Of a stretch of 64,000 nucleotides of DNA, positions 1 through 64,000 are shown one piece after another; positions within the stretch are counted from its first letter, which is position 1, and each line of letters opens with the position of its first letter. The translations under genes were made by a program, and so were the position numbers. The DNA lies in the NCBI GenBank assembly GCA_018268595.1, contig JAFDWH010000026.1, forward strand, positions 248,001 through 312,000, in the 5' to 3' direction. Below the pieces are notes generated by a model. That model saw nothing but the letters and a program-made list of their open reading frames with translations. It made no database searches and had not been told where the DNA came from. Source of the DNA: Actinomycetota bacterium. GTDB lineage: Bacteria; Actinomycetota; Thermoleophilia; Solirubrobacterales; Solirubrobacteraceae.

Positions 1-1
1 G

Positions 2-358
2 GTGCGCGCCGACGTCTCGGGCGCGGAGCTGAGCCGCGCGGGCGTGCTCGCGATGGGGGAGGCGGTCGAGCGGCTCGGGCTCGCGGCGCACGGGGCGCGG
101 CACGTGCTGTTCGGTCACACGCACCGCGTCGGCCCGCGGCCGTCCGACCGCGAGCGCGAGTGGACGACGGCGTCCGGCGTCCGCCTCCACAACAGCGGCT
201 GCTGGGTCTACGAGCGCCAGTTCCTCGACGGCGTCGGCCCGTACGAGAGCCCGTACTGGCCGGGCACGGCGATCCGCGTCGAGGCGGACGGCCCGCCACG
301 CGCGCTGCGGCTGCTCGAGCGGCTCGGCGCCGCCGAGCTCAAGCGAGCCCTGGGGTGA
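2..358 (+). CDS. Metallophosphoesterase, C-terminal part (cut by window start)
   Basis: The last 118 residues of a calcineurin-like phosphoesterase. The segment VLFGHTHRVGP holds the GHTH metal-binding motif that closes this fold, and LHNSGCWVY matches the usual downstream strand. The N-terminal metal motifs (DxH, GDxxD, GNHE) lie outside the window, so substrate and true start cannot be judged; the GTG at position 2 is probably internal. Its 3' end overlaps the convergent gene that stops at 339 by 20 bases. Confidence 0.75.
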   Translation: MRADVSGAELSRAGVLAMGEAVERLGLAAHGARHVLFGHTHRVGPRPSDREREWTTASGVRLHNSGCWVYERQFLDGVGPYESPYWPGTAIRVEADGPPRALRLLERLGAAELKRALG

Positions 359-1082
359 AGCAGACGGCGTGGCAGCTCACGCCGTCGCCGATCTGCAGGT
401 CGAGCACGCCGGCGGTGTGGCGCTCGTGCTCGACGAGCGGGTAGGCGCCGGGGTGCGCGACGGCGATCTCGGCGCCGTTCGCGGTCACGCTTCCTGAGCC
501 CGACAGCACCGCCCACACACCGCCAGCCTCGTAGGGGCCGCTGTACGCGCCCGGCTGGTCCTCGGTCTGCGCCTGCAGCAGCGCGTCGGGCGCGTCCTCG
601 GGGCGCACCGGCGCGAGCGGCTCGCGCTCGATCCCGAGCAGCTCCTGGATCGCCCGCTCGGCCTCCGCGTAGCCGCCCTCGCCGACGTGGAAGTCGGCGA
701 GCCGCTGCTCGCGGTCCCACAGGTAGCGGCTCGGCCAGCCCTGGATGCCGTAGACGTCCCACAGCTCCAGCTCCGAGTCGATCAGGACGGGGAACTCGAC
801 GCCCAGACGCGCGACGGCGGCGCGCACCGCGTCGGCGTCGCGCGACACGTCGAACCCGCCGCTGTGGACGCCGACCACGCGCAGGCCCGCCTCCGCGTAG
901 CGCTCGTGCCACGCCTTCAGGTACGGCAGCGTGCGCAGCGAGTTGACGCGGCAGAAGTCCCAGAACTCGACCAGCACCGGGCGGCCGCGCTGCTGGTCCA
1001 TGCGCAGCGTCGCGACGTTCACCCACTCGGCCTGGCGCGGGAACGGCGGCGCCAGCACGTCGAAGTCTGCCGGGGGACGCAT
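339..1082 (-). CDS. DipZ/TlpA-like thioredoxin-fold protein lacking the CXXC pair
   Basis: A 247-residue protein with an N-terminal thioredoxin fold and a beta-rich C-terminal part. VEFWDFCRVNSLRTLPYLKAWHERY aligns with the DipZ-type consensus in which FWxYSCxNC is followed by LRTLPYLKAW; here both CXXC cysteines are replaced (Arg and Ser) and one Cys sits one position upstream. GIQGWPSRYL keeps the cis-Pro region. The C-terminal 90 residues (SGPYEAGGVWAVLSG to CFTPGLA) form an extra domain I cannot name. No signal peptide is evident. Start chosen at 1082 because a TACCCT hexamer lies 10 bases upstream; an in-frame ATG at 1112 would overlap the divergent gene. It probably no longer acts as a dithiol oxidoreductase; that is inference. 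Confidence 0.75.
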   Translation of the reverse strand: MRPPADFDVLAPPFPRQAEWVNVATLRMDQQRGRPVLVEFWDFCRVNSLRTLPYLKAWHERYAEAGLRVVGVHSGGFDVSRDADAVRAAVARLGVEFPVLIDSELELWDVYGIQGWPSRYLWDREQRLADFHVGEGGYAEAERAIQELLGIEREPLAPVRPEDAPDALLQAQTEDQPGAYSGPYEAGGVWAVLSGSGSVTANGAEIAVAHPGAYPLVEHERHTAGVLDLQIGDGVSCHAVCFTPGLA

Positions 1083-1092
1083 CGCGCGAGCA

Positions 1093-1102
1093 AGGGTAGC
1101 CT
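1093..1102. promoter_or_regulatory. Overlapping divergent -10 elements
   Basis: TAGCCT (1097-1102, + strand) lies 8 bases before the ATG at 1111. TACCCT (1098-1093, - strand) lies 10 bases before the ATG at 1082. The two hexamers share the central TA. No Shine-Dalgarno is seen for either gene, so both mRNAs would be leaderless. Predicted from spacing only. Confidence 0.45.
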
Positions 1103-1110
1103 TCGGGGCC

Positions 1111-1260
1111 ATGATCGTGCTCGCCCACTTCGGCCACTGGTACGTCTCGATGATCTACGCCGCGCCGGCGCTCCTGCTCGGCGGCGCGCTCAGCGTCAGC
1201 GCGCTGCGGGAGCGCCGCCGGAGAGGGCGCGAAGATCGTCCGCCAGCGCCTCGGGCGTGA
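1111..1260 (+). CDS. Small membrane protein, 49 aa
   Basis: A 49-residue product beginning MIVLAHFGHWYVSMIYAAP, with one hydrophobic segment (about residues 14-30) and a strongly basic tail (RERRRRGRED). I do not recognise a family. It is divergent from the DipZ-like gene and its last 65 bases overlap the 3' end of the SCO1 gene on the other strand. A TAGCCT hexamer 8 bases before the ATG supports a leaderless transcript. The location beside SCO1 hints at a link to membrane copper or oxidase biology, but nothing in the sequence proves it. Confidence 0.5.
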   Translation: MIVLAHFGHWYVSMIYAAPALLLGGALSVSALRERRRRGREDRPPAPRA

Positions 1261-1825
1261 GCTGGTCGGTCAGGTAGCCGACGCGCTGGCGCCCGGCGCC
1301 GTCGACGATCACCGTCGAGGCGGTGTGCTCGTACCCCTGTCCCTGCGGCTGGACCCCGTAGGCGCGCCACACCGGCGCCAACTGCGCGCGCGTGCCGACG
1401 AGGTAGCGCATGCGCCCGCGCACGTGCTGCTCGAGCAGGAAGCGCTTGACGTGCAGCGGCGTGTCGCCCTGCGGGTCGACGCTGATCGCCAGCACGGGCA
1501 CCTGTCGCGCGGGCCCGAGCTCGTCGAGCGCGCCGCGGATCTGCTGCGCGGTCAGCGGGCAGGTGTCCTGGCAGGTCGAGTACATGAACGTCACGACGAC
1601 GGTCCGCCCGCGGTACTCCCGCATCGTGGCGGTCCTGCCGTCCTGGTCGCGCAGGCGGAAGTCGGCCGCCCGCGCCTGCGGGGGACGCAGGCCGCCGTGC
1701 AGCCCGGTCGGGCCGGCCGCGCTGACGCTGCCGGCCCCGTCGCCGCCGGCCAGCACGACGGTCGCGAGCGCGGCGACGAGGGCGACGACGGCGACGACGA
1801 GCGTCAGGCGCAGGCGGGCGGGCAT
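1196..1825 (-). CDS. SCO1/SenC copper chaperone
   Basis: A 209-residue membrane-anchored thioredoxin-fold protein of the SCO1/SenC/PrrC family, which delivers copper to the CuA site of cytochrome c oxidase. An N-terminal anchor (residues 5-26) is followed by the fold, with CQDTC at Cys85 and Cys89 (CXXXC) and the third copper ligand in YEHTAS (His167). ISVDPQGDTP is a typical family stretch. The length is normal. TACCCT at 1838-1833 lies 7 bases before the ATG, suggesting a leaderless message separate from the response regulator gene ahead of it. The oxidase genes it should serve lie at 44-56 kb. Confidence 0.92.
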   Translation of the reverse strand: MPARLRLTLVVAVVALVAALATVVLAGGDGAGSVSAAGPTGLHGGLRPPQARAADFRLRDQDGRTATMREYRGRTVVVTFMYSTCQDTCPLTAQQIRGALDELGPARQVPVLAISVDPQGDTPLHVKRFLLEQHVRGRMRYLVGTRAQLAPVWRAYGVQPQGQGYEHTASTVIVDGAGRQRVGYLTDQLTPEALADDLRALSGGAPAAR

Positions 1826-1853
1826 CCGCCCAAGGGTACGACGGCCCGGCGCC

Positions 1854-2492
1854 CTACGCCTCGACGAGCCCGCGCCGGATCGCGTAGCGCACCAGCTCCA
1901 CGCGGTCGCGCATGCCGAGCTTGCGCAGCACGTTCGCGCGGTGCGACTCGACCGTCTTCTCCGAGACGTGCAGCGTCGCGGCGATCTGCGTGTTCGTGTG
2001 CGCCTCGGCGATCAGCTTGACGACCTGCTGCTCGCGCGCCGTCAGCGGCTCGTCCGGGCCCTGCGCGCCCTCCTCCATCCAGCCGCGGATCAGCGTGCGC
2101 TCCGCCGCGTTCGTGAGGAACGGCTCGCCGCGCGCGATCGCGTGCAGCGCGGTCACGAGCGCCTGGTCGGCCTCGCGCTTGAGCACGTAGCCGGCGGCGC
2201 CCGCCTTCAGCGCCTCGAACAGGTAGCGCTCGTCGTCGTGCATCGAGACGATCAGGACGTGGGTCCGCGGCAGGTGGGCGCGGATCTCGCGCGTCGCCTG
2301 CAGGCCGGTCATGCGCGGCATGCCGACGTCGAGCACGCACAGGTCCGGCTGCGTCGCGAGCGCCAGCTCGAGCGCCTCGACGCCGTCGCTCGCCTCGGCC
2401 ACGACCTCGACGTCGGGCTGGCGCTCCAGCAGCAGCCGCAGGCCGCTGCGGACGATCCCGTGGTCGTCGGCGATCAGCGTCCGCATGCGCAT
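1854..2492 (-). CDS. NarL/FixJ-family response regulator
   Basis: A 212-residue two-component output protein. The receiver domain (residues 3-120) has the acidic pair in IADDH and phospho-acceptor Asp in LCVLDVGMPRMTG, with conserved Ser/Thr (IVSMHD) and Lys (YVLKREAD). A LuxR-type HTH follows (PLTAREQQVVKLIAEAHTN to GMRDRVELVRYAI). It would bind DNA once phosphorylated by the kinase encoded just upstream; the stop and start codons overlap as TGATG. Target genes are unknown; SCO1 lies immediately downstream. Confidence 0.93.
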   Translation of the reverse strand: MRMRTLIADDHGIVRSGLRLLLERQPDVEVVAEASDGVEALELALATQPDLCVLDVGMPRMTGLQATREIRAHLPRTHVLIVSMHDDERYLFEALKAGAAGYVLKREADQALVTALHAIARGEPFLTNAAERTLIRGWMEEGAQGPDEPLTAREQQVVKLIAEAHTNTQIAATLHVSEKTVESHRANVLRKLGMRDRVELVRYAIRRGLVEA

Positions 2493-3211
2493 CAGATCGT
2501 CAGCTCGACGCGCGTGCCGGCGCCCTCTTCGGACCAGATGGACAGATGTCCGCCGGCCAGCAGCGCGCGCTCGCGCATGCCCTCGATGCCGAGCCGATCG
2601 CTCTTGCGCCGCGCGAAGCCGCTGCCGTCGTCGGAGATGCGCAGCACCGTCTTGCCGACGAACGACAGCTCGACTCTCACGCGCTGGGCGGAGGCGTGCT
2701 GGGCGATGTTCGAGAGGCCCTCCTGCGTGACGCGGTAGATCGCGAGCTGCTGCTCGGGCGAGAGCCGCGTGGGGGAGCCCTGCGGGTGGAAGGTCGCGCG
2801 GATGCCGGTCTGCTCGGTGAAGTCGCGCACCTGCGTGTGCAGCGCCGGCATCAGGCCGTGGTCGTCGAGCACGGCGGGGCGCAGGCGCCGGCTGAGCCGC
2901 AGCAGCTCCTCCATCGCCTGCCCGGCGAGCCGCTTCGTGTCGCGCAGCTCGTCCTGCAGCGCCGGCGGCGCCTCCTGGATCGTCGCCTCGAGCCGCAGCA
3001 GGATCGCCGTCAGCGCCTGGTTGACCTCGTCGTGGAGGTCCTGCGCGAGGCGCTGGCGCTCCTGCTCCTGCGCGCGGATGGCCGCCGCGCCGGCGGCGCG
3101 GCGCTCGGCCGCCATGCGCGTGCGCATCTGCTCGATGGAGGTGTGCTCCTGCGCGAGCTCCGCGATCTGGCGGCGCAGCAGCAGGCGTGCAAGCGGCGAA
3201 GGGTTGCGCAT
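2492..3211 (-). CDS. NarL-type sensor histidine kinase, soluble
   Basis: A 239-residue kinase of the HPK7 (HisKA_3) class. A coiled N-terminus (IAELAQEHTSIEQMRTRMAAERR) leads to the H box RLAQDLHDEVNQAL, then the HATPase domain with YRVTQEGLSNIAQHA (N box) and ISDDGSGF (G box). No transmembrane or recognisable sensor domain is present, so the signal must be cytoplasmic or come from a partner. Start chosen at 3211; an in-frame ATG at 3262 would add 17 residues, and neither has a Shine-Dalgarno. It is translationally coupled to the response regulator and is divergent from the sulfur module. Confidence 0.88.
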   Translation of the reverse strand: MRNPSPLARLLLRRQIAELAQEHTSIEQMRTRMAAERRAAGAAAIRAQEQERQRLAQDLHDEVNQALTAILLRLEATIQEAPPALQDELRDTKRLAGQAMEELLRLSRRLRPAVLDDHGLMPALHTQVRDFTEQTGIRATFHPQGSPTRLSPEQQLAIYRVTQEGLSNIAQHASAQRVRVELSFVGKTVLRISDDGSGFARRKSDRLGIEGMRERALLAGGHLSIWSEEGAGTRVELTI

Positions 3212-3330
3212 GGTCGACGGTCCGGTCCGGACGGCATCGGCTCGCGGTGAGCCGAAGCGCATCGGGTCTGCACCCGATATCGGCGGGTACACCGGATCTC
3301 GCGAGCGTGCGCGGCCGCTTGCGGACACGC

Positions 3331-3345
3331 TATCCTTTCTGAAGT
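3331..3345 (+). promoter_or_regulatory. -10 element fused to ACTT-N4-AAGT-type operator (moeZ-like gene)
   Basis: TATCCT (3331-3336) is a -10 hexamer and its end forms the left arm of ATCCTT-TCTG-AAGTCA. The same arrangement, with the arm in the same register relative to the -10, occurs before cysM (5262) and trxB (58684). No TTGACA-like -35 is seen. The gene itself has a GAGGAG Shine-Dalgarno at 3366, so this message has a leader of about 40 bases. Confidence 0.6.
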
Positions 3346-3380
3346 CACGAAAGCCGACCCCCTTTGAGGAGTTTTCCCGA

Positions 3381-4562
3381 ATGAGCCCGTCCGGCGCGGA
3401 GCTGCTCCGCCAAGTCAAGAGCCAGATCGAAGAGGTCGATCCCGCGGTCGTCGCCGAGCATCTCGGGAACGGCATGGTGCTCGTCGACGTGCGCGAGACG
3501 GACGAGTTCGGCGTCGCGCACATCCCCGGCGCAAAGCACGTGCCGAAGTCCTACCTGGAGACGCGCATCGAGGCCGCCGCGCCCGACAAGGACGCGTGGG
3601 TCGTCCTCTACTGCGCCTCCGGCAACCGCTCGGCGTGGGCGGCGCGCACGCTGACCGAGGACCTCGACTACAAGAGAGTCGCCTCGATGACGGGCGGGAT
3701 CGCGCTGTGGAAGGACCGCGGCTACGAGGTCGCGACCCCGAAGGCGCTCACCGCCGAGCAGCGCGACCGCTACTCGCGCCACCTGCTGATGGACGAGGTC
3801 GGCGTCGAGGGTCAGATCAAGCTGCTCGAGTCGAGAGTGCTGCTGCTGGGCGCCGGCGGGCTCGGCGCCCCGACCGCGCTCTACCTTGCGGCGGCCGGCG
3901 TCGGCACGCTCGGGATCGTCGACAACGACGTGGTGGACCTCTCCAACCTGCAGCGCCAGGTGATCCACACGCAGGACCGCGTCGGCGTGCCGAAGGTCGA
4001 CTCGGCCGAGCAGACGATCGCGAACCTGAACTCCGACGTGAAGGTCGTCAAGTACCCGGTCCGCATCGACGCCTCCAACATCATGGAGATCATCGAGGGC
4101 TACGACGTGATCGTCGACGGGCTCGACAACTTCCCGACGCGCTACCTGCTCAACGACGCCTCGGTGCGGCTGAGAATCCCGGTCGTGTCGGCCTCGATCC
4201 TCGGCTTCGACGGTCAGCTGTCGGTCTTCGCGCCGTACGAAGGGCCGTGCTACCGCTGCCTCTACCCGACGCCGCCGCCGGCCGAGCTGGCGCCGTCCTG
4301 CGGCGCGAACGGCGTGCTCGGCGTGCTGCCGGGGACGATGGGCCTGCTGCAGGCGACCGAGGTCGTGAAGCTGATCCTCGGCGAGGGCGAGCCGCTGATC
4401 GGGCGCCTGCTGCTGTACGAGGCGCTCGGTGCGACGTTCACCGAGCTGAAGGTGCGCCGCGACCCCGACTGCCCGATCTGCTCGCGCGAGCCGGAGTCGA
4501 TCTCCGACGACGAGATGGGCGTGTTCCCCGACTACGAGGCGTTCTGCGCCGCGGCGGGCTAG
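3381..4562 (+). CDS. Rhodanese-ThiF/MoeB sulfur-carrier activating enzyme (MoeZ-like, inverted domain order)
   Basis: A 393-residue enzyme expected to adenylate the C-terminal glycine of a ubiquitin-like sulfur carrier and convert it to a thiocarboxylate. Residues 15-120 are a rhodanese domain with active-site loop CASGNRS (Cys78). Residues 125-393 are an E1-like ThiF/MoeB domain with GAGGLG (157-162), DNDVVDLSNLQRQ, and zinc cysteines Cys290/Cys293 and Cys364/Cys367. Known MoeZ proteins carry the rhodanese at the C-terminus; here it comes first. ATG 3381 has a GAGGAG Shine-Dalgarno. Its TAG stop is followed after 12 bases by cysO, its likely substrate, and cysM and the JAMM protease lie just beyond. 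Confidence 0.9.
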   Translation: MSPSGAELLRQVKSQIEEVDPAVVAEHLGNGMVLVDVRETDEFGVAHIPGAKHVPKSYLETRIEAAAPDKDAWVVLYCASGNRSAWAARTLTEDLDYKRVASMTGGIALWKDRGYEVATPKALTAEQRDRYSRHLLMDEVGVEGQIKLLESRVLLLGAGGLGAPTALYLAAAGVGTLGIVDNDVVDLSNLQRQVIHTQDRVGVPKVDSAEQTIANLNSDVKVVKYPVRIDASNIMEIIEGYDVIVDGLDNFPTRYLLNDASVRLRIPVVSASILGFDGQLSVFAPYEGPCYRCLYPTPPPAELAPSCGANGVLGVLPGTMGLLQATEVVKLILGEGEPLIGRLLLYEALGATFTELKVRRDPDCPICSREPESISDDEMGVFPDYEAFCAAAG

Positions 4563-4574
4563 GGTTCCGCTCCT

Positions 4575-4853
4575 ATGGCTACCGTCAAGATCCCACCGGT
4601 CCTGCGCGCGTCCGTCGGCGGCGAGAAGGAAGTCGCCGCCGACGGCGCCTCCGTCGGCGAGGTGCTCAACGCGCTCGCCGCGGCGCACCCGCAGACGCAG
4701 ACGCAGCTGTTCTCATCCGAGGGCGAGCTGAACCGCTACGTGAACGTCTACCTCAACGACGAGGACGTGCGCGTGCTCGACGGCCTGCAGACGGCCGTCG
4801 GCGAGGGCGACACGCTGGTCATCCTGCCGGCGATGGCCGGCGGCTCCCGCTAA
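4575..4853 (+). CDS. cysO: CysO-type ubiquitin-like sulfur carrier
   Basis: A 92-residue MoaD/ThiS-fold protein. The stretch RYVNVYLNDEDVRVLDGLQTAV and ILPAMAGG closely resemble mycobacterial CysO, which carries sulfide as a thiocarboxylate to O-phosphoserine on CysM. The diglycine is residues 89-90, but the protein continues with Ser-Arg, so the glycine cannot be adenylated until two residues are removed; the JAMM protease gene at 6508 is an obvious candidate. Initiation appears leaderless: TAGGGT (4560-4565), whose TAG is the stop of the preceding gene, lies 9 bases before the ATG. Its stop overlaps the end of the convergent XRE gene by 4 bases. Confidence 0.9.
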   Translation: MATVKIPPVLRASVGGEKEVAADGASVGEVLNALAAAHPQTQTQLFSSEGELNRYVNVYLNDEDVRVLDGLQTAVGEGDTLVILPAMAGGSR

Positions 4854-5101
4854 CGCTCGGCGGCGTCGAACGCGTCCGCGATCTCGCGGAAGAACTCGCC
4901 GAGCTGCATGTCGAGCCCGCCTGCGAGCGCGACCATCGATTCCAGCTTGGGGTCGAGCTCGCCCCGCTCCGCCTGACCGGGGTACTTGTGCCCGAGCTTG
5001 CCGGCGCGGGCGACGTCCTCCTGCGTGAGCCGCCGTGCGCGCCGCATCTGTCGTACCGCCGACGCGAAGATGCGGCGCTCTCTCTCGGCGGGCGGCGGCA
5101 C
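4850..5101 (-). CDS. Small XRE-family DNA-binding regulator
   Basis: An 83-residue protein consisting almost only of a Cro/C1-type HTH: RRLTQEDVARAGKLGHKYPGQAERG, then LDPKLESMVALAGGLDMQLGEFF. It starts with GTG at 5101 and lies inside the cysteine module, convergent with cysO and divergent from cysM. A compact dimeric repressor of this type would suit a short palindrome such as the ACTT-N4-AAGT boxes at 3331, 5262 and 58684, making it a candidate regulator of the module; that is inference. A separate palindrome at 5137 lies in its own upstream region. Confidence 0.8.
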   Translation of the reverse strand: MPPPAERERRIFASAVRQMRRARRLTQEDVARAGKLGHKYPGQAERGELDPKLESMVALAGGLDMQLGEFFREIADAFDAAER

Positions 5102-5136
5102 CTCCGAGACTCTTCTGACGAGCGGGTCAGAAATAC

Positions 5137-5151
5137 ACCCCTTGCAGGGGT
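5137..5151. promoter_or_regulatory. 15-bp palindrome upstream of the XRE gene
   Basis: ACCCCT-TGC-AGGGGT is a perfect inverted repeat in the AT-richer gap between the XRE gene and cysM (5102-5277). It lies about 36 bases before the GTG of the XRE gene and about 130 before cysM. It could be an autoregulatory operator or a short hairpin; no T tract follows. Confidence 0.4.
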
Positions 5152-5261
5152 TATTTTGAGTTGTATAAGGGGCTAAGTGGGGTTTAGAAGGGTGGTGTTG
5201 CCACTCGGGTCGTGTGCGATGGCGCGTCCCGGCCGACGCTGCTAGCTGAGCGAGGCCTCGC

Positions 5262-5277
5262 TACACTTCGTGAAGTT
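5262..5277 (+). promoter_or_regulatory. -10 element fused to ACTT-N4-AAGT operator (cysM)
   Basis: TACACT (5262-5267) overlaps the left arm of ACTT-CGTG-AAGT (5265-5276). The cysM ATG follows the -10 by 10 bases, which implies a leaderless mRNA whose start is covered by the box. Same register as the boxes at 3331 and 58684. Confidence 0.6.
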
Positions 5278-6249
5278 ATGGACGGGGAGCGCCTGCGCAA
5301 CAGACCCTGCGGGGGTCGCTACGGGGACCTCGTGCAGGCGATCGGCAACACGCCGCTCGTCGAGCTCAAGCGGCTCTCGCCGAAGCCCGGCGTGCGCATC
5401 TGGGCCAAGCTCGAGTCGCGCAACCCGACCGGCTCCGTCAAGGACCGCGTCGCACGCTCGCTGATCGAGGACGCGGAGGAGAAGGGCGCGATCAGACCCG
5501 GCCAGACGATCCTCGAGCCGACGTCGGGCAACACCGGCATCTCGCTCGCGATGATCTGCAAGCGCAAGGGCTATCCGCTCAAGGTCGTGATGCCGGACAA
5601 CGTCACGCAGGAGCGCACGCAGCTGCTGCAGATGTACGGCGCCGAGATCGTCTACTCCGACGGCTCGAAGGGCTCCAACGGCGCCGTCGAGCTGGCGCTG
5701 GAGATGGCCGCCGCCGACTCCTCGTACTACATGCCCTACCAGTACGGGAACGTCGCGAACCCGCTCGCGCACTACAACGGCACGGCGCTGGAGATCCTCG
5801 AGGAGCTGGACGAGATCTCCGCCTTCGTCGCCGGCCTCGGCACCGGCGGCACGCTGATGGGCAACGGCAGACGCTTCAAGGAGGAGCTGGGCGACGCGGT
5901 GAAGATCGTCGCCGCCGAGCCGATGCAGGGCGAGCCGGTGCAGGGCCTGCGCTCGCTCGACGACGGCTTCATCCCGCCGATCATCGATCTGTCGCTGCTC
6001 GACCGCAAGATCTTCGTCACGAACCGCGACGCGATCCTGTGGACCCGCAAGCTGCTCGACGAGGAGGGCCTGTTCGCGGGCGTCTCGACGGGCGCGATCG
6101 CACGCGTCGCGGTGCGGATCGCGAACGAGCTGGACGAGGGCAACGTCGTCTTCATCGTCGCGGACGACGGCTGGAAGTACCTCTCGTCCGGGATCTACAC
6201 GCTGCCGGTCGACGAGGTCGAGAACCTCGACTCGACCGTTTGGTGGTAG
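5278..6249 (+). CDS. cysM: CysM, CysO-dependent cysteine synthase
   Basis: A 323-residue PLP enzyme. IWAKLESRNPTGSVKDR carries the PLP lysine (Lys55), TSGNTGISLA binds the substrate carboxylate, and GLGTGGTLMGNGR binds the PLP phosphate. It is closest to mycobacterial CysM, sharing LLQMYGAEIVYSDGSKGSN and the C-terminal DDGWKYLSSGIYT, which in that enzyme belongs to the CysO-using type that accepts O-phosphoserine. With CysO and a JAMM hydrolase in the same locus, it should form the CysO-cysteine adduct. ATG 5278 is chosen because the promoter box sits directly in front; the upstream in-frame ATG at 5212 precedes that promoter. Confidence 0.92.
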   Translation: MDGERLRNRPCGGRYGDLVQAIGNTPLVELKRLSPKPGVRIWAKLESRNPTGSVKDRVARSLIEDAEEKGAIRPGQTILEPTSGNTGISLAMICKRKGYPLKVVMPDNVTQERTQLLQMYGAEIVYSDGSKGSNGAVELALEMAAADSSYYMPYQYGNVANPLAHYNGTALEILEELDEISAFVAGLGTGGTLMGNGRRFKEELGDAVKIVAAEPMQGEPVQGLRSLDDGFIPPIIDLSLLDRKIFVTNRDAILWTRKLLDEEGLFAGVSTGAIARVAVRIANELDEGNVVFIVADDGWKYLSSGIYTLPVDEVENLDSTVWW

Positions 6250-6294
6250 CCGCTACCATCGGCTGACCCCACCCGCAAGGAACGGAGCCTCTCG

Positions 6295-6498
6295 ATGTTC
6301 TCCCAGATCGGACCGATGGAGATCGTCCTGGTCCTCGTGATCGCCCTCCTGGTCCTCGGCCCGAAGCGCCTCCCCGAGGCCGGCCGCTCGATCGGCAAGG
6401 GCATGCGCGAGTTCAAGGACTCGATCGCCGGCATCAACAAGGACGAGGACGAGCCGCAGCAGGACCTCACCGCCGCGCGCGAGCGCGAGGCCGCCTAG
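6295..6498 (+). CDS. tatA: TatA/TatE twin-arginine translocase subunit
   Basis: A 67-residue protein with the TatA layout: short periplasmic N-terminus, one membrane helix (IVLVLVIALLVLG, residues 10-22), hinge FGPKRLP-like sequence (here LGPKRLPEAGRSIGKG), an amphipathic helix and a charged tail. It would polymerise into the Tat pore for folded proteins. Position 6254-6259 (TACCAT) may be a -10 and AAGGA at 6279 a Shine-Dalgarno, so it has its own leader. No tatB or tatC is nearby. Its place between cysM and the JAMM protease is unusual. Confidence 0.93.
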   Translation: MFSQIGPMEIVLVLVIALLVLGPKRLPEAGRSIGKGMREFKDSIAGINKDEDEPQQDLTAAREREAA

Positions 6499-6507
6499 CC
6501 GACGCGC

Positions 6508-6906
6508 ATGCGCATCGCCCGCGAGCTGTACGACCAGATCGTCGCGCACGCTCGCGCCGAGGCGCCGAACGAGTGCTGCGGCGTCGTCGCGACGAACGGC
6601 GACGGAAGCGCGCGGCGGGTCTTCGCGGCGACGAACAAGTTCGCCAGCCCGCTGCGCTTCGAGATCGACGGACCGGACCTGATCCGGATCATCGACGCGA
6701 TCGACGACGAGCAGCTCGAGCTCGGCGCGATCTACCACTCGCACACGCGCACCGCCCCGGAGCCGTCGCAGACGGACGTGAACCACGCCGCCGCGTGGCC
6801 CGGCGCGCTGTGGATCATCGTCGGGCTCGCCGGCGAGCAGCCCGACGTGCGCACGTGGGCGATCGAGGACGGCCGCGTCGCGCAGGTGGAGCTGATCGTC
6901 GAGTAG
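6508..6906 (+). CDS. mec: Mec-type JAMM zinc metalloprotease
   Basis: A 132-residue single-domain JAMM/MPN+ hydrolase. The catalytic Glu is in APNECCGVV (Glu22), and the zinc site is HSHTRTAPEPSQTD (His77, His79, Ser87, Asp90). Mycobacterial Mec releases cysteine from the CysO-cysteine adduct. Because CysO here ends in Gly-Gly-Ser-Arg, the same enzyme may also trim the precursor, as a JAMM protein does for QbsE in Pseudomonas; that second role is inference. It follows tatA by 9 bases and is followed after 2 bases by the zinc-ribbon gene, so the three are probably co-transcribed. Confidence 0.92.
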   Translation: MRIARELYDQIVAHARAEAPNECCGVVATNGDGSARRVFAATNKFASPLRFEIDGPDLIRIIDAIDDEQLELGAIYHSHTRTAPEPSQTDVNHAAAWPGALWIIVGLAGEQPDVRTWAIEDGRVAQVELIVE

Positions 6907-6908
6907 GC

Positions 6909-7319
6909 GTGGCGCTCGTCCCGCTCCTCTGCCCGACCTGCGGCGAGGCCTTCGGCGACGAGGAGCGCTTCTGCCCGCGCTGCGGCGTCCCGCTCGTGCG
7001 CGCGGACGCCGACGAGCAGCCGCCGGCCGGCCGGCTGCGCGAGCGCGTCCGCAAGGTCAAGCCGCAGTACAGCGAGGGGGAGCTGGTGCGGGTCGCGCGG
7101 GCGGGGCACCAGGCCGAGGCGGAGCTGATCCAGAACCTGCTGCTGGAAGAGGGGATCCCCAGCATGACGAAGCGCAGCGGCGGCTTCGACGTGCCCGACT
7201 TCCTCGCCGCCGGACCCCGCGACGTGCTGGTGCCGCAGTCGGGCGCCGACGCGGCGCGCGAGCTGCTCTCGCCGGCGGACGAGGCGTCAGGCGGCGCCGG
7301 CGATCCGCGCGAGGTGTGA
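6909..7319 (+). CDS. Zinc-ribbon protein with DUF2007-type domain
   Basis: A 136-residue protein with an N-terminal double CXXC zinc ribbon (LLCPTCGEAF and FCPRCGVPLV). A C-terminal domain of DUF2007 type follows (LVRVARAGHQAEAELIQNLLLEEGIPS to DVLVPQSGADAARELL). GTG at 6909 is 2 bases after the mec stop. Its role is unknown; DUF2007 proteins resemble small ACT-like or PII-like modules. The C-terminus overlaps the convergent gene at 7287 by 33 bases. Confidence 0.75.
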   Translation: MALVPLLCPTCGEAFGDEERFCPRCGVPLVRADADEQPPAGRLRERVRKVKPQYSEGELVRVARAGHQAEAELIQNLLLEEGIPSMTKRSGGFDVPDFLAAGPRDVLVPQSGADAARELLSPADEASGGAGDPREV

Positions 7320-8045
7320 GCGCCAGGCACCCTCGGTGTGGTCGAGCGAGCGGCCGCGGAAGGCCTCGCGCAGCGCGTGCCGCGGGCCGGCCGGGTCGAT
7401 GAAGCAGGCGAGGCGCATCGCGGCCTCCGGACCCTCTTCGCGCGCCAGCAGGTCTATCAGCGTCGGTCCGAGCAGCGCGGCGTCGCGCAGCTTCGGCGGG
7501 AAGTCGGGTCGCTCGCCCTCGCGCAGGCGGCGCGCGATCGCCGGGCGCGCGTGCTCGACCTGGCCGGCGAAGTAGCGCGCCGTGCCCTCGACGAGCCACG
7601 CCCAGCGCAGCCGCGCCAGCAGCCGCGCCGGCGTCGCGGACGGCGGCAGCCGGCGGTTGTTGAGCCCGACGACGAGCCGCGCGTAGAGCACGTCGGGAGC
7701 CCGCTCGAGCATCTCGCGGGAGCCGGGGACGGCGGAGGCGCGTCTGCGCAGCGCCTGCGGCGCGAGCACGTGGATCGTGTGGGCCCCGCCGGTCGAGCCG
7801 ACGACGTAGCGGCGCGCCGCGGGCGCGGTCAGCAGCCGCTCGAGCGGCACGAGCGGGTGCGCCAGGTCGAGCAGCCGACTCGAGCGGTGGAAGACGACCG
7901 TGACGTCGGCGGCCGTTCTCGGAAAGACGATCTCCAGGCGGGCGCGCGTCGCTTCGAGCGAGTCGAGCGCGCGTGCGACGTCGTCGGTGTCGGCCGACTC
8001 GTGGCGCGCGCGGAACGACTGCGTGACGGTCTCGACCCAGGCCAT
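7287..8045 (-). CDS. Unknown protein, possible inactive peptidase-MA-like fold
   Basis: A 252-residue protein I cannot assign with confidence. WAWLVEGTARYFAGQ resembles the 'EGxAxY' helix that follows HEXXH in peptidase MA-like proteins. The region where HEXXH would be expected (DVLYARLVVGLNN) has no such motif, so if related it is probably catalytically dead. No signal peptide or membrane helix is seen. Start at 8045 (MAWVETV) gives a compact product; there is no clear Shine-Dalgarno. It follows the DUF1802 gene by 46 bases on the same strand. Confidence 0.55.
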   Translation of the reverse strand: MAWVETVTQSFRARHESADTDDVARALDSLEATRARLEIVFPRTAADVTVVFHRSSRLLDLAHPLVPLERLLTAPAARRYVVGSTGGAHTIHVLAPQALRRRASAVPGSREMLERAPDVLYARLVVGLNNRRLPPSATPARLLARLRWAWLVEGTARYFAGQVEHARPAIARRLREGERPDFPPKLRDAALLGPTLIDLLAREEGPEAAMRLACFIDPAGPRHALREAFRGRSLDHTEGAWRSHLARIAGAA

Positions 8046-8091
8046 GGAAAAGACCGCGGCGGCGCCCGTCAGGCGCGCCGCCGCGGGGGGA

Positions 8092-8724
8092 TCAGACGAG
8101 GACCGGCGTGCGGTCGCCCGCGACGATCCCGGCGATTTCCTCGGAGGCGCGCTCGAACTCGTCGTCGGACAGGACCGGCGTGCCCTCGAACGGCAGGTCA
8201 CGCGTGATCTCGAGCCACGACCGGCAGCCGCCGAACTCGTCCCGCACCTTCACCGTGACAGGGCGCGGGATGCGGTACGTGCGCAGCAGCACGACGTGCA
8301 ACGGGTGACGGCGCTTCCACGCCAGGCGCTTCTCGGCGTAGTCGGGCGTCCACACGTAGAACGGCGAGAGCGCGTCGACCACGCGGGGATCGGTGATCGT
8401 CCAGTGGTCGGCGACCTCGGCCCACGCGCGAATTCGCACGCGGTCGGGCTGCGGGATGTCGCCGTCACGCGTCAGGGCGTGCAGCGGTGGGTCGCCCTCG
8501 GGCCAGACGCCCTCCTCGAGCGCGCGCAGCAGCTCCGGCTGATGCGACTCGCGCACGAGGTCCTCGCGCTGGTGGTCGAAGGTGGGGTACAGGAAGAAGC
8601 GCTCGTGTTCGAGCGCGAAATGCTTGTCAGGCTCGCGAATGCCGCCCTTGCGCAGCGTGACCAATTGCTCGCCTTCGGCGAGCGCACGCACGGTGACGGC
8701 CCATTCTTTGAAAGCAATCGGCAT
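8092..8724 (-). CDS. DUF1802 family protein
   Basis: A 210-residue protein. MPIAFKEWAVTVRALAEGEQLVTLRKGGIRE, FALEHERFFLYPTFDHQ and the aromatic YVWTPDYAEKRLAWKRRHPLHVVLLRTYR are hallmarks of DUF1802, a family of unknown biochemistry sometimes found near restriction or defence genes; I see none here. ATG 8724 begins exactly at the conserved MPIAFKEWA. The 154 bases upstream (8725-8878) are the most AT-rich in this part of the window and probably hold its promoter, but I cannot fix -10/-35 elements. Confidence 0.8.
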   Translation of the reverse strand: MPIAFKEWAVTVRALAEGEQLVTLRKGGIREPDKHFALEHERFFLYPTFDHQREDLVRESHQPELLRALEEGVWPEGDPPLHALTRDGDIPQPDRVRIRAWAEVADHWTITDPRVVDALSPFYVWTPDYAEKRLAWKRRHPLHVVLLRTYRIPRPVTVKVRDEFGGCRSWLEITRDLPFEGTPVLSDDEFERASEEIAGIVAGDRTPVLV

Positions 8725-8878
8725 GGGTTTCCGGGAGGGGAGAAGGTGCGTATCAACCGTGCATGTGCGGTGAGACTGCGACCCGCGCACGGGTGGCCCA
8801 TTCTACGTGAAGCCCTAGGAATTCCATAATTTCCCTGCAATTTGCGCTATTCTGCCGCAATCCGCGCGAGCGTCTGCG

Positions 8879-10363
8879 CTAGCCTTGCCCGCCGCCTCCG
8901 GGCGTCTCGATGCGCAGGCGCCGACCCGGCGCGAGCGTCCCGCGGGCCTTCGGCGGCAGCTCCGCCCCGTCGAGCAGGTTGCGGCCGCGGGCTCCCGGCT
9001 CGCCGCCGCCGGCGCCCGGCGGGGCGTGGCGCCGGCGCTCCGTCAGCAGCGAGAACGTCATCGGCGCGAGCGCCTCGACCTCCCGCACGACGCCGTCGCC
9101 GCCGCGGTGGCGCCCGCCGCCGCCCGACCCGCGCCGCAGCGCGTACTCCGTCACGCGCAGTGGGAACTCCAGCTCGAGCGCCTCGATCGGCGTGTTGAGC
9201 GTGTTGCTCATCGCGACGTGCACGCCGCTGGGGCCGTCGGCGTCGGGACATGCGCCCTGGCCGCCGCCGAGCGTCTCGTAGTAGGTGAAGGACTCGTCGC
9301 CGAGCGTGAGGTTGTTCATCGTCCCCTGGCCGAGCGCGCGGCCGAACGCCGCCAGCACGAGGTCGGCCACGCGCGAGGAGGTCTCGACGTTGCCGGCGAC
9401 GACGGCGGCGGGTGACCGGGCGTTCAGCAGCGAGCCCTCCGGCGCGCGCACCTCGATCGGCCGGTACGTGCCGGCGCTCGGCGGGATGTCGGGATCGGTC
9501 AGCACGCGCACCGCGAAGTAGCAGGCCGAGCGCGTGACCGCGAGCGGACAGTTGAGGTTGCCGTCGTGCTGCTCGGCGCTGCCGGCGAAGTCGAGGATCA
9601 GGCGGTCGCCCGCGACGGTTGCGCTCAGCCGCAGCTCCAGATCGCCGTCGGCGCCCTCCAGCAGATCGCTCGCGCTGCGGGTGCCGTCGGGCAGCGCGGC
9701 GAGGCACGCGCGCGTGCGCCGCTCGGCGTAGTCGAGCACCTCGTCCATCGCGGCGCGCAGCGTGGCGAGGCCGACGCGATCGCACAGCTCGCGCAGCCGC
9801 TGCGCGCCGGCGCGGTTCGCGGCGAGCTGCGCGCGCAGGTCGGCACGGCGCTGGTCCGGCTGGCGCATCTGCGCGGCGAGTCGCGCGATCGCCTCCTCGT
9901 CGAGCGGCTGCGGCGCGATCACGACGCCCTCGTCGGCGAGCGTGCGGCTGTCGGCCGGCATCGAGCCGGGCGTCGGGCCGCCGACGTCGGCGTGGTGCGC
10001 GCGGCAGGCGGCGAAGCCGAGCAGCTCGTCACCGGTCCCGCCCGCCCCCGCGAACACCGGCGTCACGACGGTGATGTCCGGCAGGTGCGTGCCGCCCTTG
10101 TACGGGTCGTTGAGGACCCAGGCGCGGCCCGGCGCGTGCGCCTCGTCGCGCACGGCGGCGACAGCGGCCGGCATCGCGCCGAGGTGCACGGGGATGTGCT
10201 CCGCCTGCATCACCATCTCGCCGCTCGCGTCGAACAGCGCGGTCGATGCGTCGCGGCGCTCCTTGATGTTGGCCGAGTGCGCCGAGCGGATCAGCACGGC
10301 GCCCATCTCCTCGCAGCTCGCGCGCAGCGCGCCGAGGATCACCTGCAGCTCAACGGGGTCCAC
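8879..10363 (-). CDS. hyuB: Hydantoinase B / N-methylhydantoinase beta-type subunit
   Basis: A 494-residue HyuB-family protein, which with HyuA forms ATP-dependent hydantoinase, 5-oxoprolinase or acetone-carboxylase-like enzymes. Typical stretches are VILGALRASCEEMGAVLIRSAHSANIKERRD, HIPVHLGAMP, VLNDPYKGGTHLPDITVVTP, NVETSSRVAD and GGGGRHRGGDG. The length fits the family. The first 14 bases overlap the end of hyuA, indicating one operon with coupled translation. Substrate cannot be told from sequence. The 3' end has an AT-rich gap before DUF1802. Confidence 0.9.
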   Translation of the reverse strand: MDPVELQVILGALRASCEEMGAVLIRSAHSANIKERRDASTALFDASGEMVMQAEHIPVHLGAMPAAVAAVRDEAHAPGRAWVLNDPYKGGTHLPDITVVTPVFAGAGGTGDELLGFAACRAHHADVGGPTPGSMPADSRTLADEGVVIAPQPLDEEAIARLAAQMRQPDQRRADLRAQLAANRAGAQRLRELCDRVGLATLRAAMDEVLDYAERRTRACLAALPDGTRSASDLLEGADGDLELRLSATVAGDRLILDFAGSAEQHDGNLNCPLAVTRSACYFAVRVLTDPDIPPSAGTYRPIEVRAPEGSLLNARSPAAVVAGNVETSSRVADLVLAAFGRALGQGTMNNLTLGDESFTYYETLGGGQGACPDADGPSGVHVAMSNTLNTPIEALELEFPLRVTEYALRRGSGGGGRHRGGDGVVREVEALAPMTFSLLTERRRHAPPGAGGGEPGARGRNLLDGAELPPKARGTLAPGRRLRIETPGGGGQG

Positions 10364-12266
10364 GCGTCACCTCGATCGTCCCGTCCGCGAGCGTGCGCGC
10401 GCGCCAGCCGGCGGGAACCCACACGGTCGACTCGGGCAGCGGGATCGCCGCCGGTCCGTCGACGGGCGCGCGCGCGGCCGGCTGCGGCGGGGTGGCGAGC
10501 GGCGGCGCCGGCACGGTCGCGCTCACCCGCACCGTCACCAGCTCGACCTCCGCAGCGGGGTCGCGATAGCCGTAGCGCTCCTCGTGCGCGTCCTCGAACG
10601 CCGCCCGCAGCGCCTCCGGGTCGGCGGCCGGCACGTCGTCCGGCGCTTGCACCGCCAGCTCGAACGCCTGGCCGCGGTAGCGCAGCTCGTACGTCGCCGC
10701 GATCTCCGCCCGCGGCTCGCCGAGCGCCGCGCGCGCGGCGTCCGCCAGCTCCGCGACGTCGGACGCGACCGCCTCCGCCGTGAAGTCCGCGCCCCTGCGC
10801 AGCACGCTGCGCTGCGCGTCCCGCCGCCGCGGCGCGACGACGAGCCCGAGCGCCGCCAGCACGCCCGAGGTGCGCGGCGCGAGCACGCGCGCGATCCCCA
10901 GCTGCTCAGCGATCGCGACCGCGTGCAGCGGCCCGGCGCCGCCGAACGCGACAAGCGCGTGGTCGCGCGGGTCGATCCCGCGTTCGACCGTCACGACGCG
11001 CAGTGCGCGGAGCATCTCCGCGTTCGCGACGCGCACGATCCCCTCCGCGCAGGCCAGCACGTCGAGGCCGAGCTGCTCGCCGAGCGCGCCGACCGCGCGC
11101 TCGGCGGCCGCGCGGTCGAGCGTCACACCGCCGGCGAGCGGCACGTCGCCCGGCAGGTGCCCGAGCAGCAGGTTCGCGTCGGTGACGGTCGGCTCCGTCC
11201 CGCCGCGTCCGTACGCGGCCGGCCCCGGCACGGCGCCGGCGGAGCGCGGGCCGACGCGCAGCGCACCGCCGGCGTCGCGCCAGGCGATCGAGCCGCCGCC
11301 GGCGCCGACGGTGTGCACGTCGAGCGTCGGCAACGCGATCGGGCGGCCGGCGATCTCGCTCGACCCGGCCTCCGCCACGACCCCGTCGTGGACGACGCAG
11401 ACGTCGGCGGACGTGCCGCCCATGTCGAGGCACAGCGCGCGCTCCGCGCCCGCGGCGCGCGCGGCGAAGGCGGCGCCCGCGGCCCCGCCGGCCGGGCCCG
11501 ACAGGACCGTCCAGGCGGCGTGTCCGGCGGCGCTCGCGAGGTCGGCGAGCCCGCCGTTGGACTGCATGATCGCCGGCTCCGGCAGGCCGGCGGCTTGCGT
11601 GCGCTCGGCGAGCCGGCGCAGGTAGCGGCCGAGCAGCGGCGAGAGCGCGGCGTCGACCTCGGTCGTCGCCGCACGCTCGTACTCGCGGAAGGTGCCGACG
11701 ACCTCGTGCGAGAGCGACACGTGCGCGTCCGGCAGCGCGTCGGCGAGCGCGGCGCGGATCCGCTGCTCGTGCCCGGGGTGGCGGTAGGCGTGCAGCAGCA
11801 CGACAGCCACCGCCTCGGGCCGCGCCGCGGCCACCGCGCGCGCGAGCGTGTCGGCGCCCGCCGCCGTCAGCTCGCGCAGCGGCCCGTCCGGCGTCATCCG
11901 CTCGGGCGCGCCGAAGCGCAGCTCGGGCGGCGCGAGCGGCGCAGGGCGGCCGGCGCACAGGCGGTACAGCTCGGCGCGCGCCTGACGGCCCAGCTCGACG
12001 AGGTCCGTGAAGCCCTCGGTCGCGACGAGCGCCGTGCGCGCGTGGCGGCCCTCGAGCAGCGCGTTGGTCGCGACCGTCATGCCGTGCGCGAACGCGGTCA
12101 CGTCGCGCGGGTCGCGCTCGGCGCGCGCGAGCGCCGCCTCGACGGCGGCCATCACGCCGAGCGACTGGTCCTCCGGCGTCGTCGGCGCCTTCGCGGTGAC
12201 GAGCAGGCCGTCGCCGAGCAGCACGGCGTCGGTGAACGTCCCGCCGACGTCGACTCCCAGGAGCAT
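10350..12266 (-). CDS. hyuA: Hydantoinase A / 5-oxoprolinase alpha-type subunit
   Basis: A 638-residue HyuA-family protein with an ASKHA-type nucleotide-binding core: LGVDVGGTFTDAVLL at the N-terminus, CLDMGGTSADVCVV in the second half and VHTVGAGGGSIAW. The acylated or phosphorylated intermediate is handled together with HyuB, whose gene overlaps by 14 bases. ATG 12266 starts directly at the first beta strand. A TATAGC sequence 12278-12273 lies about 6 bases upstream and may be the -10 of a leaderless message. The hydantoin or lactam substrate is unknown. Confidence 0.9.
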   Translation of the reverse strand: MLLGVDVGGTFTDAVLLGDGLLVTAKAPTTPEDQSLGVMAAVEAALARAERDPRDVTAFAHGMTVATNALLEGRHARTALVATEGFTDLVELGRQARAELYRLCAGRPAPLAPPELRFGAPERMTPDGPLRELTAAGADTLARAVAAARPEAVAVVLLHAYRHPGHEQRIRAALADALPDAHVSLSHEVVGTFREYERAATTEVDAALSPLLGRYLRRLAERTQAAGLPEPAIMQSNGGLADLASAAGHAAWTVLSGPAGGAAGAAFAARAAGAERALCLDMGGTSADVCVVHDGVVAEAGSSEIAGRPIALPTLDVHTVGAGGGSIAWRDAGGALRVGPRSAGAVPGPAAYGRGGTEPTVTDANLLLGHLPGDVPLAGGVTLDRAAAERAVGALGEQLGLDVLACAEGIVRVANAEMLRALRVVTVERGIDPRDHALVAFGGAGPLHAVAIAEQLGIARVLAPRTSGVLAALGLVVAPRRRDAQRSVLRRGADFTAEAVASDVAELADAARAALGEPRAEIAATYELRYRGQAFELAVQAPDDVPAADPEALRAAFEDAHEERYGYRDPAAEVELVTVRVSATVPAPPLATPPQPAARAPVDGPAAIPLPESTVWVPAGWRARTLADGTIEVTRGPR

Positions 12267-12312
12267 GCCCGGAAGCTATATGAGGAGCGCCCGCGTGCAG
12301 CGGGCGGAGCGG

Positions 12313-12759
12313 TCAGGCGACGGCGAGCTCGCGCTCGTCGACGAGTTCCTCGGTCTCCGCGAGGTGCTGGTGCGACGGGCAGTAGCCGTTGTGGGGGAGC
12401 GGCATGCGCTGGCACGGGGTGCCCTTGCGCGTCGTCGCACGGCACTGGAGCGGATTGCCCGCGAGGTCGTAGCCGGTCATCGGCTGGCGGGCGAGAAAGT
12501 CGTCGGCAAGCGCGATGTAGCGCTCGATCACGCGATATATCCGGGCCTGGGACGACATGGGGAAGTAGGGCCGGATGTCGTTGAACAGCGTCCTCGCCGG
12601 CCGCGCGAAGTAGTGGCGGTCGGTGGCGAGGCGCTCGATCGCGCTCTCGCAGGCGCGCAGGACGCGCTCGTGGTTGGTGACGCCCGTGATGCTGCCCGGG
12701 CTGTCTTCGACGATCTCGTGCGCGAGCTCGCGGTAGATCGCACGACTGAAGCGGTACAT
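12313..12759 (-). CDS. Unknown protein with C-terminal Cys/His motif
   Basis: A 148-residue protein of unknown function. The N-terminal part is helical and aromatic-rich (YRFSRAIYRELAHEIVED, YRVIERYIALADDFL). The C-terminus holds QCRATTRKGTPCQRM, then NGYCPSH, a small Cys3/His-type zinc motif of the kind seen in short actinobacterial proteins of unknown role. ATG 12759 has a good Shine-Dalgarno (AGGAGAGGG about 10 bases upstream), unlike many genes here. Upstream lie the inverted repeats at 12857 and 12892. Confidence 0.65.
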   Translation of the reverse strand: MYRFSRAIYRELAHEIVEDSPGSITGVTNHERVLRACESAIERLATDRHYFARPARTLFNDIRPYFPMSSQARIYRVIERYIALADDFLARQPMTGYDLAGNPLQCRATTRKGTPCQRMPLPHNGYCPSHQHLAETEELVDERELAVA

Positions 12760-12856
12760 GGCGGCTCTGCCCTCTCCTTCTGTTTCCCCGTGCCGGACTC
12801 CCCTTGTGGCGGGGCGCAGCATCTCACCGGGTTGTGAAGCTCAGGGCTCTGGACTA

Positions 12857-12909
12857 TTAACCGCGTGTTAAGTCGGAACGTTTGCGTTCGCTTGTCAGGC
12901 AACTGACAA
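12857..12909. promoter_or_regulatory. Two inverted repeats in the 12760-12966 gap
   Basis: TTAAC-CGCGT-GTTAA (12857-12871) and TTGTCAG-GCAA-CTGACAA (12892-12909) are both perfect. They lie in an AT-rich patch upstream of the - strand gene starting at 12759 and just past the nadB stop. The first overlaps a plausible -10 (TAATAG, - strand), so it may be an operator; the second may be a terminator hairpin for nadB or another operator. No T tract follows. Confidence 0.4.
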
Positions 12910-12966
12910 ACGACGACGTTCGTCTGCCGTCGCCATCGGCTGTTTCGGGCGGGTGGCGGGGACGGA

Positions 12967-14421
12967 TCAGGCCCAGTGCTCGAGCACCGGTTCGTCCGTC
13001 GCGCGCACGACGGTGTGGTGCTCGTCGAGCGCCGGGTCGCGCTCGGGGAAGTCGCGGCGCAGGTGCGCCCCGCGGCTCTCGTGGCGCGCCAGCGCGCAGG
13101 CGCCGACGAGCCGCACGAGCGGGTGCGGGTCGTCGAGCAGCGTGCGCAGCCCTTCGGCGTCGCGCTCGATCCCGGCGTGCAGCCACAGCGCCTCGCGGCT
13201 CGCCGGCGCCAGCTGCGGGCGCGGCAGCGCGGCGACCGGCTCGCGCAGCGCCGGCGGCAGCGGCTCCGCGAGCGCGGCGAGCGCCGCCCGGCGCCCGAAC
13301 ACGAAGCACTCGCTCAAGGAGTTGGAGGCGAGCCGGTTCGCGCCGTGCAGGCCGGTGCAGGCGCACTCGCCGACGGCGTAGAGGCCGGGCACGGACGCGC
13401 GTCCCTCGAGGTCGGTCGCGATCCCGCCCATCGTGTAGTGGGCCGCCGGCGCGACCGGCACCAGCTCGCGCGTCGGGTCGATCCCGCTGCGGCGCAGCAC
13501 CGAGACCACGTTGGGGAACAGCGCCGGGTCGACCTTGCGCATGTCGAGCCCGACCGACGCGGCGCCGGTGTCGCGCATGCGGCGCGCGACCGCGAGCGCG
13601 ACCTCGTCGCGCGGGGCCAGCTCGTCGACGAAGCGCTCGCCGCCGGCGTCGAGCAGCAGCGCGCCCTCGCCGCGCACGGCCTCGGTCACGAGGAAGCCGT
13701 CGGCGCCGTCGACGCCGGCGACCGCGGTCGGGTGGAACTGCATCATCTCGAGGTCGGCGAGCGACGCCCCGGCGGCGTGCGCGAGCACGATCCCGGCGCC
13801 GACCGCACCGGCCGGGTTCGTCGTGCGCGACCACAGCGCGGCGGCGCCGCCGGTCGCCAGCACGACGCCGCGCGCCACGACGACCCGCTCGTCGTGCAGC
13901 CGCACGCCGACGCAGCGGCCGGCAACCGTCGGCAGCGCGACCGCGCGGCAGTCCTCCAGCACGACGATCTGCTCGTGCTCGGCCACGAGCGCCGACAGCT
14001 GGCGCGTGACCCGGCGGCCGGTGGCGGCGCCGCCGGCGTGCACGATCCGCCGCACCGAGTGGCCGCCCTCGAGCCCGAGCGAGAGGCGGCCGCGGCGGTC
14101 GGCGTCGAAGCGCACGCCGAGCCGTTCGAGGTCGCGCACCGCCGTCGGCGCCTCGCTCGTGAGGATCTCCGCGGCGCTGCGGCGCACCGTCCCGCGCCCG
14201 GCGCGCAGCGTGTCCTGCAGGTGCAGCTCGCGCGTGTCGTCGACCGCCAGCACGGCCGCCAGACCGCCTTGCGCCCAGTAGCTGGCCGACTGCGCCAGCG
14301 GCGTCGCCGACACGAGCGCGACGCGCGCGCCGGCCGAGGCGGCGGTGAGCGCGGCGTACAGCCCGGCGGCCCCGGCGCCGACGACGGCGACGTCGGCATC
14401 GATCGTGGTGGGCGCCGCCAT
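12967..14421 (-). CDS. nadB: L-aspartate oxidase
   Basis: A 484-residue flavoenzyme converting L-aspartate to iminoaspartate, first step of de novo NAD synthesis. The N-terminal FAD motif is VAVVGAGAAGLYAAL. SYWAQGGLAAVL, QFHPTAV, TEAVRGEGALL, AAHYTMGGIATDLEGR and GLHGANRLASNSL are family motifs. nadA and nadC are not in the window. ATG 14421 lies 22 bases from the start of the divergent deacetylase gene; TACCGT (14437-14432, - strand) is 10 bases upstream. Confidence 0.95.
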   Translation of the reverse strand: MAAPTTIDADVAVVGAGAAGLYAALTAASAGARVALVSATPLAQSASYWAQGGLAAVLAVDDTRELHLQDTLRAGRGTVRRSAAEILTSEAPTAVRDLERLGVRFDADRRGRLSLGLEGGHSVRRIVHAGGAATGRRVTRQLSALVAEHEQIVVLEDCRAVALPTVAGRCVGVRLHDERVVVARGVVLATGGAAALWSRTTNPAGAVGAGIVLAHAAGASLADLEMMQFHPTAVAGVDGADGFLVTEAVRGEGALLLDAGGERFVDELAPRDEVALAVARRMRDTGAASVGLDMRKVDPALFPNVVSVLRRSGIDPTRELVPVAPAAHYTMGGIATDLEGRASVPGLYAVGECACTGLHGANRLASNSLSECFVFGRRAALAALAEPLPPALREPVAALPRPQLAPASREALWLHAGIERDAEGLRTLLDDPHPLVRLVGACALARHESRGAHLRRDFPERDPALDEHHTVVRATDEPVLEHWA

Positions 14422-14430
14422 GGGGGCAAG

Positions 14431-14437
14431 TACGGTA
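14431..14437. promoter_or_regulatory. Symmetric bidirectional -10 between nadB and deacetylase gene
   Basis: The 7-mer TACGGTA reads as TACGGT on the + strand and TACCGT on the - strand. The deacetylase ATG (14443) is 6 bases downstream and the nadB ATG (14421) is 10 bases downstream on the other side. Only 21 bases separate the two start codons, so both transcripts would have to be leaderless or start inside the neighbour. Confidence 0.45.
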
Positions 14438-14442
14438 CTCGG

Positions 14443-15468
14443 ATGGGCCGACCCGTCTACCTGTCGCACCCGGCCTCGCTCGAGCACGACACGGGCGCCC
14501 ATCCGGAGCGCGCGGCGCGCATCGTCGCGATCGAGCGCGAGCTGGAGCGCCACGACTGGCTCGGGATGGAGCGCCTCGAGGCGCCGCGCGTCGCGGCCGA
14601 GACGCTGACCGCGGTCCACCCGGCGCGCTACGTGCGCGGGATCGAGGAGCTGTGCCTCGCCGGCGGCGGTGCGCTCGACTCCGACACGTTCGTCGTCGAG
14701 GCCTCCTACGAGGCCGCGCTGCGGGCGGCCGGCGGCGCGGTGCGGCTGGTCGACCTGCTGCTGGGCGGCGAGGCGCCGACCGGCTTGAGCGCGCTGCGAC
14801 CGCCGGGCCACCACGCCGAGCCGGCGCGCGCGATGGGCTTCTGCCTGTTCGACAACGTCGCCGTCGCGGCGCAGCACGCGCTCGACGCGCACGGGCTCGA
14901 GCGTGTCCTCGTGCTCGACTGGGACGTCCACCACGGCAACGGCACGAACGCGATCTTCCACGCCACGCCGAGCGTGCTGTTCGTCTCGCTGCACGAGTGG
15001 CCGCTGTATCCGGGGACCGGCCCCGCGGGCGACGTCGGCAGCGGGCCGGGCACCGGCTACACGGTGAACGTGCCGGTCGCCGCCGGCTCCGGCGACGCGC
15101 TGTACGTCTCGCTCGCCGAGCACGTCGTCGTCCCGCTCGCGCGCGCGTACGAGCCGCAGCTCGTGCTGATCTCGGCCGGCTTCGACGGGCACCGCGACGA
15201 CCCGCTCGCAGGGCTCGAGCTGACCGAGGCGGGCTTCGCGGCGCTGACCGGCACGGTGCGGCGGCTCGCGGCCGAGCTGGAGGTGCCGGTCGGGGCGGTG
15301 CTCGAGGGCGGCTACGACCTGCGTGCGCTGGCGGCCTCGACGGCGGCGATGCTGCGCGTGCTGACGGCGCCCGACCCGCCGCCGGCGGTCGACGCGCCGC
15401 TGCTGCCGGAGGCGCGTCGCGTCGCCGCGCGCCTGGCGCAGCACTGGCCGGCGCTGGCGGCCGTCTAG
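14443..15468 (+). CDS. Histone deacetylase-family (AcuC-like) amidohydrolase
   Basis: A 341-residue zinc deacetylase of the HDAC/AcuC/polyamine deacetylase superfamily. Motifs in order: HPASLEHDTGAHPERAARI, LRPPGHHAEPARAMGFCLFDNVAVAA (catalytic His pair), VLDWDVHHGNGT (zinc Asp and His), LHEWPLYPGTGP and ISAGFDGHRDDPL (second zinc Asp). It would remove acetyl groups from a small molecule or protein lysine; the substrate is not shown. It is divergent from nadB and ends 4 bases into the convergent zinc-ribbon gene. Confidence 0.9.
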   Translation: MGRPVYLSHPASLEHDTGAHPERAARIVAIERELERHDWLGMERLEAPRVAAETLTAVHPARYVRGIEELCLAGGGALDSDTFVVEASYEAALRAAGGAVRLVDLLLGGEAPTGLSALRPPGHHAEPARAMGFCLFDNVAVAAQHALDAHGLERVLVLDWDVHHGNGTNAIFHATPSVLFVSLHEWPLYPGTGPAGDVGSGPGTGYTVNVPVAAGSGDALYVSLAEHVVVPLARAYEPQLVLISAGFDGHRDDPLAGLELTEAGFAALTGTVRRLAAELEVPVGAVLEGGYDLRALAASTAAMLRVLTAPDPPPAVDAPLLPEARRVAARLAQHWPALAAV

Positions 15469-15857
15469 GGCGTCGTCGGCGTCGGCGTCGTCGTGCCCGG
15501 CACGCTCGTCGGCGGGACGACCGGCGCGGTCGGCACCGGCGAGGTCGCCGTGGGCGCCGTCGCGGGCGGGGCGAGCGGCGTCGAGGCGGTCGCCGGCACG
15601 GTCACCGTCGTGGCCGGCGGGGTCGACTCGGGCGTGTCGAGCAGCGTCACGAGCGCGACCGCGATCCCCGCCGCCAGCAGCGCCAGCACGACAAACGTGA
15701 GCGCCACCGGGATCCGCCAGCTGGGAGGCGGATGGACGCGCGTGCGCGCGGCGAGCCCGCACTCCAGGCACCAGCTCTGCTCGCCCCGCAGCGTGCTGCC
15801 GCAGCGGGGGCACAGCAGCGTGCCGGGCTCCGCGCCGGACTGGTGCAGCGCGCTCAC
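15465..15857 (-). CDS. Zinc-ribbon membrane protein with Pro/Thr-rich extracellular tail
   Basis: A 130-residue protein: N-terminal zinc ribbon (LLCPRCGSTLRGEQSWCLECG), one membrane helix (IPVALTFVVLALLAAGIAVALVTLL), then a low-complexity Thr/Pro/Val tail with repeated PTS/TAP units, likely outside the cell. Function unknown. The start is GTG at 15857, overlapping the stop of the preceding gene as GTGA, so it is the third gene of a coupled operon with a glycosyltransferase and another zinc-ribbon protein. Confidence 0.7.
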   Translation of the reverse strand: MSALHQSGAEPGTLLCPRCGSTLRGEQSWCLECGLAARTRVHPPPSWRIPVALTFVVLALLAAGIAVALVTLLDTPESTPPATTVTVPATASTPLAPPATAPTATSPVPTAPVVPPTSVPGTTTPTPTTP

Positions 15858-16597
15858 GCCGGCGTCGCGGGGCCTTGCACCGCGCCGCCGAGCGCGGCGC
15901 CGCAGTTCGCGCAGAACTTGTCGGCGCTGCCGTGAATCGCGAAGCAGCGCGGGCAGGTCCCGCCGACGCCCGGCTCGCGCACGTCGCGCAGGTCGCGCCG
16001 CTCGCCGAGCGCCCGCTCGAGCGCGTGCAGCTCGTCGTCGCACGCGCGGATGTGGTCGATCTTCTGCGCGATCAGGTCGTCGCGGCTGCGCTCGAAGCGC
16101 CGCAGGTCGAACACGAGCCCGCCGAGGTCGCGCACCTGCAGCTCGCGCAGCTTGCGCAGGTAGCGCAGCCGCCGCCGCATGCGCCCGCGCGCGCGGAAGC
16201 CGGGGCGGCGCGGCTCCGGCTGGTCGGCCGTCGTCTGCTCGGTCGCGGCGGTGGGCGGAGCGGCCGGGGCGGCCGCGGGCTCCGGCTGGGTCGCCGGACC
16301 CGCCGGCTGGGGCTCCGTCGCCGGCGGCGCCGCGGCAGGCGTCAGCGGCAGCCGCGTCGTCAGGTCCATCGCGGGCGGCGGGACGTCCGCCGCGGGCGCC
16401 GCTGCCGGCTCGTCGCTCGGCGGCGAGAGGGGCCCGCGGCGCTCCGTCGGCGCCTCGACCGCCGGCAGGTCGACCGTCGCCTGCTCGTCAGTCGTCGCGG
16501 CGTCCTCGGTCGCCGGCTGTGACGTGGGATCCGCCGGAGCCGACTCGTCGGAGGGGTCCGCGTGCCGGCGCGCGATGCGTTCGAACATGCCGCTCAT
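15854..16597 (-). CDS. Zinc-ribbon protein with disordered N-terminus and basic helix
   Basis: A 247-residue protein. About residues 12-130 are Pro/Ala/Thr/Glu-rich and look disordered. A basic segment (RRPGFRARGRMRRRLRYLRKLRELQVRDLGGLVFDLRRF) and a helical region rich in Arg, Asp and Glu follow. It ends with a zinc ribbon (GTCPRCFAIHGSADKFCANCG). No signal peptide or membrane helix is seen. ATG 16597 overlaps the glycosyltransferase stop as ATGA, which fixes the start. The role is unknown; the conserved order with a glycosyltransferase suggests a scaffold or regulator of envelope synthesis (inference). Confidence 0.7.
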   Translation of the reverse strand: MSGMFERIARRHADPSDESAPADPTSQPATEDAATTDEQATVDLPAVEAPTERRGPLSPPSDEPAAAPAADVPPPAMDLTTRLPLTPAAAPPATEPQPAGPATQPEPAAAPAAPPTAATEQTTADQPEPRRPGFRARGRMRRRLRYLRKLRELQVRDLGGLVFDLRRFERSRDDLIAQKIDHIRACDDELHALERALGERRDLRDVREPGVGGTCPRCFAIHGSADKFCANCGAALGGAVQGPATPA

Positions 16598-17604
16598 CGG
16601 TCGGGGGGCGCCGTCTGCCCTGCACGGACGGCGACTCGGCGGCGAGGATACCAACGGGGGCGGTCCGTCCCGCTGCTTTCCGCTGCGATGGCCCGCCACG
16701 CCGCCAGCACCCGCGCGGCCATCCGCTGCGCGGAGAACAGCTCGGCGCGCGCGCGCCCGGCGACGCGCGGGTCGGCGCTCGCGAGCTGCGGCGCGAGCGC
16801 CGCGCGCCAGGCGTCCGCGTCGAACGGCCCGCAGTGCGTCCCGGCGACCCCGTCGAGCGCGAGCGGGGCGATCCCGACGGGCGTCGCGAGCACGGGCACG
16901 TCGCAAGCGAGCGCCTCCAGCACGGCGAGCCCGAAGCCCTCGCGCTCCGACGGCACGAGCACGGCGTTGGCCGCGTTGACCCAGTGCGGCACCTCGTCGG
17001 GGTGGACGTCGCCGAGCGTCAGCAGCGGCACGTCGCCGGCCACCTCGCGGGCGCGGTCGAAGCGCTTCTCCGCGCGCGCCGGGTCGGCAGGGAACAGCAG
17101 GCACGGCGCGTTGGGGTCCAGCCCCAGCCGTCTGCGCGCCTCCACGCGCGGCAGCGGGCGGAAGCGCTCGAGGTCGACGCCGCACGGCAGCACCGCGACG
17201 CGCCGCCGCGTGCCCGCGCCGTCGATCCGCTCGCGCGCGAGCGAGGCCGACACCGTCGCGGCGAGGTCGACGAGGTGCATCGCACCGCGGCTCAGGCGTC
17301 CGCTGCGCGGGTGCGCGAGGTCGGTGCCGTGGAACGTCACGACGTGCGGCGCCCCGCGCAGCGCCAGCGCCGGCCAGGCGGTGAGGCCGAAGTGCGCGTG
17401 GATCACGTCGAAGCGCTCGGCCGCGTAGCGGCGGCGCAGCGCGCGCGCGGCGCGCGGGTAGGAGCGCAGCCCGGGCGGGAAGGCGAACAGCTCGACCTCG
17501 ACGCCGTCGAGCTGTCGCAGCGCCTCGACCTGGTCGCGCACGAAGCGCCCCAGCGCGGGCCGTGCGGGCGTCGGGTGCATGTTCGTGACGACGAGCGCAC
17601 GCAT
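16594..17604 (-). CDS. GT4-family glycosyltransferase
   Basis: A 336-residue GT-B fold glycosyltransferase. The N-terminus MRALVVTNMHPTPARPALGRFVRDQVEALRQ and HAHFGLTAWPAL and VVTFHGTDL fit the acceptor domain. LPCGVDLERFRPL, then LVPSEREGFGLAVLEALACDVPVLATPVG, carries the EX7E nucleotide-sugar motif of GT4. Sugar and acceptor are unknown. TACGCT (17620-17615, - strand) lies 10 bases before ATG 17604, supporting a leaderless first gene of the operon. Confidence 0.88.
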   Translation of the reverse strand: MRALVVTNMHPTPARPALGRFVRDQVEALRQLDGVEVELFAFPPGLRSYPRAARALRRRYAAERFDVIHAHFGLTAWPALALRGAPHVVTFHGTDLAHPRSGRLSRGAMHLVDLAATVSASLARERIDGAGTRRRVAVLPCGVDLERFRPLPRVEARRRLGLDPNAPCLLFPADPARAEKRFDRAREVAGDVPLLTLGDVHPDEVPHWVNAANAVLVPSEREGFGLAVLEALACDVPVLATPVGIAPLALDGVAGTHCGPFDADAWRAALAPQLASADPRVAGRARAELFSAQRMAARVLAAWRAIAAESSGTDRPRWYPRRRVAVRAGQTAPPDR

Positions 17605-17716
17605 CGGCTGCGCCAGCGTACTCGCGTGCGTGTTTCGTCGCAGACGCGTGTAGCGCCGCAACAGGTCCCGGCCCAAGACTCGGCCGCGTTTCGTCGAGCG
17701 ACGCGAAGGAGGACGG

Positions 17717-17935
17717 GTGATTCACCGACTGACGGGTTGGCTGCACGTGCGGATCGTCGCCGTGTGGGCGGGCGAGCGCGGGCAGGGGACGGTCGAGTAC
17801 GTCGCGTTGATCCTGCTGGTGGCAGCGCTGCTGGCGGGGGTCGTGGCGGCCACGAAGGGCACGAAGTTCGGCACCGGCGGGATCGCCGAGGCGATCGTCG
17901 ACCAGATCAAGTCGGCGCTGAAGAACCTCCGGTAG
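17717..17935 (+). CDS. Flp-type (type IVb) prepilin, orphan
   Basis: A 72-residue pilin-like protein. GERGQGTVEYVALILLVAALLAGVV has the class III prepilin cleavage context (Gly before QGTVE, with Glu at +5) followed directly by the hydrophobic helix. The remainder is short (residues 48-72), as in Flp pilins. GTG 17717 has a strong Shine-Dalgarno (AAGGAGGA, 17707-17714). No tad/cpa secretion or prepilin peptidase genes are nearby. Confidence 0.85.
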   Translation: MIHRLTGWLHVRIVAVWAGERGQGTVEYVALILLVAALLAGVVAATKGTKFGTGGIAEAIVDQIKSALKNLR

Positions 17936-17998
17936 CGCACGGCTCGCGGCGCGCCGCCGCGCGCGCCGCGAGCCGCTTCCGCGGGTGGCTCTGACACC

Positions 17999-18847
17999 AT
18001 GTCGGCCATGTCCGCGACCGATCGCGACCGGCCGATCGCCGTCTTCGACTCGGGCGTCGGGGGGCTCACCGTGCTGCACGAGCTGCTCGTCGCGCTGCCG
18101 GGCGAGGACTTCCTCTACCTCGGCGACACCGCGCGCTTCCCCTACGGCGAGAAGACGCACGAGCAGCTGCGCACGTTCGCGCTGGAGATCGCCGAGCACC
18201 TGCTCGCGCGCGACGCGAAGCTGCTCGTCGTGGCGTGCGGCTCGGCGACCGCGGCGGCGTTGCCGCTGCTGCGCGACCGCCTCGCCGGCAGCGGCGTCGA
18301 CGTGCTCGGCGTGATCGAGCCGGCCGCGCAGCTCGCCGTCGAGGCGACGCGCAGCGGGCGCATCGGCGTGCTGGCGACGCCCGCGACCGTCGCGAGCGGC
18401 GCGTTCTCCGACGCGATCGCGGCCGGCGACCCGCGGGCGCACGTCGAGAGCGTCGCCTGCCCGGACCTCGCGCCGATCATCCAGAGCGGCTTCCCGTTCG
18501 ACGAGCGCGTCGTCGAGACCGTCCGCCGCTACACGACGCCGCTGCGCGCGGCCGACGTCGACACGGTGATCCTCGGCTCGACCCACTATCCGCTCGTCGC
18601 GCCGATGCTGCAGCGGATGCTGGGGCGCGGCGTGCGGCTCGTCAGCTCCGGCGAGGGCGTCGCGCGCGCGGTCGAGCGGACGCTCGCGGCGCGCGAGCTG
18701 CTCGCCGAGCGGCCGCTGGAGGGGGCGTACCGCTTCCACACGACCGGCGACGTCGAGTCCTTCCGCGCGCTGGGGACGCGCTTTCTGCAGATGCCGCTCG
18801 GCGAGGTCGAGCGGGTCGTCCTGACCCCAGTGGAGGTGCCGGTGTGA
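17999..18847 (+). CDS. murI: Glutamate racemase homologue with second catalytic Cys replaced
   Basis: A 282-residue Asp/Glu racemase-family protein that should supply D-glutamate for peptidoglycan. [17 protein letters not shown] and [13 protein letters not shown] are classic MurI motifs. The first catalytic cysteine is in [11 protein letters not shown] (Cys80; the family usually has ACNTA). The second motif, normally GCTHYPL, is GSTHYPL here, with Ser194 in place of Cys. The rest of the sequence is well kept, so it is not a decayed gene. Either Ser replaces Cys with altered activity or the substrate differs. It overlaps the RNase PH gene as GTGA. Confidence 0.85.
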
Positions 18848-19587
18848 CGAGCGGTGCGACGAGCGTGCAGCGCAGCTACGGGCGCACGCCCGGCGAGCTG
18901 CGTCCCGTGGAGATCGAGCCCGGCTTCGTGCGCAGCGCGACCGGCTCGGCGCTGATCTCGGTCGGCGAGACGCGCGTGATCTGCACCGCCTCCGTCGAGG
19001 AGAGCGTGCCGCGCTGGATGGTCGGCAGCGGCAGAGGCTGGGTGACGGCCGAGTACGGGATGCTGCCCGCCTCGACGGGGCAGCGCAAGGCGCGCGACGT
19101 CACGAAGGGCCGCGCCGACGGGCGCACGGTCGAGATCCAGCGCCTGATCGGCCGCTCGCTGCGCGGCGTGGTCGACTTCGAGGGACTCGGCGAGCGCACG
19201 ATCTACGTCGACTGCGACGTGCTGCAGGCCGACGGCGGCACGCGCTGCGCCTCGATCACCGGCGGGATGGTGGCGCTGCGGCTCGCGTGCGAGCGACTCG
19301 TCGCCGCCGGCAGACTCGCGCGCGTCCCGCTGACCGGCAGCGTCGCGGCCGTGTCGGTCGGGATCGTCGGCGGCATGCCGCTGCTCGACCTCGACTACCC
19401 GGAGGACTCGACCGCCGAGGTCGACGCGAACGTCGTGATGACGGCCGACGGCGGCCTCGTGGAGGTGCAGGCGACGGCCGAGCGCACGCCGCTCTCGCGC
19501 GCCCATCTCGACGAGCTGCTCGCGCTCGCGGCGGACGGGATCGAGCGCCTGCGCGACCTGCAGGACGCGGCGGCGGCCGCCGCCTAG
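18844..19587 (+). CDS. rph: Ribonuclease PH
   Basis: A 247-residue phosphorolytic 3'-5' exoribonuclease that trims tRNA 3' ends. The N-terminal [79 protein letters not shown] and [21 protein letters not shown] are diagnostic. GTG 18844 overlaps the murI stop (GTGA). rdgB follows; the murI-rph-rdgB order is common in actinobacteria. Confidence 0.96.
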
Positions 19588-19600
19588 ATGGTCTAGCGCC

Positions 19601-20191
19601 GTGCGGTTGCTGCTGGCGACGCGCAACGCCCACAAGCTGCGCGAGTTCGCGCGGCTGGCCGACGGGTGGGCCGGGGGATCGATCTCGATCGATCCGCTGC
19701 CCGACAAGGTCGAGCTGCCGCCGGAGGACGGTGCGACGTTCGCGGAGAACGCGCTCGGCAAGGCGCGCGCCGCCGCCGCCGCGACCGGCCGCGTCGCGAT
19801 CGCCGACGACTCGGGGATCGAGGCGGCCGCGCTCGGCGGGCGGCCGGGGATCCGCTCGGCCCGCTACGCGGGCGAACGGGCGAGCGACCGCGAGAACCTC
19901 GACAAGCTGCTGCGCGAGGCGCCGGCCGGCAGCGCGCTCGCGTACGTCTGCGCGCTCGCCTACGTCGATCCGGGCAGCGGCGAGGAGCGCGTCTTCGAGG
20001 AGCGCTGCAGCGGCACGCTGGCGGCGAGCCCGCGCGGCGAGCGCGGCTTCGGCTACGACCCGGCGTTCCTGCCGGACGACGGGGTACCCGACCACACGAT
20101 GGCCGAGTTGAGCGACGCCGAGAAGGACGCGATCAGCCACCGCGGTCGAGCGGTGCGCGCGCTGCTCGCGTGGCTGCCGGTCCCGGACTGA
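19601..20191 (+). CDS. rdgB: XTP/dITP pyrophosphatase (RdgB/HAM1)
   Basis: A 196-residue house-cleaning nucleotide pyrophosphatase. LLLATRNAHKLREF, ATFAENALGKARAAA, AIADDSGIEAAALGGRPGIRSARYAG and GERGFGYDPAFLPDD with FAELS-like MAELSDAEKDAISHRGRA are the family motifs. It starts with GTG 13 bases after the rph stop and is probably in the same transcript. Confidence 0.95.
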   Translation: MRLLLATRNAHKLREFARLADGWAGGSISIDPLPDKVELPPEDGATFAENALGKARAAAAATGRVAIADDSGIEAAALGGRPGIRSARYAGERASDRENLDKLLREAPAGSALAYVCALAYVDPGSGEERVFEERCSGTLAASPRGERGFGYDPAFLPDDGVPDHTMAELSDAEKDAISHRGRAVRALLAWLPVPD

Positions 20192-20195
20192 CGCG

Positions 20196-21158
20196 ATGAG
20201 CGCGGCCGCGGCCCACGAGCGCGACACGCCCCGCAAGCGGCGCGCGGCCGGGCTGTCGATCGCGTCGAACCTGGCGCTGATCCTGCTCAAGCTGGTGGCC
20301 GGCGTCGTGACCGGCTCGGTCGCGATCGTGACGGAGGCGGTCCACTCGGGGGTCGACCTGATCGCGTCGGTCGTGGCGTACTTCTCGGTCCGCAAGGCGG
20401 GCGAGCCCGCCGACGAGTCGCACCGTTACGGGCACGAGAAGATCGAGAACCTGGCGGCGGCGATCGAGGGGATGCTGATCCTCGTCGGCTCCGGGATCAT
20501 CGTGTTCGAGTCGCTGCGGCGGCTGATCCGCGGCGGGACGGTCGAGCATCTCGGCTTCGGCATCGCCGTCGTCGCCTTCTCCGCGCTCGCCAACCTGCTC
20601 GTCTCGGCGGTGATCGGCCGCACGGCGCGCGCGACGGCCTCGCCGGCGCTGAGCGGGGACGCCGCGCATCTGCGCACCGACGCGTACACCTCGCTGGCGG
20701 TCCTCGCGGGGCTCGCGCTCGTCGAGCTGACAGGCGCGCAATGGCTCGACCCCGTCGTGGCGCTGGTCGTCGCGGGCGCGATCGTCCGTGCCGGCGTGCG
20801 GCTGCTGCTGGGCTCCTCGCGCGTGCTGGTCGACGAGGCGCTGCCGGAGGACGAGCGGGCCGCGATCCACGCCGAGGTCGTCGCGTTCGGGAACCGCGGC
20901 GTCGTCGGCTATCACCAGCTCCGCACCCGGCGCGCGGGCGCGCGCCGCTACGTCGACCTGCACCTGCAGTTCGAGGCCGGCACGACGCTCGAGCAGGCCC
21001 ACGAGATCGCGCACGCGATCCAGGACGCGATCGCCGCGCGGCTCGACGGCGCGGACGTGCTGATCCACCTCGAGCCGGCCGACCGCGTGCGGCCCGGGAC
21101 CGAGTGGACGCGCACCGAGGCCGGCGGCGCGGCCGGCGGCACAGCTAGCGCAGGTTGA
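20196..21158 (+). CDS. Cation diffusion facilitator family transporter
   Basis: A 320-residue divalent-metal efflux protein. Six membrane segments span about residues 18-205. The transport-site motifs are TEAVHSGVDLIAS (His and Asp) and HLRTDAYTS (His and Asp), and SHRYGHEKIENL is the conserved CDF loop. The C-terminal cytosolic domain (RRYVDLHLQFEAGTTLEQAHEIAHAIQ) is the ferredoxin-like metal-sensing dimer module. Metal specificity (zinc, manganese or iron) cannot be told with certainty. It starts 4 bases after rdgB. Confidence 0.92.
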   Translation: MSAAAAHERDTPRKRRAAGLSIASNLALILLKLVAGVVTGSVAIVTEAVHSGVDLIASVVAYFSVRKAGEPADESHRYGHEKIENLAAAIEGMLILVGSGIIVFESLRRLIRGGTVEHLGFGIAVVAFSALANLLVSAVIGRTARATASPALSGDAAHLRTDAYTSLAVLAGLALVELTGAQWLDPVVALVVAGAIVRAGVRLLLGSSRVLVDEALPEDERAAIHAEVVAFGNRGVVGYHQLRTRRAGARRYVDLHLQFEAGTTLEQAHEIAHAIQDAIAARLDGADVLIHLEPADRVRPGTEWTRTEAGGAAGGTASAG

Positions 21159-21309
21159 TCGCGGCCGAGCAGGCGACCGCGAAGACGACTGCCGCGTAGC
21201 CGACGTAGCCGCTGGCGAGCAGCAGCACGACGCCGATCAGGCAGCTTCCGACGGTCACGAGCCAGGCGATGCGCGACAGCGGCACTGGCGTATTCTCGCG
21301 TGCCGGCAT
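21145..21309 (-). CDS. Small membrane protein, 54 aa
   Basis: A short gene on the - strand: MPARENTPVPLSRIAWLVTV..., with two hydrophobic stretches (about residues 14-31 and 34-50) ending AINLR. It fills the gap between the cation transporter, whose last 14 bases it overlaps, and the next gene. Its ATG and that of the divergent gene share the tetramer CATG at 21307-21310. No -10 is evident for this strand, so it may start at the GTG of codon 9. Family unknown. Confidence 0.45.
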   Translation of the reverse strand: MPARENTPVPLSRIAWLVTVGSCLIGVVLLLASGYVGYAAVVFAVACSAAINLR

Positions 21310-21628
21310 GACGGCTCCGCTGACGCCCGCGCTCGCGCTCGCCTACCTGCGCGAGCTGTCGCTCGACGTGCGCGCCGCCGTCGTGCTCGACGCGGCGGGC
21401 CGTCCCGTGGCCGGCGACACGAGCATCGCGGACGCGGCGCGGGCGCTGCTCGCGGACGGCGCCGCGCCCGCGCCGAGCGAGCGGGCCCTGCACGCCGCGC
21501 GCACGGCCGATGGTGGCGCAATCGCGGTCCTTGCAGGGGATTTTGCGCTCGCTCCGCTGCTCGACCACGACCTCGCGGCGATCGCGCAGGCGCTCGTCAC
21601 GGCGCCGGCCGATCTGCCGGGAACGTGA
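21308..21628 (+). CDS. Small unknown protein, roadblock-like
   Basis: A 106-residue Ala-rich protein. AYLRELSLDVRAAVVLDAAGRPVAGD and the later AIAVLAGDFALAPLLDHDLAAIAQAL resemble the beta-alpha pattern of roadblock/LC7 modules, but the match is by eye only. TATTCT (21291-21296) lies 11 bases before the ATG, so the message is probably leaderless. It ends just before the inverted repeat at 21630 and the HU gene. Confidence 0.55.
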   Translation: MTAPLTPALALAYLRELSLDVRAAVVLDAAGRPVAGDTSIADAARALLADGAAPAPSERALHAARTADGGAIAVLAGDFALAPLLDHDLAAIAQALVTAPADLPGT

Positions 21629-21629
21629 G

Positions 21630-21651
21630 ATTTCCCGTACTGACGGGAAAT
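21630..21651. terminator. Perfect inverted repeat between the 106-aa gene and HU
   Basis: ATTTCCCGT-actg-ACGGGAAAT: a 9-bp perfect stem beginning 2 bases after the stop at 21628. It may end the upstream gene or act as an operator of the HU promoter (TTGTTC 21657-21662, 16-base spacer, TTAGCT 21679-21684). No T tract follows. Confidence 0.45.
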
Positions 21652-21720
21652 TCGCGTTGTTCCCGTCCGCGCGGGTTGTTAGCTTCGGCCATCCCCCGAA
21701 CACCCTCGAAGGAGGAAGAC

Positions 21721-21996
21721 GTGACGAAATCCGAGTTCGTCGACCAGGTCTCCGCGAACAGCGGGCTCAGCAAGAAGGATGCAGGCGACGCCGTCGACGC
21801 GGTCCTCCAGACGATCGAGGACGCGCTCAAGCGCGGCAGCGAGGTGACCTTCTCCGGCTTCGGAAAGTTCCACGTCGCCGAGCGCAGCGCCCGCGAGGGT
21901 CGCAACCCGAGCACCGGTGAGAAGATCCAGATCGCCGCGTCGCGCGTCCCGCGCTTCACGCCGGGGTCGGGTCTGAAGAAGGCCGTCAAGGGCTGA
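21721..21996 (+). CDS. HU-family nucleoid protein
   Basis: A 91-residue histone-like DNA-binding protein. MTKSEFVDQVSANSGLSKKDAGDAVDAVLQTIEDALKRGSEVTFSGFGKFHVAERSAREGRNPSTGEKI with the beta-arm tip RNPSTGEKI is diagnostic of HU. It lacks the Lys/Ala/Pro-rich C-terminal tail of mycobacterial HupB. GTG 21721 has a strong Shine-Dalgarno (AAGGAGGA, 21709-21716). Candidate promoter TTGTTC/TTAGCT at 21657-21684. Confidence 0.95.
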   Translation: MTKSEFVDQVSANSGLSKKDAGDAVDAVLQTIEDALKRGSEVTFSGFGKFHVAERSAREGRNPSTGEKIQIAASRVPRFTPGSGLKKAVKG

Positions 21997-22047
21997 CACG
22001 CCGGACGGCGCGGTCTGACGCGCACGTCACGTGCCGTGCCTCCGGCC

Positions 22048-22080
22048 GGTCCCGTCGCCGCCGCTCGCGGTGACGGGACC
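22048..22080 (+). terminator. Hairpin downstream of HU
   Basis: GGTCCCGTCGCC pairs with GGTGACGGGACC (one G-T pair) around a 9-base loop. It lies 52 bases after the HU stop and before the LysM promoter (TAACAT 22106-22111). There is no long T run, as is usual in this window. Confidence 0.5.
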
Positions 22081-22120
22081 TGTCGTGCCGTCGCGAGGGC
22101 GCAGCTAACATCGGCGCGCG

Positions 22121-22432
22121 ATGGCGGACCGGAACCCTGCACGGCTGGCGGCGCCGTTCGCGCTGCTCGCGGCGGTCGTCGCCGTCGCGCTCGTCGTCGC
22201 GACCTCCAAGGTCGACTCGACGAGCAACCCGCCGGCTCGCTCCAGGCCGGCCGCCACACAGCCGGCCAGACACGCGAGAGCGGTCCCCAAGGTCTACGTC
22301 GTGAAGGCCGGCGACACGCTCACGCTGATCGCCGACCGGACGGGCGTGTCGCTCGACACGATCATGGCGCTGAACCCGAACGTGGACCCGAACGCGCTGC
22401 AGACCGGGCAGCGCCTCAAGCTGTCGCGCTGA
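22121..22432 (+). CDS. LysM-domain membrane protein
   Basis: A 103-residue protein: one N-terminal membrane helix (AAPFALLAAVVAVALVVA), a short Ser/Pro/Arg linker, and one LysM peptidoglycan-binding domain (VYVVKAGDTLTLIADRTGVSLDTIMALNPNVDPNALQTGQRLKL). It would anchor to or sense peptidoglycan outside the membrane. TAACAT (22106-22111) is 9 bases before the ATG, so leaderless. Its TGA overlaps the ATG of the carboxypeptidase gene (TGATG), which suggests joint action in the wall. Confidence 0.9.
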   Translation: MADRNPARLAAPFALLAAVVAVALVVATSKVDSTSNPPARSRPAATQPARHARAVPKVYVVKAGDTLTLIADRTGVSLDTIMALNPNVDPNALQTGQRLKLSR

Positions 22433-23679
22433 TGGCGACGCGCAGGCGCAGCGCGCGCCGGGCGCTCGTCGCACTGCTCGCGGCGGTCGTGCTGGGCGCA
22501 GGGGGCGGGACTGCCGCCGCCGCGATCCCGGCGCCGCCGGCGCTGTCGGCGCCCTCGGCGGCGGTCTTCGAGGCCTCGACCGGGAAGCCGCTGCTCGGCC
22601 GCGACGCCGGCCGGCGGCGGCTGATCGCCAGCACGACGAAGCTGATGACCGCGCTGGTCGCCGTCGGGGCCGTCCCGCTCGACCGCGTCTGCACCGCGCC
22701 GCCGTACTCGGCGGGGCCGCTCGAGACGCAGATCGGGCTGCGCGCCGGCGAGCGCATGCGCGTGCGCGACCTGCTGCGCGCCATGCTGCTGCCGAGCGCG
22801 AACGACGCGGCCGCCACGCTCGCCGTCTGCGTCGCCGGCTCACGCGGCGCGTTCGTCGCACGCATGAACGCGCGCGCCCGCGAGCTGGGCCTGGCGCACA
22901 CGCACTTCTCGACGCCCGTCGGCCTCGACGACCGCGGCAACTACTCGACCGCCGCCGACCTCGTGCGGCTCGCGCTCGCGGCGCGCGGCGACGCCTTCCT
23001 GCGCCGCACGATGGACCTGCGCCGGGCGGTCCTGCGCAGCGGCGACCGCGTGCGGATCGTCGTCAACCGCAACACGCTCGTGCAGCGCGTGCCGTGGGTG
23101 AACGGCGTCAAGACCGGTCACACGGACGCGGCCGGCTACATCCTCGTCGCGTCCGGGACCCGCCATGACACGACGTTCGTCGCTGCCGTCCTCGGCGATC
23201 CGAGCGAGGCCGCGCGCAACGCCGACGCGCTGGCGCTCCTGAAGTGGGCGTTCGCGAGCTACCGGGTCGCGACGCCGGTGGTGCGCGGCGCCGTCTACGC
23301 GCGCCCGGCCGTCGCGGGCCGGCCGGGTGACCACGTCGCGGTCGTCGCCACGCGCGACGTGCGCGAGCCGCTGCGGCGCGACGTGCGCGTGCGGCTCGCC
23401 GTCGATGTGCCGAGAGAGCTGACCGGCCCGCTGCCGCGCCGCACCGTCGTCGGCCGCGCGACGGTGCTCGCGAACGGCCGTGCGATCGCCCGCGTGCAGC
23501 TCGTCACGCGCTCGGCGGTGCCGTCGGTCGGGCTGCTGGAGCGGGCGCTGCGGAGGGTGGACGGTCCGGGTAGCCTGATAGCCATCGTGGCGTTGCTCGG
23601 AGGTGCGGCCATCCTGCTCGTGCGAGCGCGCGACGTCCGCCGGCGCGAGCGACGGCGGGCTGACACGGAGGCAGCATGA
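22432..23679 (+). CDS. D-alanyl-D-alanine carboxypeptidase (PBP5/DacF type)
   Basis: A 415-residue serine peptidase S11. Signal sequence residues 8-30 (ALVALLAAVVLGAGGGTAAAA). Catalytic SXXK is STTKLM (Ser67, Lys70), the SXN motif is in LLPSANDAAATLA, and KTG is in VNGVKTGHTDAAGY. After the catalytic domain there is a beta-rich region and a C-terminal membrane helix (LIAIVALLGGAAILLVRA) with a basic tail. It trims pentapeptide side chains. The stop overlaps the next start as ATGA. Confidence 0.93.
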   Translation: MATRRRSARRALVALLAAVVLGAGGGTAAAAIPAPPALSAPSAAVFEASTGKPLLGRDAGRRRLIASTTKLMTALVAVGAVPLDRVCTAPPYSAGPLETQIGLRAGERMRVRDLLRAMLLPSANDAAATLAVCVAGSRGAFVARMNARARELGLAHTHFSTPVGLDDRGNYSTAADLVRLALAARGDAFLRRTMDLRRAVLRSGDRVRIVVNRNTLVQRVPWVNGVKTGHTDAAGYILVASGTRHDTTFVAAVLGDPSEAARNADALALLKWAFASYRVATPVVRGAVYARPAVAGRPGDHVAVVATRDVREPLRRDVRVRLAVDVPRELTGPLPRRTVVGRATVLANGRAIARVQLVTRSAVPSVGLLERALRRVDGPGSLIAIVALLGGAAILLVRARDVRRRERRRADTEAA

Positions 23680-24635
23680 TCATCACCGTCACCCTCAACA
23701 CGGCGATCGACAAGACGCTCGAGGTGCCGAACTTCCGCATCGGCCGCCGCCACCGCTCCGTCGCGCAGGCGACGATGCCGGGCGGCAAGGGGGTGAACGT
23801 GGCGCGCGCGATCAAGCTGCTGGGCCGGCCGGTGATCGCGACCGGCTTCGCGGGCGGCTCGACCGGGACGCGCATCGTCGACGCGCTGACGGCCGAATCG
23901 GTGCTGACCGACTTCGTCCGCATCGGCGAGGAATCGCGCACCAACACCGCCGTGCTGGACCCGACGACCGGCGTCCAGACGGAGATCAACGAGCGCGGGC
24001 CGGCGGTGACCGCGCGCGAGATGGAGCTGTTCCGCGACAAGCTGCTGTACCTCGCGAAGGGCGCGAAGCTGTGCGTGTTCGCCGGCAGCCTGCCGCGCGA
24101 GGTCGAGCCGGACGTGTACGGCGGGCTGATCAGAGAGCTGAAGAAGCTGGGCGTCACGACGGTCGTCGACACCGACGGCGAGCCGCTGCGCCATGCCGTT
24201 CGCGCCGAGCCGGACGTCGTCTCGCCGAACGTCGGCGAGGGCGAGGAGCTGGTCGGCCACGAGTTCAACGACGACGACGAGCGCGCGCTCGGGATCGCCG
24301 AGGTCGTCGAGCTGGGCGCGCGCGAGGCGATCATGACGGTGCCCGACGGCTGCTACGCGCACGTGCTGGAGGACACCGGCCCGCAGCTCTATCGCGTGCG
24401 CGTCGCCGAGCAGGAGGCGCGCGCCGCCGTCGGCTCGGGCGACGCGTTCCTGGCCGGGTACGTCGCGGCGCGCTACGACGGCGGGACGCCCGAGGAGTGC
24501 CTGCGCTTCGGCGTCGCCTGCGGCGCCGAGTCGACCCAGCACTTCGGCGCCGGCGTGATCGACCCGCAGGCGGTCGAGCGGCTGCTGCCGATGGTCGAGG
24601 CGGTGCCGCTCGCGCTCCCGGCCGAGGTCTCCTGA
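23676..24635 (+). CDS. 1-phosphofructokinase / PfkB-family sugar kinase
   Basis: A 319-residue PfkB kinase. MIITVTLNTAIDKTLEVPNF with TMPGGKGVNVARAIKLLGRPVIATGFAGG matches the FruK/LacC/tagatose-6-phosphate kinase branch. The C-terminal AAVGSGDAFLAGYVA holds the catalytic Asp and anion hole. Hexose phosphate specificity is uncertain: there is no PTS gene near it, and it is coupled (ATGA overlap) to a cell-wall carboxypeptidase gene. Confidence 0.88.
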   Translation: MIITVTLNTAIDKTLEVPNFRIGRRHRSVAQATMPGGKGVNVARAIKLLGRPVIATGFAGGSTGTRIVDALTAESVLTDFVRIGEESRTNTAVLDPTTGVQTEINERGPAVTAREMELFRDKLLYLAKGAKLCVFAGSLPREVEPDVYGGLIRELKKLGVTTVVDTDGEPLRHAVRAEPDVVSPNVGEGEELVGHEFNDDDERALGIAEVVELGAREAIMTVPDGCYAHVLEDTGPQLYRVRVAEQEARAAVGSGDAFLAGYVAARYDGGTPEECLRFGVACGAESTQHFGAGVIDPQAVERLLPMVEAVPLALPAEVS

Positions 24636-24731
24636 GACCGGCTGCGCCGGGCGCGCTGGTAGCATCGAACGCCCGGTGGTCGCCGCCCCCGCCGACGGCG
24701 TCACCTTCCCCTCGACCCATACGGTGCAGCA

Positions 24732-25922
24732 ATGGAGATAGAGATCGGCCGCGGTAAGAAGGCCCGTCGCGCCTACGGCTTCGACGACGTGGCCATCGTG
24801 CCCTCACGCCGCACGCGCGACCCGGAAGACGTCGACATCTCCTGGACGCTCGGCCCGTACCGCTTCGAGCTGCCGGTGCTCGGGGCCGCGCTCGACGGCG
24901 TCGTCTCGCCCGAGACCGCGGGGATCATCGGGAGACTCGGAGGGCTCGCGGTCCTCAACCTCGAGGGCATCTTCTGCCGCTACGAGGACGTCGACGCGCA
25001 GCTCGAGCGGATCGCCTCGCTCGACCGCGACGAGGCGACGCGCGAGATGCAGGAGATCTATCGCGAGCCGGTCAAGCCGGAGCTGATCGCGCAGCGCATC
25101 CGCGAGATCAAGGACCACGGCGTCGTCGTCGCCGCCTCGCTCACGCCGCAGCGCGTGCGCGAGCACTACGAGACGGCGCTCGAAGCCGGGCTCGACATCC
25201 TCGTGATCCAGGGCACGGTCGTCTCCGCGGAGCATGTCTCGACCGTCGCGGAGCCGCTCAACCTGAAGGAGTTCATCCGCGAGATCCCGGTGCCGGTCGT
25301 CGTCGGCGGCTGCGCCTCCTACCACACGGGCCTGCACCTGATGCGGACCGGCGCCGCCGGCGTCCTCGTCGGCGTCGGCCCCGGCGCGATCTGCACGACG
25401 CGCGGCGTGCTGGGCATCGGCGTCCCGCAGGCGACGGCGATCGCCGACGTCGCGGCCGCCCGCTCGCAGCACATGCTCGAGACGGGCGACTACGTGCGCG
25501 TGATCGCCGACGGCGGCATGAAGAACGGCGGCGACATCGCGAAGGCGATCGCCTGCGGCGCCGACGCGGTGATGCTCGGCTCGGCGCTCGCACGCGCCTA
25601 CGAGGCCCCGGGCCGCGGCTACAACTGGGGCATGGCGACGTTCCACCCGACGCTGCCGCGCGGCACGCGCGTCAAGACGCAGCAGAACGCGTCGCTGGAG
25701 GAGATCATCCTCGGCCCCGCGCGCGAGAACGACGGCATGTTCAACCTGATGGGCGCGCTCAAGACCTCGATGGCGACCTGCGGCTACCGCGACATCGCCG
25801 AGTTCAACCGCGCCGAGCTGATGGTGGCGCCCGCGCTGCAAACCGAGGGCAAGCACCTCCAGCGCGACCAGCAGGTCGGCATGGGGTCGAACGGGCGAGC
25901 AGTGGCCCTCGTCAACGACTGA
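24732..25922 (+). CDS. guaB3: GuaB3-family IMP dehydrogenase-like protein
   Basis: A 396-residue TIM-barrel enzyme of the GuaB3 group, which lacks the CBS domains of classical IMP dehydrogenase. [35 protein letters not shown] is the GuaB3 N-terminus. The catalytic loop is [20 protein letters not shown] with its cysteine, and [29 protein letters not shown] binds phosphate. It should make XMP from IMP and sits 2 bases before guaA, the next step. TAGCAT at 24660 may be its promoter -10, giving a leader of about 60 bases. Confidence 0.92.
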
Positions 25923-25924
25923 CC

Positions 25925-27541
25925 TTGTCGACGACTGACGACCTCACGCGCGCGGACGCGGCGGCCGCCGACCCGGCGGCGCCGCCCCAAGCGGCGGAGG
26001 AGGTCGTCGTGCTCGACTACGGCGGCCAGTACTCGCAGCTGATCGCGCGGCGGGTGCGCGAGTGCGGCGTCTTCTCCGAGCTGCTGCCGCACCACGTCGG
26101 CGCCGCCGAGGTCGCGCGGCGCAGACCACGCGGCCTCATCCTCTCCGGTGGTCCCGCGTCGGTCTACGCGCCGGACGCACCGAGACTCGACCCGGCGCTG
26201 CTCGATCTCGGCATCCCGGTCCTCGGCATCTGCTACGGCATGCAGCTGCTCACGCGCGAGCTGGGCGGCGAGGTGCAGGGCGCTGAGGTGGGGGAGTTCG
26301 GCCGCTCGCAGCTGACCGTCAAGGAGCCGGGGCGGCTGCTCGCCGGGCTGCCGGCCGAGCAGACCTGCTGGATGTCCCATCGCGACACGGTCTTCGCGCC
26401 GCCTCCGGGCTTCACCGCGCTGGCCTCGTCGAGCGAGTCGCCGGTCGCGGCGCTCGAGTCGGTCGAGCGCGGCATCTACGGCATCCAGTTCCACCCGGAG
26501 GTCGTCCACACGCCGTACGGGCAGGACATCCTCACGCGCTTCCTCGAGGACGTCTGCGGCTGCGAGCGCACGTGGAGCGCCGGCTCGGTGATCGAGGACC
26601 AGATCGCGCGCATCCGCACGCAGGTCGGCGACGGGCGCGTGATCTGTGGCCTCTCCGGCGGCGTCGACTCGTCCGTCGCGGCGCTGCTCGTGCACCGCGC
26701 GATCGGCGACCAGCTCACGTGCGTGTTCGTCGACCACGGGCTGATGCGCAAGAACGAGGGCGATCAGGTGATCGCCGCCTTCCGCGACCACTTCAAGGTG
26801 CCACTCGTCGCGGTCGACGCCGAGGACCGCTTCCTCACGAAGCTGAAGGGCGTCACCGAGCCGGAGGCGAAGCGCAAGGCGATCGGCGAGGAGTTCATCC
26901 GCGTGTTCGAGGAGGAGGCCGCGAAGCTCGTCGGCGAGACCGGCGGCGGCGCGCGCTTCCTCGTCCAGGGAACCCTCTACTCCGACGTGATCGAGTCGGG
27001 CGGCGGCACCGGCGCCGCGACGATCAAGTCGCACCACAACGTCGGCGGCCTCCCCGAGGACCTCGAGTTCGAGCTGGTCGAGCCGCTGCGCGCGCTGTTC
27101 AAGGACGAGGTGCGCGCCGTCGGCGCCGAGCTGGGGCTGCCCGAGCGGCTCGTCTGGCGCCAGCCGTTCCCCGGTCCCGGCCTCGCGATCCGCGTCGTCG
27201 GCGGCGAGGCGACGAAGCAGCGCCTCGACACGCTGCGCGACGCCGACGCGATCCTGCAGGACGAGATCCGCAGAGCCGGCCTGTACCGCGAGCTGTGGCA
27301 GTCCTTCTGCGTGCTGCCCGACGTCCGCACCGTCGGCGTCCAGGGCGACGAGCGCACCTACGGCTACGTCGTCGTGATCCGCGCCGTCACGAGCGACGAC
27401 GCGATGACGGCCGACTGGGCGCGGCTGCCGTACGACCTGCTCGAGCAGATCGCCTCGCGCATGATCAACGAGATCCGCGAGGTGAATCGGGTGGTGCTCG
27501 ACATCACGAGCAAGCCGCCCGGGACGATCGAGTGGGAGTAG
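25925..27541 (+). CDS. guaA: GMP synthase (glutamine-hydrolysing)
   Basis: A 538-residue two-domain enzyme converting XMP to GMP. The class I glutaminase has [17 protein letters not shown] (nucleophile Cys) and [14 protein letters not shown] (His and Glu). The ATP pyrophosphatase has [16 protein letters not shown] (P loop), and the C-terminal dimer domain ends KPPGTIEWE. The TTG at 25925 gives a 28-residue Ala-rich leader; a GTG at 26009 has a far better Shine-Dalgarno (GGAGGAGG 25996-26003) but would remove most of the first beta strand. Start therefore uncertain. A structured repeat follows the stop. Confidence 0.95.
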
Positions 27542-27544
27542 GCG

Positions 27545-27631
27545 GCGCCGGCATCTCGCCAGGCATCGTCCTCGCCTGCTCGCGTACGTAGTACGCCACG
27601 CAGGCTGCGTCCTCCCCTGGCGAGCGCCGGC
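27545..27631 (+). repeat. Structured intergenic repeat, copy A (after guaA)
   Basis: Large imperfect palindrome right after the guaA stop. The outer arms are CTCGCCAGG (27555-27563) and CCTGGCGAG (27616-27624), flanked by GCCGGC on both sides. The apical hairpin is GCGTAC-gta-GTACGC. Conserved single-stranded or core blocks CGTCCTCG, GCTCGC, GCCACGC and TGCGTCCT are shared with copy B at 51554-51634, while outer arms and apical stem differ in sequence but remain paired. Probably a terminator or a structured RNA element. Confidence 0.7.
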
Positions 27632-27651
27632 ATCCGCCTACGGCGTCCGCG

Positions 27652-28158
27652 TCAGTCCCTCGTCAGCTCGGTCGTCAGCTCTGGCGCGTTCGCCAGCGTC
27701 TGGTAGACGACGCAGTAGCGCTCGGTGAGCTTCTTGAGCGTGGCGAGCTGCTCGTCGTCCGCGTCGGCGTCGAGGTCGAAGGTGAGGCGGATCGCGCGGA
27801 AGCCGACGGGCGCGGTCTTGTCGACGCCGAGCGTGCCGCGGAAGTCGAGGTCGCCCTCGGCGCGGACGGTGCCGCCGCGCAGCGGGATCTCGAGTGAGGT
27901 CGCGACCGCGCGCAGCGTCACGCCCGCGCAGGCCACGAGCGCCTCCAACAGCATGTCGCCCGAGCACAGCAGCGAGCCGTCGCCGCCGCTCGCGGGGTGG
28001 AGCCCGGCCTCGGCGAGCGCGCGGCCCGTCTGCACCGAGCAGGAGACGCCGTCGCCCAGCGAGCCGCTCGCGTGCAGCGTCACGACCGCCGCCTGCGGCT
28101 GCTCCCGGTAGCGCTCCTTCAACGGCGCCTGCAGCGCCCGCAGCTCGTCGCGGTCCAT
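27652..28158 (-). CDS. OsmC/Ohr-family peroxiredoxin-like protein
   Basis: A 168-residue OsmC-superfamily protein. LLEALVACAGVTLRAVATSLEIPL holds the first conserved cysteine on the long helix, and LTERYCVVYQTLAN holds the second, the two thiols expected for organic hydroperoxide reduction. It acts in the cytoplasm. ATG 28158 is preceded by TAGGCT (28170-28165, - strand) at 6 bases, and the TAG of that hexamer is also the stop of the 53-aa gene upstream. No ohrR regulator is adjacent. Confidence 0.88.
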   Translation of the reverse strand: MDRDELRALQAPLKERYREQPQAAVVTLHASGSLGDGVSCSVQTGRALAEAGLHPASGGDGSLLCSGDMLLEALVACAGVTLRAVATSLEIPLRGGTVRAEGDLDFRGTLGVDKTAPVGFRAIRLTFDLDADADDEQLATLKKLTERYCVVYQTLANAPELTTELTRD

Positions 28159-28167
28159 GCGGGCAGC

Positions 28168-28329
28168 CTACGCGCGGTCGCCGTCGTCGGCGTCATCGCG
28201 CGGTCGCGGCTCCTCGCCGTCGAGGTAGCCGCCCGGCCGGCGCCGACCCTCCGGGTGCAGCACCGAGACGAGCAACACGACGAGCGCGACGCCCAGCACG
28301 ACCAGTCCGACGATCCCCGGCAGGGACAT
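28168..28329 (-). CDS. Small membrane protein, 53 aa (KdpF-like shape)
   Basis: A micro-gene encoding MSLPGIVGLVVLGVALVVLL..., one membrane helix (about residues 4-24), then HPEGRRRPGGYLDGEE and an acidic, Arg-containing tail. The helix followed by a short basic turn recalls KdpF, but there are no kdp genes in view, so I do not assign it. TAGCCT (28341-28336, - strand) is 6 bases before the ATG. It lies between the M23 gene and the osmC-like gene, all on the same strand. Confidence 0.5.
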   Translation of the reverse strand: MSLPGIVGLVVLGVALVVLLVSVLHPEGRRRPGGYLDGEEPRPRDDADDGDRA

Positions 28330-28346
28330 GCCCGCAGGCTACGCCG

Positions 28347-29327
28347 CTAGCTGAAGCGGTCCCAGCGCTTGAGCGTGGGGAGCGGGTCGATCGGCGCGCC
28401 GCCGCGGTACCAGCCCGGGGCGGTCCAGATCTCGAAGTGCAGATGGCAGGCGGTCGCGTCGCCCGTCTCGCCGACGACGCCGATCGGCTGGCCCGTCTCG
28501 ACGCGCTGGCCTCTCTTCACGAGCGCCGGCGTGCGCAGGTGCGCGTACATGTTGCTCTGGCCGGTGATCGGGTCCTGGATCACGACGTAATTGCCCGCCA
28601 GCGCCTGGTAGGCGCGCATCACGACCCGCCCGCCGCGCGCCGCCACGAGCGGCGTGCCGCAGGCGGCCATCACGTCCTGTCCCTGGTGCACGTGGCCGGC
28701 GCGCCCGGCGCCGAACGCAGCTGCGCCCTGGCCGTAGTCGTGCGGCCCGCGCACGGGGAAGACGGCGCCGACGAAGGTGAACGTGCGCACGCTCGCCGAG
28801 CCCGGCGGCGGCGCGGCGGCCTCCGGAGCGGCGCCGCCGCCGCCCGACGGCGCTGTGGCGCCGGCGCTGCTGGCGCCCGCGTCGGTGCCCAGCGAGATGC
28901 GGAGCTGATAGCGGCCGTCGAGCGCCAGCCGGTTGCCGGCGCGCCCGTTCCACGTGACCTTCTGCGACGTCTCCGGCTGCACGGTGCGCTCGTCGGTGAA
29001 GACCGAGTAGCCGTCGGCGATGCGCACGACGTCGACGCGCACCTGCAGCGGGCCGCGCGCGTGCGAGACGTACGTCAGCGCGGCGGCGCTGACGGCGCGC
29101 CGTGAGACCTTGCGGAACGAGACGCCCGCCGACAGTTGCGGGATCGAGGCGACGGGAGCGAGGACCGGTCCCGGCGGCACGACGGGCGCGCTGGCGGCGC
29201 GCTTCGGAGCCGGCTGGGACATCCCGGCGCCGCCGGTCGCGGCGGTCGCGGGGCCGGCGGCGATGGCGAGGATCGCGGCGGCAAGCGTCGTCTTCGCAGC
29301 GGGACGGACCCGCATTCCGCGCAGCAT
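28347..29327 (-). CDS. M23 family peptidoglycan metallopeptidase, riboswitch-controlled
   Basis: A 326-residue secreted LytM-type endopeptidase. The signal sequence is residues 12-30 ([19 protein letters not shown]). A beta-rich middle domain ([24 protein letters not shown] to RYQLRISLG) resembles a FlgD-Ig-like module. A Gly/Ala/Pro linker leads to the M23 domain with [23 protein letters not shown] (zinc His and Asp) and CHLHFEIW (HXH). It cuts peptide cross-bridges outside the cell. Expression should depend on the c-di-AMP riboswitch in its leader at 29348-29500. Confidence 0.93.
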
Positions 29328-29347
29328 CTGGGGGATGCCCTTTCGTC

Positions 29348-29500
29348 GCGGCCTACGGGGTTAGCTGACGGGCTCGCGCTTGAAAGGTCCGCGCTACCGA
29401 GCGGCAGTGCTCGGATTCGCCCCTCGACGACGCTGCGGCAACACCGCCGTCATTGGGTTCCCCGCTCCCTCCGTCAGGGGAGGGACTCGGCGCTGGCTTG
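29348..29500 (-). ncRNA. c-di-AMP riboswitch (ydaO/yuaA type)
   Basis: Read on the - strand, the leader contains in order GGGAGCGGGGAACCCA (pairing and GAACCC block), GAGGGGCGAATCC, and GAGCCCGTCAGCTAACCCCG followed by TAGGC (29351-29371). These are the signature blocks of the ydaO-yuaA aptamer. In actinobacteria this class commonly precedes Rpf, NlpC/P60 and M23 wall hydrolase genes, and c-di-AMP binding usually turns expression off. It lies between the promoter at 29514 and the M23 start at 29327. Confidence 0.93.
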
Positions 29501-29513
29501 TGGAACGCGCGGC

Positions 29514-29519
29514 AGTATA
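29514..29519 (-). promoter_or_regulatory. -10 element of the riboswitch/M23 transcript
   Basis: TATACT on the - strand lies just upstream of the aptamer, giving a predicted RNA start near 29507. I see no good -35. Confidence 0.5.
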
Positions 29520-29602
29520 ACCACGGCCTCCGGACGGACCTCCCGGCGCGGCGGTCGGGAGCGGGCCCCCGGGGTCGGTCGTCGCGAGCGCGACGATTTC
29601 CC

Positions 29603-29637
29603 TATCATGGGCGACCGCCGCGCCAACGAGGCGTGGC
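29603..29637 (+). promoter_or_regulatory. rplM -10 and leader hairpin
   Basis: TATCAT (29603-29608) is a likely -10. The leader then contains GCCGCGCC-aacga-GGCGTGGC (29617-29637, one G-T pair) 12 bases before the rplM ATG. It may be a short autoregulatory L13 leader; there is no direct proof. Confidence 0.4.
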
Positions 29638-29649
29638 TTCTCTCATGCC

Positions 29650-30087
29650 ATGAAGACCTACGTCGCCACTCCAGCCGACCGCGAGCGCAACTGGGTGCTC
29701 GTCGACGCCGCCGGGCTCACGCTCGGCCGGCTCGCCACCCAGATCGCCGACGCGCTCCGCGGGAAGAACAAGCCCACGTACACCCCCCACGTCGACACCG
29801 GCGACTTCGTCGTCGTCGTCAACGCCGAGAAGATCTCGGTGTCGGGGAACAAGCGCACCGACAAGCGCTACTACCGCCACTCGGGCTACCCGGGCGGCCT
29901 GCGCTCGCGGACGCTCGAGGAGATGCTCGACCGCCGGCCCGAGGAGGTCATCCGCCTCGCCGTGAAGGGCATGCTGCCGCGCAACCGCCTCGCCCGCAAG
30001 CAGCTCACGAAGCTGAAGGTGTACGCCGGCCCGGAGCATCCGCACGCCGCCCAGCAGCCGCAACCCATGGAGATCGAAGCCTCGTGA
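29650..30087 (+). CDS. rplM: 50S ribosomal protein L13
   Basis: A 145-residue ribosomal protein: [61 protein letters not shown] and [26 protein letters not shown] are the L13 signature regions. The last 12 residues ([11 protein letters not shown]) are a short tail. The stop overlaps the start of rpsI (GTGA), the usual L13-S9 pair. Confidence 0.97.
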
Positions 30088-30887
30088 CCGACGTCGAGCA
30101 GCCAGAGGACGAGCAGCGCACCCCGGAGACCGACGCTCCCGCCGAGGAGCCCGTCGCCGCGGAGGCGCCCGCCGCCGAGGCCGCGAGCGACGCGAGCGAG
30201 CCGGCCGCCGAGGCCGAGGCGCCGGCCGAGCCTGTCGCGCAGGCCGAGGCGCCCGCCGAGCCTGAGGCGCCCGCCGAGCCTGCCGCGCAGGCCGAGGAGG
30301 AGCTGATCGAGGAGACGCCGCGCGTCAAGCCGGAGATCCCGGGCGCCGACCTCGTGCCGGACATCGTCCTCGAGGGCGGCGACGCGCTCAGCGAGACGTC
30401 CCCGTACGACGAGGACCAGGAGCCGGTCGCGCCGACCGGCGAGGCGGACGACGAGCCGGAGGTCAAGCCGATCGCCGACGCCGCGATCTCGCTCGCGACC
30501 GGCGCCCGCTACACCGCGACCGGCAAGCGCAAGACGGCCGTCGCGCGCGTCACGGTCAAGCCGGGCAGCGGCGAGTACGTCATCAACGGCAAGTCGCTCG
30601 AAACCTTCTTCCCGCGCCCGACGCTCCAGCGCAACATCCGCCAGCCGCTCGAGGCGGTCGGCTACGAGGAGCGCATGGACGTCATCGCGAAGCTGCATGG
30701 GGGCGGCGTCTCGGCGCAGGCCGGCGCGCTGCGCCACGGCATCTCTCGCGCGCTGCTCGAGGCCGACCCGAATCTGCGCGGCGAGCTCAAGCGGCGCGGC
30801 TTCCTGACGCGCGACGCGCGCGCGAAGGAGCGCAAGAAGGCCGGCCTCAAGAAGGCGCGCAAGCGGCCGCAGTTCTCGAAGCGCTAG
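30084..30887 (+). CDS. rpsI: 30S ribosomal protein S9 with long acidic N-terminal extension
   Basis: A 267-residue protein. The canonical S9 core starts near residue 142 ([29 protein letters not shown]) and ends with the basic tail [12 protein letters not shown] that reaches the P-site tRNA. The first 140 residues are Glu/Ala/Pro/Asp-rich with repeats of [10 protein letters not shown] type and look disordered. S9 is normally about 130 residues; shorter acidic leaders are known in actinobacteria. GTG 30084 overlaps the rplM stop, and no in-frame start just before the core is more convincing, so the extension is probably translated. Confidence 0.93.
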
Positions 30888-30897
30888 TCGCGCTTCG
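30877..30897 (+). terminator. Hairpin spanning the rpsI stop
   Basis: CGAAGCGC-tagtc-GCGCTTCG is a perfect 8-bp stem whose loop holds the rpsI TAG. It could end the rplM-rpsI transcript before the glmM promoter (TACGCT 30911). No T run. Confidence 0.5.
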
Positions 30898-30924
30898 ACG
30901 CTCGAGCCCCTACGCTTCCCGCTC

Positions 30925-32271
30925 GTGGCCCGGCGGTTGTTCGGCACGGATGGCGTTCGCGGCGTCGCCGGCGAGTTCCTGACGGCGGAGCTGACGCTCG
31001 CGCTCGGACGCGCGGCGACCGCGCGCGTCGCGCAGCAGGCGCAGGACGGACGCCCGCGCGTGCTGGTGATCCGCGACACGCGCGCCTCGGGGGAGATGCT
31101 CGAAGCGGCCGTCGCGGCCGGCATCGCCGCGGCCGGCGGCGTCGCGCTGCTCGGCGGCGTGCTGCCGACGCCGGCCGCCCCGCTGTTGATCCGTCGCTAC
31201 GGCTTCGATCTCGGCGTCGTGCTGTCCGCCTCCCACAATCCGTGGCGCGACAACGGCGTGAAGTTCTTCGGCGCCGACGGCGACAAGCTCTCCGACGCGG
31301 TCGAGGAGCAGATCGAGGCACTGCTGGAGGACGCGCCGGCGCCGGCCGAGCCGGGCGGCGTCACGACGCTGCACGGGACGCTGGAGGACTACCTGCGCGA
31401 GCTGCACGTGCGCTTCAGAGACCTCGACCTGCACGGCCGTCGCATCCTGCTCGACTGCGCGAACGGCGCGACGCACCGCGCCGCGCCGGAGATCTTCCGC
31501 CGCCTCGGCGCGCACGTCGACGTGATCGCCGACGACCCCGACGGCCGCAACATCAACGACGGCTGCGGCTCGACCCACGTCGAGCGGCTCGCGGAGGCGG
31601 TCCGGGCCGGCGGCCACGACGCCGGCTTCGCGTTCGACGGCGACGGCGACCGCGTGCTGGCGGTCGATCGCAACGGCGCGGTCGTGGATGGCGACGAGCT
31701 GATCGCGCTCGCGGCGCTGCACCTGAAGGCGCACGGCCGCCTCCCGGGCGACGGCGTTGCCGTCACGGTGATGGCGAACTACGGCTTCCACACCGCGATG
31801 GCGCAGGCCGGCATCGAGGTCGCCACGACGGCCGTCGGCGACCGCTACGTGCTGGAGGCGCTGCGCGAGCGCGGCTGGTCGCTCGGCGGCGAGCAGTCCG
31901 GCCACATCATCGAGCTCGGCTTCGCGCCCTCCGGCGACGGGATCGCGAGCGCGCTGCTGACGCTCGAGGCGCTCGGCGGCGGCGACCTGGCGGAGCGGCA
32001 CGCGATGGAGAAGCTGCCGCAGACGCTGGTGAACGTGCGCCTGTCGGATCGCGTGGCGGTCGAGCGGGCGGCCGCGGACGCGGAGATGACGGCCGCGGTC
32101 GCGCGCGAGCAGGACGCGCTCGCGGGCCGCGGGCGCGTGCTCGTGCGCGCCTCGGGCACCGAGCCGCTGCTGCGCGTGATGGTCGAGGCGCCGACCGCCG
32201 ACGAGGCGGAGGCGGCCTGCGAGCGCCTCGTCGAGCGGGCGCAGGCGGCGGCCGTCGAAATGGCGCCGTAG
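30925..32271 (+). CDS. glmM: Phosphoglucosamine mutase
   Basis: A 448-residue alpha-D-phosphohexomutase interconverting glucosamine-6-P and glucosamine-1-P. RLFGTDGVRGVAGEFLT is the N-terminus. The phosphoserine loop is LSASHNPWRDNGVKFFG (Ser103), the metal loop is FAFDGDGDRVLAVD, the sugar loop GGEQSGHII and the phosphate site RASGTEPLLRVMVEA. GTG 30925 has no Shine-Dalgarno; TACGCT (30911-30916) is 8 bases upstream. glmS follows after 68 bases. Confidence 0.96.
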   Translation: MARRLFGTDGVRGVAGEFLTAELTLALGRAATARVAQQAQDGRPRVLVIRDTRASGEMLEAAVAAGIAAAGGVALLGGVLPTPAAPLLIRRYGFDLGVVLSASHNPWRDNGVKFFGADGDKLSDAVEEQIEALLEDAPAPAEPGGVTTLHGTLEDYLRELHVRFRDLDLHGRRILLDCANGATHRAAPEIFRRLGAHVDVIADDPDGRNINDGCGSTHVERLAEAVRAGGHDAGFAFDGDGDRVLAVDRNGAVVDGDELIALAALHLKAHGRLPGDGVAVTVMANYGFHTAMAQAGIEVATTAVGDRYVLEALRERGWSLGGEQSGHIIELGFAPSGDGIASALLTLEALGGGDLAERHAMEKLPQTLVNVRLSDRVAVERAAADAEMTAAVAREQDALAGRGRVLVRASGTEPLLRVMVEAPTADEAEAACERLVERAQAAAVEMAP

Positions 32272-32339
32272 CCGGCGGCGGTGCTGTCCGCGCGGCGGCG
32301 CGTGTACTAGGCTCTTCGAGTCCCCACGGAGGTTTCCCC

Positions 32340-34223
32340 ATGTGCGGCATCGTCGGCTACGTCGGCGCCCGGCCCGAAGGGCCGGCGGTCCGCGAGCAGC
32401 TGCTCGCCGGCCTCGAGAAGCTCGAATACCGCGGCTATGACAGCGCCGGCATCTCCGTCCTGAACGGCGCCGGCGTCGAGTCCGTGCGCGCGGTCGGCAA
32501 CCTCGACGCGCTGCGCACCGCGATCGCCGCCCAGCCCGCCGGCGCCGCCACGTCCGCGGCCACGAGCGTCGCGCTCGCCGAGGCGGGCACGGGCATCGGC
32601 CACACGCGCTGGGCGACGCACGGCCGCGTCAGCGAGCGCAACGCGCATCCGCACACCGACGACGAGGATCGCGTGCACGTCGTCGTCAACGGGATCGTCG
32701 AGAACTACGTCGCGCTGCAGCGCGCGCTGCAGCAGGAGGGCGCCGTCTTCTCCTCCGAGACCGACGCGGAGGTGATCGCGCACCTCGTCGCCAAGCACTA
32801 CGACGGCGACCTGGCCGCGGCGGTCCGCGCCGCCTACGGCGAGCTGGTCGGCCACTTCGCGTTCGTCGCGATGATCGTCGACGAGCCGGGCGTCCTCGTC
32901 GGCGCGCGGCGCGAGTGCCCGCTGGTCGTCGGGCGCGGGGAGGAGGAGCAGTTCCTCGCCTCCGCCGTGCCGGCGTTCCTCGCTCGCACGAGGCGCGTGC
33001 AGTACATCGAGGACGGCGAGATCGTCGTGCTGACGCCGTCCGGCGTCGAGTTCATGACTGCCGACGGCACGCCGGTCGAGCGCGAGGTGGTCGAGATCGA
33101 CTGGGACGCCGAGACCGCCGAGAAGGGCGGCTACGAGACGTTCATGCTCAAGGAGATCCACGAGCAGGCGTACGCCGTCGCCGAGACGGTCGCCGACCGC
33201 GCCGCGCGCGGGACCGGCATCGACCTCGGCGATCTCGGTGCGGTCGACGACGCGCTGCTGCGCGACGTGCGCCGGATCGTGATCGTCGCCTGCGGGACCT
33301 CCTACCACGCCGGCCTGATCGGCCGCTACGCGATCGAGGAGTGGGCGCGCGTGCCGGTCGAGATGGACGTCGCGTCCGAGTACCGCTATCGGAACCCGGT
33401 CGTCGGCGCCGGCGACCTCGTCGTCGGCATCTCGCAGTCGGGCGAGACGGCCGACACGCTCGCGGCGATGCGGCTCGCGCGCTCGCGCGGCGCGACCGTG
33501 CTGGGCATCACGAACGTGATGGGCTCGCAGATCACGCGCGACGCCGACGGGGTGCTGTTCACGCGCGCTGGGCTGGAGATCGGCGTCGCCGCGACGAAGA
33601 CGTTCGTCAGCCAGGTCGCCGCGATGTACCTGCTCGCGCTGCGGCTGGCGGAGCTGCGCGAGACGCTCCCGCCGGCGCGCCTGACCGAGTTGGTGGGCGC
33701 GCTCAAGCACCTGCCGCACCACATCGCGGAGCTGCTCGAGCGCGACGGCGCGCAGATCGAGGCGATCGCGCAGGCCCACCACACGTCGGACTTCTTCCTC
33801 TACCTCGGACGCCACGTCGGGCTGCCGATCGCGCTCGAGGGCGCGCTGAAGCTGAAGGAGATCTCCTACATCGCGACCGACGCGTACGCCGCCGGCGAGA
33901 TGAAGCACGGGCCGATCGCGCTGCTCGACGACGCGACGCCGGTCGTCTGCGTCGCGACCGACTCGCCGGTGCTCGACAAGGTCGTCTCCAACATGCAGGA
34001 GGTGCGCGTCCGCGGCGCGCACGTGATCGCGATCGTGACGCAGGGCAACGACGAGATCGCCGCGCACGCCGAGCAGGCGATCGAGATCCCGCAGACCGAC
34101 TGGATGCTCGCGCCGCTGCTGGCGATCGTCCCGCTGCAACTGCTCGCCTACCACATCGCCCGCCTGCGCGGCCTCAACGTCGACCAGCCGCGCAACCTCG
34201 CGAAGACCGTCACCGTCGAGTAG
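32340..34223 (+). CDS. glmS: Glutamine-fructose-6-phosphate aminotransferase
   Basis: A 627-residue enzyme making glucosamine-6-P. The N-terminal Ntn glutaminase begins MCGIVGYVG (Cys2 becomes the nucleophile), with GHTRWATHG and VVVNGIVENYVAL. Two SIS domains follow (IVIVACGTSYHAGLIG and SQSGETADTLAAMR; ALEGALKLKEISYI), and the end DQPRNLAKTVTVE is the conserved tail. The Shine-Dalgarno is GGAGG at 32328 and a TAGGCT (32308) may be the -10. The leader is too short for a glmS ribozyme. Confidence 0.97.
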   Translation: MCGIVGYVGARPEGPAVREQLLAGLEKLEYRGYDSAGISVLNGAGVESVRAVGNLDALRTAIAAQPAGAATSAATSVALAEAGTGIGHTRWATHGRVSERNAHPHTDDEDRVHVVVNGIVENYVALQRALQQEGAVFSSETDAEVIAHLVAKHYDGDLAAAVRAAYGELVGHFAFVAMIVDEPGVLVGARRECPLVVGRGEEEQFLASAVPAFLARTRRVQYIEDGEIVVLTPSGVEFMTADGTPVEREVVEIDWDAETAEKGGYETFMLKEIHEQAYAVAETVADRAARGTGIDLGDLGAVDDALLRDVRRIVIVACGTSYHAGLIGRYAIEEWARVPVEMDVASEYRYRNPVVGAGDLVVGISQSGETADTLAAMRLARSRGATVLGITNVMGSQITRDADGVLFTRAGLEIGVAATKTFVSQVAAMYLLALRLAELRETLPPARLTELVGALKHLPHHIAELLERDGAQIEAIAQAHHTSDFFLYLGRHVGLPIALEGALKLKEISYIATDAYAAGEMKHGPIALLDDATPVVCVATDSPVLDKVVSNMQEVRVRGAHVIAIVTQGNDEIAAHAEQAIEIPQTDWMLAPLLAIVPLQLLAYHIARLRGLNVDQPRNLAKTVTVE

Positions 34224-34232
34224 CGTCGCGCG

Positions 34233-35780
34233 ATGACGGCGCTGCCCGCCTGGCTCGAGCCGCTGCCGGACGCCGCCGCGCAGCGCGCGCTCGACGCGTG
34301 GGCGATCGAGCAGCGCCGCATTCCCGGACTGGAGCTGATGGAGCGGGCCGGGCGCGGGCTCGCGGAGCTGGTCGCGGCGCACGTCCCGGAGGGGGTGGTC
34401 GCGGTCGTGTGCGGGCGCGGCAACAACGGCGGGGACGGCTTCGTCGCCGCGCGCGCGCTGCGCGAGGCCGGCCGCGAGGTGGACGTGCAGCTGCTGGGAG
34501 CGCCGCGCGACCTGCGCGGCGACGCGCTCGCGAACTGCGAGCGGCTGCCGGGCGCCCCGCCGCGCCCGTTCAACCCCGGCTCGCTGATGGAGGTGGCGGG
34601 GATCGTGGACGCGGTGCTGGGAACCGGCTCGACGGGCGTGCCGCGCGACGCGGCGCTCGACGCGGTCGAGACGATGGTCGCTGCGGCCGAGCGGGGGATC
34701 CCGGTCGTCGCCTGCGACGTGCCGAGCGGCGTCGACGCCTCGACCGGGGAGGTCGCCGGGCCGGCGGTGCGCGCGGTCGCGACCGCGACCTTCCACGCCG
34801 CCAAGCCGGGCCTGTGGATCGCGCCGGGCAAGCAGCACGCCGGCGAGGTCGCCGTCGTCGAGATCGGCATCCCGGCCGACGGGCGGCCCGAGGAGGGCGG
34901 CGCGCGGATCGGGCTGATCGGCGACGGCGCCGTCGCCGCGCTGCCGCAGCGCGGACCGGAGGCGACCAAGTTCGACGGCGGCAGCGTGCTCGTGTGCGGC
35001 GGCTCGACGGGGTTGACGGGCGCGCCCTCGCTGGCCGCGACGGGCGCCGCGCGCGCCGGCGCCGGCTACGTCACGGCGCTCGTGCCGGCGTCGCTCAACC
35101 TCGTCTTCGAGCTGCGCGACGCGGAGGTGATGAGCGTGCCGCTGGCGGACGCGGGCGGGGCGCTCGCGCCGGAGGCGCTGGAGCAGGCGCTGGCGCGCTG
35201 CGAGCGGGCGGACGCGCTCGTGCTGGGCCCCGGCCTGGGCCGCTCCGAGGGCGTCGCCGCGTTCGCGCGCGAGCTGGCCGCGCAGGCGCCGCTGCCGCTG
35301 CTGCTCGACGCCGACGGCCTCAACGCGCACGCCGCCGACGGCGCGCTGGAGGCGCTCGCGCGGCGCGCGGCGCCCACGGTCCTCACGCCGCACGGCGGCG
35401 AGCTGGCGCGCCTGCTCGGGGTCGAGAGCGACGCGGTGCGCGCGCGCCGGCTCGCGTGCGCGCGCGAGCTGGCGGAGCGCGCCGGTGCGGTCGTGGTGCT
35501 GAAGGGCGACGACTCGCTCGTAGTCGAGCCCGGTGCGGACGGCCGCGTGGGCGTGAGCCGCGGCGACGCGCCCGCGCTCGCGACGGCCGGCACCGGCGAT
35601 GTGCTGGCGGGCGCGATCGGGGCGCTGCTGGCGCGCGGCGTCGAGCCGTTCGCGGCCGCGTGCGCGGGGGTCGAGCTGCACCGCCGTGCGGGGCGGCTCG
35701 TCGGCGCGCGCGTCGGCGTCGAGGGCGCGCTGGCGCGGGACGTGATCGCGATGCTGCCGTACGCCCGTCGTGACGGGTAG
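34233..35780 (+). CDS. nnr: Bifunctional NAD(P)HX epimerase/dehydratase
   Basis: A 515-residue repair enzyme for hydrated NADH and NADPH. The N-terminal YjeF_N epimerase domain (about 1-215) has RNNGGDGF-type GRGNNGGDGFVAARAL, DAVLGTGSTGVPRD and CDVPSGVDASTG. The C-terminal ribokinase-like dehydratase domain (about 230-515) has LGPGLGRSEG, LTPHGGELARLLG, VLKGDDSLVV and LATAGTGDVLAGAIGALLARG. The glmS TAG stop is 9 bases upstream; it forms TAGCGT, a possible -10. Confidence 0.95.
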   Translation: MTALPAWLEPLPDAAAQRALDAWAIEQRRIPGLELMERAGRGLAELVAAHVPEGVVAVVCGRGNNGGDGFVAARALREAGREVDVQLLGAPRDLRGDALANCERLPGAPPRPFNPGSLMEVAGIVDAVLGTGSTGVPRDAALDAVETMVAAAERGIPVVACDVPSGVDASTGEVAGPAVRAVATATFHAAKPGLWIAPGKQHAGEVAVVEIGIPADGRPEEGGARIGLIGDGAVAALPQRGPEATKFDGGSVLVCGGSTGLTGAPSLAATGAARAGAGYVTALVPASLNLVFELRDAEVMSVPLADAGGALAPEALEQALARCERADALVLGPGLGRSEGVAAFARELAAQAPLPLLLDADGLNAHAADGALEALARRAAPTVLTPHGGELARLLGVESDAVRARRLACARELAERAGAVVVLKGDDSLVVEPGADGRVGVSRGDAPALATAGTGDVLAGAIGALLARGVEPFAAACAGVELHRRAGRLVGARVGVEGALARDVIAMLPYARRDG

Positions 35781-35792
35781 GCTTCGCGCCCG

Positions 35793-36254
35793 ATGCCGAC
35801 CGTCGCCGAGATCATGGAGCGCGACCCCGTGACCGTGCGTCCGGAGGACACGGTCGAGGCGCTGCTGCGCACGCTGCGCGAGCACGAGCTGCCCGGCGTC
35901 CCCGTCGTCAACGGCGGCGGCCGCTGCATCGGGATCGTGACCGAGTCCGACCTTGTGCTGCGCGACGAGGAGGAGGACCTGCGCCTGCCGCTGCACATCG
36001 ACCTGTTCGGCGGGACGATCTTCCTCGGACCGGTCAAGCGCTTCGAGGACCGCCTCAAGAAGGCGATCGCGGCGACCGTCGAGGACATGATGACGCGCGA
36101 CCCGATCGTGGTCGCGCCCGACACCGACGTGCACGAGGCGGCGCGGCTGATCGCCGAGCACCGTCACAACCGCCTGCCCGTGGTCGAGCACGGCCGGCTG
36201 GTCGGCGTCGTCACGCGCCTCGACGTGCTCGAGGCGATCGTCGCCGCGGAGTAG
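35793..36254 (+). CDS. CBS-domain pair protein
   Basis: A 153-residue protein made of two CBS motifs: TVAEIMERDPVTVRPEDTVEALLRTLREHELPGVPVV and VEDMMTRDPIVVAPDTDVHEAARLIAEHRHNRLPVVEHG. The linker (LRLPLHIDLFGGTIFLGPVKRFEDRLKKAI) is characteristic of a conserved stand-alone CBS family. It probably binds an adenine nucleotide and regulates a partner that is not evident. The TAG stop of nnr forms TAGGCT (35778-35783), 9 bases before the ATG. Confidence 0.9.
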   Translation: MPTVAEIMERDPVTVRPEDTVEALLRTLREHELPGVPVVNGGGRCIGIVTESDLVLRDEEEDLRLPLHIDLFGGTIFLGPVKRFEDRLKKAIAATVEDMMTRDPIVVAPDTDVHEAARLIAEHRHNRLPVVEHGRLVGVVTRLDVLEAIVAAE

Positions 36255-36257
36255 CCG

Positions 36258-37436
36258 ATGGCGCGACGCGCGCTCGCGCGGGTCAACCTCGCCGCCGTCG
36301 AGCGCAACTGCGAGCGGCTGCGCTTCGCAGCCGGCCCGCACACCGCGCTGTGCGCGGTCGTGAAGGCGAACGGCTACGGGCACGGGGCCGTCCCGGTCGC
36401 GCGGGCGGCGCTCGCGGGCGGGGCGAGCTGGCTGGCGGTCGCGGCCGCCGGCGAGGCGACCGAGCTGCGCGCCGCCGGGATCGAGGCGCCCATCCTGACG
36501 ATGGGCGCGCTGAGCGCCGAGGAGCTGCCGCTCGCGCTCGCGGCGCACGCCGACGTGGTCGCGTGGCGGCCCGCGTTCGTGCAGGCGCTGCGCCGCTGCC
36601 GCCACGCATGGCCGGGCGACGGGCCGATCCGCGTGCACGTGAAGCTCGACGTCGGCATGGGCCGGCTGGGGATCCGGGACGCGGACGAGCTGCTGCGGGT
36701 CGCCGAGCAGGTCGAGGCGGCCGACGAGCTGGAGCTGGTCGGGGCGATGACGCACCTGCCGTGCGCCGACGAGGATCCCGAGCGCACGCGCGCGGAGGTC
36801 GCCCGCTTCGCCGCGTTCGGCGAGCGGCTGCGGGCGCTCAAGCCGGGCGCGATCCTGCACGCCGCGAACAGCGCCGCGACGCTCGCGCTGCCGGAGGCGC
36901 GCCTCGACATGGTGCGCTGCGGCGTGGCGATCTACGGCCTCGACCCGTTCGGCGCCGACGCCGCCGCGCACGACCTCGAGCCGGCGCTCGCGCTGCGCTC
37001 GTACGTCGCCGCGCTGAAGCCGCTCTCGCCGGGCGAGAGCGTCGGGTACGGCGCCACGTTCGTCGCGCGCGAGCCGACCTGGATCGCGACGCTGCCGATC
37101 GGCTACGGCGACGGCTTCCGCCGCGCCTTCTCCGACAACGCCGAGGTGCTGATCGGCGGTCGCCGGCATCCGCTCGTCGGGCGCGTGAGCATGGACAACA
37201 TGACCGTCGACCTCGGACCGCACCCCGGCGCCATCGTCGAGGGCGAGGAGGCGGTGCTGCTCGGCCGCCAGGGCGACGAGCGGATCACGGCCGAGGAGCT
37301 GGCCGGCCGCATCGACACGATCAACTACGAGATCACGACCGCGCTGACCGCGCGGCCCACGCGCGCCTACGACAGCGACGGGATCCCGCTCGCCGGCGAC
37401 GGGCGTCCGCGCGAGGGCCGCGAGACGCCCGCATGA
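36258..37436 (+). CDS. alr: Alanine racemase
   Basis: A 392-residue PLP enzyme making D-alanine for peptidoglycan. ALCAVVKANGYGHGAVPVARAAL holds the PLP lysine (Lys36), HVKLDVGMGRLGI the Arg-containing loop, and SPGESVGYGATFVA the catalytic tyrosine. GYGDGFRRAFSD and VGRVSMDNMTVDLG are further family motifs. It starts 3 bases after the CBS gene and overlaps the next start as ATGA. Confidence 0.96.
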   Translation: MARRALARVNLAAVERNCERLRFAAGPHTALCAVVKANGYGHGAVPVARAALAGGASWLAVAAAGEATELRAAGIEAPILTMGALSAEELPLALAAHADVVAWRPAFVQALRRCRHAWPGDGPIRVHVKLDVGMGRLGIRDADELLRVAEQVEAADELELVGAMTHLPCADEDPERTRAEVARFAAFGERLRALKPGAILHAANSAATLALPEARLDMVRCGVAIYGLDPFGADAAAHDLEPALALRSYVAALKPLSPGESVGYGATFVAREPTWIATLPIGYGDGFRRAFSDNAEVLIGGRRHPLVGRVSMDNMTVDLGPHPGAIVEGEEAVLLGRQGDERITAEELAGRIDTINYEITTALTARPTRAYDSDGIPLAGDGRPREGRETPA

Positions 37437-38851
37437 GCGACGAGCCGCTCGCGATCGCCCGCGACGCGCTCGCCGGCACGCGCGCCTGGCTCGTCGGCGG
37501 CGCCGTGCGCGACCGGCTGCTCGGGCGCGACGGCCGCGGGCTCGACCTCGACCTCGCGGTCGGCGGCGACGTCGAGGCGGCCGCGCGGACGCTCGCGCGC
37601 GCGGCGCGCGCGGCCGTCTTCGCGCTGTCGGAGGACTTCGGCGCGTGGCGCGTCGTCGCGCGCGGCGGCGCCTGGCAGGCCGATCTCTCGCCGCTGCTCG
37701 GCGAGACGATCGAGCAGGACCTGCTGCAGCGCGACTTCACGATCAACGCGATCGCCGAGCCGCTCGCCGGCGGCGCGCCGGTCGACCCGACCGGCGGGCG
37801 CGAGGACCTCGCCGCGCGGCGGCTGCGGATGGTCGCGCCGGCGGCGTTCGCCGCCGACCCGCTGCGCGTGCTGCGCCTGCCGCGCTTCGCGTGCGAGCTG
37901 GCGCTGGCGGTCGAGCCGGCGACGATCGCCGCCGCCGCCTGGCACGCCGGCGCGCTCGCCGGCGTCGCGGCCGAGCGCGTCTTCGGCGAGCTGAAGCGGA
38001 TCGTCGCCTCGCCCGACCCGCTCGCGGGCATCGAGCTGATGGAGCGCGTCGGAGCCGTCGACGCGGTGCTGCCCGAGCTGGCCGCGCTCGCCGGCGTCGA
38101 GCAGAGCGCCTACCACCACCTCGACGTCTACGGCCACACGCTCGCCGTGCTGGCGGAGGCGGTCGCGCTCGAGCGCGACCCGGTCGCGGTCTTCGGCGAG
38201 CAGCACGGCGTCGCCGTCGCCGGACTGCTCGCCGAGCCGCTCGCCGACGAGCTGACGCGCGGCGCCGCGCTGCGCTTCGGCGCCCTCTTCCACGACGTCG
38301 CCAAGCCGCAGACGCGCACCGTCTCGGACGAGGGGCGCGTCTCGTTCTGGCACCACGACAGCCAGGGGGCGGAGGTCTCGCGCGAGATCCTCGCGCGGAT
38401 GCACGCGAGCGAGCGGCTGCGCGCGCACGTCGCCGCGCTCGCGCGCCACCACCTGCGGCTCGGCTTCCTCGTCAGAGAGCGCCCGCTGCCGCGGCGCGTC
38501 GAGTACCGCTACCTGAAGGCGTGCGAGCCGGTCGAAGTCGACGTCACGCTGCTGTCGGTCGCCGACCGGCTCGCGACGCGCGGGCGCAGATCGGACGAGG
38601 CGATCGCGAAGCACCTCCAGCTCGCGCGCGAGCTGATCGGGCCTGCGCTCGCGTGGCGCGCGCAGGGGCCGCCGCCGGCGCTCGTGCGCGGCGACGAGCT
38701 GGCGGACGCGCTCGGGATCGCGCGCGGCCCGCGGCTCGGCACGCTGCTGGCGGAGCTGGAGGAGGCGGCGTACGCGGGGGAGGTGGCGACGCGCGCGGAC
38801 GCGATCGCCTACGCGCGCACGCTGCTGGAGCCGGGCGAGGCCGGCGCGTAG
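37433..38851 (+). CDS. CCA-adding / poly(A) polymerase-family nucleotidyltransferase with HD domain
   Basis: A 472-residue class II nucleotidyltransferase. The head domain has AWLVGGAVRDRLLGRD and DLDLAVGGD (metal carboxylates), and RDFTINAIAEPL plus ADPLRVLRLPRFACEL are the neck motifs. A C-terminal HD phosphohydrolase domain has FGALFHDVAKPQT and HHDSQGAEV. Such proteins repair or add the tRNA CCA end; the second actinobacterial CCA gene is usually at the origin, so this may be a paralogue. It overlaps alr by 4 bases and the convergent M28 gene by 43. Confidence 0.85.
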   Translation: MSDEPLAIARDALAGTRAWLVGGAVRDRLLGRDGRGLDLDLAVGGDVEAAARTLARAARAAVFALSEDFGAWRVVARGGAWQADLSPLLGETIEQDLLQRDFTINAIAEPLAGGAPVDPTGGREDLAARRLRMVAPAAFAADPLRVLRLPRFACELALAVEPATIAAAAWHAGALAGVAAERVFGELKRIVASPDPLAGIELMERVGAVDAVLPELAALAGVEQSAYHHLDVYGHTLAVLAEAVALERDPVAVFGEQHGVAVAGLLAEPLADELTRGAALRFGALFHDVAKPQTRTVSDEGRVSFWHHDSQGAEVSREILARMHASERLRAHVAALARHHLRLGFLVRERPLPRRVEYRYLKACEPVEVDVTLLSVADRLATRGRRSDEAIAKHLQLARELIGPALAWRAQGPPPALVRGDELADALGIARGPRLGTLLAELEEAAYAGEVATRADAIAYARTLLEPGEAGA

Positions 38852-40038
38852 CGCTGCGCGAGCCGTCGCGCGATTGCGGTGCAGAGCGTGACCGCGTCGC
38901 TGACGCGGTCGTGATCGACGTTCTCGGCCGTGTCCGTCGGCCAGTGGTAGTTGGCGGGGACCTTCAGCTCCGTCACCGAGCCGATCGCGGCGGTCGGGTA
39001 GCCGGCGCGCAGCGCGATCAGGCCGTCGGTCGCGTTGCGGAAGCGCAGCCCGCGCCCCAGCTCGACGCCGCTCTCCTGCGCGCACGCGGCGACCAGCGTC
39101 TTGAAGTCGTCCGGGTAGTCGCGCATCCGCAGCATCCCCTCGCCCTCGATCAGCGTGAGCTGCGGCGAGCCGACCGTGTCGACGCACACGACGTGCGTCC
39201 GCTCGGGCGGCAGCGCGGCGAAGTGCCGGCGCGCGAACGCCTGCATGCCCTCCATGAAGCTCTCCTCCGAGCCGGTCGAGACGAGCAGCACGCGCAGCCC
39301 CTCGAGCGGCTCCTCCGCCAGCTCCGTCGCGAGCCCGAGCAGCGTCGCCACGCCGGTCAGGTTGTCGTTCGCGCCGGGGACGGCGCCGCGCGCGCCGATC
39401 TCCGCGAACGTCGCGGCCGAGCCGAGCGCGAACGCGCTGCCACACGCGAGCGCGCGGCGGCGGCCGGTCAGCGCGCCGAGCGCGATCAGCAGCGGCCCCG
39501 CGATCACCGGCGCCATCAGCGGCGGCGAGGTGTTCGTGCGCGCCAGCAGACCGGGGAAGAGGCGATCGACGAGCGGCAGCACGCCGGGGTGGAACAGCAG
39601 CCCCCAGTGCGCCGCGTCGTGGTGGGCGACGAACACGAGCGTGCGCTCGGCCTGGCGGTCGCCCGTCTCGGCGACGACGTTCCACGTCGGCCGGCTGGGC
39701 AGGAAGCGGCGCCGGAACCACAGCTTCCCGCCGCCGACGTCGTCCCAGATCGCCGCCGCCGCGAGCGCGCCGAGCGCGGCCGCGAGCGCACGGCCGCCCG
39801 CGCGCGGCACCGCGCGGCGCGCCAGCAGCCCGGCCGCGCCGGCGAGCGCGTTCGGCACGCCGAGCGGGAACCAGTAGCCGCCGTGCGCGCGCTCCTCCTC
39901 GATCCGCACGTCGCAGCCGAACTCGGCGAGCTGCGCCGCGATCCACTGCGCCGCTTCGCGCTCGCCCGGCGAGGCGGACGGGCGGTCGATCGCCGCCAGA
40001 TGGGCGATCGCCTGGCGCAGGTGGGTGCGGTCGGCCAC
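38809..40038 (-). CDS. M28 family metallopeptidase with membrane segments
   Basis: A 409-residue aminopeptidase-like protein. The dizinc site is suggested by VFVAHHDAAHWG (His, Asp), GANDNLTGVATLLGLA (Asp), GSEESFMEGMQ (Glu-Glu) and VVCVDTVGSPQL (Asp), with HWPTDTAENVD as the last His. Two hydrophobic regions (about residues 60-110 and 175-215) are inserted around the catalytic core, so it is probably membrane-bound with an unusual topology. GTG start at 40038; TAGCCT (40054-40049, - strand) is 10 bases upstream. Substrate unknown. Confidence 0.8.
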   Translation of the reverse strand: MADRTHLRQAIAHLAAIDRPSASPGEREAAQWIAAQLAEFGCDVRIEEERAHGGYWFPLGVPNALAGAAGLLARRAVPRAGGRALAAALGALAAAAIWDDVGGGKLWFRRRFLPSRPTWNVVAETGDRQAERTLVFVAHHDAAHWGLLFHPGVLPLVDRLFPGLLARTNTSPPLMAPVIAGPLLIALGALTGRRRALACGSAFALGSAATFAEIGARGAVPGANDNLTGVATLLGLATELAEEPLEGLRVLLVSTGSEESFMEGMQAFARRHFAALPPERTHVVCVDTVGSPQLTLIEGEGMLRMRDYPDDFKTLVAACAQESGVELGRGLRFRNATDGLIALRAGYPTAAIGSVTELKVPANYHWPTDTAENVDHDRVSDAVTLCTAIARRLAQRYAPASPGSSSVRA

Positions 40039-40070
40039 GACCGTCCGCAGGCTACCGATATGCTCGCGAC

Positions 40071-40487
40071 GTGCCCACCGCTTCGGACGACTGCCTCTTC
40101 TGCAAGATCGTCGCCGGCGACCTGCCCGCCACGGTCGTCGCCGAGGACGCCCGCACGCTCGCGTTCATGGACATCAACCCGGCGACGCGCGGGCACGCGC
40201 TCGTGATCCCGCGCACGCACGTGACGGACCTGCACGAGATCGCCGCCGAGGACCTGCACGCGGTCGCGGCGGCGGCGCAGCGGCTCGCCGGCCGCATGAG
40301 AGAGCGGCTCGGCGCCGACGGCGTCAACCTGATCAACTCGTGCGGGCAGGCGGCGTGGCAGACGGTCTTCCACTTCCACATGCACGTCGTGCCGCGCTAC
40401 GTGGGCGATCCGCTCGAGCTGCCGTGGGTGCCGGCGCCGGGCGACATGGACGAGATCGCCGCCGCCGGCGAGCTGCTGCGCCGATAG
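40071..40487 (+). CDS. HIT-family nucleotide hydrolase
   Basis: A 138-residue HIT protein. CLFCKIVAGDLPATVVAEDARTLAFMDINPATRGHALVIPRTH is the HinT-like N-terminus with a CXXC metal pair, and VFHFHMHVVPR is the histidine triad. It should hydrolyse AMP-linked substrates such as phosphoramidates. GTG 40071 is divergent from the M28 gene; possible -10 hexamers TACCGA (40053) or TATGCT (40059) lie upstream, so a leaderless start is likely. Confidence 0.93.
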   Translation: MPTASDDCLFCKIVAGDLPATVVAEDARTLAFMDINPATRGHALVIPRTHVTDLHEIAAEDLHAVAAAAQRLAGRMRERLGADGVNLINSCGQAAWQTVFHFHMHVVPRYVGDPLELPWVPAPGDMDEIAAAGELLRR

Positions 40488-40518
40488 CCCCACCGCCGCC
40501 CGGCGCCGCCTCGCCTAC

Positions 40519-40624
40519 TTGCAGTCAGCACACCGGTTCCTGTTAGGTTTCCCCCGACAGACCGAGCATCGCTCGGTGGAAACCCCGCCGGCCGCCGGCC
40601 GGCCGCTTGTCCTCGGGGGACGAA
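40519..40624 (+). promoter_or_regulatory. Cold-shock gene promoter and structured 5' leader
   Basis: TTGCAG (40519-40524), an 18-base spacer and TTAGGT (40543-40548) form a plausible promoter. The leader of about 70 bases has a perfect hairpin ACCGAGC-atc-GCTCGGT (40561-40577) and a run of CCGG repeats before the Shine-Dalgarno-like GGGGGA. Structured leaders are typical of cold-shock genes, and this is one of few genes here with a long leader. Confidence 0.5.
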
Positions 40625-40828
40625 ATGGCGACGGGAACAGTGAAGTGGTTCAGCGACGACAAGGGCTTCGGGTTCATCACGCCCGATGACGGCGGTCGCG
40701 ACCTCTTCGTCCACTACAGCGGCATCTCGGGCGACGGCTACCGCTCGCTCGCCGAGGGTGCGAAGGTCTCCTACGAGGAGGAGCAGGGCGACAAGGGCCC
40801 CAAGGCCGTCAACGTCATCAGACTGTAG
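40625..40828 (+). CDS. Cold-shock domain protein (CspA family)
   Basis: A 67-residue RNA chaperone: [34 protein letters not shown] has both RNP motifs (KGFGFI and LFVHY), and the rest completes the five-strand barrel. It melts RNA secondary structure. Monocistronic, with its own promoter and a hairpin at 40838 behind it. Confidence 0.97.
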
Positions 40829-40837
40829 GACGCACGG

Positions 40838-40854
40838 CGGGAGCGTCGCTCCCG
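40838..40854 (+). terminator. Hairpin after the cold-shock gene
   Basis: CGGGAGC-gtc-GCTCCCG, a perfect 7-bp stem 9 bases after the stop; no T tract follows. Confidence 0.5.
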
Positions 40855-40910
40855 TCTGCAGGGCACGTTGCGGACGCTCTTTCCGTCCCCGACTCGTGTT
40901 GAATTGGGGC

Positions 40911-41597
40911 ATGAAGCGCATCCCCCTCGGCGTCGCCCTGGCCGTGTGCCTGCTCGGCGCCGCCGCCTCCACGGCCTCGGCCAAGATGTACGAGCTCGGC
41001 GCCACGTCGGACGGCACGAGCGTGAGCTGCCCCGACAACTGCTTCGTCGTGACGCGCACGACGGCGATGCAGGTGCGCTCGGGCGCGGTGAGATACCCGA
41101 CGACGGTGCCCAAGAGCGGGCGCATCGTCGCGTTCACGCTGCAGCTCGGCTCGCTCACCGACAGACAGATCCACTTCTTCAACTCGACGTACGGCGGCAC
41201 CTCGCGCGTGCAGCTCACGCTGCTGCGCCCGCAGGCGACCCCGAAGCGCAGCTTCCAGGTCGTCGCCACGACGGGGATCTTCAAGATCCAGCCGTTCTTC
41301 GGCACGACGGTCCAGTTCCCGCTGAAGACGACGCTCGCCGCCCGCAAGGGCGACATCGTCGCGCTGTCGGTGCCGACGTGGGCGCCGGTGCTGGCCGTCA
41401 ACCTCCCGCAGGAGAACGGCTGGCGCGCGAGTCGCGCCAGCGACTGCAACAACCTGTTGACGCAGACGGCGCAGACCGCGCTCGGCGACTCGACGCAGTA
41501 CAGGTGCCTCTACCAGACGGCCCGCGTGACCTACACCGCGACGCTGATCGCGACGCCGGTCCCGCCCAGACAGCCGGCTGCCACGAGAAGAAGATGA
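40911..41597 (+). CDS. Secreted protein of unknown function
   Basis: A 228-residue protein with a clear Sec signal peptide ([24 protein letters not shown], cleavage after residue 24). The mature part is beta-rich with four cysteines: CPDNC close to the N-terminus and two near the C-terminus (DCNN, YRCL), suggesting disulfides. I recognise no domain; the pattern of short beta strands ([37 protein letters not shown]) suggests a jelly-roll. The ATG lies after a 56-base gap from the cspA hairpin. Confidence 0.7.
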
Positions 41598-41668
41598 GCG
41601 CGACGGCGGGGTGCGCGGGGCGGACGCCGCCCGCGCGCTCCGCCGATCGCCTGTCGCGTCGTGCCCTC

Positions 41669-41690
41669 CGGGCGCCTCAGCAGGCGCCCG
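41669..41690. terminator. Convergent-gene hairpin
   Basis: CGGGCGCCT-cagc-AGGCGCCCG, a perfect 9-bp stem that includes the stop codon of the - strand lipoprotein gene. It lies between two convergent genes and could serve both. Confidence 0.55.
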
Positions 41691-42123
41691 GGTTCTCGTC
41701 GCAGAAGCTCTTGTAGTTCGGCGCCGCCCCGCCGGGGTTCGACGGCTGCGTCGGCGTGGTGGTCCCGCCGCCGGTCGCCGGGGCGGTCCCGCCGCCGGTG
41801 CCGGCGCCCGTCGTGCCACCGGTGCCGGTGGCGCCGGTGCCGCCGCCCGTGCCCGCCGCGCCGCCGCTTGCGCCCGTGTCGGCTGCGCCGCCGCTGCCGG
41901 CGCCCGTGGTGCTGGTCGCGGTGGTGCTGGTCGTGGTCGTGCCGGTGGTCGCCGTCGTGGCGCTGCTCGGCAGCGTCGTGCCGGCGCCGACCGTCAGCGG
42001 CGGCGTGTCGAGCGTCGCCGCCGACTGCGAGCCGCCGCCTCCGCAGGCCGCGACGCCGAGCGCGAGCGCCGCGCCGGCGGCGAGGGCCGCGGCGGGCAGC
42101 AGGGGATGCGTGCGACGAGGCAC
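41677..42123 (-). CDS. Low-complexity lipoprotein
   Basis: A 148-residue lipoprotein: signal peptide with lipobox GVAAC (Cys27), then a long low-complexity region of Thr, Gly, Ala and Ser ([31 protein letters not shown]), ending [13 protein letters not shown] with two cysteines. It is probably an anchored, flexible surface protein. Repeats at DNA level make frame shadows in this region. The function is unknown. It ends in the hairpin at 41669. Confidence 0.6.
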
Positions 42124-42138
42124 GGAAGCGGGGTGGCC

Positions 42139-42414
42139 TTAGTCGGCGTGGGCGATCGGCGCCATGCGGCGACCGCAGTTCGGGCAGTCGTTGAGGTCCT
42201 TCTGCGCGAACTGGTCGCACCAGTTGCACACCCGCAGGTTCTCGACGGCCCAGGGCAGCTCGGAGGGAGTCGGCGCGAGCGGCACCAGCGTTGCGACGAC
42301 CTCGAGCGGCTCGCCCGTCTCGCGATCGACGTACGTGCGGCCGGCCTCGGCCTCGATGACGACTTCGCGGCCCGTGGAGGGGGTCCGCATGCGGTAGCGC
42401 TGGTGGTTCCTCAC
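42139..42414 (-). CDS. Small zinc-ribbon protein
   Basis: A 91-residue protein. A beta-rich N-terminal half ([38 protein letters not shown]) is followed by a rubredoxin-like zinc ribbon, [22 protein letters not shown]. Start chosen as GTG 42414 because TAGCAT (42428-42423, - strand) lies 8 bases upstream; an ATG at 42390 is the alternative. Function unknown. Divergent from the glycosyltransferase. Confidence 0.65.
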
Positions 42415-42525
42415 GCGACGGGATGCTACCAACGCCGCCCCCGGAAGCGCCGCGCCACGGGGCGTCGCCTCGCCCGGCCGGGCCGCCTGCCGCCGCGCCG
42501 CGTTCGGCCGTAGGCTTGCCCGCGC

Positions 42526-44142
42526 ATGCGCGTGCTGATCTTCCACGGCTACCTGCTGCACGGCACGGGCTCGAACGTCTACAACGCGAACCTCGCCGCC
42601 GCGCTCGTGCAGCTCGGTCACGAGGTGCACCTGCTGTGTCAGGAGCGCGCGGCCGACGAGCTGCCGTTCGTCGACGCCGTCGGCGACTGGGACGGCGGCT
42701 CGCTCGCCGTCCGCATGCTGCGCGAGCCGGTGCGCTGCACCGTCTACCGCCCGGCGCTGGCGGGACTGCTGCCCGTCTACGTGGCCGACCGCTACGCCGG
42801 GATCGAGGCGCGGCCCTTCCCCGACTGCAGCGACGAGGAGGTCGCGGCCTACGTGGAGGCGAACGTGCGCGCGGTGCGCGAGGTCGTCGCGCGCGCCCGG
42901 CCCGACGTCGCGCTCGCCAACCACCTCGTGATGAGCCCGCTGATCCTGGCGCGGGCGCTGGCGGGCAGCAGGGTCCCGTACGCGGTCAAGATCCACGGCA
43001 GCGCGCTCGAGTACACCGTCGCGCCGCATCCGGAGCGCTTCCTGCCGCCCGCGCGCGAGGGCCTCGCGGGCGCGCACGGGATCCTGGTCGGCTCCGGCCA
43101 CACGGAGGAGCGGCTCGTCGCGACGCTCGGCGACCCGGCGCTGCGCGGGCGGGTGCGGCTCGGCCCGCCGGGCGTCGACGTCGCGCGCTTCGGGCCGCGC
43201 CCGCCGGCCGAGGCGCGGGCGGGGCTGCAGGCGCTCGCCGCGCGCCTCGCGCGCGCGGCCGAGGCGGAGGCGACGCCCGACGACGCGCAGGAGCGTTCGG
43301 CGTTCGCGCGCGACGCCGGCGAGGCGGCCGCGGCGCTCGCGGACGTGGCGGCGAGACCGCAGGACCGGCTCGTGGCGTTCGTCGGCAAGCTGATCGTCTC
43401 GAAGGGGATCGACCTGCTCGTCGCGGCGTGGCCGCTCGTGCTGCAGCGCGAGCCGCGCGCGCGGCTCGTGGTCGTCGGCTTCGGCGCCTACCGCGCGGCG
43501 CTCGAGCGGATCGTCGAGGCGCTCGCCGCGGGCGACCTGGCGGCGCTCGACGCGCTCGTCGCCGCGGGGCGGGCGGAGGAGGGGGGACCGGCTGCGCCGC
43601 TGCAACTCCTGCGCGCGTTCCTCGACGAGCTGGCAGCGGACGACGACGCGCGCGCGCGCTACCTCGCGGCCGCCGCGACGCTGCGCGAGCGGATCGTGCT
43701 GACCGGCCGCCTCGACCACGACGAGCTGGTCGACCTGCTGCCGGCGTGCGAGGCGCTCGTCGTCCCCAGCACGTTCCCGGAGGCGTTCGGGATGGTCGCG
43801 GCGGAGGGCGCCGCGTGCGGGGCGCTGCCGATCTGCGCAGGCCACTCCGGCCTCGCCGAGGTGGCGGGCACGCTCGCGCAGGCGATCCCGGCGCCGGCGC
43901 GGCCGTGGCTGGCCTTCTCGACGGCCGCGGACGGCGACCCCGTGCGCGCGATCGCGGCGCGCCTGACGGCATGGCTGGAGGCGCCGCCGGAGCTCGTCGA
44001 GGAGACGCGCACGCAGCTCGTCGCGACCGTGCGCGAGCGTTGGTCGTGGGAGGGCGTGGCGCGCGGGATGATCGCCGCCGCGCAGCTCTCGGCGGCTCCC
44101 GCCGACGCGCCGGAAGCCTCCGCAGACGGCCTGCGGCGGTAG
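42526..44142 (+). CDS. GT4-type glycosyltransferase with large insertion
   Basis: A 538-residue GT-B glycosyltransferase. MRVLIFHGYLLHGTGSNVYNANLAAALVQLGHEVHLLCQ is the N-terminal acceptor domain, and YAVKIHGSALEYTV is typical. LVAFVGKLIVSKGIDLLVAAWPLV starts the nucleotide-sugar domain, with VVPSTFPEAFGMVAAEGAACGALPICAGHSGLAE as the EX7E region. About 140 residues of Ala/Glu-rich helices are inserted around residues 235-280 and 325-400. Sugar and acceptor unknown. TAGGCT (42511-42516) is 9 bases before the ATG. Confidence 0.85.
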   Translation: MRVLIFHGYLLHGTGSNVYNANLAAALVQLGHEVHLLCQERAADELPFVDAVGDWDGGSLAVRMLREPVRCTVYRPALAGLLPVYVADRYAGIEARPFPDCSDEEVAAYVEANVRAVREVVARARPDVALANHLVMSPLILARALAGSRVPYAVKIHGSALEYTVAPHPERFLPPAREGLAGAHGILVGSGHTEERLVATLGDPALRGRVRLGPPGVDVARFGPRPPAEARAGLQALAARLARAAEAEATPDDAQERSAFARDAGEAAAALADVAARPQDRLVAFVGKLIVSKGIDLLVAAWPLVLQREPRARLVVVGFGAYRAALERIVEALAAGDLAALDALVAAGRAEEGGPAAPLQLLRAFLDELAADDDARARYLAAAATLRERIVLTGRLDHDELVDLLPACEALVVPSTFPEAFGMVAAEGAACGALPICAGHSGLAEVAGTLAQAIPAPARPWLAFSTAADGDPVRAIAARLTAWLEAPPELVEETRTQLVATVRERWSWEGVARGMIAAAQLSAAPADAPEASADGLRR

Positions 44143-44187
44143 GCACTGGAATTACGCCCGGTGTTGCGGATAGCATCGTCGCGCACG

Positions 44188-44919
44188 ATGTTCGGGCTTT
44201 TGAGGAGAGGGGCGGCGTTCGCCGCGATCACGGCGACCGCTGCGATGGTGCTGGCCGGCTGCGGCGGCGACGTCAAGGGCCAGCACGCCGACCTCGTCAA
44301 GGGCAAGCAGCTGTTCGTGGAGAGATGCGGCGCCTGCCACACGCTCGCGCGCGCCGGCACGAGAGGCACCGTCGGCCCCGACCTCGACGAGGCGTTCGCG
44401 CAGTCGCTCAGCGCCGGCTTCAAGCGCAGCGTGGTCACGGGCGTCGTGAAGCAGCAGATCCTCTACCCGGCCGTCACCGGCAAGATGCCCGGCAAGCTCG
44501 TCACGGGGCAGAGCGCCGCCGACGTGGCCGCCTACGTCGCCTCGGCGGCCGCCAAGCCCGGCCAGGACACCGGCGCGCTCGCGAGCGCCGTGAGAGCGAC
44601 GACGCAGACGGCGGCGAGCGCGAAGAACGGCAGGCTCCAGATCGACGCGAACGCCAACGGGCAGCTCGCCTATGACGTCAGCAGCGCCACGTCGCCTGCG
44701 GGGGCGCTGACGATCGACTCGAGAAACCCGTCCGCGACGCCGCACGACATCGCCCTCCAGGAGGGCACGAGCGGCAGAGTCCTCGCCACCGGCAAGGTCG
44801 TCTCCAACGGCGGCGTGTCGACCATCTCGGTCACGCTCAGACCGGGCAGATACACGTTCTTCTGCACCCTGCCCGGCCACCGCGCCGGCGGCATGCAGGG
44901 CACGCTGACGGTCAGATAG
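44188..44919 (+). CDS. Cytochrome c - cupredoxin fusion lipoprotein
   Basis: A 243-residue lipoprotein (lipobox LAGC, Cys near residue 22). Residues 35-125 are a class I cytochrome c with heme site CGACH and a later GKMPGK methionine. Residues 140-243 are a plastocyanin-like cupredoxin with copper ligands in SATPHDIALQ (His) and FFCTLPGHRAGGMQG (Cys, His, Met). Both redox centres on one anchored chain suit electron transfer to the caa3 oxidase encoded convergently next door. TAGCAT (44171-44176) is 11 bases before ATG 44188; an in-frame GTG at 44161 precedes that promoter. Confidence 0.85.
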   Translation: MFGLLRRGAAFAAITATAAMVLAGCGGDVKGQHADLVKGKQLFVERCGACHTLARAGTRGTVGPDLDEAFAQSLSAGFKRSVVTGVVKQQILYPAVTGKMPGKLVTGQSAADVAAYVASAAAKPGQDTGALASAVRATTQTAASAKNGRLQIDANANGQLAYDVSSATSPAGALTIDSRNPSATPHDIALQEGTSGRVLATGKVVSNGGVSTISVTLRPGRYTFFCTLPGHRAGGMQGTLTVR

Positions 44920-45814
44920 CGGCGCGCGAGCGCGTCGGCGGATCGACCGGCGCCGGCGCGTGCGTCGGCGCGTCCGGTCGTGCCGCTGCGTGAGTCGGTT
45001 GGCGCGCCGCCGCCGCCGGCGCGATCGGCGCACCGGTCGCGTCATGCTCGCGCGAGGCGAGCCAGAAGAACCAGCTCATCGTGACGGCCATCATCACGAT
45101 GTCGAGCGTCATCATCATCCCGCCGGCGGAGCGCTGGTCGGCGTAGGCGCCGATCCCCTCGCGCGCGCCGCGACCGTAGACGTCCGCGTAGATGACCCCT
45201 CTCGCGAACACGAACATCATGCCGAGGAACATCGTCGACATGCGCGCGGCGAAGATGTAGCCGATCTTCCACAGCTGCCCGCCCATGCGGCGTCGCTGCG
45301 GCTCGATCACCGGCCACCACAGCAGCAGGTTCGCCGCCAGGAAGCACTCGTGCTCCAGCGCGTGCAGCAACGGGTGGCGCAGCGCGCCCTCGAACAGCGT
45401 CGAGACGTGCCACCCGTACACGACCACGACGTAGACCGGCAGCGCGACGAGCGGCTGGCGCAGCCGCGCGAAGACGCGGCGCAGCCAGCGCCGCCGCGCG
45501 AGCAGCACGAGCGTCGGGCGCGGCAGGTAGAACAGCAGCAGCGGCGTGCGCATGCCGAGCAGCAGGAACGGCGCGGCGACGTCGCCGAGCAGCAGGTGCT
45601 GCGCCATGTGCGCGCTCAGCAGCCGGTCGTCGTACGCGTCGGGCGGGCCCAGCAGCGCGACCGTCAGCAGCCCCACGCCGATCCACCAGGCGACCTGCTG
45701 CCAGACGGGCACGGACAGACGCCGGCGGCGCAGCACGCGCAGCGCGCGCACGTACAGGCCACTGGCCAGCAGCAGCAGGACGACGAGGACGGGATCGAGC
45801 GAGACGAGCTGCAC
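44912..45814 (-). CDS. ctaG: Cytochrome c oxidase assembly factor CtaG (caa3_CtaG)
   Basis: A 300-residue membrane protein with about seven helices. SAHMAQHLLLGDVAAPFLLLGMR and HALEHECFLAANLLLWWPVIEP are hallmarks of the caa3-type CtaG family, which is needed for copper insertion into the oxidase. The C-terminal 45 residues are Ala/Pro-rich. It is last in the - strand ctaC-ctaD-usp-ctaE operon and its end overlaps the convergent cytochrome c gene by 8 bases. Confidence 0.92.
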   Translation of the reverse strand: MQLVSLDPVLVVLLLLASGLYVRALRVLRRRRLSVPVWQQVAWWIGVGLLTVALLGPPDAYDDRLLSAHMAQHLLLGDVAAPFLLLGMRTPLLLFYLPRPTLVLLARRRWLRRVFARLRQPLVALPVYVVVVYGWHVSTLFEGALRHPLLHALEHECFLAANLLLWWPVIEPQRRRMGGQLWKIGYIFAARMSTMFLGMMFVFARGVIYADVYGRGAREGIGAYADQRSAGGMMMTLDIVMMAVTMSWFFWLASREHDATGAPIAPAAAARQPTHAAARPDAPTHAPAPVDPPTRSRAAI

Positions 45815-45855
45815 GACCGCTCAATCGTCCCGCGTGGGCGACTGCGGCGCGACGC

Positions 45856-45966
45856 TCACGTCAGCGCGCGCACGACCAGCACGACGACCGTGATCGCGAT
45901 CACGATCGTCGCGACGTAGAGCAGGAACCGGAACGCCTCCTGCTCGGAGCGAAGCGGGTTGAGCAT
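45856..45966 (-). CDS. Micropeptide of oxidase operon 1, 36 aa
   Basis: A 37-codon gene, MLNPLRSEQEAFRFLLYVAT..., with one hydrophobic helix (about residues 13-33) ending VVRALT. It lies 22 bases after the ctaE stop and 41 bases before ctaG on the same strand. Single-helix subunits of this size are known in several heme-copper oxidases. No Shine-Dalgarno is clear. A similar-sized peptide lies in the second oxidase cluster (51904-52014). Confidence 0.55.
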   Translation of the reverse strand: MLNPLRSEQEAFRFLLYVATIVIAITVVVLVVRALT

Positions 45967-45988
45967 GGCGCGGGCGGGGTTGAGGGGG

Positions 45989-46618
45989 TTAGAGCAGGTA
46001 GACCGTCGTGTAGACGATCACCCACATCACGTCGACGAAGTGCCAGTAGATGCCCGGCACCTCGACGCCGCGATGCTGCTCGGGCGAGAAGTGCCCGCGG
46101 AAGGCGCGGACGTTGACGAACGCGAGCAGGCACAGACCGATGAACACGTGCGCGCCGTGCAGCCCGGTGAGGCCGAAGAAGATCGACGCCTGCGCGCTGT
46201 TCGACGGCGCGAAGCCGATGTGCACGTACTCGTTGATCTGCACGAACAGGAACGTCGCGCCGAGGAAGAAGGTCGTCAGCATCCCCGCCTTCAGCGCGAA
46301 GCGGTTGCCGCGCTTGACGCCCTCCAGCGCCCAGTGAACCGTCACCGAGGACGACAGCAGGATGGCGGTGTTGAAGCCCGCGATGATCTTCGGCAGCTCC
46401 GTCCCGTGGGCCGGCCACGGGCTGGCGTCCACGACCCGGATGAAGAAGTAGGCCGTGAAGAAGGCCCCGAAGACCATCACCTCGGAGATGATGAACAGCA
46501 GCATCCCCAGCAGCTGGGGCTCGACGCGCGAGCTGCGATGGGCCTCGGGCGGCCCGTGATGCTCATGCTCGACGTGCGCGCCGGCGCCGGCGTGCAGAGA
46601 TGCGGCAGACGCCTCCAT
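45989..46618 (-). CDS. ctaE: Cytochrome c oxidase subunit III
   Basis: A 209-residue subunit with five predicted helices, as in the short actinobacterial/Bacillus-type CtaE. The His-rich N-terminus (HVEHEHHGPPEAHRSS) precedes LLGMLLFIISEVMVFGAFFTAYFF, and LTGLHGAHVFIGL and YWHFVDVMWVIVY are diagnostic. Its ATG overlaps the stop of the universal-stress-like gene by one base (TGATG). Confidence 0.95.
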   Translation of the reverse strand: MEASAASLHAGAGAHVEHEHHGPPEAHRSSRVEPQLLGMLLFIISEVMVFGAFFTAYFFIRVVDASPWPAHGTELPKIIAGFNTAILLSSSVTVHWALEGVKRGNRFALKAGMLTTFFLGATFLFVQINEYVHIGFAPSNSAQASIFFGLTGLHGAHVFIGLCLLAFVNVRAFRGHFSPEQHRGVEVPGIYWHFVDVMWVIVYTTVYLL

Positions 46619-47466
46619 CAGGCGGCCTTCGCTCCGCTCTCGTCCGCGTCGACCGCGTCGAGGTCGACGACGACGTGCTCGACCGGGCAGGCGGTCGCGC
46701 GCTTGACGCGCTCGACGAGGTCGCCGCGCAGCCAGCGCGAGCGCATTCTCGGAAGCGTGGATATGACGATCTCGTCGACGCGGTAGAACTGCAGCGCGTT
46801 CATCACCGCGGTGTACGGGTCGGGGTCGCCGATGCCGCCGGTCGCCGCGATGCCCTCCTCGTGCAGGCGCTCGAGCAGGCCCTGGAGCCGCCTGCGGGCG
46901 TCGGCCGTGTGGTGGCCGTCGCCGCCGTCCTGCGGCACGATCACCGTGAAGCGGTGGTGGCCGTCGGACGCGCGCTGCTTGAGCAGCTCGAACAGCGGCT
47001 CGCCGCCGGCCGTCTTGTTGGCGATCACGAGCGTGTGCGTCGCCTCGGCGCGGTCGGCGTCGAGGTCGACCACGACGTGCCGGACCGGCAGCCCGGTCGC
47101 CTCCTGCACGCGCTCGATCAGGTCGCGGCGCAGCCAGCCGGAGCGCGTCTCCGGGTGCGTCGAGACGATGATCTCGTCGATCCCGTACTCGCGCACGGCG
47201 TCGAGCGTCGCGTTGAAGGGGTCGGGGTCCATCACGTCGCCGCGCGCCTCGATGCCGAGCTCGCGCAGTGCGGAGAGCGTCGCGTCGACGCGGTGCTGCG
47301 CGGCGTCGCGCACGGCCTCGTCGTAGATGACCATCCCGGACTGCGGCTTGTTCTGCGGCGCGATCACGACGAAGCGCGCATCGCCCTGCGCGGCGCGGTC
47401 CTTGATCGCCTCGATCAAGCTGCGTCCGCCATGGGTGTCGTTCGCGACGACGAGGACGTTGGCCAT
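46618..47466 (-). CDS. Tandem universal-stress-protein-like protein
   Basis: A 282-residue protein of two similar alpha/beta halves. VLVVANDTHGGRSLIEAIKDRA matches TLVIANKTAGGEPLFELLKQRA, and DEIIVSTHPETRSGWLRRDLIERVQEATGLPVRHVVVDL matches DEIVISTLPRMRSRWLRGDLVERVKRATACPVEHVVVDL. The fold is Rossmann-like and Usp-related. It is soluble, yet is encoded between ctaD and ctaE. ATG 47466 has a Shine-Dalgarno (GAGGTG); a GTG at 47475 is the alternative. A stress or redox regulator of the oxidase is possible (inference). Confidence 0.75.
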   Translation of the reverse strand: MANVLVVANDTHGGRSLIEAIKDRAAQGDARFVVIAPQNKPQSGMVIYDEAVRDAAQHRVDATLSALRELGIEARGDVMDPDPFNATLDAVREYGIDEIIVSTHPETRSGWLRRDLIERVQEATGLPVRHVVVDLDADRAEATHTLVIANKTAGGEPLFELLKQRASDGHHRFTVIVPQDGGDGHHTADARRRLQGLLERLHEEGIAATGGIGDPDPYTAVMNALQFYRVDEIVISTLPRMRSRWLRGDLVERVKRATACPVEHVVVDLDAVDADESGAKAA

Positions 47467-47476
47467 GCGCTTCACC

Positions 47477-49393
47477 TCACTCCGTGGTCGGTGACGTCGC
47501 GACGCTGCCGGCCGGCATCGGCTTCGCTTCGGCCGGCGACTGGAAGATGCCGTGGACCGCGCCGGGGATGCCGTACTCGTACGGACCGCCCACCACCGTC
47601 GGCACCGCGTCGAAGTTGAAGATCGGGGGCGGCGAGGAGACCTGCCACTCGAGCGTCAGCGCGCGCCACGGGTTGGCGGCGGCGCGCGGCCCGAGGCGCC
47701 AGCTCACGACCATGTTGTAGAGGAACACCAGCATGCTGAGGCCGAGCAGGAAGCTCGCGATCGAGATCGCGAGGTTCATCCCCGCGAACTGCTGCGCGTA
47801 GTCGGCGACGCGACGCGGCATCCCCTGCACGCCGATCACGTGCATCGGCGCGAACGTCAGGTTGAAGAAGACGAAGGTGGCCCAGAAGTGCAGCTTGCCG
47901 AGCCGCTCGTCGTACATCCGGCCCGTCATCTTCGGGAACCAGTAGTAGACCCCGGCGAAGATCGTGAAGAGCGAGCCGCCGAACAGCACGTAGTGGATGT
48001 GGGCGACGATGAAGTACGTGTCGGACACGTGGATGTCGAACGGGATCATCGCCAGCATCACGCCGCTGATGCCGCCGCACGTGAACGTCGTCAGGAAGCC
48101 GAGCGCGAACAGCATCGGCGTGTCGAGGTGCAGCACCCCGCGCCACAGCGTCGCCAGCCAGCTGAAGATCTTGATGCCGGTCGGAACGGCGATGATCGCC
48201 GTCGTGATCATCATCGGGATGCGGATCCAGCTCTGCATGCCCGAGACGAACATGTGGTGCGCCCACACGGTGAAGCCGAGGATCACGATCGCGATCAGCG
48301 AGAACGCCATCATGCGGTAGCCGAAGATCGGCTTGCGCGACTTCACAGAGATGATCTCGCTGATGATCCCGAAGCCGGGCAGCATCATGATGTAGACGGC
48401 CGGGTGGGAGTAGAACCAGAAGACGTGCTGGTACATCAGCACGCTGCCGTCCTTGCCGGCCCCGACGAACGCGTTGAAGAACTGGAAGCCGAGCGCGCGG
48501 TCGAGCAGCACGAAGAACTGCGAGGCGGCGATGAAGGGCGTCGCGATCACGACCAGCAGCGAGGTCGAGAAGTTCGCCCACACGAGCAGCGGCATGCGGA
48601 AGAAGCTCATCCCCGGCGCGCGCATCGTGATGATCGTGACCAGGAAGTTGAGCGCCGTCGCGATCGAGGAGGCGCCCGCGAACTGCACGCCGATCGTGAA
48701 GAACAGCTGCCCGAGCGGCATCGTCGTCGAGAGTGGGGCGTAGGCGGTCCAGCCGGTCGCGAACGAGCCGCCCGGCGCGAGGAAGCTGCCGACCATCAGC
48801 AGGCCCGCGAGCGGCAGCATCCAGAACGACAGCGCGTTCAGGCGCGGGAACGCCATGTCCGGCGCGCCGATCATCAACGGGATCACGAAGTTCGCGAGAC
48901 CGGCGAAGACCGGGATCACGAACAGGAAGATCAGCAGCGCCGCGTGCACCGAGAAGAGGCCGTTGAACTGCTCGCTGCTGACGAACTGCATGCCCGGCTG
49001 CGCCAGCTCCGCGCGCATCAGCATCGCGAGCAGGCCGCCGACGAACAGGAAGAAGAACGACGTGCAGACGTACTGGATGCCGATCACCTTGTGATCGGTG
49101 TTCACGCGGAAGTAGTCCTTCCAGCTCTGCGCGCCGTGCGCGGAGTGGTCCTCCGGGCGCGTCGGGCGGCCCGAGACCCAGTAGAACCAGTAGTCGAAGC
49201 AGCCGATCCCGACGAGGACGAACAGCGGCACCGCGATCAGCGAGACGATCGTGATCGCGTCGCCGTCGTCCCACGCGTTCGGGAAGTGCATCGCGCTCCG
49301 CACGATCCCGACGAGGACATACGCGAACGCGATGGCGGCCAGCGTGAACAGGCCTGCGCGGTACCAGCCGGGAGCGCGGAGCTTGGCGAGCAT
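47477..49393 (-). CDS. ctaD: Cytochrome c oxidase subunit I, A2-like (YSHP)
   Basis: A 638-residue heme-copper oxidase core. Heme a ligand is in FSVHAALLIF, CuB ligands in FWFYSHPAVYIMMLPGFG and VWAHHMF, and the heme a/a3 histidines in IVAHIHYVLFGG. The sequence YSHPAVY replaces the GHPEVY of A1 enzymes, which marks the A2 group whose K/D pathway end uses Tyr-Ser rather than Glu. About 90 extra N-terminal residues with two membrane helices precede the usual core (DHKVIGIQY). Proton-pumping oxidase subunit, partner of the caa3-type subunit II encoded upstream. Confidence 0.95.
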   Translation of the reverse strand: MLAKLRAPGWYRAGLFTLAAIAFAYVLVGIVRSAMHFPNAWDDGDAITIVSLIAVPLFVLVGIGCFDYWFYWVSGRPTRPEDHSAHGAQSWKDYFRVNTDHKVIGIQYVCTSFFFLFVGGLLAMLMRAELAQPGMQFVSSEQFNGLFSVHAALLIFLFVIPVFAGLANFVIPLMIGAPDMAFPRLNALSFWMLPLAGLLMVGSFLAPGGSFATGWTAYAPLSTTMPLGQLFFTIGVQFAGASSIATALNFLVTIITMRAPGMSFFRMPLLVWANFSTSLLVVIATPFIAASQFFVLLDRALGFQFFNAFVGAGKDGSVLMYQHVFWFYSHPAVYIMMLPGFGIISEIISVKSRKPIFGYRMMAFSLIAIVILGFTVWAHHMFVSGMQSWIRIPMMITTAIIAVPTGIKIFSWLATLWRGVLHLDTPMLFALGFLTTFTCGGISGVMLAMIPFDIHVSDTYFIVAHIHYVLFGGSLFTIFAGVYYWFPKMTGRMYDERLGKLHFWATFVFFNLTFAPMHVIGVQGMPRRVADYAQQFAGMNLAISIASFLLGLSMLVFLYNMVVSWRLGPRAAANPWRALTLEWQVSSPPPIFNFDAVPTVVGGPYEYGIPGAVHGIFQSPAEAKPMPAGSVATSPTTE

Positions 49394-49411
49394 CGGGCTA
49401 GATCTCCTCCA

Positions 49412-50458
49412 TCACTTCGACACGGTAGCCAGGTACGCGACGAGCCCGTCCAACTGCTGAGCCGAGAGCGTCTGTCCAAAGGTGGGCGGCATGATGTTGG
49501 CCGAGTATCCGGGAGTGATTCTGGCGTTCGGATCGACGATGTCGGTACGGATCGCGTTCTCGCTCTGACCTCTCAGGACTCTGCCGAGGTCAGGCCCGGT
49601 GGTGCCGGTCGTGCCGGCCTCGGCGAGCGTGTGGCAGGCGCCGCAGCCGCCGTCGCCGGTGAAGGTCGCTCTGCCGAGCGCGACGAGCTGCTGCTGCGTC
49701 AGCTGTCTGGCACCGCCTCCGGCGCCGCCACCGCCTGCGGCGGGCGCCTGCTTCTGCGCGAGCCATCTGCCGAACGCGGCCGGCGTCATCACGTGCGCCG
49801 TCGAGCGCATGACCGCGTGGCCGAGCCCGCACAGCTCGGCGCACACGACCGGGAAGGCGCCGAGCTTCGTGGGCGTCACCCGCAGTCTCGTCGTGATGCC
49901 CGGAACCGCGTCGATCTTCACGCGGAAGGCCGGGACCCAGAAGTCGTGGATCACGTCCGCCGAGTCGATGTCGAAGCGGACCGGCTTGTCCTTCGGCAGG
50001 TAGAGCTGCGGCGAGACGACCGATCTGCCGCCCGCCTGCGGGTACTCGAACGTCCAGGCGAACTGGATCGCGTGGACCTTCACGACGAGCTCGTGGTCGT
50101 GCTTCTTCTCGATGTCGTTCAGGACCGCGTACGCGTAGCTGCAGAGCGACACCAGCAGGATCGCCGGGATCGCGGTCCAGAAGACCTCGAGCCGCGTGTT
50201 GCCGTGGATCGGCGGGCCGTCCTCGTTCTCCTGGCCGGGCCGCATGCGGAACGTCCAGACGGAGTAGAGGATGACCGTCAGCACGAGCACGAAGATCGGG
50301 ATCGAGACGATCAGCAACACGTCGTAGAGCGTGTCGATCGGGTGATCCTGCTTCGCGGCGTCGGCCGGGAACCAGTTGATCCAGAGCGCAAGGGCGATCC
50401 CGATCGCGGAGGCGATCGCGCCGATGGCGACCATCTGGATGATGGGGTGCCTACGCAC
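49412..50458 (-). CDS. ctaC: Cytochrome c oxidase subunit II fused to cytochrome c (caa3 type)
   Basis: A 348-residue subunit. Two N-terminal membrane helices (VAIGAIASAIGIALALWI and VLLIVSIPIFVLVLTVILY), then the CuA cupredoxin domain with DFWVPAF and CAELCGLGHAVM (Cys, Cys, His, Met ligands), a Gly-rich linker, and a C-terminal cytochrome c with CGACH and IMPPTFG (axial Met). The covalently attached heme c accepts electrons without a soluble cytochrome. GTG start at 50458; the promoter is at 50503-50532. Confidence 0.96.
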   Translation of the reverse strand: MRRHPIIQMVAIGAIASAIGIALALWINWFPADAAKQDHPIDTLYDVLLIVSIPIFVLVLTVILYSVWTFRMRPGQENEDGPPIHGNTRLEVFWTAIPAILLVSLCSYAYAVLNDIEKKHDHELVVKVHAIQFAWTFEYPQAGGRSVVSPQLYLPKDKPVRFDIDSADVIHDFWVPAFRVKIDAVPGITTRLRVTPTKLGAFPVVCAELCGLGHAVMRSTAHVMTPAAFGRWLAQKQAPAAGGGGAGGGARQLTQQQLVALGRATFTGDGGCGACHTLAEAGTTGTTGPDLGRVLRGQSENAIRTDIVDPNARITPGYSANIMPPTFGQTLSAQQLDGLVAYLATVSK

Positions 50459-50502
50459 CGTTGAGTCCTGTCGCGAGCACCCTCAACAACTCTCCGGCCG
50501 CG

Positions 50503-50532
50503 ATCCTAAGGCAACCGCGGGACGGTTAGCAA
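50503..50532 (-). promoter_or_regulatory. Promoter of oxidase operon 1
   Basis: On the - strand TTGCTA (50532-50527), an 18-base spacer and TAGGAT (50508-50503) precede the ctaC GTG by about 45 bases. Confidence 0.5.
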
Positions 50533-50575
50533 ACGAGGTCGGTCCATGCGGTCCGGCGGCCGCCCGCGCGCGGGC

Positions 50576-50953
50576 TCAGGCGGCGCGCTGCATCGTCTGC
50601 TCGTGCCCCCGGACGCGCGTCCGGTAGGCCGAGGGAACCGCCCCGAGATGGCGGCGGAACGTCTTCGCGAACTGGGCCGGCTGGCGATAGCCGACGCGCC
50701 GCGCGACCTCGCGCACGGTGAGCGAGCCGTTCGCGAGCAGCTGGGCCGCGCGTTCCATGCGCACGCGCGTGAGGTGCTCGCGGAAGGTCGTGTGGCCGAT
50801 CTCGGCGTAGGCGCGCTGGAGCTGGCGGCGCGAGCTGGCGACACGGCGGGCGATGTCGTCGAGCTCGAGGTCCGAGGCGTACTCGGCTTCGACGATCCGG
50901 ATGGCCTCCGTGTAGAGCTGGGTGCGGTGGCGAACGGTCCCGGGTCGTTGCAT
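50576..50953 (-). CDS. AraC-family HTH regulator (short)
   Basis: A 125-residue protein containing little more than an AraC-type double HTH: YTEAIRIVEAEYASDLELDDIARRVASSRRQLQRAYAEIGHTTFREHLTRVRMERAAQLL, then LTVREVARRVGYRQPAQFAKTFRRHLGAVPSAYR. No ligand-binding domain is present. ATG 50953 gives the compact form; an ATG at 51052 would add 33 unlikely residues. It lies upstream of oxidase operon 1 in the same orientation and may control it (inference). A 15-bp palindrome lies 27 bases before its start. Confidence 0.85.
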   Translation of the reverse strand: MQRPGTVRHRTQLYTEAIRIVEAEYASDLELDDIARRVASSRRQLQRAYAEIGHTTFREHLTRVRMERAAQLLANGSLTVREVARRVGYRQPAQFAKTFRRHLGAVPSAYRTRVRGHEQTMQRAA

Positions 50954-50979
50954 GTGCAGCAGATACGTGTGAACTGGAG

Positions 50980-50994
50980 GTTTGGTTGCCAAAC
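50980..50994. promoter_or_regulatory. 15-bp perfect palindrome upstream of the AraC-type gene
   Basis: GTTTGG-TTG-CCAAAC lies between the AraC-type gene (starting 50953, - strand) and the divergent CBS gene (51151). Likely an operator. Confidence 0.45.
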
Positions 50995-51150
50995 AGCGAA
51001 GAAAATCTGCAATCTGGCGCGCTGGAGCGCTTTGGGTACGACCGTGGTTCATGGGCGGCCAGGGGCGACGCGACCGGTTCGTTGCATGCCGCTTGGCCGC
51101 CCTGGATAAGCTTGAGGCAATAGTTGCAAGCGAACGGGAGAGTCCGAACG

Positions 51151-51567
51151 ATGCAAGTGCGTGAGGGGATGAGCGCGACCTCGCTGACCGTGGGACCGGG
51201 GCACACGCTGCGCGAGGCGGCGCGGCTGATGCACGAGCGGCGCATCGGCTCGGCGATCGTGCTCGACGGCGATCAGCCCGGACCCGGCCTGCTGACCGAG
51301 CGCGACGTGCTGGCGGCGATCGGCCGGGGGCTCGACCCGGACGTCGAGCGCGTCGCCGACCACCTCACGAGCGACCTCGTGTTCGCGGCGCCCGACTGGT
51401 CGCTCGAGCAGGCGGCCTGCGAGATGGTCCGCGGCGGCTTCCGCCACCTGATCGTCGTCGAGCGCGGCGAGCTCGTCGGCGTCCTCTCGATGCGCGACGT
51501 GGTGCGCTGCTGGACAGAGGACGGCGCGGTTGCACCGTGCCCCTCGCCCACTGAAATCCGTCCCTGA
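51151..51567 (+). CDS. CBS-domain pair protein
   Basis: A 138-residue protein of two CBS motifs: MQVREGMSATSLTVGPGHTLREAARLMHERRIGSAIVLDGD and VADHLTSDLVFAAPDWSLEQAACEMVRGGFRHLIVVERGELVGVLSMRDVV. GPGLLTERDVL between them is typical. Binding of an adenine nucleotide is expected. ATG 51151 has a GGGAG Shine-Dalgarno at 51136. It is divergent from the AraC-type gene, and its stop codon lies in the left arm of structured repeat B. Confidence 0.88.
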   Translation: MQVREGMSATSLTVGPGHTLREAARLMHERRIGSAIVLDGDQPGPGLLTERDVLAAIGRGLDPDVERVADHLTSDLVFAAPDWSLEQAACEMVRGGFRHLIVVERGELVGVLSMRDVVRCWTEDGAVAPCPSPTEIRP

Positions 51568-51634
51568 CGGCGTCCTCGGTCGCTCGCCTGCGTGAGCAGG
51601 CCACGCTCCCTGCGTCCTTGTCAGGGACGAATTT
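51554..51634 (+). repeat. Structured intergenic repeat, copy B (after the CBS gene)
   Basis: Outer arms CGTCCCTGAC (51559-51568) and GTCAGGGACG (51620-51629) extend by AAAT/ATTT across one mismatch. The apical hairpin is GCCTGC-gtga-GCAGGC (51586-51601). The core shares CGTCCTCG, GCTCGC, GCCACGC and TGCGTCCT with copy A (27545-27631) at nearly identical spacing. The left arm includes the CBS gene stop codon. Confidence 0.7.
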
Positions 51635-51654
51635 GAGCGGGCGAGTAGCCGCGC

Positions 51655-51888
51655 TCAGTGCGAGTGGTGCTCTGGCGGCAGTGCGGCGATGTCGCGCCGC
51701 GTCGACGCGATCCACTTGACGGCCGTCACGAGGAACAGGATGCCGCCGACGATGCTGAGGACGAGGCCGAGCGTGATGCCGATGATGGCCAGCGTCAGGC
51801 CGGCCGCGTTGAGGATCGGCAGCAGGCTGGGGCCGGGGAGGTGGATCTCCTCGCCGACGGGCGGCGGGGTCTGCTCGGGATTCGTCAT
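51655..51888 (-). CDS. Small two-helix membrane protein, oxidase subunit IV-like
   Basis: A 77-residue protein: a Pro/Glu N-terminus with HLPGPS, then two hydrophobic stretches (LLPILNAAGLTLAIIGITLGLVL and IVGGILFLVTAVKWI), and a His-containing tail. Size, topology and place downstream of ctaB and ctaD2 fit a small actinobacterial cytochrome oxidase subunit IV. The start is ATG 51888. Confidence 0.65.
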   Translation of the reverse strand: MTNPEQTPPPVGEEIHLPGPSLLPILNAAGLTLAIIGITLGLVLSIVGGILFLVTAVKWIASTRRDIAALPPEHHSH

Positions 51889-51903
51889 GGCGTGCTGGTT
51901 GGG

Positions 51904-52014
51904 CTAGGAGATGTAGATCGCGGCGGCCAGGAAGGAGGCGCCGAACATGAAGACGCAGACGGCCGTGGCGATCAGCGCGGAGCGGATGTTCTTGCGGGCG
52001 AGACGACGGTCCAT
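51904..52014 (-). CDS. Micropeptide of oxidase cluster 2, 36 aa
   Basis: A 37-codon gene, MDRRLARKNIRSALIATAVC..., with a basic N-terminus and one membrane helix (about residues 12-34) ending AAAIYIS. It lies between ctaB and the 77-aa subunit on the same strand, 15 bases from the latter. By position and size it parallels the micropeptide at 45856-45966 but shares no clear sequence. Confidence 0.55.
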   Translation of the reverse strand: MDRRLARKNIRSALIATAVCVFMFGASFLAAAIYIS

Positions 52015-52058
52015 GAGAGCGTGAATCCTATCGAGGTCGGGGACGGGCCGGCGTCGCG

Positions 52059-52967
52059 CTAGAGCTTGGCGTCGGCCACCATCGCGCCGAACAGCAGCGC
52101 GAGGTAGAGCAGCGAGTAGAGGTACAGGCGCAGCGCCGCACGGCGATCCGGATTGCGCTGGAGGCGCACGGCGAGCCACAGGAAGACGCCGCCGAGGAGG
52201 CCCGCGGCGACCGCGTAGAGGCCGTCGAACAGGCGCCCGGCGAACGGCAGCAGCGTGATCGCCACGAGCAGCGCGCTGTAGAGCGTGATCTGCCTGCGCG
52301 TCTCGTCTTCGCCGCGCACGACCGGCAGCATCGGGACGTCGACCTTCGCGTACTCGTCCTTCATCAGCAGCGACAGCGCCCAGAAGTGGGGCGGGGTCCA
52401 GTAGAAGACGATCGCGAACAGGTACAGCGCGACCGGGTCGAGCGAGCCGGTGACGGCCGCCCAGCCGACGAGCGGCGGGACCGCGCCGGCGGCGCCGCCG
52501 ATCACGATGTTCTGCGGCGTCGAGCGCTTGAGCCACAGCGTGTAGACGAACACGTAGCCGAGGAAGCCCGACAGCGCCAGCACGGCGGCCAGCACGTTGA
52601 CGGTGAGGCTCAGCTCGGCGAACGACAGCACGGCGAGCGCGATCCCGAACGTCAGCGCCGCGCGCGGGGAGACGCGCCCGGCCGGGATTGGCCGCGTCGC
52701 GGTGCGCGCCATGCGCAGGTCGATGTCGCGGTCGTACCAGTGGTTGACCGCGCCGGCCCCGCCGGCGGACAGCGCGCCGCCGAGCAGCGTCAGCAGGATC
52801 AGGCCGACCGACGGGCTGCCGGCGACCTCCATCGTCGCGACCGTCGTCAGCAGCAGCAGCAGCTGGACGCGCGGCTTCGTCAGCGTGACGTAGTCGGCGA
52901 TCAGCTGACGCAGGCGCGTGCGCGTGACGACCGTGCGAGCGGGGGAGGTGATGCGAGACGCTTCCAC
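52059..52967 (-). CDS. ctaB: Protoheme IX farnesyltransferase (heme O synthase)
   Basis: A 302-residue UbiA-family prenyltransferase making heme O for the oxidases. YVTLTKPRVQLLLLLTTVATM, the diphosphate-binding AVNHWYDRDIDLRMARTATRPIPAGR and YTLWLKRSTPQNIVIGGAAGAVPPLVGW are diagnostic; about eight membrane helices. It lies 48 bases behind ctaD2 on the same strand. The heme A synthase ctaA is not in the window. Confidence 0.95.
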   Translation of the reverse strand: MEASRITSPARTVVTRTRLRQLIADYVTLTKPRVQLLLLLTTVATMEVAGSPSVGLILLTLLGGALSAGGAGAVNHWYDRDIDLRMARTATRPIPAGRVSPRAALTFGIALAVLSFAELSLTVNVLAAVLALSGFLGYVFVYTLWLKRSTPQNIVIGGAAGAVPPLVGWAAVTGSLDPVALYLFAIVFYWTPPHFWALSLLMKDEYAKVDVPMLPVVRGEDETRRQITLYSALLVAITLLPFAGRLFDGLYAVAAGLLGGVFLWLAVRLQRNPDRRAALRLYLYSLLYLALLFGAMVADAKL

Positions 52968-53015
52968 GACCGATGGCAGCCTAGCGCGAGAGACCGGCGA
53001 GCCGGGCCGCCATCG

Positions 53016-54719
53016 TCAGACGAAGCTGACGGGCTGCCCGGCGGTCTCGCCGTGCTCGACGCCGGACTGGCGCTCGACCTGGCGGCGGATGTCCTTCATC
53101 GGCTCGACCGAGCGGATGCGCGGGACGACGTCGAAGTTGTTGACCGGCGGCGGCGAGGTGGTGAACCACTCGAGCGTGTTTGCCTTCCACGGGTCCGGCC
53201 CGGCGATCGCGCCGCGTCTGTAGCTGCGGATGAAGTTGATCACCGACAGCAGGATCCCGAAGCCGAGGATGAACGAGCCGACCGTCGAGATCTGGTTGTA
53301 GGCCGTCAGGCCGGCGTCCGCCGGGTACTGGTAGACGCGCCGCGGCATGCCCGAGAGGCCGGCCGCGTGCTGGACCAGGAACGTCACGTTGAAGCCGACG
53401 AACATGAGCCAGAAGGAAGCCTTGCCGAGCGGCTCGCTCAGCATCCGGCCCGTCATCTTCGGATACCAGTAGTAGAGCCCGCAGAAGATCGTGAAGACCG
53501 CGCCGCCCATCAGCACGTAGTGGAAGTGCGCGACGACGAAGTACGTGTCGGTCAGCTGCCAGTCGACGGGGAAGACCGCGAGGAAGATGCCGGTGATGCC
53601 GCCGATCACGAAGATCGAGATGAAGCCGGCGGCGAAGTACAGCGGCGTCTTGAAGTCGAGCGTGCCGCGCCACAGCGTCGCGATCCAGTTGAAGATCTTC
53701 ACGCCCGTCGGCACCGCGATCAGGAACGACGAGAGCATGAAGAAGCCCAGCACGACCGTCGGCACCGGCACGGCGAACATGTGGTGGGCCCACACGAGCG
53801 CCGCGAGGAAGGCGATCACGACCGTCGAGGCGGCGATCGCCTTGTAGCCGAAGATCGGCTTGCGCGCGAACACCGGCAGGACCTCGGAGATGATCCCGAA
53901 GCCCGGCAGGATCATGATGTAGACCTCGGGGTGCCCGAAGAACCAGAAGAGGTGCTGCCACAGGATCGGCGACCCGCCCTGGGTCGGGTCGAAGAAGTGC
54001 GTGCCGAAGTTGCGGTCCGTCAGCAGCATCGTGACGGCGCCCGCGATCACCGGCAGGGCGAGGATCAGCAGCAGCGCGTAGATCAGGATCGCCCACACGA
54101 ACAGCGGCAGGCGGCCCCAGCCCATGCCGGGTGCGCGCATGTTCACGATCGTCGCGTAGAAGTTGATCGCGCCGACCAGCGAGGAGATGCCGGTGATGTG
54201 GATCAGGTAGATCCACGCGTCCTGGCCGCCGCTCGGCGTGAAGACCTCGCTCGAGAGCGGCGTGTAGGAGAACCACCCGGCCTCCGGCGGCTGCCAGAAG
54301 ACGGAGGAGTAGAAGACGATGCCGCCGAACAGGAGAAGCCAGTAGGAGTACGCGTTCAGGCGCGGGAACGCCATGTCGCGCGCGCCGATCATCAGCGGCA
54401 GGAAGTAGTTCGCGAAGCCCGCCATCATCGGCACGACGAACAGGAAGATCATCGTCGTGCCGTGGAGCGTGAACAGCTCGTTGTAGTGCTCCGGCGTCAG
54501 CAGGTTGTTGTTCGGCGTGCCGAGCTGCAGACGGATGAGCAGCGCCTCGACGCCGCCGATCAGGAAGAAGGCGAACGTCGTGACGATGTAGAGGATCCCG
54601 ATCTTCTTGTGGTCGGTCGTGGTGAACCACTCGGTCCACCGCGCGCGCGTGGGCTCGGCCTTGACCTCGTGGGCGATCACCTGGGGCACTGGACGCAGTG
54701 CGTAGTCGGTGGTTGCCAT
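53016..54719 (-). CDS. ctaD: Cytochrome c oxidase subunit I, A1 type
   Basis: A 567-residue oxidase core with twelve helices. Heme ligand FTLHGTTMIF, CuB and proton-path motif LFWFFGHPEVYIMILPGFG (Glu present, so A1 type), VWAHHMF and VVAHFHYVLMGG are all intact. Unlike the first oxidase it starts directly at the standard core (TTTDHKKIGILYIVT) after a short tail. It pairs with the upstream subunit II gene at 54762. No subunit III gene is in this cluster, so it may share ctaE at 45989. Confidence 0.96.
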   Translation of the reverse strand: MATTDYALRPVPQVIAHEVKAEPTRARWTEWFTTTDHKKIGILYIVTTFAFFLIGGVEALLIRLQLGTPNNNLLTPEHYNELFTLHGTTMIFLFVVPMMAGFANYFLPLMIGARDMAFPRLNAYSYWLLLFGGIVFYSSVFWQPPEAGWFSYTPLSSEVFTPSGGQDAWIYLIHITGISSLVGAINFYATIVNMRAPGMGWGRLPLFVWAILIYALLLILALPVIAGAVTMLLTDRNFGTHFFDPTQGGSPILWQHLFWFFGHPEVYIMILPGFGIISEVLPVFARKPIFGYKAIAASTVVIAFLAALVWAHHMFAVPVPTVVLGFFMLSSFLIAVPTGVKIFNWIATLWRGTLDFKTPLYFAAGFISIFVIGGITGIFLAVFPVDWQLTDTYFVVAHFHYVLMGGAVFTIFCGLYYWYPKMTGRMLSEPLGKASFWLMFVGFNVTFLVQHAAGLSGMPRRVYQYPADAGLTAYNQISTVGSFILGFGILLSVINFIRSYRRGAIAGPDPWKANTLEWFTTSPPPVNNFDVVPRIRSVEPMKDIRRQVERQSGVEHGETAGQPVSFV

Positions 54720-54761
54720 GATCGGTACGGGTTCCTTTGTCTGCTTGGCGGGGAGGGCGGC

Positions 54762-55667
54762 TTACAGGATGCCGTCGGAGGTGAGCTGTCTGCGCAGCCC
54801 GACGACCTGTCGGTTCGCGTCGCCGATCGCGGTTCTCTGATCGGCGAGCCAGGTCTGGTACTCGTCCGGCGTCACGACTCTCACGCGCGCCGTCATGTCG
54901 GCGTGGTTGCGGCCGCACAGCTCGGCGCACTGGCCTCTGTACAGCTCGCCGGCGCGGGGCGCCTTGAACCACGTGAAGTTGCGGTAGCCCGGGACGGCGT
55001 CGAACTTGCCGCCGAGCTTTGGGATCCACCAGGAGTGGATGACGTCCGTCGCCTCGATGTCGAGGACGACGGTCGTGTCCGCCGGGACGACCATCTCCTG
55101 GTAGGAGTAGGGCAGCCCGAACGCGTTCGACTTGCAGCTCGCGCCGTACGTGTAGCGCCAGATGTACTGGCGGCCGGTCACGCAGATCGTGAGCTTCTTG
55201 CCGTTCGGCGGGGTCGGCTCGGTCGTCGAGGCGGTCAGCACGCCCTGGGCGAGCTGGAGGCCGTTCGCGCCGCTGTTGGGCGGGTCCTGGATCGAGCCGA
55301 GCTTCGCGAACGTGACGGCCGCGAGGACGACGAGGATCAGCGCGGCGCCGACGGTCCAGGTGATCTCCAGGCGGGTGTTGCCGTGGATCTGGGCGGCGAC
55401 GCGGCCCTTCTTGGCGCGGAACTTGACGAGCGAATAGAAGAGCGCACCCTCCACGACGACGAACACGACGATCGCGATGTAGAGGATGATCTTGTAGAGC
55501 GAGTCGATCTGGTTGGCGTTCGGCGATCCACCCGATTCAGGGGTGAGGAAGTCGGCGAACGCGCCGCTGGCGAAGACGAGCGAGGCGATCGTCGCGAGCA
55601 GCAGGGCCGCGACGAGGCGGCGGCGGAAAGAGGATTCAGGTCGCAAGGCGGCGCGGATTCTACTCAT
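54762..55667 (-). CDS. ctaC: Cytochrome c oxidase subunit II (CuA only)
   Basis: A 301-residue subunit. Signal or first helix (RRLVAALLLATIASLVFASGAFA), a second and third helix (IILYIAIVVFVVVEGALFY, VGAALILVVLAAVTFA), then the CuA domain with HSWWIPKLGGK and CAELCGRNHADM. There is no cytochrome c domain, in contrast to the subunit II at 49412, so it needs a separate electron donor. CVTGRQYIWRYTYGASCKS carries an extra cysteine pair. It is 41 bases behind the crotonase gene. Confidence 0.94.
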   Translation of the reverse strand: MSRIRAALRPESSFRRRLVAALLLATIASLVFASGAFADFLTPESGGSPNANQIDSLYKIILYIAIVVFVVVEGALFYSLVKFRAKKGRVAAQIHGNTRLEITWTVGAALILVVLAAVTFAKLGSIQDPPNSGANGLQLAQGVLTASTTEPTPPNGKKLTICVTGRQYIWRYTYGASCKSNAFGLPYSYQEMVVPADTTVVLDIEATDVIHSWWIPKLGGKFDAVPGYRNFTWFKAPRAGELYRGQCAELCGRNHADMTARVRVVTPDEYQTWLADQRTAIGDANRQVVGLRRQLTSDGIL

Positions 55668-55707
55668 GAGGCGGCGGAGTGACTCACCAGGGTCGGGGGG
55701 ACGGTGA

Positions 55708-56520
55708 TCAGCGGCCCTGGAACGACGCGGGGCGCTTCTGCAGGAAGGCTGTCACACCCTCGAGGAAGTCGTCGGTCCGTGCCTGCTCCTGCTGGATCGA
55801 CGCCTCGAGCGCGAGCTGCTCCTGCAGCGTGCGGTAGGCCCAGGCGTTGAGCTGGCGCTTCGCGCCGGCGTACGCGCGCGTCGGCCCGGTCGCGAGCCGC
55901 TGCACGAGCGCGTCGGCGGCGGCCGCCAGTTCGTCGTCCGGGTGGACCGCGTTGACGAGGCCCCACGCGAGCGCCTGCGGGCCGTAGACGCGCTCGCCGA
56001 GCAACGCCATCTCGAGCGCGCGCGTGAGACCGACGCGCGCCGGGATGAAGGCCGAGGAGCCGCCGTCGGGGACGAGCCCGATGTTCACGAACGCGAGCAG
56101 GAAGTAGCCCGACTCGGCGGCCAGCACGACGTCGCAGGCGAGCGCCAGCGAGCAGCCGACGCCGACGGCGCCGCCGTTGACGGCCGCGACGACCGGCTTC
56201 GGCAGCTCGCGGAGCGTCGTGATGACCGGGTGGTAGCGCTGGTGCAGCGCCGTCTCGAGGTCCGGCTTGCCGTCGGCTCCGACGTCGAAGCCGGCGGACA
56301 GGTCGGCCCCGGAGCAGAAGCCGCGGCCGGCGCCGGTCAGCAGCACCGCGCGCAGCTCGTCGTCCGCGGCGACGCGGGCGAGCGCGGCCTGCAGGTCGCG
56401 CGTGAGCGTGTCCTCCCATGCGTTCATCTTGTCCGGGCGGTTCAACTCGATCCGCGCGGCGCCCCCGGCGCGCTGCAGGGTGACCGTCTCGTAGGCGTGC
56501 AGCAGCTCGTAGTCGCTCAT
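55708..56520 (-). CDS. Enoyl-CoA hydratase/isomerase family, PaaG-like
   Basis: A 270-residue crotonase-fold enzyme. RIELNRPDKMNAW, TGAGRGFCSGADLSAGFD (oxyanion hole) and AAVNGGAVGVGCSLALACDVVLAAE are standard. The stretch FVNIGLVPDGGSSAFIPARVGLTRALEMALLGE with Asp instead of the catalytic Glu pair is closer to PaaG isomerases than to classic hydratases. Its substrate is therefore uncertain. TAGCAT (56533-56528, - strand) is 7 bases before ATG 56520, so a leaderless start. It precedes the aa3 oxidase genes in the same orientation. Confidence 0.85.
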   Translation of the reverse strand: MSDYELLHAYETVTLQRAGGAARIELNRPDKMNAWEDTLTRDLQAALARVAADDELRAVLLTGAGRGFCSGADLSAGFDVGADGKPDLETALHQRYHPVITTLRELPKPVVAAVNGGAVGVGCSLALACDVVLAAESGYFLLAFVNIGLVPDGGSSAFIPARVGLTRALEMALLGERVYGPQALAWGLVNAVHPDDELAAAADALVQRLATGPTRAYAGAKRQLNAWAYRTLQEQLALEASIQQEQARTDDFLEGVTAFLQKRPASFQGR

Positions 56521-56580
56521 GCGGCGGATGCTATGGCGCGAAGCCGTGCCATGAGACAGCCCTCATATACTGCCCGCGCT

Positions 56581-57513
56581 TTGCGCAAGTCCAAGGCCAT
56601 CCGAGCCGCCGCGTGGACGGTCGTCGCCGCGGGGGTCGCCGCGCCGCTCGTGCGCCGCCGGACGCGCCTCCCGAAGCCGGTCGTGCTCGCGACCGCGGCC
56701 GCCGCCCCGGTCGCGGTGTGCGTCGCGCTCCCGCGCACGCGCGCGCGGGACGTCGCGACCTGCGCGCTCCAGATGTGGGCCTACCTGGCCGCGTACGAGA
56801 TGCCGCACGACGACCCGGAGGCGCTCGCGCGGCGGGTGCGGATCGACTACCCGGTGCGGATCGACCGCGCGCTGGGGCTCGGCGTGCCGCCGACGCTGCG
56901 GCTGCAGCGGCTGCTGTCCGCGCCCGGCGAGACGCGTCGCGTCGAGAAGGTGCTCGTGTGGACGCACTGGCTGTGGTTCGCGGTCCCGCATGGGACCACC
57001 GCGTACGTCCTGCTGCGCAGACGCGAGCGCTTCGGCCATGCGGCCGCGACCACCTACGCGGTCTTCGACCTCGGCGCGGTCGTGTACCACCTGCTGCCGA
57101 CCGCGCCGCCGTGGTACGCGGCCGAGAGAGGGCGCCTCGGCGACCGCCGCACCCCGCCCGTGCGGCGCATGATGGTCGAGTACGGCGAGCAGTTCTGGAA
57201 GCACCGCTGGGGGCCGCTCTACTCTCTGCTGGGAGGCAATCCCCTCGCCGCCATGCCGTCCCTCCACTTCGCCACGTCCGTCAACGCCGCGCACCTGCTG
57301 GCCGAGTCCGGTCCGGTGCAGGGCGCGATCGGCTGGACGTACGCGCTGACGCTCGGGCTCGCGCTCGTGTACCTGGGAGAGCACTACGTCGCCGACCTGC
57401 TCGCCGGGCTCGCGCTGACGGAGGGGGTGCGCGCGCTGGCGCCGGTCGTCGGTCCGGCGCTCGAGCGCGCGGCCGGCGTCGTGCAGGCGATCGAGGTCAA
57501 GGCACACGCCTGA
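56581..57513 (+). CDS. PAP2-family membrane phosphatase / inositolphosphotransferase-like
   Basis: A 310-residue membrane protein. The PAP2 active site is split between AAMPSLHFATSVNAA (His) and YLGEHYVADLLAG (His, Asp), as in the inositol-phosphoceramide-synthase-like subgroup. WTHWLWFAVPHGTTAYVLL and YGEQFWKHRWGPLY fit the same group. The TTG at 56581 is chosen because TATACT (56566-56571) ends 9 bases upstream; ATG 56551 lies before that promoter. The stop overlaps the next gene as TGATG, so both may act in lipid remodelling. Confidence 0.8.
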   Translation: MRKSKAIRAAAWTVVAAGVAAPLVRRRTRLPKPVVLATAAAAPVAVCVALPRTRARDVATCALQMWAYLAAYEMPHDDPEALARRVRIDYPVRIDRALGLGVPPTLRLQRLLSAPGETRRVEKVLVWTHWLWFAVPHGTTAYVLLRRRERFGHAAATTYAVFDLGAVVYHLLPTAPPWYAAERGRLGDRRTPPVRRMMVEYGEQFWKHRWGPLYSLLGGNPLAAMPSLHFATSVNAAHLLAESGPVQGAIGWTYALTLGLALVYLGEHYVADLLAGLALTEGVRALAPVVGPALERAAGVVQAIEVKAHA

Positions 57514-58661
57514 TGGCCGAGGACGCCGTCGAGCGCGCCGCACGGTCCCGGCTGCAGGACGCGCCGACGGGGTCGCTCGCGGAGTCGCCGCCGGCGCCGC
57601 CCCGGGACGCGCACCACGACGAGGAGGACATGCCGCGCGTCGCGCTGACGCGGCGCCGCGTGATCCTGTTCGCCGTCTTCGTGCTCGCGTCGATCGCGCT
57701 CCTGTATTTCGTCCTGCCGCAGCTCGACGGCGTGAAGGACGCCTACCGGAGAGTCTCCAGCGGCGACCACGCGTGGCTGGCGGCGGCGTTCCTCTTCCAG
57801 CTGCTGGCGATCGTGAGCTACGTCGCGCTGTTCCACGGCATCCACGTGCCGCCCGGCTCGCCGCTCACGCACGGCGACAGCTACCTGATCACGATGGCCG
57901 GGCTCGCGGCGACGCGGTTGTTCGCGGCCGGCGGCGCCGGCGGCGTGGCGCTGACGGCGTGGGCGCTGCGGCGCTCGGGGATGGAACGGCGCGAGGTGGC
58001 CGAGCGGATGATCGCGTTCCTGGTCGTGCTGTACGGCGTGTACGTGCTCGCGATGGTCGTGTGCGGCATCGGCCTGCGCGTGGGCATCCTGCCCGGCGCG
58101 GCGCCCTTCGGCCTCACCGTCGTGCCGGCGATCATCGGCGGCATCGTGATCCTGCTGTTCGGCGGGCTCGCACTGGTGCCGGAGGACTTCGAGCGGCGGA
58201 TCGAGCGGATGGCGCCGCGGCGGCCGCGGCTGGCGCGCTGGCTGCGGCGCTTCGCGCTCGCGCCGGCGTCGATGCGCGGCGGGATCCGCTTCGCGCTGCA
58301 CAAGGCGGTCCATCCGGACCTGGCGATGGTCGGGGCGGTCAGCTGGTGGGCGTTCAACGTCGCGATCCTGTGGGCGTCGTTCCGCGCGTTCGGCGAGGCG
58401 CCCCCGCTCGCCGTCATCGTGCAGGCGTTCTTCGTCGGGATGCTCGCGAACCTGCTGCCGATCCCGGGCGGCATCGGCGGCGTCGACGGCGGCATGATCG
58501 GGGCGCTCGCGGCGTTCGGGCTGCCCGCGGGCACGGCGGTGCTGGCGGTGCTCTCGTATCGTCTGTTCGCGTTCTGGCTGCCGACGGTCCCGGGCGTGAT
58601 CGCGTACTTCCAGCTGCGGCGGCGCGTCCAGCAGTGGCGGCACCGCGTCGTGATGGCGTGA
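57513..58661 (+). CDS. Lysylphosphatidylglycerol synthetase-like membrane protein (UPF0104)
   Basis: A 382-residue protein with about eight membrane helices of the LPG_synthase_TM family. The cytoplasmic N-terminus (residues 1-45) is charged. LTHGDSYLITMAGLAATRLFAAGGAGGVALTAWALRRSGMERREV and FFVGMLANLLPIPGGIGGVDGGMIGALAAFGLPAG are the conserved blocks. The catalytic lysyl-transferase domain is absent, so a flippase-like role is likely (family-based inference). Coupled to the PAP2 gene. Confidence 0.85.
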   Translation: MAEDAVERAARSRLQDAPTGSLAESPPAPPRDAHHDEEDMPRVALTRRRVILFAVFVLASIALLYFVLPQLDGVKDAYRRVSSGDHAWLAAAFLFQLLAIVSYVALFHGIHVPPGSPLTHGDSYLITMAGLAATRLFAAGGAGGVALTAWALRRSGMERREVAERMIAFLVVLYGVYVLAMVVCGIGLRVGILPGAAPFGLTVVPAIIGGIVILLFGGLALVPEDFERRIERMAPRRPRLARWLRRFALAPASMRGGIRFALHKAVHPDLAMVGAVSWWAFNVAILWASFRAFGEAPPLAVIVQAFFVGMLANLLPIPGGIGGVDGGMIGALAAFGLPAGTAVLAVLSYRLFAFWLPTVPGVIAYFQLRRRVQQWRHRVVMA

Positions 58662-58683
58662 GGGCGGGCGCCCGGCGGGGTGC

Positions 58684-58700
58684 TATACTTTGTGAAGTAT
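58684..58700 (+). promoter_or_regulatory. -10 element fused to ATACTT-N4-AAGTAT operator (trxB)
   Basis: TATACT (58684-58689), with an upstream TG (extended -10), overlaps a perfect palindrome ATACTT-TGTG-AAGTAT (58685-58700). This is the best-formed of three boxes; the others precede the rhodanese-ThiF gene (3331) and cysM (5262). Confidence 0.65.
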
Positions 58701-58722
58701 TGGACACGAACGGAGCGCGGGA

Positions 58723-59700
58723 ATGGCTGACGTCGAGGACGTGATCATCATCGGGAGCGGCCCGGCGGGCTACACCGCGGCGCTCTACACGGCCCGCGCC
58801 AACCTGCGGCCGCTCGTGATCGAGGGCTTCGCGTGGGGCGGCCTGCTGCAGCAGACGACCGACGTGGAGAACTTCCCCGGCTATCCGAACGGGATCATGG
58901 GGCCGGAGATGATGCAGGAGCTGCGCGACCAGGCCGAGCGCTTCGGCACGCGCTTCATCACCGACGACGCGACGAGAGTCGAGCTGAGCGACGGCGGCGT
59001 GCAGACGGTCTGGATCGGCGACGAGGCGCATCGCGCGAAGGCGGTCGTGCTGGCGACCGGCGCGCAGCACAAGAAGCTGGGGATTCCCGGCGAGGAGCTG
59101 CTGTCGGGCCGCGGGGTGTCGTACTGCGCGACCTGCGACGCCGCCTTCTTCAAGGAGCACGAGACGATCATCGTCGGCGGCGGCGACTCGGCGATGGAGG
59201 AGGCGATCTTCCTCGCGAAGTTCGCCGCGCACGTCACCGTCGTGCACCGCCGCGACGAGTTCCGCGCCTCGCCGATCATGCTCGACCGCGCCAGAGCGGT
59301 CGAGAACATCGCGTTCCTGACGCCGTTCGTGCCGGAGGAGTTCGTCGCGGGCGAGAGCGGCGCGCTGGGGAGCATGCGGGTGCGGCATGCGGAGAGCGGC
59401 GAGCTGCGCGAGCTGGCCGCGACCGGCGCGTTCGTGGCGATCGGGCACGAGCCCCAGTCGGAGCTGTTCGCCGGCCAGGTCGAGCTGGACGAGAACGGCT
59501 ACGTGGTCACGCAGGGGCACTCGACGCGCACCACGCTCGCGGGCGTGTTCGCCGCCGGCGACCTCGTCGACCACACCTACCGGCAGGCGATCACCGCCGC
59601 CGGCTTGGGCTGCAAGGCCGCGCTCGACGCCGAGTGGTACCTGCGCGACACGCCGCCGGACGTGACGGCGCGGCCGGCGTCGGAGACGATCGAGGCGTAG
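58723..59700 (+). CDS. trxB: Thioredoxin reductase
   Basis: A 325-residue flavoprotein that reduces thioredoxin with NADPH. FAD site IIIGSGPAGYTAALYTARANL, redox pair YCATCDAAFF (Cys135, Cys138), NADPH site IIVGGGDSAMEEAIFLAKF and the end GVFAAGDLVDHTYRQAITAAGLGCKAAL are diagnostic. A Shine-Dalgarno (CGGAG) precedes ATG 58723. The thioredoxin gene usually beside it is absent. Its promoter carries the same box as the cysteine module. Confidence 0.97.
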   Translation: MADVEDVIIIGSGPAGYTAALYTARANLRPLVIEGFAWGGLLQQTTDVENFPGYPNGIMGPEMMQELRDQAERFGTRFITDDATRVELSDGGVQTVWIGDEAHRAKAVVLATGAQHKKLGIPGEELLSGRGVSYCATCDAAFFKEHETIIVGGGDSAMEEAIFLAKFAAHVTVVHRRDEFRASPIMLDRARAVENIAFLTPFVPEEFVAGESGALGSMRVRHAESGELRELAATGAFVAIGHEPQSELFAGQVELDENGYVVTQGHSTRTTLAGVFAAGDLVDHTYRQAITAAGLGCKAALDAEWYLRDTPPDVTARPASETIEA

Positions 59701-59713
59701 CGGGGGGCGGCGC

Positions 59714-60322
59714 TCAGCCACCCGCGCCCAGCAGCTCCGCCGCGCCGGCGGCCATCAGCGCGCCGGCGAGCGCGCCCAGCAGGAAGTCGCGCAGCTCGGT
59801 GCGCGCGAGGTCGCGGTGCTCGAGCCAGTCGAGGATCGCGCCGTCCATCTGCCACAGCCATGAGCGCACCGCCGTGCGCACCCGCGGCGGCGGGTTCGGG
59901 CCGGCGCCGATGCCGTCGAGGATGCGCGCCGAGGTGCGGTCGCGCACCTCGTCGACGAGCGCTCTCACCTCGGGCACGCTGCCGACGCTCTCCAGCAGCT
60001 TGCGGTAGGCCGTCTCGTGCGCCTCGATCCAGGCAAGGAAGGCGTCGACGCTCTGGGCGAGCGCCGCGGGCGGCGCCAGCTCGGCGGGCGGCTCGGTCGC
60101 GGCCGTCAGCTCCTCGGTGGCCTGCTGGAGCGTCGCGACGAACAGCTCCTGCTTGCTCGGGAAGTAGTGGTAGAGCAGCGCCTTCGAGATGCCGGCCTCG
60201 CGCGCGATGCGGGCCATCGACAGCTCTGCGAAGGCATGCGTTGCGAACAGCTCCGCCGCGAGCTCGAGCAGTTGCCGGCGCCGCTCGTGGACGTGCAGGC
60301 GTCTGTAGGCGGGCTCGCTCAC
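59714..60322 (-). CDS. TetR-family regulator (divergent from DUF2339)
   Basis: A 202-residue repressor. HTH RRQLLELAAELFATHAFAELSMARIAREAGISKALLYHYFPSKQELFVATL is typical TetR; the C-terminal ligand domain includes AFLAWIEAHETAYRKLLESVG and DGAILDWLEHRDL. GTG 60322 is chosen because TACACT (60335-60330, - strand) is 7 bases upstream; an upstream TTG at 60340 is possible. It resembles the second TetR at 62571 in layout (both have WxxxxDGAILDWLEHRDL / SFIEGVSLDWLDHRDL), so the two may be paralogues. Confidence 0.88.
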   Translation of the reverse strand: MSEPAYRRLHVHERRRQLLELAAELFATHAFAELSMARIAREAGISKALLYHYFPSKQELFVATLQQATEELTAATEPPAELAPPAALAQSVDAFLAWIEAHETAYRKLLESVGSVPEVRALVDEVRDRTSARILDGIGAGPNPPPRVRTAVRSWLWQMDGAILDWLEHRDLARTELRDFLLGALAGALMAAGAAELLGAGG

Positions 60323-60344
60323 GTGGGGGAGTGTAACCAAGCTG

Positions 60345-60394
60345 TTGACCGACGGTAGATAAGCCTCGTAGGATGCTTGTCAACCGATGGTCAA
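60345..60394. promoter_or_regulatory. Two TetR-type operators and the DUF2339 promoter
   Basis: TTGACCGACGGTAGA (60345-60359) and TCAACCGATGGTCAA (60380-60394) fit TNNACC-N3-GGTNNA and are 35 bases apart centre to centre. The first contains the -35 (TTGACC) of a promoter with an 18-base spacer and -10 TAGGAT (60369-60374). The second lies over the expected RNA start. They lie between the TetR gene and the divergent DUF2339 gene. Confidence 0.6.
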
Positions 60395-60418
60395 TAAGCT
60401 GGACGCGAGGAGGCGGCG

Positions 60419-62584
60419 ATGGAGCGGGAGCGACTGGAGCGGCTGGAGACCCGGTACGAGGAGCTGGCGGGGCGGGTCGCGCTGCTGGAGCTGGAGCGGC
60501 CGCGGCCGGCGGCTGAGCGCGCGCTCGAGGTCGACACGGGTGGCGGCCTGTTCGCGCCGCGCGTGCGCGACGCCGTCCCGCTCGACCGCACGACGGAAAG
60601 CGCGGCGCCCCCGCTGCTGCGCACCGTCGATCCACCGGCGGCGCCTGCCGTCGAGCCGCCGACGCTGCGCGAGCGGCTCGGCGTCGCCGACGATCCGCTG
60701 GAGGATCTGCTCGGCGGGCGCGTGCTGGCATGGGTCGGCAGCCTCGCCGTCTTCCTCGGCCTCCTGTTCCTGCTCGCGATCGCGATCTCGCGCGGCTGGC
60801 TCGGCGAGGGCGCGCGCGTGGCGCTCGCCGCGCTCGCGTCGAGCGGCCTGATCGCCGGCGGCGCATGGCTGCACGAGCGCACCGCGCGCGTCGACGCAGC
60901 TCGGGCGGCAGCCGCCGCCGGGATCGCCGGGCTGTTCGCGACGGCGACCGTCGCGACGCGGCTCTACGCGCTCGTCCCGGAGCCGGTCGGGCTCGCGATG
61001 GCACTGCTGATCGGGGCTTGCGCGACGATGCTCGCGCTGCGCTGGGACTCGCGCGGGCTCGCGGCGCTCGGGATCCTCGGCGCGGTCGCCGCGCCGTTGC
61101 TCGTCGGCGCCGGGCACGCCGCCGGCACGCTCGCGCTGCTGTTCGTCGCGCTGGCGTCGGCGACCGGCGTGCTGCTGTGGCGCCGCTGGGACTGGCTCGC
61201 GCTCGCGGCCTTCGCGCTCGCGGCGCCGCAGTGGATCCCGTCCCTGTTCGACGGCGCCTCGACGGCCGGCGCGGCGGTCGCGCTGGTGGCGTTCGGCGGG
61301 CTGGCCGTCGCGATGGCGGTCGGCTACGACGTGCGCGTCGGCGCGGGCGCGCTGCGCTCCCAGCCGGCCTTGCTGCTGACCGCGAACGCGCTCACGCTCG
61401 CGGTCGCCGGCTGGTGCGCGTTCGACGGGCTCGGCGACGCGGCGGCGGGGGAGATCTCGCTGGCGGCGCTCGCCGCCGCGCACGTCGCCGTCGGCCTCGT
61501 CGGTCCGCGGCTCGCGCGCGTCTCCGAGCAGTTGAAGCTGCTCGCGCTGTCGATCGGGATCGTGCTCGCGGACGTCGCGTTCGCGCTCGTGCTGCACGGC
61601 TGGGTGCTGGCGCTCGGCTGGGCGGCGACCGGCGTGGCGTTCGCGGCGCTGCAGCGGCGTGCGGGCGTGAGCGGGCGCGACGGCGCGTTCGTGCAGGGCG
61701 GGCTCGGCGGCCATCTGGCGCTCGCGCTCGTGCAGACCTTGCTCGTCGCCCACCCGCTGGCGGTCCTGCGCGGCGACGCGACGCTGACGGCCGCCGGCGC
61801 CGTCTCGGTCACGGCGCTCGCCGCCGGCTGCCTGGCCGCCGGCCGCCTCGCGGGGCGCGCCGAGAACACGTGGCGGATCGCGCTCGACGCGACCGGCCTC
61901 GCCGCGCTCGCGCTGCTCGCCGCGCTCACGCTCGACGGGACCGCGCTCGTGCTGGCGTGGGTGGGTGAGGGGATCGTGCTGGTGCGCATCGCGCGGCGCT
62001 TCGGGGATCGCGTCGCCGCCGGCGGGGCGCTCGGCTTCCTCGCGCTGGCGTCGTTGCACGCGCTGGCGTTCGAGGCGCCGCCGTCGTCGCTCGCGAGCGG
62101 GCTGGCGGCGCCGCTGGACGCTTTGGCCGCGGTCGGCGGGGTCGCGGCGCTGGCGCTGCTGTGCAGCGCGTGGCTGCCGGGGCTGCTGCCGGAGCCGGCG
62201 CCCGGAGCGCTGCGCGGGGGTGCCGTCGTCATGTCGCTGTACCTCGCCTCGGGGCTCGTCGTGACGCCGTTCGCCGGCGGGCAGGCGATCGAGGGCGAGC
62301 TGCTCGACGCGCAGCAGCAGGGGCAGCTCGCGTTGAGCGTCTTCTGGACGCTGACCGGGGTCGGTGCGCTCGTCGCCGGCCTGCGCGGCGACCGGCGCCC
62401 GCTGCGGCTCGCGGCGCTCGCGCTGCTGGGGATCGCCGTCGCGAAGGTCTTCCTGCTCGACCTCGCGACGCTCACCTCGGTCTATCGCGTCGGCTCGTTC
62501 GTCGCGCTCGGCCTGCTGCTGCTGGCGGGCGCGGCTCTCTGGCAGCGGCTGCGGCCGCGGGCGGCGTCCGTCAGAGGACGCTGA
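60419..62584 (+). CDS. DUF2339 multi-pass membrane protein
   Basis: A 721-residue protein. A short coiled N-terminus (RLERLETRYEELAGRVALLELE) is followed by about 20 or more membrane helices. LEDLLGGRVLAWVGSLAVFLGLLFLLAIAISRGWLGEGARVALAALAS is the defining DUF2339 block (FWLG-like and W-V-G signature), and LRLAALALLGIAVAKVFLLDLATLTSVYRVGSFVALGLLLLAG its conserved end. The function of the family is unknown. A GAGGAGG Shine-Dalgarno precedes ATG 60419. Control by the divergent TetR is likely. Confidence 0.88.
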   Translation: MERERLERLETRYEELAGRVALLELERPRPAAERALEVDTGGGLFAPRVRDAVPLDRTTESAAPPLLRTVDPPAAPAVEPPTLRERLGVADDPLEDLLGGRVLAWVGSLAVFLGLLFLLAIAISRGWLGEGARVALAALASSGLIAGGAWLHERTARVDAARAAAAAGIAGLFATATVATRLYALVPEPVGLAMALLIGACATMLALRWDSRGLAALGILGAVAAPLLVGAGHAAGTLALLFVALASATGVLLWRRWDWLALAAFALAAPQWIPSLFDGASTAGAAVALVAFGGLAVAMAVGYDVRVGAGALRSQPALLLTANALTLAVAGWCAFDGLGDAAAGEISLAALAAAHVAVGLVGPRLARVSEQLKLLALSIGIVLADVAFALVLHGWVLALGWAATGVAFAALQRRAGVSGRDGAFVQGGLGGHLALALVQTLLVAHPLAVLRGDATLTAAGAVSVTALAAGCLAAGRLAGRAENTWRIALDATGLAALALLAALTLDGTALVLAWVGEGIVLVRIARRFGDRVAAGGALGFLALASLHALAFEAPPSSLASGLAAPLDALAAVGGVAALALLCSAWLPGLLPEPAPGALRGGAVVMSLYLASGLVVTPFAGGQAIEGELLDAQQQGQLALSVFWTLTGVGALVAGLRGDRRPLRLAALALLGIAVAKVFLLDLATLTSVYRVGSFVALGLLLLAGAALWQRLRPRAASVRGR

Positions 62585-63197
62585 AGTCGATCTCGAGCGT
62601 GGGGTCGACGGCGAGCGCGGCTTGGAGCGAGCCGGCGAGCGCGGCGACGAGCAGCTCGCGCAGCTGCTCGGCCGTCAGGTCGCGGTGGTCGAGCCAATCG
62701 AGGCTGACGCCCTCGATGAAGGACAGCCAGCCGACCAGCGCGGTGCGCAGGGTGGGAGAGGGCTCCGGCTGGTGCGCGACGCCGTCGGCGATCAGGCGCA
62801 GGAACTCGGCACGGTCGCGGTCGCGGATCGCGCGCACCTCGGGGTCCGAGCCGAGGCCGGCGAGGTAGAGCGCGCGGAAGCGGTCGGAGGCCTCGGCGAC
62901 GAACGCGAGGTAGGCGTCGAGCGTGCGGCGCAGGCGCTCGCGCGGGGGCAGCGCGGGGTCCGGCTGGGCGAGCGCGAGCAGCTCGTCGGCCTCGGCGCGG
63001 ATCGTCGCCAGGTAGAAGCCGCGCTTGCTTCTGAAGTAGTAGTAGAGCAGCCCCTTCGCGACACCGGCGGCGGCGGCGACGTCGTCGATCGACAGCTCGT
63101 CGTAGGCGTGCTTGGCGAACAGCTGGCGGCCGATCGCGAGCAGCTCCGCGCGGCGGTCGGCGGCTGGAGCCGGGAGTGTGTCTTGACTTCCGTTCAA
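62571..63197 (-). CDS. TetR-family regulator (divergent from R2-like oxidase)
   Basis: A 208-residue TetR repressor: RAELLAIGRQLFAKHAYDELSIDDVAAAAGVAKGLLYYYFRSKRGFYLATI is the HTH, and the C-terminus has LRTALVGWLSFIEGVSLDWLDHRDLTAEQLRELLVAALAG. Start: TTG 63197 follows a TACGAT hexamer (63213-63208, - strand) by 10 bases; ATG 63221, whose codon overlaps that of the divergent gene (CATG), lies upstream of this promoter and is the alternative. It ends 14 bases inside the convergent DUF2339 gene. Confidence 0.88.
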   Translation of the reverse strand: MNGSQDTLPAPAADRRAELLAIGRQLFAKHAYDELSIDDVAAAAGVAKGLLYYYFRSKRGFYLATIRAEADELLALAQPDPALPPRERLRRTLDAYLAFVAEASDRFRALYLAGLGSDPEVRAIRDRDRAEFLRLIADGVAHQPEPSPTLRTALVGWLSFIEGVSLDWLDHRDLTAEQLRELLVAALAGSLQAALAVDPTLEIDFSVL

Positions 63198-63240
63198 GGC
63201 GCTGTCTATCGTAGCCCGCATGAGCTTGAACGATGTTCAA
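63183..63240. promoter_or_regulatory. Two TetR-type operators flanking a bidirectional -10
   Basis: TTGACTTCCGTTCAA (63183-63197) and the perfect palindrome TTGAAC-GAT-GTTCAA (63226-63240) share the GTTCAA half-site. The first contains the -35 TTGACT, then an 18-base spacer and -10 TATCGT (63207-63212) for the + strand gene. The 7-mer TATCGTA reads TACGAT on the other strand and can serve the TetR gene. The second operator lies inside codons 3-7 of the R2-like gene. Confidence 0.6.
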
Positions 63241-64000
63241 ACCGCGTCCGGTTCGCGGGCCGCCGACCTGATCTCCTACGAGGACCTGTACGCCCGCTGG
63301 GAGCAGGGCAACTGGAGCGCGATGGAGCTCGACTTCAGCGAGGACGCGCGCCAGTGGCGCGAGGAGCTGACCGACTTCGAGCGCAAGGCTGCGCTGTGGA
63401 ACTACGCGCTGTTCTTCTGGGGTGAGGACGCCGTCGCCGACAACCTCTCGCCGTACATCGACGCCGCGCCGCTGGAGGAGCAGAAGTACTTCCTCACGAC
63501 GCAGCAGGTCGACGAGGCGCGCCATGCGGTCTTCTTCAAGCGCTTCATGCACGAGGTGTGCGGGCTCGGCAACGGGTCCTCGGCCAGCGGGTTGCGCGCG
63601 ATCGAGCCCGAGCTGACGTGGGGCTTCCGCAAGGTCTTCGGCCGGCTCGACACGATGGCCGACGAGCTGCGACGCGACCGCTCGCCGGCAAAGCTGTCCG
63701 CCGCGGTGACGCTTTATCACATGGTGATCGAGGCGACGCTCGCGCAGCCGGGCCAGCACTTCATCACCGCCTACCTGGAGGAGCGCGACATCCTGCCGGC
63801 GTTCCGCGAGGGGATGAACCAGATCGCGCGCGACGAGCAGCGCCACATCGCCTTCGGCGTGAAGCTGCTCGCGGACGTGGCGAGCGGTGACCCGCGCTGC
63901 CGGCGGGCGGTCGCGGACCTCTTGCGCGAGGTGACGCCGTGGGGCGTCGCCGTCCTGCAGCCGCCCGGCTGGGATCGGCGGTACACGGAGGTGTTCGGCT
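63220..64000 (+). CDS. R2-like ferritin-superfamily diiron/Mn-Fe oxidase (cut by window end)
   Basis: The first 260 residues of a protein related to ribonucleotide reductase small subunits and R2-like ligand-binding oxidases. Metal ligands are visible: FFWGEDAV (Glu69), QVDEARHAVFF (Glu99, His102), YHMVIEATLAQPG (Glu) and RDEQRHIAFG (Glu, His). WEQGNWSAMELDFSEDARQW and FERKAALWNYALFFWGEDA resemble the R2lox/NrdF-like start. I cannot see a radical-transfer tail because the gene runs off the window, and no nrd large subunit is present. TATCGT (63207-63212) is 7 bases before the ATG. The divergent TetR probably controls it. Confidence 0.8.
   Translation, partial: MSLNDVQTASGSRAADLISYEDLYARWEQGNWSAMELDFSEDARQWREELTDFERKAALWNYALFFWGEDAVADNLSPYIDAAPLEEQKYFLTTQQVDEARHAVFFKRFMHEVCGLGNGSSASGLRAIEPELTWGFRKVFGRLDTMADELRRDRSPAKLSAAVTLYHMVIEATLAQPGQHFITAYLEERDILPAFREGMNQIARDEQRHIAFGVKLLADVASGDPRCRRAVADLLREVTPWGVAVLQPPGWDRRYTEVFG

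What the first reader, a model, noticed from the sequence alone, without database searches (positions are those of the whole stretch)
3331..58700. Shared -10-embedded palindrome links the CysO cysteine module to thioredoxin reductase
Three promoters carry the same composite: GC-TA[T/C][A/C]CT followed in fixed register by T-N4-AAGT. They are TATCCTTTCTGAAGT (3331, rhodanese-ThiF gene), TACACTTCGTGAAGT (5262, cysM) and TATACTTTGTGAAGT (58684, trxB; perfect ATACTT-TGTG-AAGTAT). All three genes handle sulfide or thiols, and I found no fourth copy by eye in the window. A repressor that recognises ACTT-N4-AAGT over the -10 would switch sulfur assimilation and thiol reduction together. The 83-aa XRE protein encoded inside the module is the nearest candidate; an Rrf2-type protein encoded elsewhere is the main alternative.
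Basis: partly seen in the sequence, partly recalled or inferred. Interest (0 to 1): 0.8.

Follow-up and report, generated by a model that had tools for sequence, protein, structure and literature searches.

The report
HxlR-type repressor regulon for thiol genes
Three short palindromes in this window belong to a larger set of matching DNA switches that, in one order of actinobacteria, probably let a single cysteine-bearing repressor control cysteine-making, thioredoxin, glutaredoxin and iron-sulfur genes together.

Summary
The box is real. TAYMCTTNNTGAAGT occurs three times in the window, four times in the genome, and in 33 of 41 genomes (own plus 40 relatives): 73 copies against 2 for the reversed pattern. 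The copies sit before rhodanese-ThiF, trxA, trxB, glutaredoxin, cysM, erpA, an ABC exporter and a few others.

The site is a 17-bp inverted repeat, RCTTCA-N5-TGAAGY, whose left arm in target promoters is fused to the -10 hexamer.

The XRE protein is not conserved beside the module. The likely regulator is an HxlR/DUF24 protein encoded elsewhere. Its own promoter carries the palindrome in 60 of 61 distinct in-order orthologues and 0 of 21 from outside (best outside score 11 of 12). trxB promoters carry it in 23 of 24 genomes with the regulator and 1 of 5 without.

Only five protein positions separate the two groups: three cysteines, one recognition-helix residue, one wing residue. Proposed mechanism: repression over -10/+1, relieved when Cys8 is oxidised or modified. 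DNA binding and sensing are inferred, not shown.

The parts
3329..3345 (+). 17-bp operator GCTATCCTTTCTGAAGT over the -10 of the rhodanese-ThiF gene
   Evidence: conserved before this gene in 27 of 29 genomes at 11/12 or better (28 of 29 at 10/12)
3381..4562 (+). rhodanese-ThiF/MoeB-type adenylyltransferase gene
   Evidence: PF00899 and PF00581; NF006444 over its cut-off
4575..4853 (+). CysO/ThiS-like sulfur-carrier gene, same transcription unit by position
   Evidence: PF02597; NF041918 SAMP1 over cut-off
4850..5101 (-). 83-aa XRE-type HTH protein; judged not part of the system
   Evidence: HTH_3 at cut-off; no counterpart at the module in the relatives
5260..5276 (+). 17-bp operator GCTACACTTCGTGAAGT over the -10 of cysM; ATG begins one base after the site, so the transcript is probably leaderless (inferred)
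   Evidence: 17 of 21 testable cysM promoters
5278..6249 (+). cysM/cysK-family cysteine synthase gene
   Evidence: PF00291; TIGR01136 at 342.4 bits, just under its 344.15 cut-off
6508..6906 (+). JAB-domain (Mec+-like) gene downstream of cysM
   Evidence: PF14464 over cut-off; desampylase model below cut-off
58682..58698 (+). 17-bp operator GCTATACTTTGTGAAGT over the -10 of trxB
58723..59700 (+). thioredoxin reductase gene (trxB)
   Evidence: PF07992; named by its family and position in the regulon, not by a TrxB-specific model

Best explanation
The three boxes are operators of an order-wide regulon run by one HxlR/DUF24-family winged-helix repressor encoded elsewhere in the genome (G000 contig C31:172155-172526, minus strand). 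A dimer binds a 17-bp inverted repeat RCTTCA-N5-TGAAGY. In the target promoters the left arm has been merged with the -10 hexamer (GC-TAYACT), so bound repressor covers about -14 to +3 and shuts out RNA polymerase. In its own promoter, and in some promoters of the main sigma factor gene, the same repeat sits just upstream of the -10 and overlaps the -35 side, giving autoregulation. Oxidation or electrophile attack on the invariant Cys8, at the tip of the first helix, with help from the lineage-specific Cys11, Cys18 and Cys37, is expected to release the DNA and turn on sulfur-carrier cysteine synthesis, thioredoxin and its reductase, glutaredoxin, Fe-S assembly and an exporter. Shown by sequence: the sites, their genes, conservation and co-loss. 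Inferred: that HxlR binds them, that it represses, and what it senses.
For: (1) 73 exact boxes in 41 genomes against 2 reversed-control matches. All 73 were classified: rhodanese-ThiF 22, trxA 9, trxB 9, glutaredoxin 8, ABC exporter 8, cysM 6, erpA-like 5, and one each of cysE, hxlR, rpoD, a CPWC DsbA-like gene, a VOC dioxygenase-like gene and, tentatively, an ABC-2 ATPase on the opposite strand. (2) hxlR is the only regulator gene (rpoD aside) found with the site. Its own promoter has it in 60 of 61 distinct in-order orthologues; random 168-bp windows reach 11/12 in 0 of 20,000. Thirteen of 13 named Solirubrobacterales-type loci, including Patulibacter minatonensis and Conexibacter sp. DBS9H8, have 12-13 of 13. 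(3) Distribution: strict box in 43 of 78 genomes of the order and 0 of 171 in other orders of the class. (4) Co-loss: trxB promoters carry a site in 23 of 24 genomes with HxlR and 1 of 5 without, Fisher p = 0.001, not corrected for relatedness; the one rhodanese-ThiF promoter out of 29 with background score belongs to G028, whose HxlR is diverged. (5) Only five HxlR positions separate 61 in-order from 21 outside sequences at the thresholds used: C11, C18, C37, L53 (in the predicted recognition helix 48-60) and T68 (wing). (6) Family: PF01638 at 102.1 bits against a cut-off of 20.8; best solved relatives HypR and YodB by sequence and fold, both redox regulators with a reactive N-terminal Cys (passages of PMC8063818 and PMC6943732). 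(7) The site lies at a different place relative to the -10 in hxlR and rpoD than in the other targets, which argues for a DNA-binding protein and against a sigma-factor element.
Against: No binding, expression or redox data exist here. G157 keeps a site without a detected HxlR, and G026 has HxlR but no site before trxB; L081 lacks the site before hxlR. G028 has a diverged HxlR, keeps a perfect site before trxB and lacks one before rhodanese-ThiF. Four of 21 cysM promoters and 20 of 30 rpoD promoters lack the site. One outside HxlR promoter scores 11/12 and six score 10 or more. hxlR is not next to the targets in the window, and the own genome has five further HxlR-family matches. The own-genome hxlR site ACTTCAGTTTGGAAAGT is weaker than most. 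HypR and HxlR of Bacillus act as activators, so repression is inferred from site position only.
Confidence: 0.82

Rival explanations
1. The box is the operator of a different repressor (XRE in the module, an Rrf2-type protein, or one of the other HxlR paralogues), and its presence before hxlR only means hxlR is another target.
For: A regulator gene may be a target without being the regulator. The own genome encodes several HxlR-family proteins and 21 XRE-type matches. G157 has sites with no detected HxlR orthologue.
Against: The XRE gene has no counterpart at the module in relatives. None of the 73 boxes was assigned to an Rrf2 or XRE gene. The site before hxlR is the most regular of all those tested (60 of 61), and protein changes in the DNA-binding region (L53, T68) track the presence of the operator.
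Confidence: 0.1
2. The motif is a promoter element (extended -10 plus initiation region) read by RNA polymerase with a dedicated sigma factor or a polymerase-binding factor, not an operator.
For: In the target promoters the motif always contains a -10-like hexamer with the start of transcription expected inside AAGT, and many genes begin within a few bases of it. No conserved -35 is visible in the 73 aligned targets.
Against: In hxlR and rpoD promoters the same palindrome lies upstream of a separate -10. trxB variants such as ACTTCATTTTGTAAAGT keep the dyad but not the TAYACT hexamer.
Confidence: 0.05
3. Chance recurrence of a -10-like sequence in a G+C-rich genome.
For: Single two- or three-mismatch matches inside genes are common: 153 + 150 three-mismatch hits against 194 + 192 for the reversed pattern.
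Against: Exact copies: 73 against 2 controls in 41 genomes, before the same gene families; unbiased promoter tests 27 of 29 and 17 of 21 against 0 of 20,000 windows.
Confidence: 0.01

Closest known systems
YodB, CatR and HypR of Bacillus subtilis (MarR/DUF24 redox regulators)
   Same: Same fold and Pfam family; invariant N-terminal Cys at the tip of helix 1, like Cys6 of YodB and Cys14 of HypR (alignment; YodB described in passages of PMC8063818); short inverted repeat as operator (Bacillus operators recalled, not checked). One target in relatives is a VOC dioxygenase-like gene (L099), which resembles catE, a target of YodB and CatR (passages of PMC10458429).
   Different: Those control quinone, azo- and nitro-reductases and dioxygenases. 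Here the targets are thioredoxin, thioredoxin reductase, glutaredoxin, cysteine synthesis and Fe-S assembly, the operator is fused with the -10, and three further cysteines are conserved.
HxlR of Bacillus subtilis (formaldehyde activator)
   Same: Family and fold; its N-terminal Cys11 corresponds to Cys8 (passages of PMC7835342).
   Different: Formaldehyde sensing needs the Cys11-Lys13 pair. Here the residue two after the Cys is an invariant Val10. Bacillus HxlR is an activator; here the site position implies repression.
SigR/RsrA thiol-stress regulon of Streptomyces (SigH/RshA in Corynebacterium)
   Same: Overlapping targets: trxB is a SigR target (passages of PMC9205884) and cysM is diamide-induced in S. 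coelicolor (passages of PMC4340878). That SigR also serves trxA, a moeB/thiF gene and hrdB is recalled.
   Different: Alternative sigma with Zn anti-sigma instead of a repressor. RsrA (TIGR03988) is over its cut-off in 0 of 41 genomes, though 25 of 41 have weak matches.

Membership tests
HxlR/DUF24 (PF01638) regulators | Match to the Pfam family over its cut-off | tested here: met
   102.1 bits against 20.8 for the own-genome protein; 95.2 for the G035 orthologue
HxlR/DUF24 (PF01638) regulators | MarR-like winged-helix fold with helix 1 in the dimer interface | tested here: met
   Model of mean pLDDT 88.7; best Foldseek hits YodB and HypR, TM-score by target 0.69-0.80. Dimer not modelled.
Thiol-redox branch of DUF24 (YodB/CatR/HypR type) | Conserved reactive Cys at the start of helix 1 | tested here: met
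   Cys8 in 61 of 61 in-order and 21 of 21 outside sequences; residue directly before helix 9-30 in the model. Reactivity itself not tested.
Thiol-redox branch of DUF24 (YodB/CatR/HypR type) | DNA binding changed by oxidation or electrophiles | not testable with these tools
   needs protein
Formaldehyde-type HxlR | Cys-X-Lys pair on helix 1 | tested here: not met
   C8-P9-V10, V10 invariant in 82 sequences; requirement taken from passages of PMC7835342
SigR/RsrA system | RsrA-type anti-sigma factor | tested here: not met
   0 of 41 genomes over the TIGR03988 cut-off, 25 of 41 with weak matches; control: 2 of 14 genomes ring, 1 over the cut-off. SigR itself was not searched.
   No counterpart at the module in relatives; no room for it in six of six same-genus relatives
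   Rrf2 genes were not searched; the 73 boxes include none assigned to one

The most novel reading that the evidence does not exclude
In Solirubrobacterales an HxlR/DUF24 protein has become the master thiol-redox regulator in place of SigR/RsrA, by gaining three cysteines and a new DNA specificity. The cluster Cys8-x2-Cys11-x6-Cys18-x18-Cys37 (all four present in 53 of 61 in-order sequences) is a metal or Fe-S site, or a persulfide switch, that reads cysteine and Fe-S status as well as oxidation, which would explain why Fe-S assembly and sulfur-carrier genes sit in the regulon. Against a strict four-Cys metal site: 8 of 61 sequences lack one or two of the three extra cysteines.
Probability: 0.25. 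Interest if true: 0.8.

Novelty: new variant of a known kind. Interest (0 to 1): 0.62.

Why it matters
It would give a whole bacterial order its thiol-stress regulon: regulator, operator and target list in one step. The overlap with SigR targets suggests that the same set of genes has been placed under an unrelated kind of switch in a sister lineage. The joint change of sensor cysteines, a recognition-helix residue and the operator offers a small, testable case of how a regulon arises. The nine papers searches made here listed no description of such a regulon; they cover only open-licence PubMed Central papers.

Tried and rejected
The XRE protein as regulator: rejected. ACTT-N4-AAGT as the true dyad: replaced by the 17-bp repeat after aligning 73 target boxes with hxlR promoter sites. 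A scan with three mismatches: useless, fewer hits than the reversed control. HxlR promoters in other orders: no common operator seen in the 20 looked at (of 85 outside genomes with a match), though L273 and L274 have GATACACTTTTTGAACC just before the start codon. tblastn first left 7 of 73 boxes unassigned; three were plainly cysM, and the others were read by eye. An earlier count said 11 of 30 rpoD promoters; the recount is 10 of 30, and this report uses 10. HypR and CatR/YodB papers (PMC3351151, PMC2937424) were not held.

Rows dropped before counts: one of 30 rhodanese-ThiF promoters was cut by the contig and 9 of 30 loci did not contain cysM, one of 30 trxB promoters (G141) was cut by the contig, the 94 HxlR sequences were reduced to 82 distinct ones (61 in-order, 21 outside: 20 from other orders of the class and one from Chloroflexota). 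The 22 genomes with HxlR were chosen because the strict box was absent; of the 8 others, six lacked HxlR at E <= 1e-28 and two had a diverged one. Scoring patterns differ between calls: and 76 used RCTWYMNNNNNTRAAGY in either orientation, another the same in one orientation, and 85 RCTWYANNNNNTRWAGY; each background was made with its own pattern (the background serves).
Full report
Observation. In the own genome (3.57 Mb, 31 contigs, 98.9% complete) there are four exact copies; the fourth precedes a thioredoxin gene. One-mismatch copies lie directly before an ABC exporter, a glutaredoxin-like gene and an erpA-like Fe-S gene; two other one-mismatch hits (L005 inside a gene, L009 discussed below) do not fit that pattern directly. 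With three mismatches the motif is no commoner than its reversed control, so only near-exact sites carry meaning.

Conservation. In the own genome and 40 relatives, 33 of 41 have an exact copy, 73 copies in all, against 2 for the reversed pattern. I fetched all 73 and assigned the following gene: rhodanese-ThiF 22, trxA 9, trxB 9, glutaredoxin 8, ABC exporter 8, cysM 6, erpA-like 5, and one each of cysE, hxlR, rpoD, a CPWC DsbA-like gene, a VOC dioxygenase-like gene and, tentatively, an ABC-2 ATPase on the opposite strand. An unbiased test, starting from cysO orthologues rather than from boxes, gave a site of 11/12 or better before rhodanese-ThiF in 27 of 29 (28 of 29 at 10/12) and before cysM in 17 of 21, while 0 of 20,000 random 168-bp windows reached 11/12 and 1.5% reached 10/12.

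The regulator. One of the 73 boxes lay before an HxlR-family gene (L031). Orthologues of it were found in 41 of 41 relatives, although G025 and some incomplete genomes gave only weak matches. Their promoters turned out to carry a longer, more regular dyad, ACTTCANTTNGTRAAGT. Aligning both sets column by column shows one 17-bp repeat, RCTTCA-N5-TGAAGY. In targets the left arm reads RCTAYA because the -10 hexamer TAYACT is written into it. Over 61 distinct in-order HxlR promoters, 60 score 12/12 in either orientation; L081 is the exception. Of 21 from outside the order none reaches 12, one reaches 11 and six reach 10 or more; the 20,000 random windows never reach 11. Named sequences place the group in Solirubrobacterales, with Patulibacter minatonensis and Conexibacter sp. 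DBS9H8 among them; 13 of 13 such loci have the site. The own-genome gene is G000:C31:172155-172526, minus strand, with site ACTTCAGTTTGGAAAGT.

Co-occurrence. A strict form of the target box is in 43 of 78 genomes of the order and in 0 of 171 genomes of other orders of the class; reversed control 0 of 249. HxlR at E <= 1e-28 is in 72 of the 78 and in 85 of the 171, so outside the order the protein exists without this operator. Among 30 in-order genomes picked because they lacked the strict box or lacked HxlR, trxB promoters carry a variant of the repeat in 23 of 24 with HxlR (two of them diverged) and in 1 of 5 without (p = 0.001, relatedness not corrected). The misses are G026 and, the other way, G157, a draft genome in which the gene may simply be unassembled.

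Co-evolution. Comparing 61 in-order with 21 outside HxlR sequences, only five positions pass the thresholds used (at least 85% in-order, at most 25% outside): Cys11, Cys18, Cys37, Leu53 and Thr68. Cys8 is invariant in both groups. In the predicted structure (mean pLDDT 88.7) residue 8 directly precedes helix 9-30, Leu53 is in helix 48-60, which is the recognition helix by analogy, and Thr68 is in the wing strand. All four cysteines are present in 53 of 61.

Mechanism. The closest solved relatives are HypR and YodB by sequence (HypR E = 7e-21) and by fold. In YodB the N-terminal Cys6 reacts with quinones or forms a disulfide and DNA is released (passages of PMC8063818); allicin modifies Cys14 of HypR and Cys7 of CatR (passages of PMC6943732). 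By position, Cys8 is the same residue. The site covers the -10 and the expected start in the seven main target families, which fits repression. In hxlR, and in the 10 of 30 rpoD promoters that have a site (background 0 of 20,000 at 11/12), it sits upstream of a separate -10. Gene order rpoD, a pilT-like gene, hxlR is seen in the own genome, and rpoD lies within the fetched flank of hxlR in 14 of 43 loci scanned for a sigma-factor signature; most other loci were too short to tell. Binding, repression and sensing remain inferences.

Relation to known systems. The target list overlaps the SigR regulon of Streptomyces; trxB as SigR target is from passages of PMC9205884, cysM induction by diamide from passages of PMC4340878, the rest is recalled. 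RsrA is over its model cut-off in 0 of 41 genomes, with weak matches in 25 and a limited positive control (1 of 14 control genomes over cut-off). Formaldehyde-type HxlR is excluded by the missing Cys-X-Lys pair. The nine literature searches listed nothing on this regulon; subscription journals are mostly outside that library.

Verdict. Observation confirmed, co-regulation supported, both named regulators not supported, a better candidate found. Confidence 0.82 that HxlR is the regulator acting through these sites.

Noticed in passing
L341 5451-5467 (G000:C31:175950-175966): A near-perfect operator (GCTTCACTTTTTGAAGT, reads on both strands) in the promoter of the main sigma-factor gene, 3.4 kb from hxlR; 10 of 30 relatives' rpoD promoters have a site.
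   Followed up: partly
window 4850-5101: The 83-aa XRE gene between cysO and cysM looks like a recent insertion in this genome: the gap is 704 bp here and 347-354 bp in six same-genus relatives.
   Followed up: yes
L273 and L274 (same class, other order): hxlR promoters carry GATACACTTTTTGAACC one base before the start codon, possibly a diverged operator outside the order.
   Followed up: no
L099 50-400 bases downstream of the box: A two-domain VOC dioxygenase-like gene under the box in one relative, reminiscent of catE under YodB/CatR.
   Followed up: no
window 5276-5278 and loci L052, L116, L042, L054, L055: In cysM and several glutaredoxin genes the start codon begins one base after the operator, so transcripts are probably leaderless.
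   Followed up: partly
L144: A 67% identical HxlR in Ktedonospora formicarum (Chloroflexota), closer than most outside orthologues; perhaps transferred between phyla.
   Followed up: no

What the first reader, a model, noticed from the sequence alone, without database searches (positions are those of the whole stretch)
4575..4853. CysO carrier ends Gly-Gly-Ser-Arg and needs C-terminal trimming
CysO and MoaD proteins normally end in Gly-Gly so that the E1-like enzyme can adenylate the last glycine. Here two residues follow (codons TCC CGC, then TAA). A pro-form trimmed by a JAMM protease is known for QbsE/QbsD. The JAMM gene at 6508 is in the same locus and could both mature the carrier and release cysteine from the adduct, a dual use that would gate the pathway.
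Basis: partly seen in the sequence, partly recalled or inferred. Interest (0 to 1): 0.65.

Follow-up and report, generated by a model that had tools for sequence, protein, structure and literature searches.

The report
Sulfur carrier made with removable tail
A soil actinobacterium makes its cysteine-building sulfur carrier with two extra end residues that a neighbouring protease gene very probably trims off; such short caps were already known, but hundreds of relatives show that the tail drifts freely and is sometimes the whole next enzyme, as in ubiquitin precursor proteins.

Summary
In detail: ORF 4575-4853 (Conexibacter-like actinobacterium) encodes a CysO-type carrier ending PAMAGG-Ser-Arg, in a locus with the genome's only recognisable E1, CysM, and its only JAMM protease (complete motif; modelled fold closest to Pyrococcus JAMM1). 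Trimming is well supported: of 242 distinct CysO genes, 79% carry something after GG (usually 1-2 residues; whole CysM in 24); the residue after GG is never Pro (0/190) and rarely bulky (5/190), although both occur one position later; 23/23 readable carriers of JAMM-less families and the three other carriers of this genome end exactly at GG. Precedents exist: QbsE/QbsD, capped PtmS2 with JAMM PtmS1 in Streptomyces, JAMM-cut MoaD-MoaE fusions. So this is a new member of a known kind. The proposed gating is not supported: tails turn over freely, and 18 relatives with the same three genes nearby end at GG. Most likely JAMM is retained because CysO-Cys must be hydrolysed anyway, which makes short tails tolerable. 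The notable by-product is CysO-CysM single-ORF precursors, which must be cut at GG to work. The mechanism is inferred; no cleavage was tested.

The parts
3381..4562 (+). E1-like adenylyltransferase with N-terminal rhodanese domain (ThiF/MoeB type); the only ThiF-family E1 found in the genome
   Evidence: PF00581 residues 21-112 and PF00899 residues 131-365; NF006444 561 bits, cut-off 449; single full PF00899 match in the genome
4575..4853 (+). CysO-type sulfur carrier, pro-form ending GG-Ser-Arg
4839..4844 (+). Gly-Gly codons; predicted mature C-terminus after 4844
   Evidence: aligns with the C-terminal GG of 3dwg chain C and 4n6e chain B
4845..4850 (+). C-terminal cap Ser-Arg predicted to be removed
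   Evidence: position P1' never Pro and rarely bulky across relatives
5278..6249 (+). CysM-like PLP cysteine synthase
   Evidence: PF00291 1.1e-73; TIGR01136 342.5 bits, just under its cut-off 344.15; 92-94% identical relatives about 85-90 bp downstream of cysO in most congeners
6508..6906 (+). JAMM/Prok-JAB metalloprotease, candidate for both pro-CysO trimming and CysO-Cys hydrolysis; E22, H77, H79, S87, D90 form the JAMM motif
   Evidence: PF14464 83.1 bits; only PF14464 match in the genome; motif invariant in 44 aligned relatives; model pLDDT 97.4, best fold match P. furiosus JAMM1-SAMP2 5lda, TM 0.90
6295..6498 (+). TatA-like gene between cysM and jamm; in the locus, probably not in the mechanism
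   Evidence: PF02416 3.3e-18; near the locus in many relatives, absent or inverted in others

Best explanation
CysO is made as a pro-protein. The JAMM protease encoded by the same locus cuts after Gly-Gly, freeing the glycine carboxylate; the rhodanese-E1 then adenylates and thiocarboxylates it, CysM uses it to build cysteine on CysO, and the same JAMM hydrolyses the CysO-Cys bond, regenerating GG-terminated CysO for the next round. Because that protease has to be present anyway, a stop codon placed exactly after GG is no longer required: short tails with a small or polar first residue are tolerated and drift, and in some lineages the tail is the whole CysM protein. Shown here: the tail, the locus, the intact JAMM motif and predicted fold, the residue bias at the predicted cleavage position, the exact GG ends of carriers in JAMM-less families and of other carriers in this genome, and the natural CysO-CysM fusions. 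Inferred: the cleavage itself, its enzyme, and the sulfur chemistry, which is transferred from M. tuberculosis CysO/CysM/Mec+ and from QbsE/QbsD.
For: Complete JAMM motif and fold, only JAMM in the genome. The three other ThiS-family carriers of this genome end exactly at GG and share the single recognisable E1. 242 distinct relatives: tail lengths 0 in 51, 1-2 in 127, 3-8 in 34, 9-60 in 5, fused to CysM in 24. P1' Pro 0/190 and bulky 5/190, against Pro 9/130 and bulky 21/130 at P2' (Fisher 2.5e-4 and 3e-5; among 97 unique tails 2.4e-3 and 1.5e-5). JAMM-linked carriers 148/170 tailed or fused versus 2/13 of ThrC-linked carriers (p 8e-8). Families f6/f8, without a JAMM in the searches made, end exactly at GG in 23/23 readable carriers. 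CysO-CysM fusions with jamm 2-129 nt downstream. Precedents: PMC6006322 (deleting the JAMM gene ptmS1 abolishes thiocarboxylate products in a species with capped carriers), PMC4326299 (MoaX cut at Gly82|Ser83), PMC8832034 (DRJAMM cuts MoaD-MoaE), PMC3227635 (Mec+ hydrolyses CysO-Cys).
Against: No cleavage was measured. Within true CysO orthologues the link to JAMM can hardly be tested because nearly all such genomes have JAMM; G065 (97% complete) has tail R and no detected JAMM, though its congener G361 has one. Carriers of the JAMM-less families are not orthologues of CysO. Pro avoidance at P1' is weaker when judged against how often Pro follows GG inside ordinary proteins (p 0.035 for 97 unique tails). 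Short tails are far commoner than drift predicts (67% of tails are 1-2 aa against 3% expected), so tail length is under some constraint that is not explained. Sequences are related, so p-values overstate independence.
Confidence: 0.8

Rival explanations
1. The tail is trimmed, but by a general carboxypeptidase or another house-keeping protease; the JAMM acts only on CysO-Cys.
For: Tails are mostly 1-2 residues, the kind a carboxypeptidase could remove; the protease that cuts M. tuberculosis MoaX was not identified (PMC4326299).
Against: Fusions with the 300-residue CysM need an endopeptidase. First-position bias points to a cut between GG and X. ThrC-linked carriers do not drift in the same way.
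Confidence: 0.1
2. The tail is a regulatory cap: trimming gates the pathway.
For: Tail and JAMM gene are in one locus.
Against: Tail length and sequence turn over quickly (120 changes on the tree); 18 relatives with E1, CysM and JAMM nearby end at GG; no conserved tail motif.
Confidence: 0.06
3. The protein works mainly as a ubiquitin-like modifier (SAMP type) and JAMM is its processing and deconjugating enzyme; cysteine synthesis is secondary.
For: CysO passes the SAMP1 model NF041918 (66 bits, cut-off 60); the nearest solved JAMM is P. furiosus JAMM1 bound to SAMP2.
Against: CysM is in the locus or fused to the carrier; JAMM scores 76 against a cut-off of 130 for the desampylase model; the nearest full-length solved relatives include M. 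tuberculosis CysO.
Confidence: 0.08
4. The Ser-Arg end is an accident of the strain-specific insertion that lies directly behind the stop codon and carries an HTH gene.
For: The antisense HTH gene ends inside the cysO stop and was not found beside cysO in relatives.
Against: Congeners without the insertion also carry a residue after GG (R or A), so a tail pre-dates it; at most one codon could come from the event.
Confidence: 0.05

Closest known systems
M. tuberculosis CysO-CysM-MoeZR-Mec+ cysteine pathway
   Same: ThiS/MoaD-fold carrier with GG, CysM-like synthase, JAMM, E1 with rhodanese (PMC3227635)
   Different: M. tuberculosis CysO ends exactly at GG (3dwg chain C); here Ser-Arg follows, and rhodanese is N-terminal to the E1 domain instead of C-terminal
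Capped carriers PtmS2/PtmS3 with JAMM PtmS1 in Streptomyces platensis (PMC6006322)
   Same: 1-2 residues after GG in a JAMM-linked carrier, GG-terminal carriers in the same genome; deleting the JAMM gene abolishes thiocarboxylate products
   Different: There the read-out was thioplatensimycin; here the locus contains cysM; cap is SR instead of MV or C
QbsE/QbsD of thioquinolobactin biosynthesis
   Same: Pro-carrier trimmed by a protease (as summarised in PMC6006322; the original paper is not held)
   Different: Siderophore pathway in Pseudomonas, not primary cysteine synthesis
MoaX (MoaD-MoaE) of M. tuberculosis and DRJAMM/MoaD-MoaE of Deinococcus
   Same: GG-ending carrier fused to its partner enzyme and cut after GG (G82|S83), in Deinococcus by a JAMM (PMC4326299, PMC8832034); analogous to the CysO-CysM fusions
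   Different: Molybdopterin synthase instead of cysteine synthase
Operon type 4c of Iyer, Burroughs and Aravind 2006 (PMC1779556)
   Same: ThiS/MoaD + E1-rhodanese + JAB + cysteine synthase; they proposed that JAB frees ThiS/MoaD from fusions
   Different: The passages read mention neither short tails nor CysO-CysM fusions

Membership tests
CysO/CysM/Mec+ cysteine-biosynthesis pathway | ThiS/MoaD-fold carrier homologous to CysO with a Gly-Gly motif | tested here: met
   phmmer 2e-21 to 3dwg chain C; PF02597 53.9 bits
CysO/CysM/Mec+ cysteine-biosynthesis pathway | Carrier ends exactly at GG as in characterised members | tested here: not met
   Ser-Arg follows GG; a processed relative is proposed, so membership is claimed only as 'works like'
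CysO/CysM/Mec+ cysteine-biosynthesis pathway | Linked PLP cysteine synthase of CysM type | tested here: inconclusive
   PF00291 met, but cysKM model 342.5 bits against cut-off 344.15 and cysM model 301.6 against 394.2
CysO/CysM/Mec+ cysteine-biosynthesis pathway | Linked JAMM protease with intact zinc motif | tested here: met
CysO/CysM/Mec+ cysteine-biosynthesis pathway | CysO thiocarboxylate and CysO-Cys adduct formed and hydrolysed | not testable with these tools
   needs biochemistry
Capped sulfur carriers processed by JAMM (QbsE/QbsD, PtmS2/PtmS1) | Residues after GG in a carrier linked to a JAMM gene | tested here: met
Capped sulfur carriers processed by JAMM (QbsE/QbsD, PtmS2/PtmS1) | Sequence signature of cleavage between GG and X | tested here: met
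   Pro and bulky residues avoided at P1' but not at P2' across relatives; statistical and indirect
Capped sulfur carriers processed by JAMM (QbsE/QbsD, PtmS2/PtmS1) | JAMM removes the cap | not testable with these tools
   needs protein and mass spectrometry
SAMP/desampylase protein-modification system | JAMM passes the desampylase model | tested here: not met
   NF041370 76 bits, cut-off 130
SAMP/desampylase protein-modification system | Carrier passes the SAMP1 model | tested here: met
   NF041918 66 bits, cut-off 60
SAMP/desampylase protein-modification system | Isopeptide conjugation of the carrier to target proteins | not testable with these tools
   needs proteomics

The most novel reading that the evidence does not exclude
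In several actinobacterial lineages CysO is made as a ubiquitin-fusion-like precursor with its own acceptor enzyme CysM in one chain, and a single JAMM next door works both as the convertase that splits the precursor into equimolar CysO and CysM and as the hydrolase that releases each cysteine; the short tails, including Ser-Arg here, are another form of the same freedom. Text searches of the held library found no description of CysO-CysM fusions.
Probability: 0.6. Interest if true: 0.6.

Novelty: new member of a known kind. Interest (0 to 1): 0.45.

Why it matters
It turns an isolated oddity into a rule: where a JAMM partner works on the carrier, the exact C-terminal stop of a ubiquitin-like sulfur carrier is released from constraint. 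Cloning such CysO proteins at full length should give inactive protein unless they are trimmed. The CysO-CysM fusions are a bacterial parallel to ubiquitin made as fusion precursors, in a primary amino-acid pathway, and offer a direct test of dual JAMM function.

Tried and rejected
Annotation or frameshift error: rejected, the frame to GG is conserved in 80 relatives. Conserved functional tail motif: rejected, 97 distinct tails. Upstream E1-CysO fusions suggested by long open frames: rejected, these are arginine-rich shadow frames of a GC-rich genome. Tail explained by the strain-specific HTH insertion: congeners without it also have a residue after GG. The single-sequence AlphaFold model of CysO was poor (pLDDT 43) and not used. 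The papers for QbsE/QbsD (PMC1855785) and CysO co-option (PMC4082789) are not held.

Full report
Observation. The ORF at 4575-4853 encodes 92 residues ending PAMAGG-Ser-Arg, stop TAA at 4851-4853.

Surroundings. Upstream, 3381-4562 is one protein with an N-terminal rhodanese domain and a ThiF-type E1 domain. Downstream are a CysM-like PLP enzyme (5278-6249), a TatA-like gene and a Prok-JAB/JAMM protease (6508-6906). The genome holds one recognisable ThiF-type E1 and one Prok-JAB match. It holds three other above-threshold ThiS-family carriers: one next to a threonine-synthase-like gene, one ThiS-like and one MoaD-like; all three end exactly at GG. So within one genome, with one E1, only the carrier encoded beside JAMM has a tail.

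The JAMM. Residues E22, H77, S78, H79, S87 and D90 are invariant in 44 aligned relatives, and 167 of 169 distinct JAMM sequences match the E-HxH-x7-S-x2-D pattern with the spacing tried; the other two carry a longer loop before HxH. The AlphaFold model has pLDDT 97.4 and its best PDB match is Pyrococcus furiosus JAMM1 in complex with the ubiquitin-like SAMP2 (TM 0.90). An active protease is therefore expected, not shown.

Relatives. In 80 loci of GTDB genomes and further fetched stretches the carrier is conserved up to GG and then variable. Of 242 distinct CysO genes, 51 end at GG, 60 have one extra residue, 67 two, 34 three to eight, 5 nine to sixty, and 24 run on into CysM; one more fused gene is cut by a contig end. 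Congeners carry R or A where the window has SR. On an E1 tree the presence of a tail changes at least 22 times and the tail string at least 120 times. This is drift, not a conserved signal. It is not unconstrained drift: given the downstream stop frequency of 1.5% per codon only 3% of tails should be 1-2 residues, but 67% are.

Signature of cleavage. The first residue after GG is Ala, Ser or Arg in most tails; Pro is never seen (0 of 190) and V/I/L/M/F/Y/W in 5. One position later Pro occurs 9 times and bulky residues 21 times in 130 (Fisher 2.5e-4 and 3e-5; combined 1e-8; on 97 unique tails 2.4e-3, 1.5e-5 and 2.5e-8). Against non-coding triplets behind the stop, 27 Pro would be expected. Against residues that follow GG inside 822 ordinary proteins Pro is expected at 4% and its absence is only mildly significant (p 0.035), while avoidance of bulky residues is very strong (2 of 97 against 33%). 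The pattern fits a protease cutting between GG and X; JAMM P1' preference itself was not measured. Streptomyces platensis PtmS2 has Met there (PMC6006322), so the avoidance is not absolute.

Link with JAMM. Carriers with a JAMM gene nearby are tailed or fused in 148 of 170 cases; carriers beside a threonine-synthase-like gene in 2 of 13 (p 8e-8). Families f6 and f8 gave no JAMM match to the window protein among the genomes listed, and the members tested with the Pfam model have none over its cut-off; all 23 of their readable carriers end exactly at GG. These are not orthologues of CysO, so this is supporting evidence only. G065 has a tail and no detected JAMM at 97% completeness; its congener G361 has one.

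CysO-CysM fusions. A class-wide search with a fused protein found uninterrupted CysO-linker-CysM frames in about 25 of 399 genomes, in families f7, f10 and f11; 24 distinct ones were read in full, including one in a 3.28-Mb contig (L245) and one outside the class (L289). In 21 of them jamm starts 2-129 nt behind the fused ORF. At least nine changes between fused and separate states are needed on the E1 tree. In L190 no start codon was seen between the two parts, so CysM is probably made only as a fusion there; in L186 and L189 an internal GTG could also start CysM. Since a GG carboxylate must be free to be adenylated, these proteins have to be cut. JAMM-dependent cutting of the analogous MoaD-MoaE fusion is shown in Deinococcus (PMC8832034), and MoaX of M. 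tuberculosis is cut between Gly82 and Ser83 (PMC4326299), the same GG|S junction as in the window.

Comparison with what is known. Mec+, the JAMM of the M. tuberculosis CysO pathway, hydrolyses CysO-Cys (PMC3227635). Capped carriers that need a JAMM are known from QbsE/QbsD and, in an actinobacterium, from PtmS2/PtmS3 with PtmS1: deletion of the JAMM gene abolished thiocarboxylate products (PMC6006322). Operons of carrier, rhodanese-E1, JAB and cysteine synthase, and the idea that JAB frees carriers from fusions, date from 2006 (PMC1779556). The tail in the window is thus a new member of a known kind. I found no description of CysO-CysM fusions in the held library, which does not cover most subscription papers.

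Judgement. Trimming by the locus JAMM is likely (0.8). A gating role is unlikely (0.06), because relatives with the same genes do without the tail (18 cases with E1, CysM and JAMM in the fetched stretch). The economical reading is relaxed constraint: the protease is needed to release cysteine and so makes an exact stop unnecessary.

Noticed in passing
L186, L189, L190, L237-L250, L264, L266-L272, L289: CysO and CysM encoded as one uninterrupted ORF with a short linker after GG, jamm usually directly downstream; at least nine state changes on an E1 tree.
   Followed up: yes
window 4850-5200: Roughly 345-bp strain-specific insertion with an antisense HTH gene (4850-5101) splits cysO from cysM; the HTH stop overlaps the cysO stop. 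Congeners have a hairpin-like spacer and a GCTACACTYCGTGAAGTAATGG stretch before cysM, of which only the latter part is kept here.
   Followed up: partly
L002 1492-1764 (own genome C13:378047-378310): Second CysO-like carrier directly behind a threonine-synthase-like PLP gene, ending exactly at GG; such ThrC-linked carriers recur in other Actinomycetota (11 of 13 end at GG, two end GG-Cys). Function of the pair not established here.
   Followed up: partly
L251: CysO-CysM fused frame in which the carrier part is degenerate and has lost the GG; genome is 66% complete, so it may be an assembly fault or a decaying gene.
   Followed up: no
window 3381-4562: Rhodanese domain is N-terminal to the E1 domain, the reverse of mycobacterial MoeZR.
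   Followed up: no
window 6295-6498: TatA-like gene sits between cysM and jamm here and in many relatives, inverted in some others.
   Followed up: no
L281, L292, L273, L006, L206: Unusually long tails (13-53 residues) after GG in otherwise normal CysO genes, one of them repetitive (L281).
   Followed up: no
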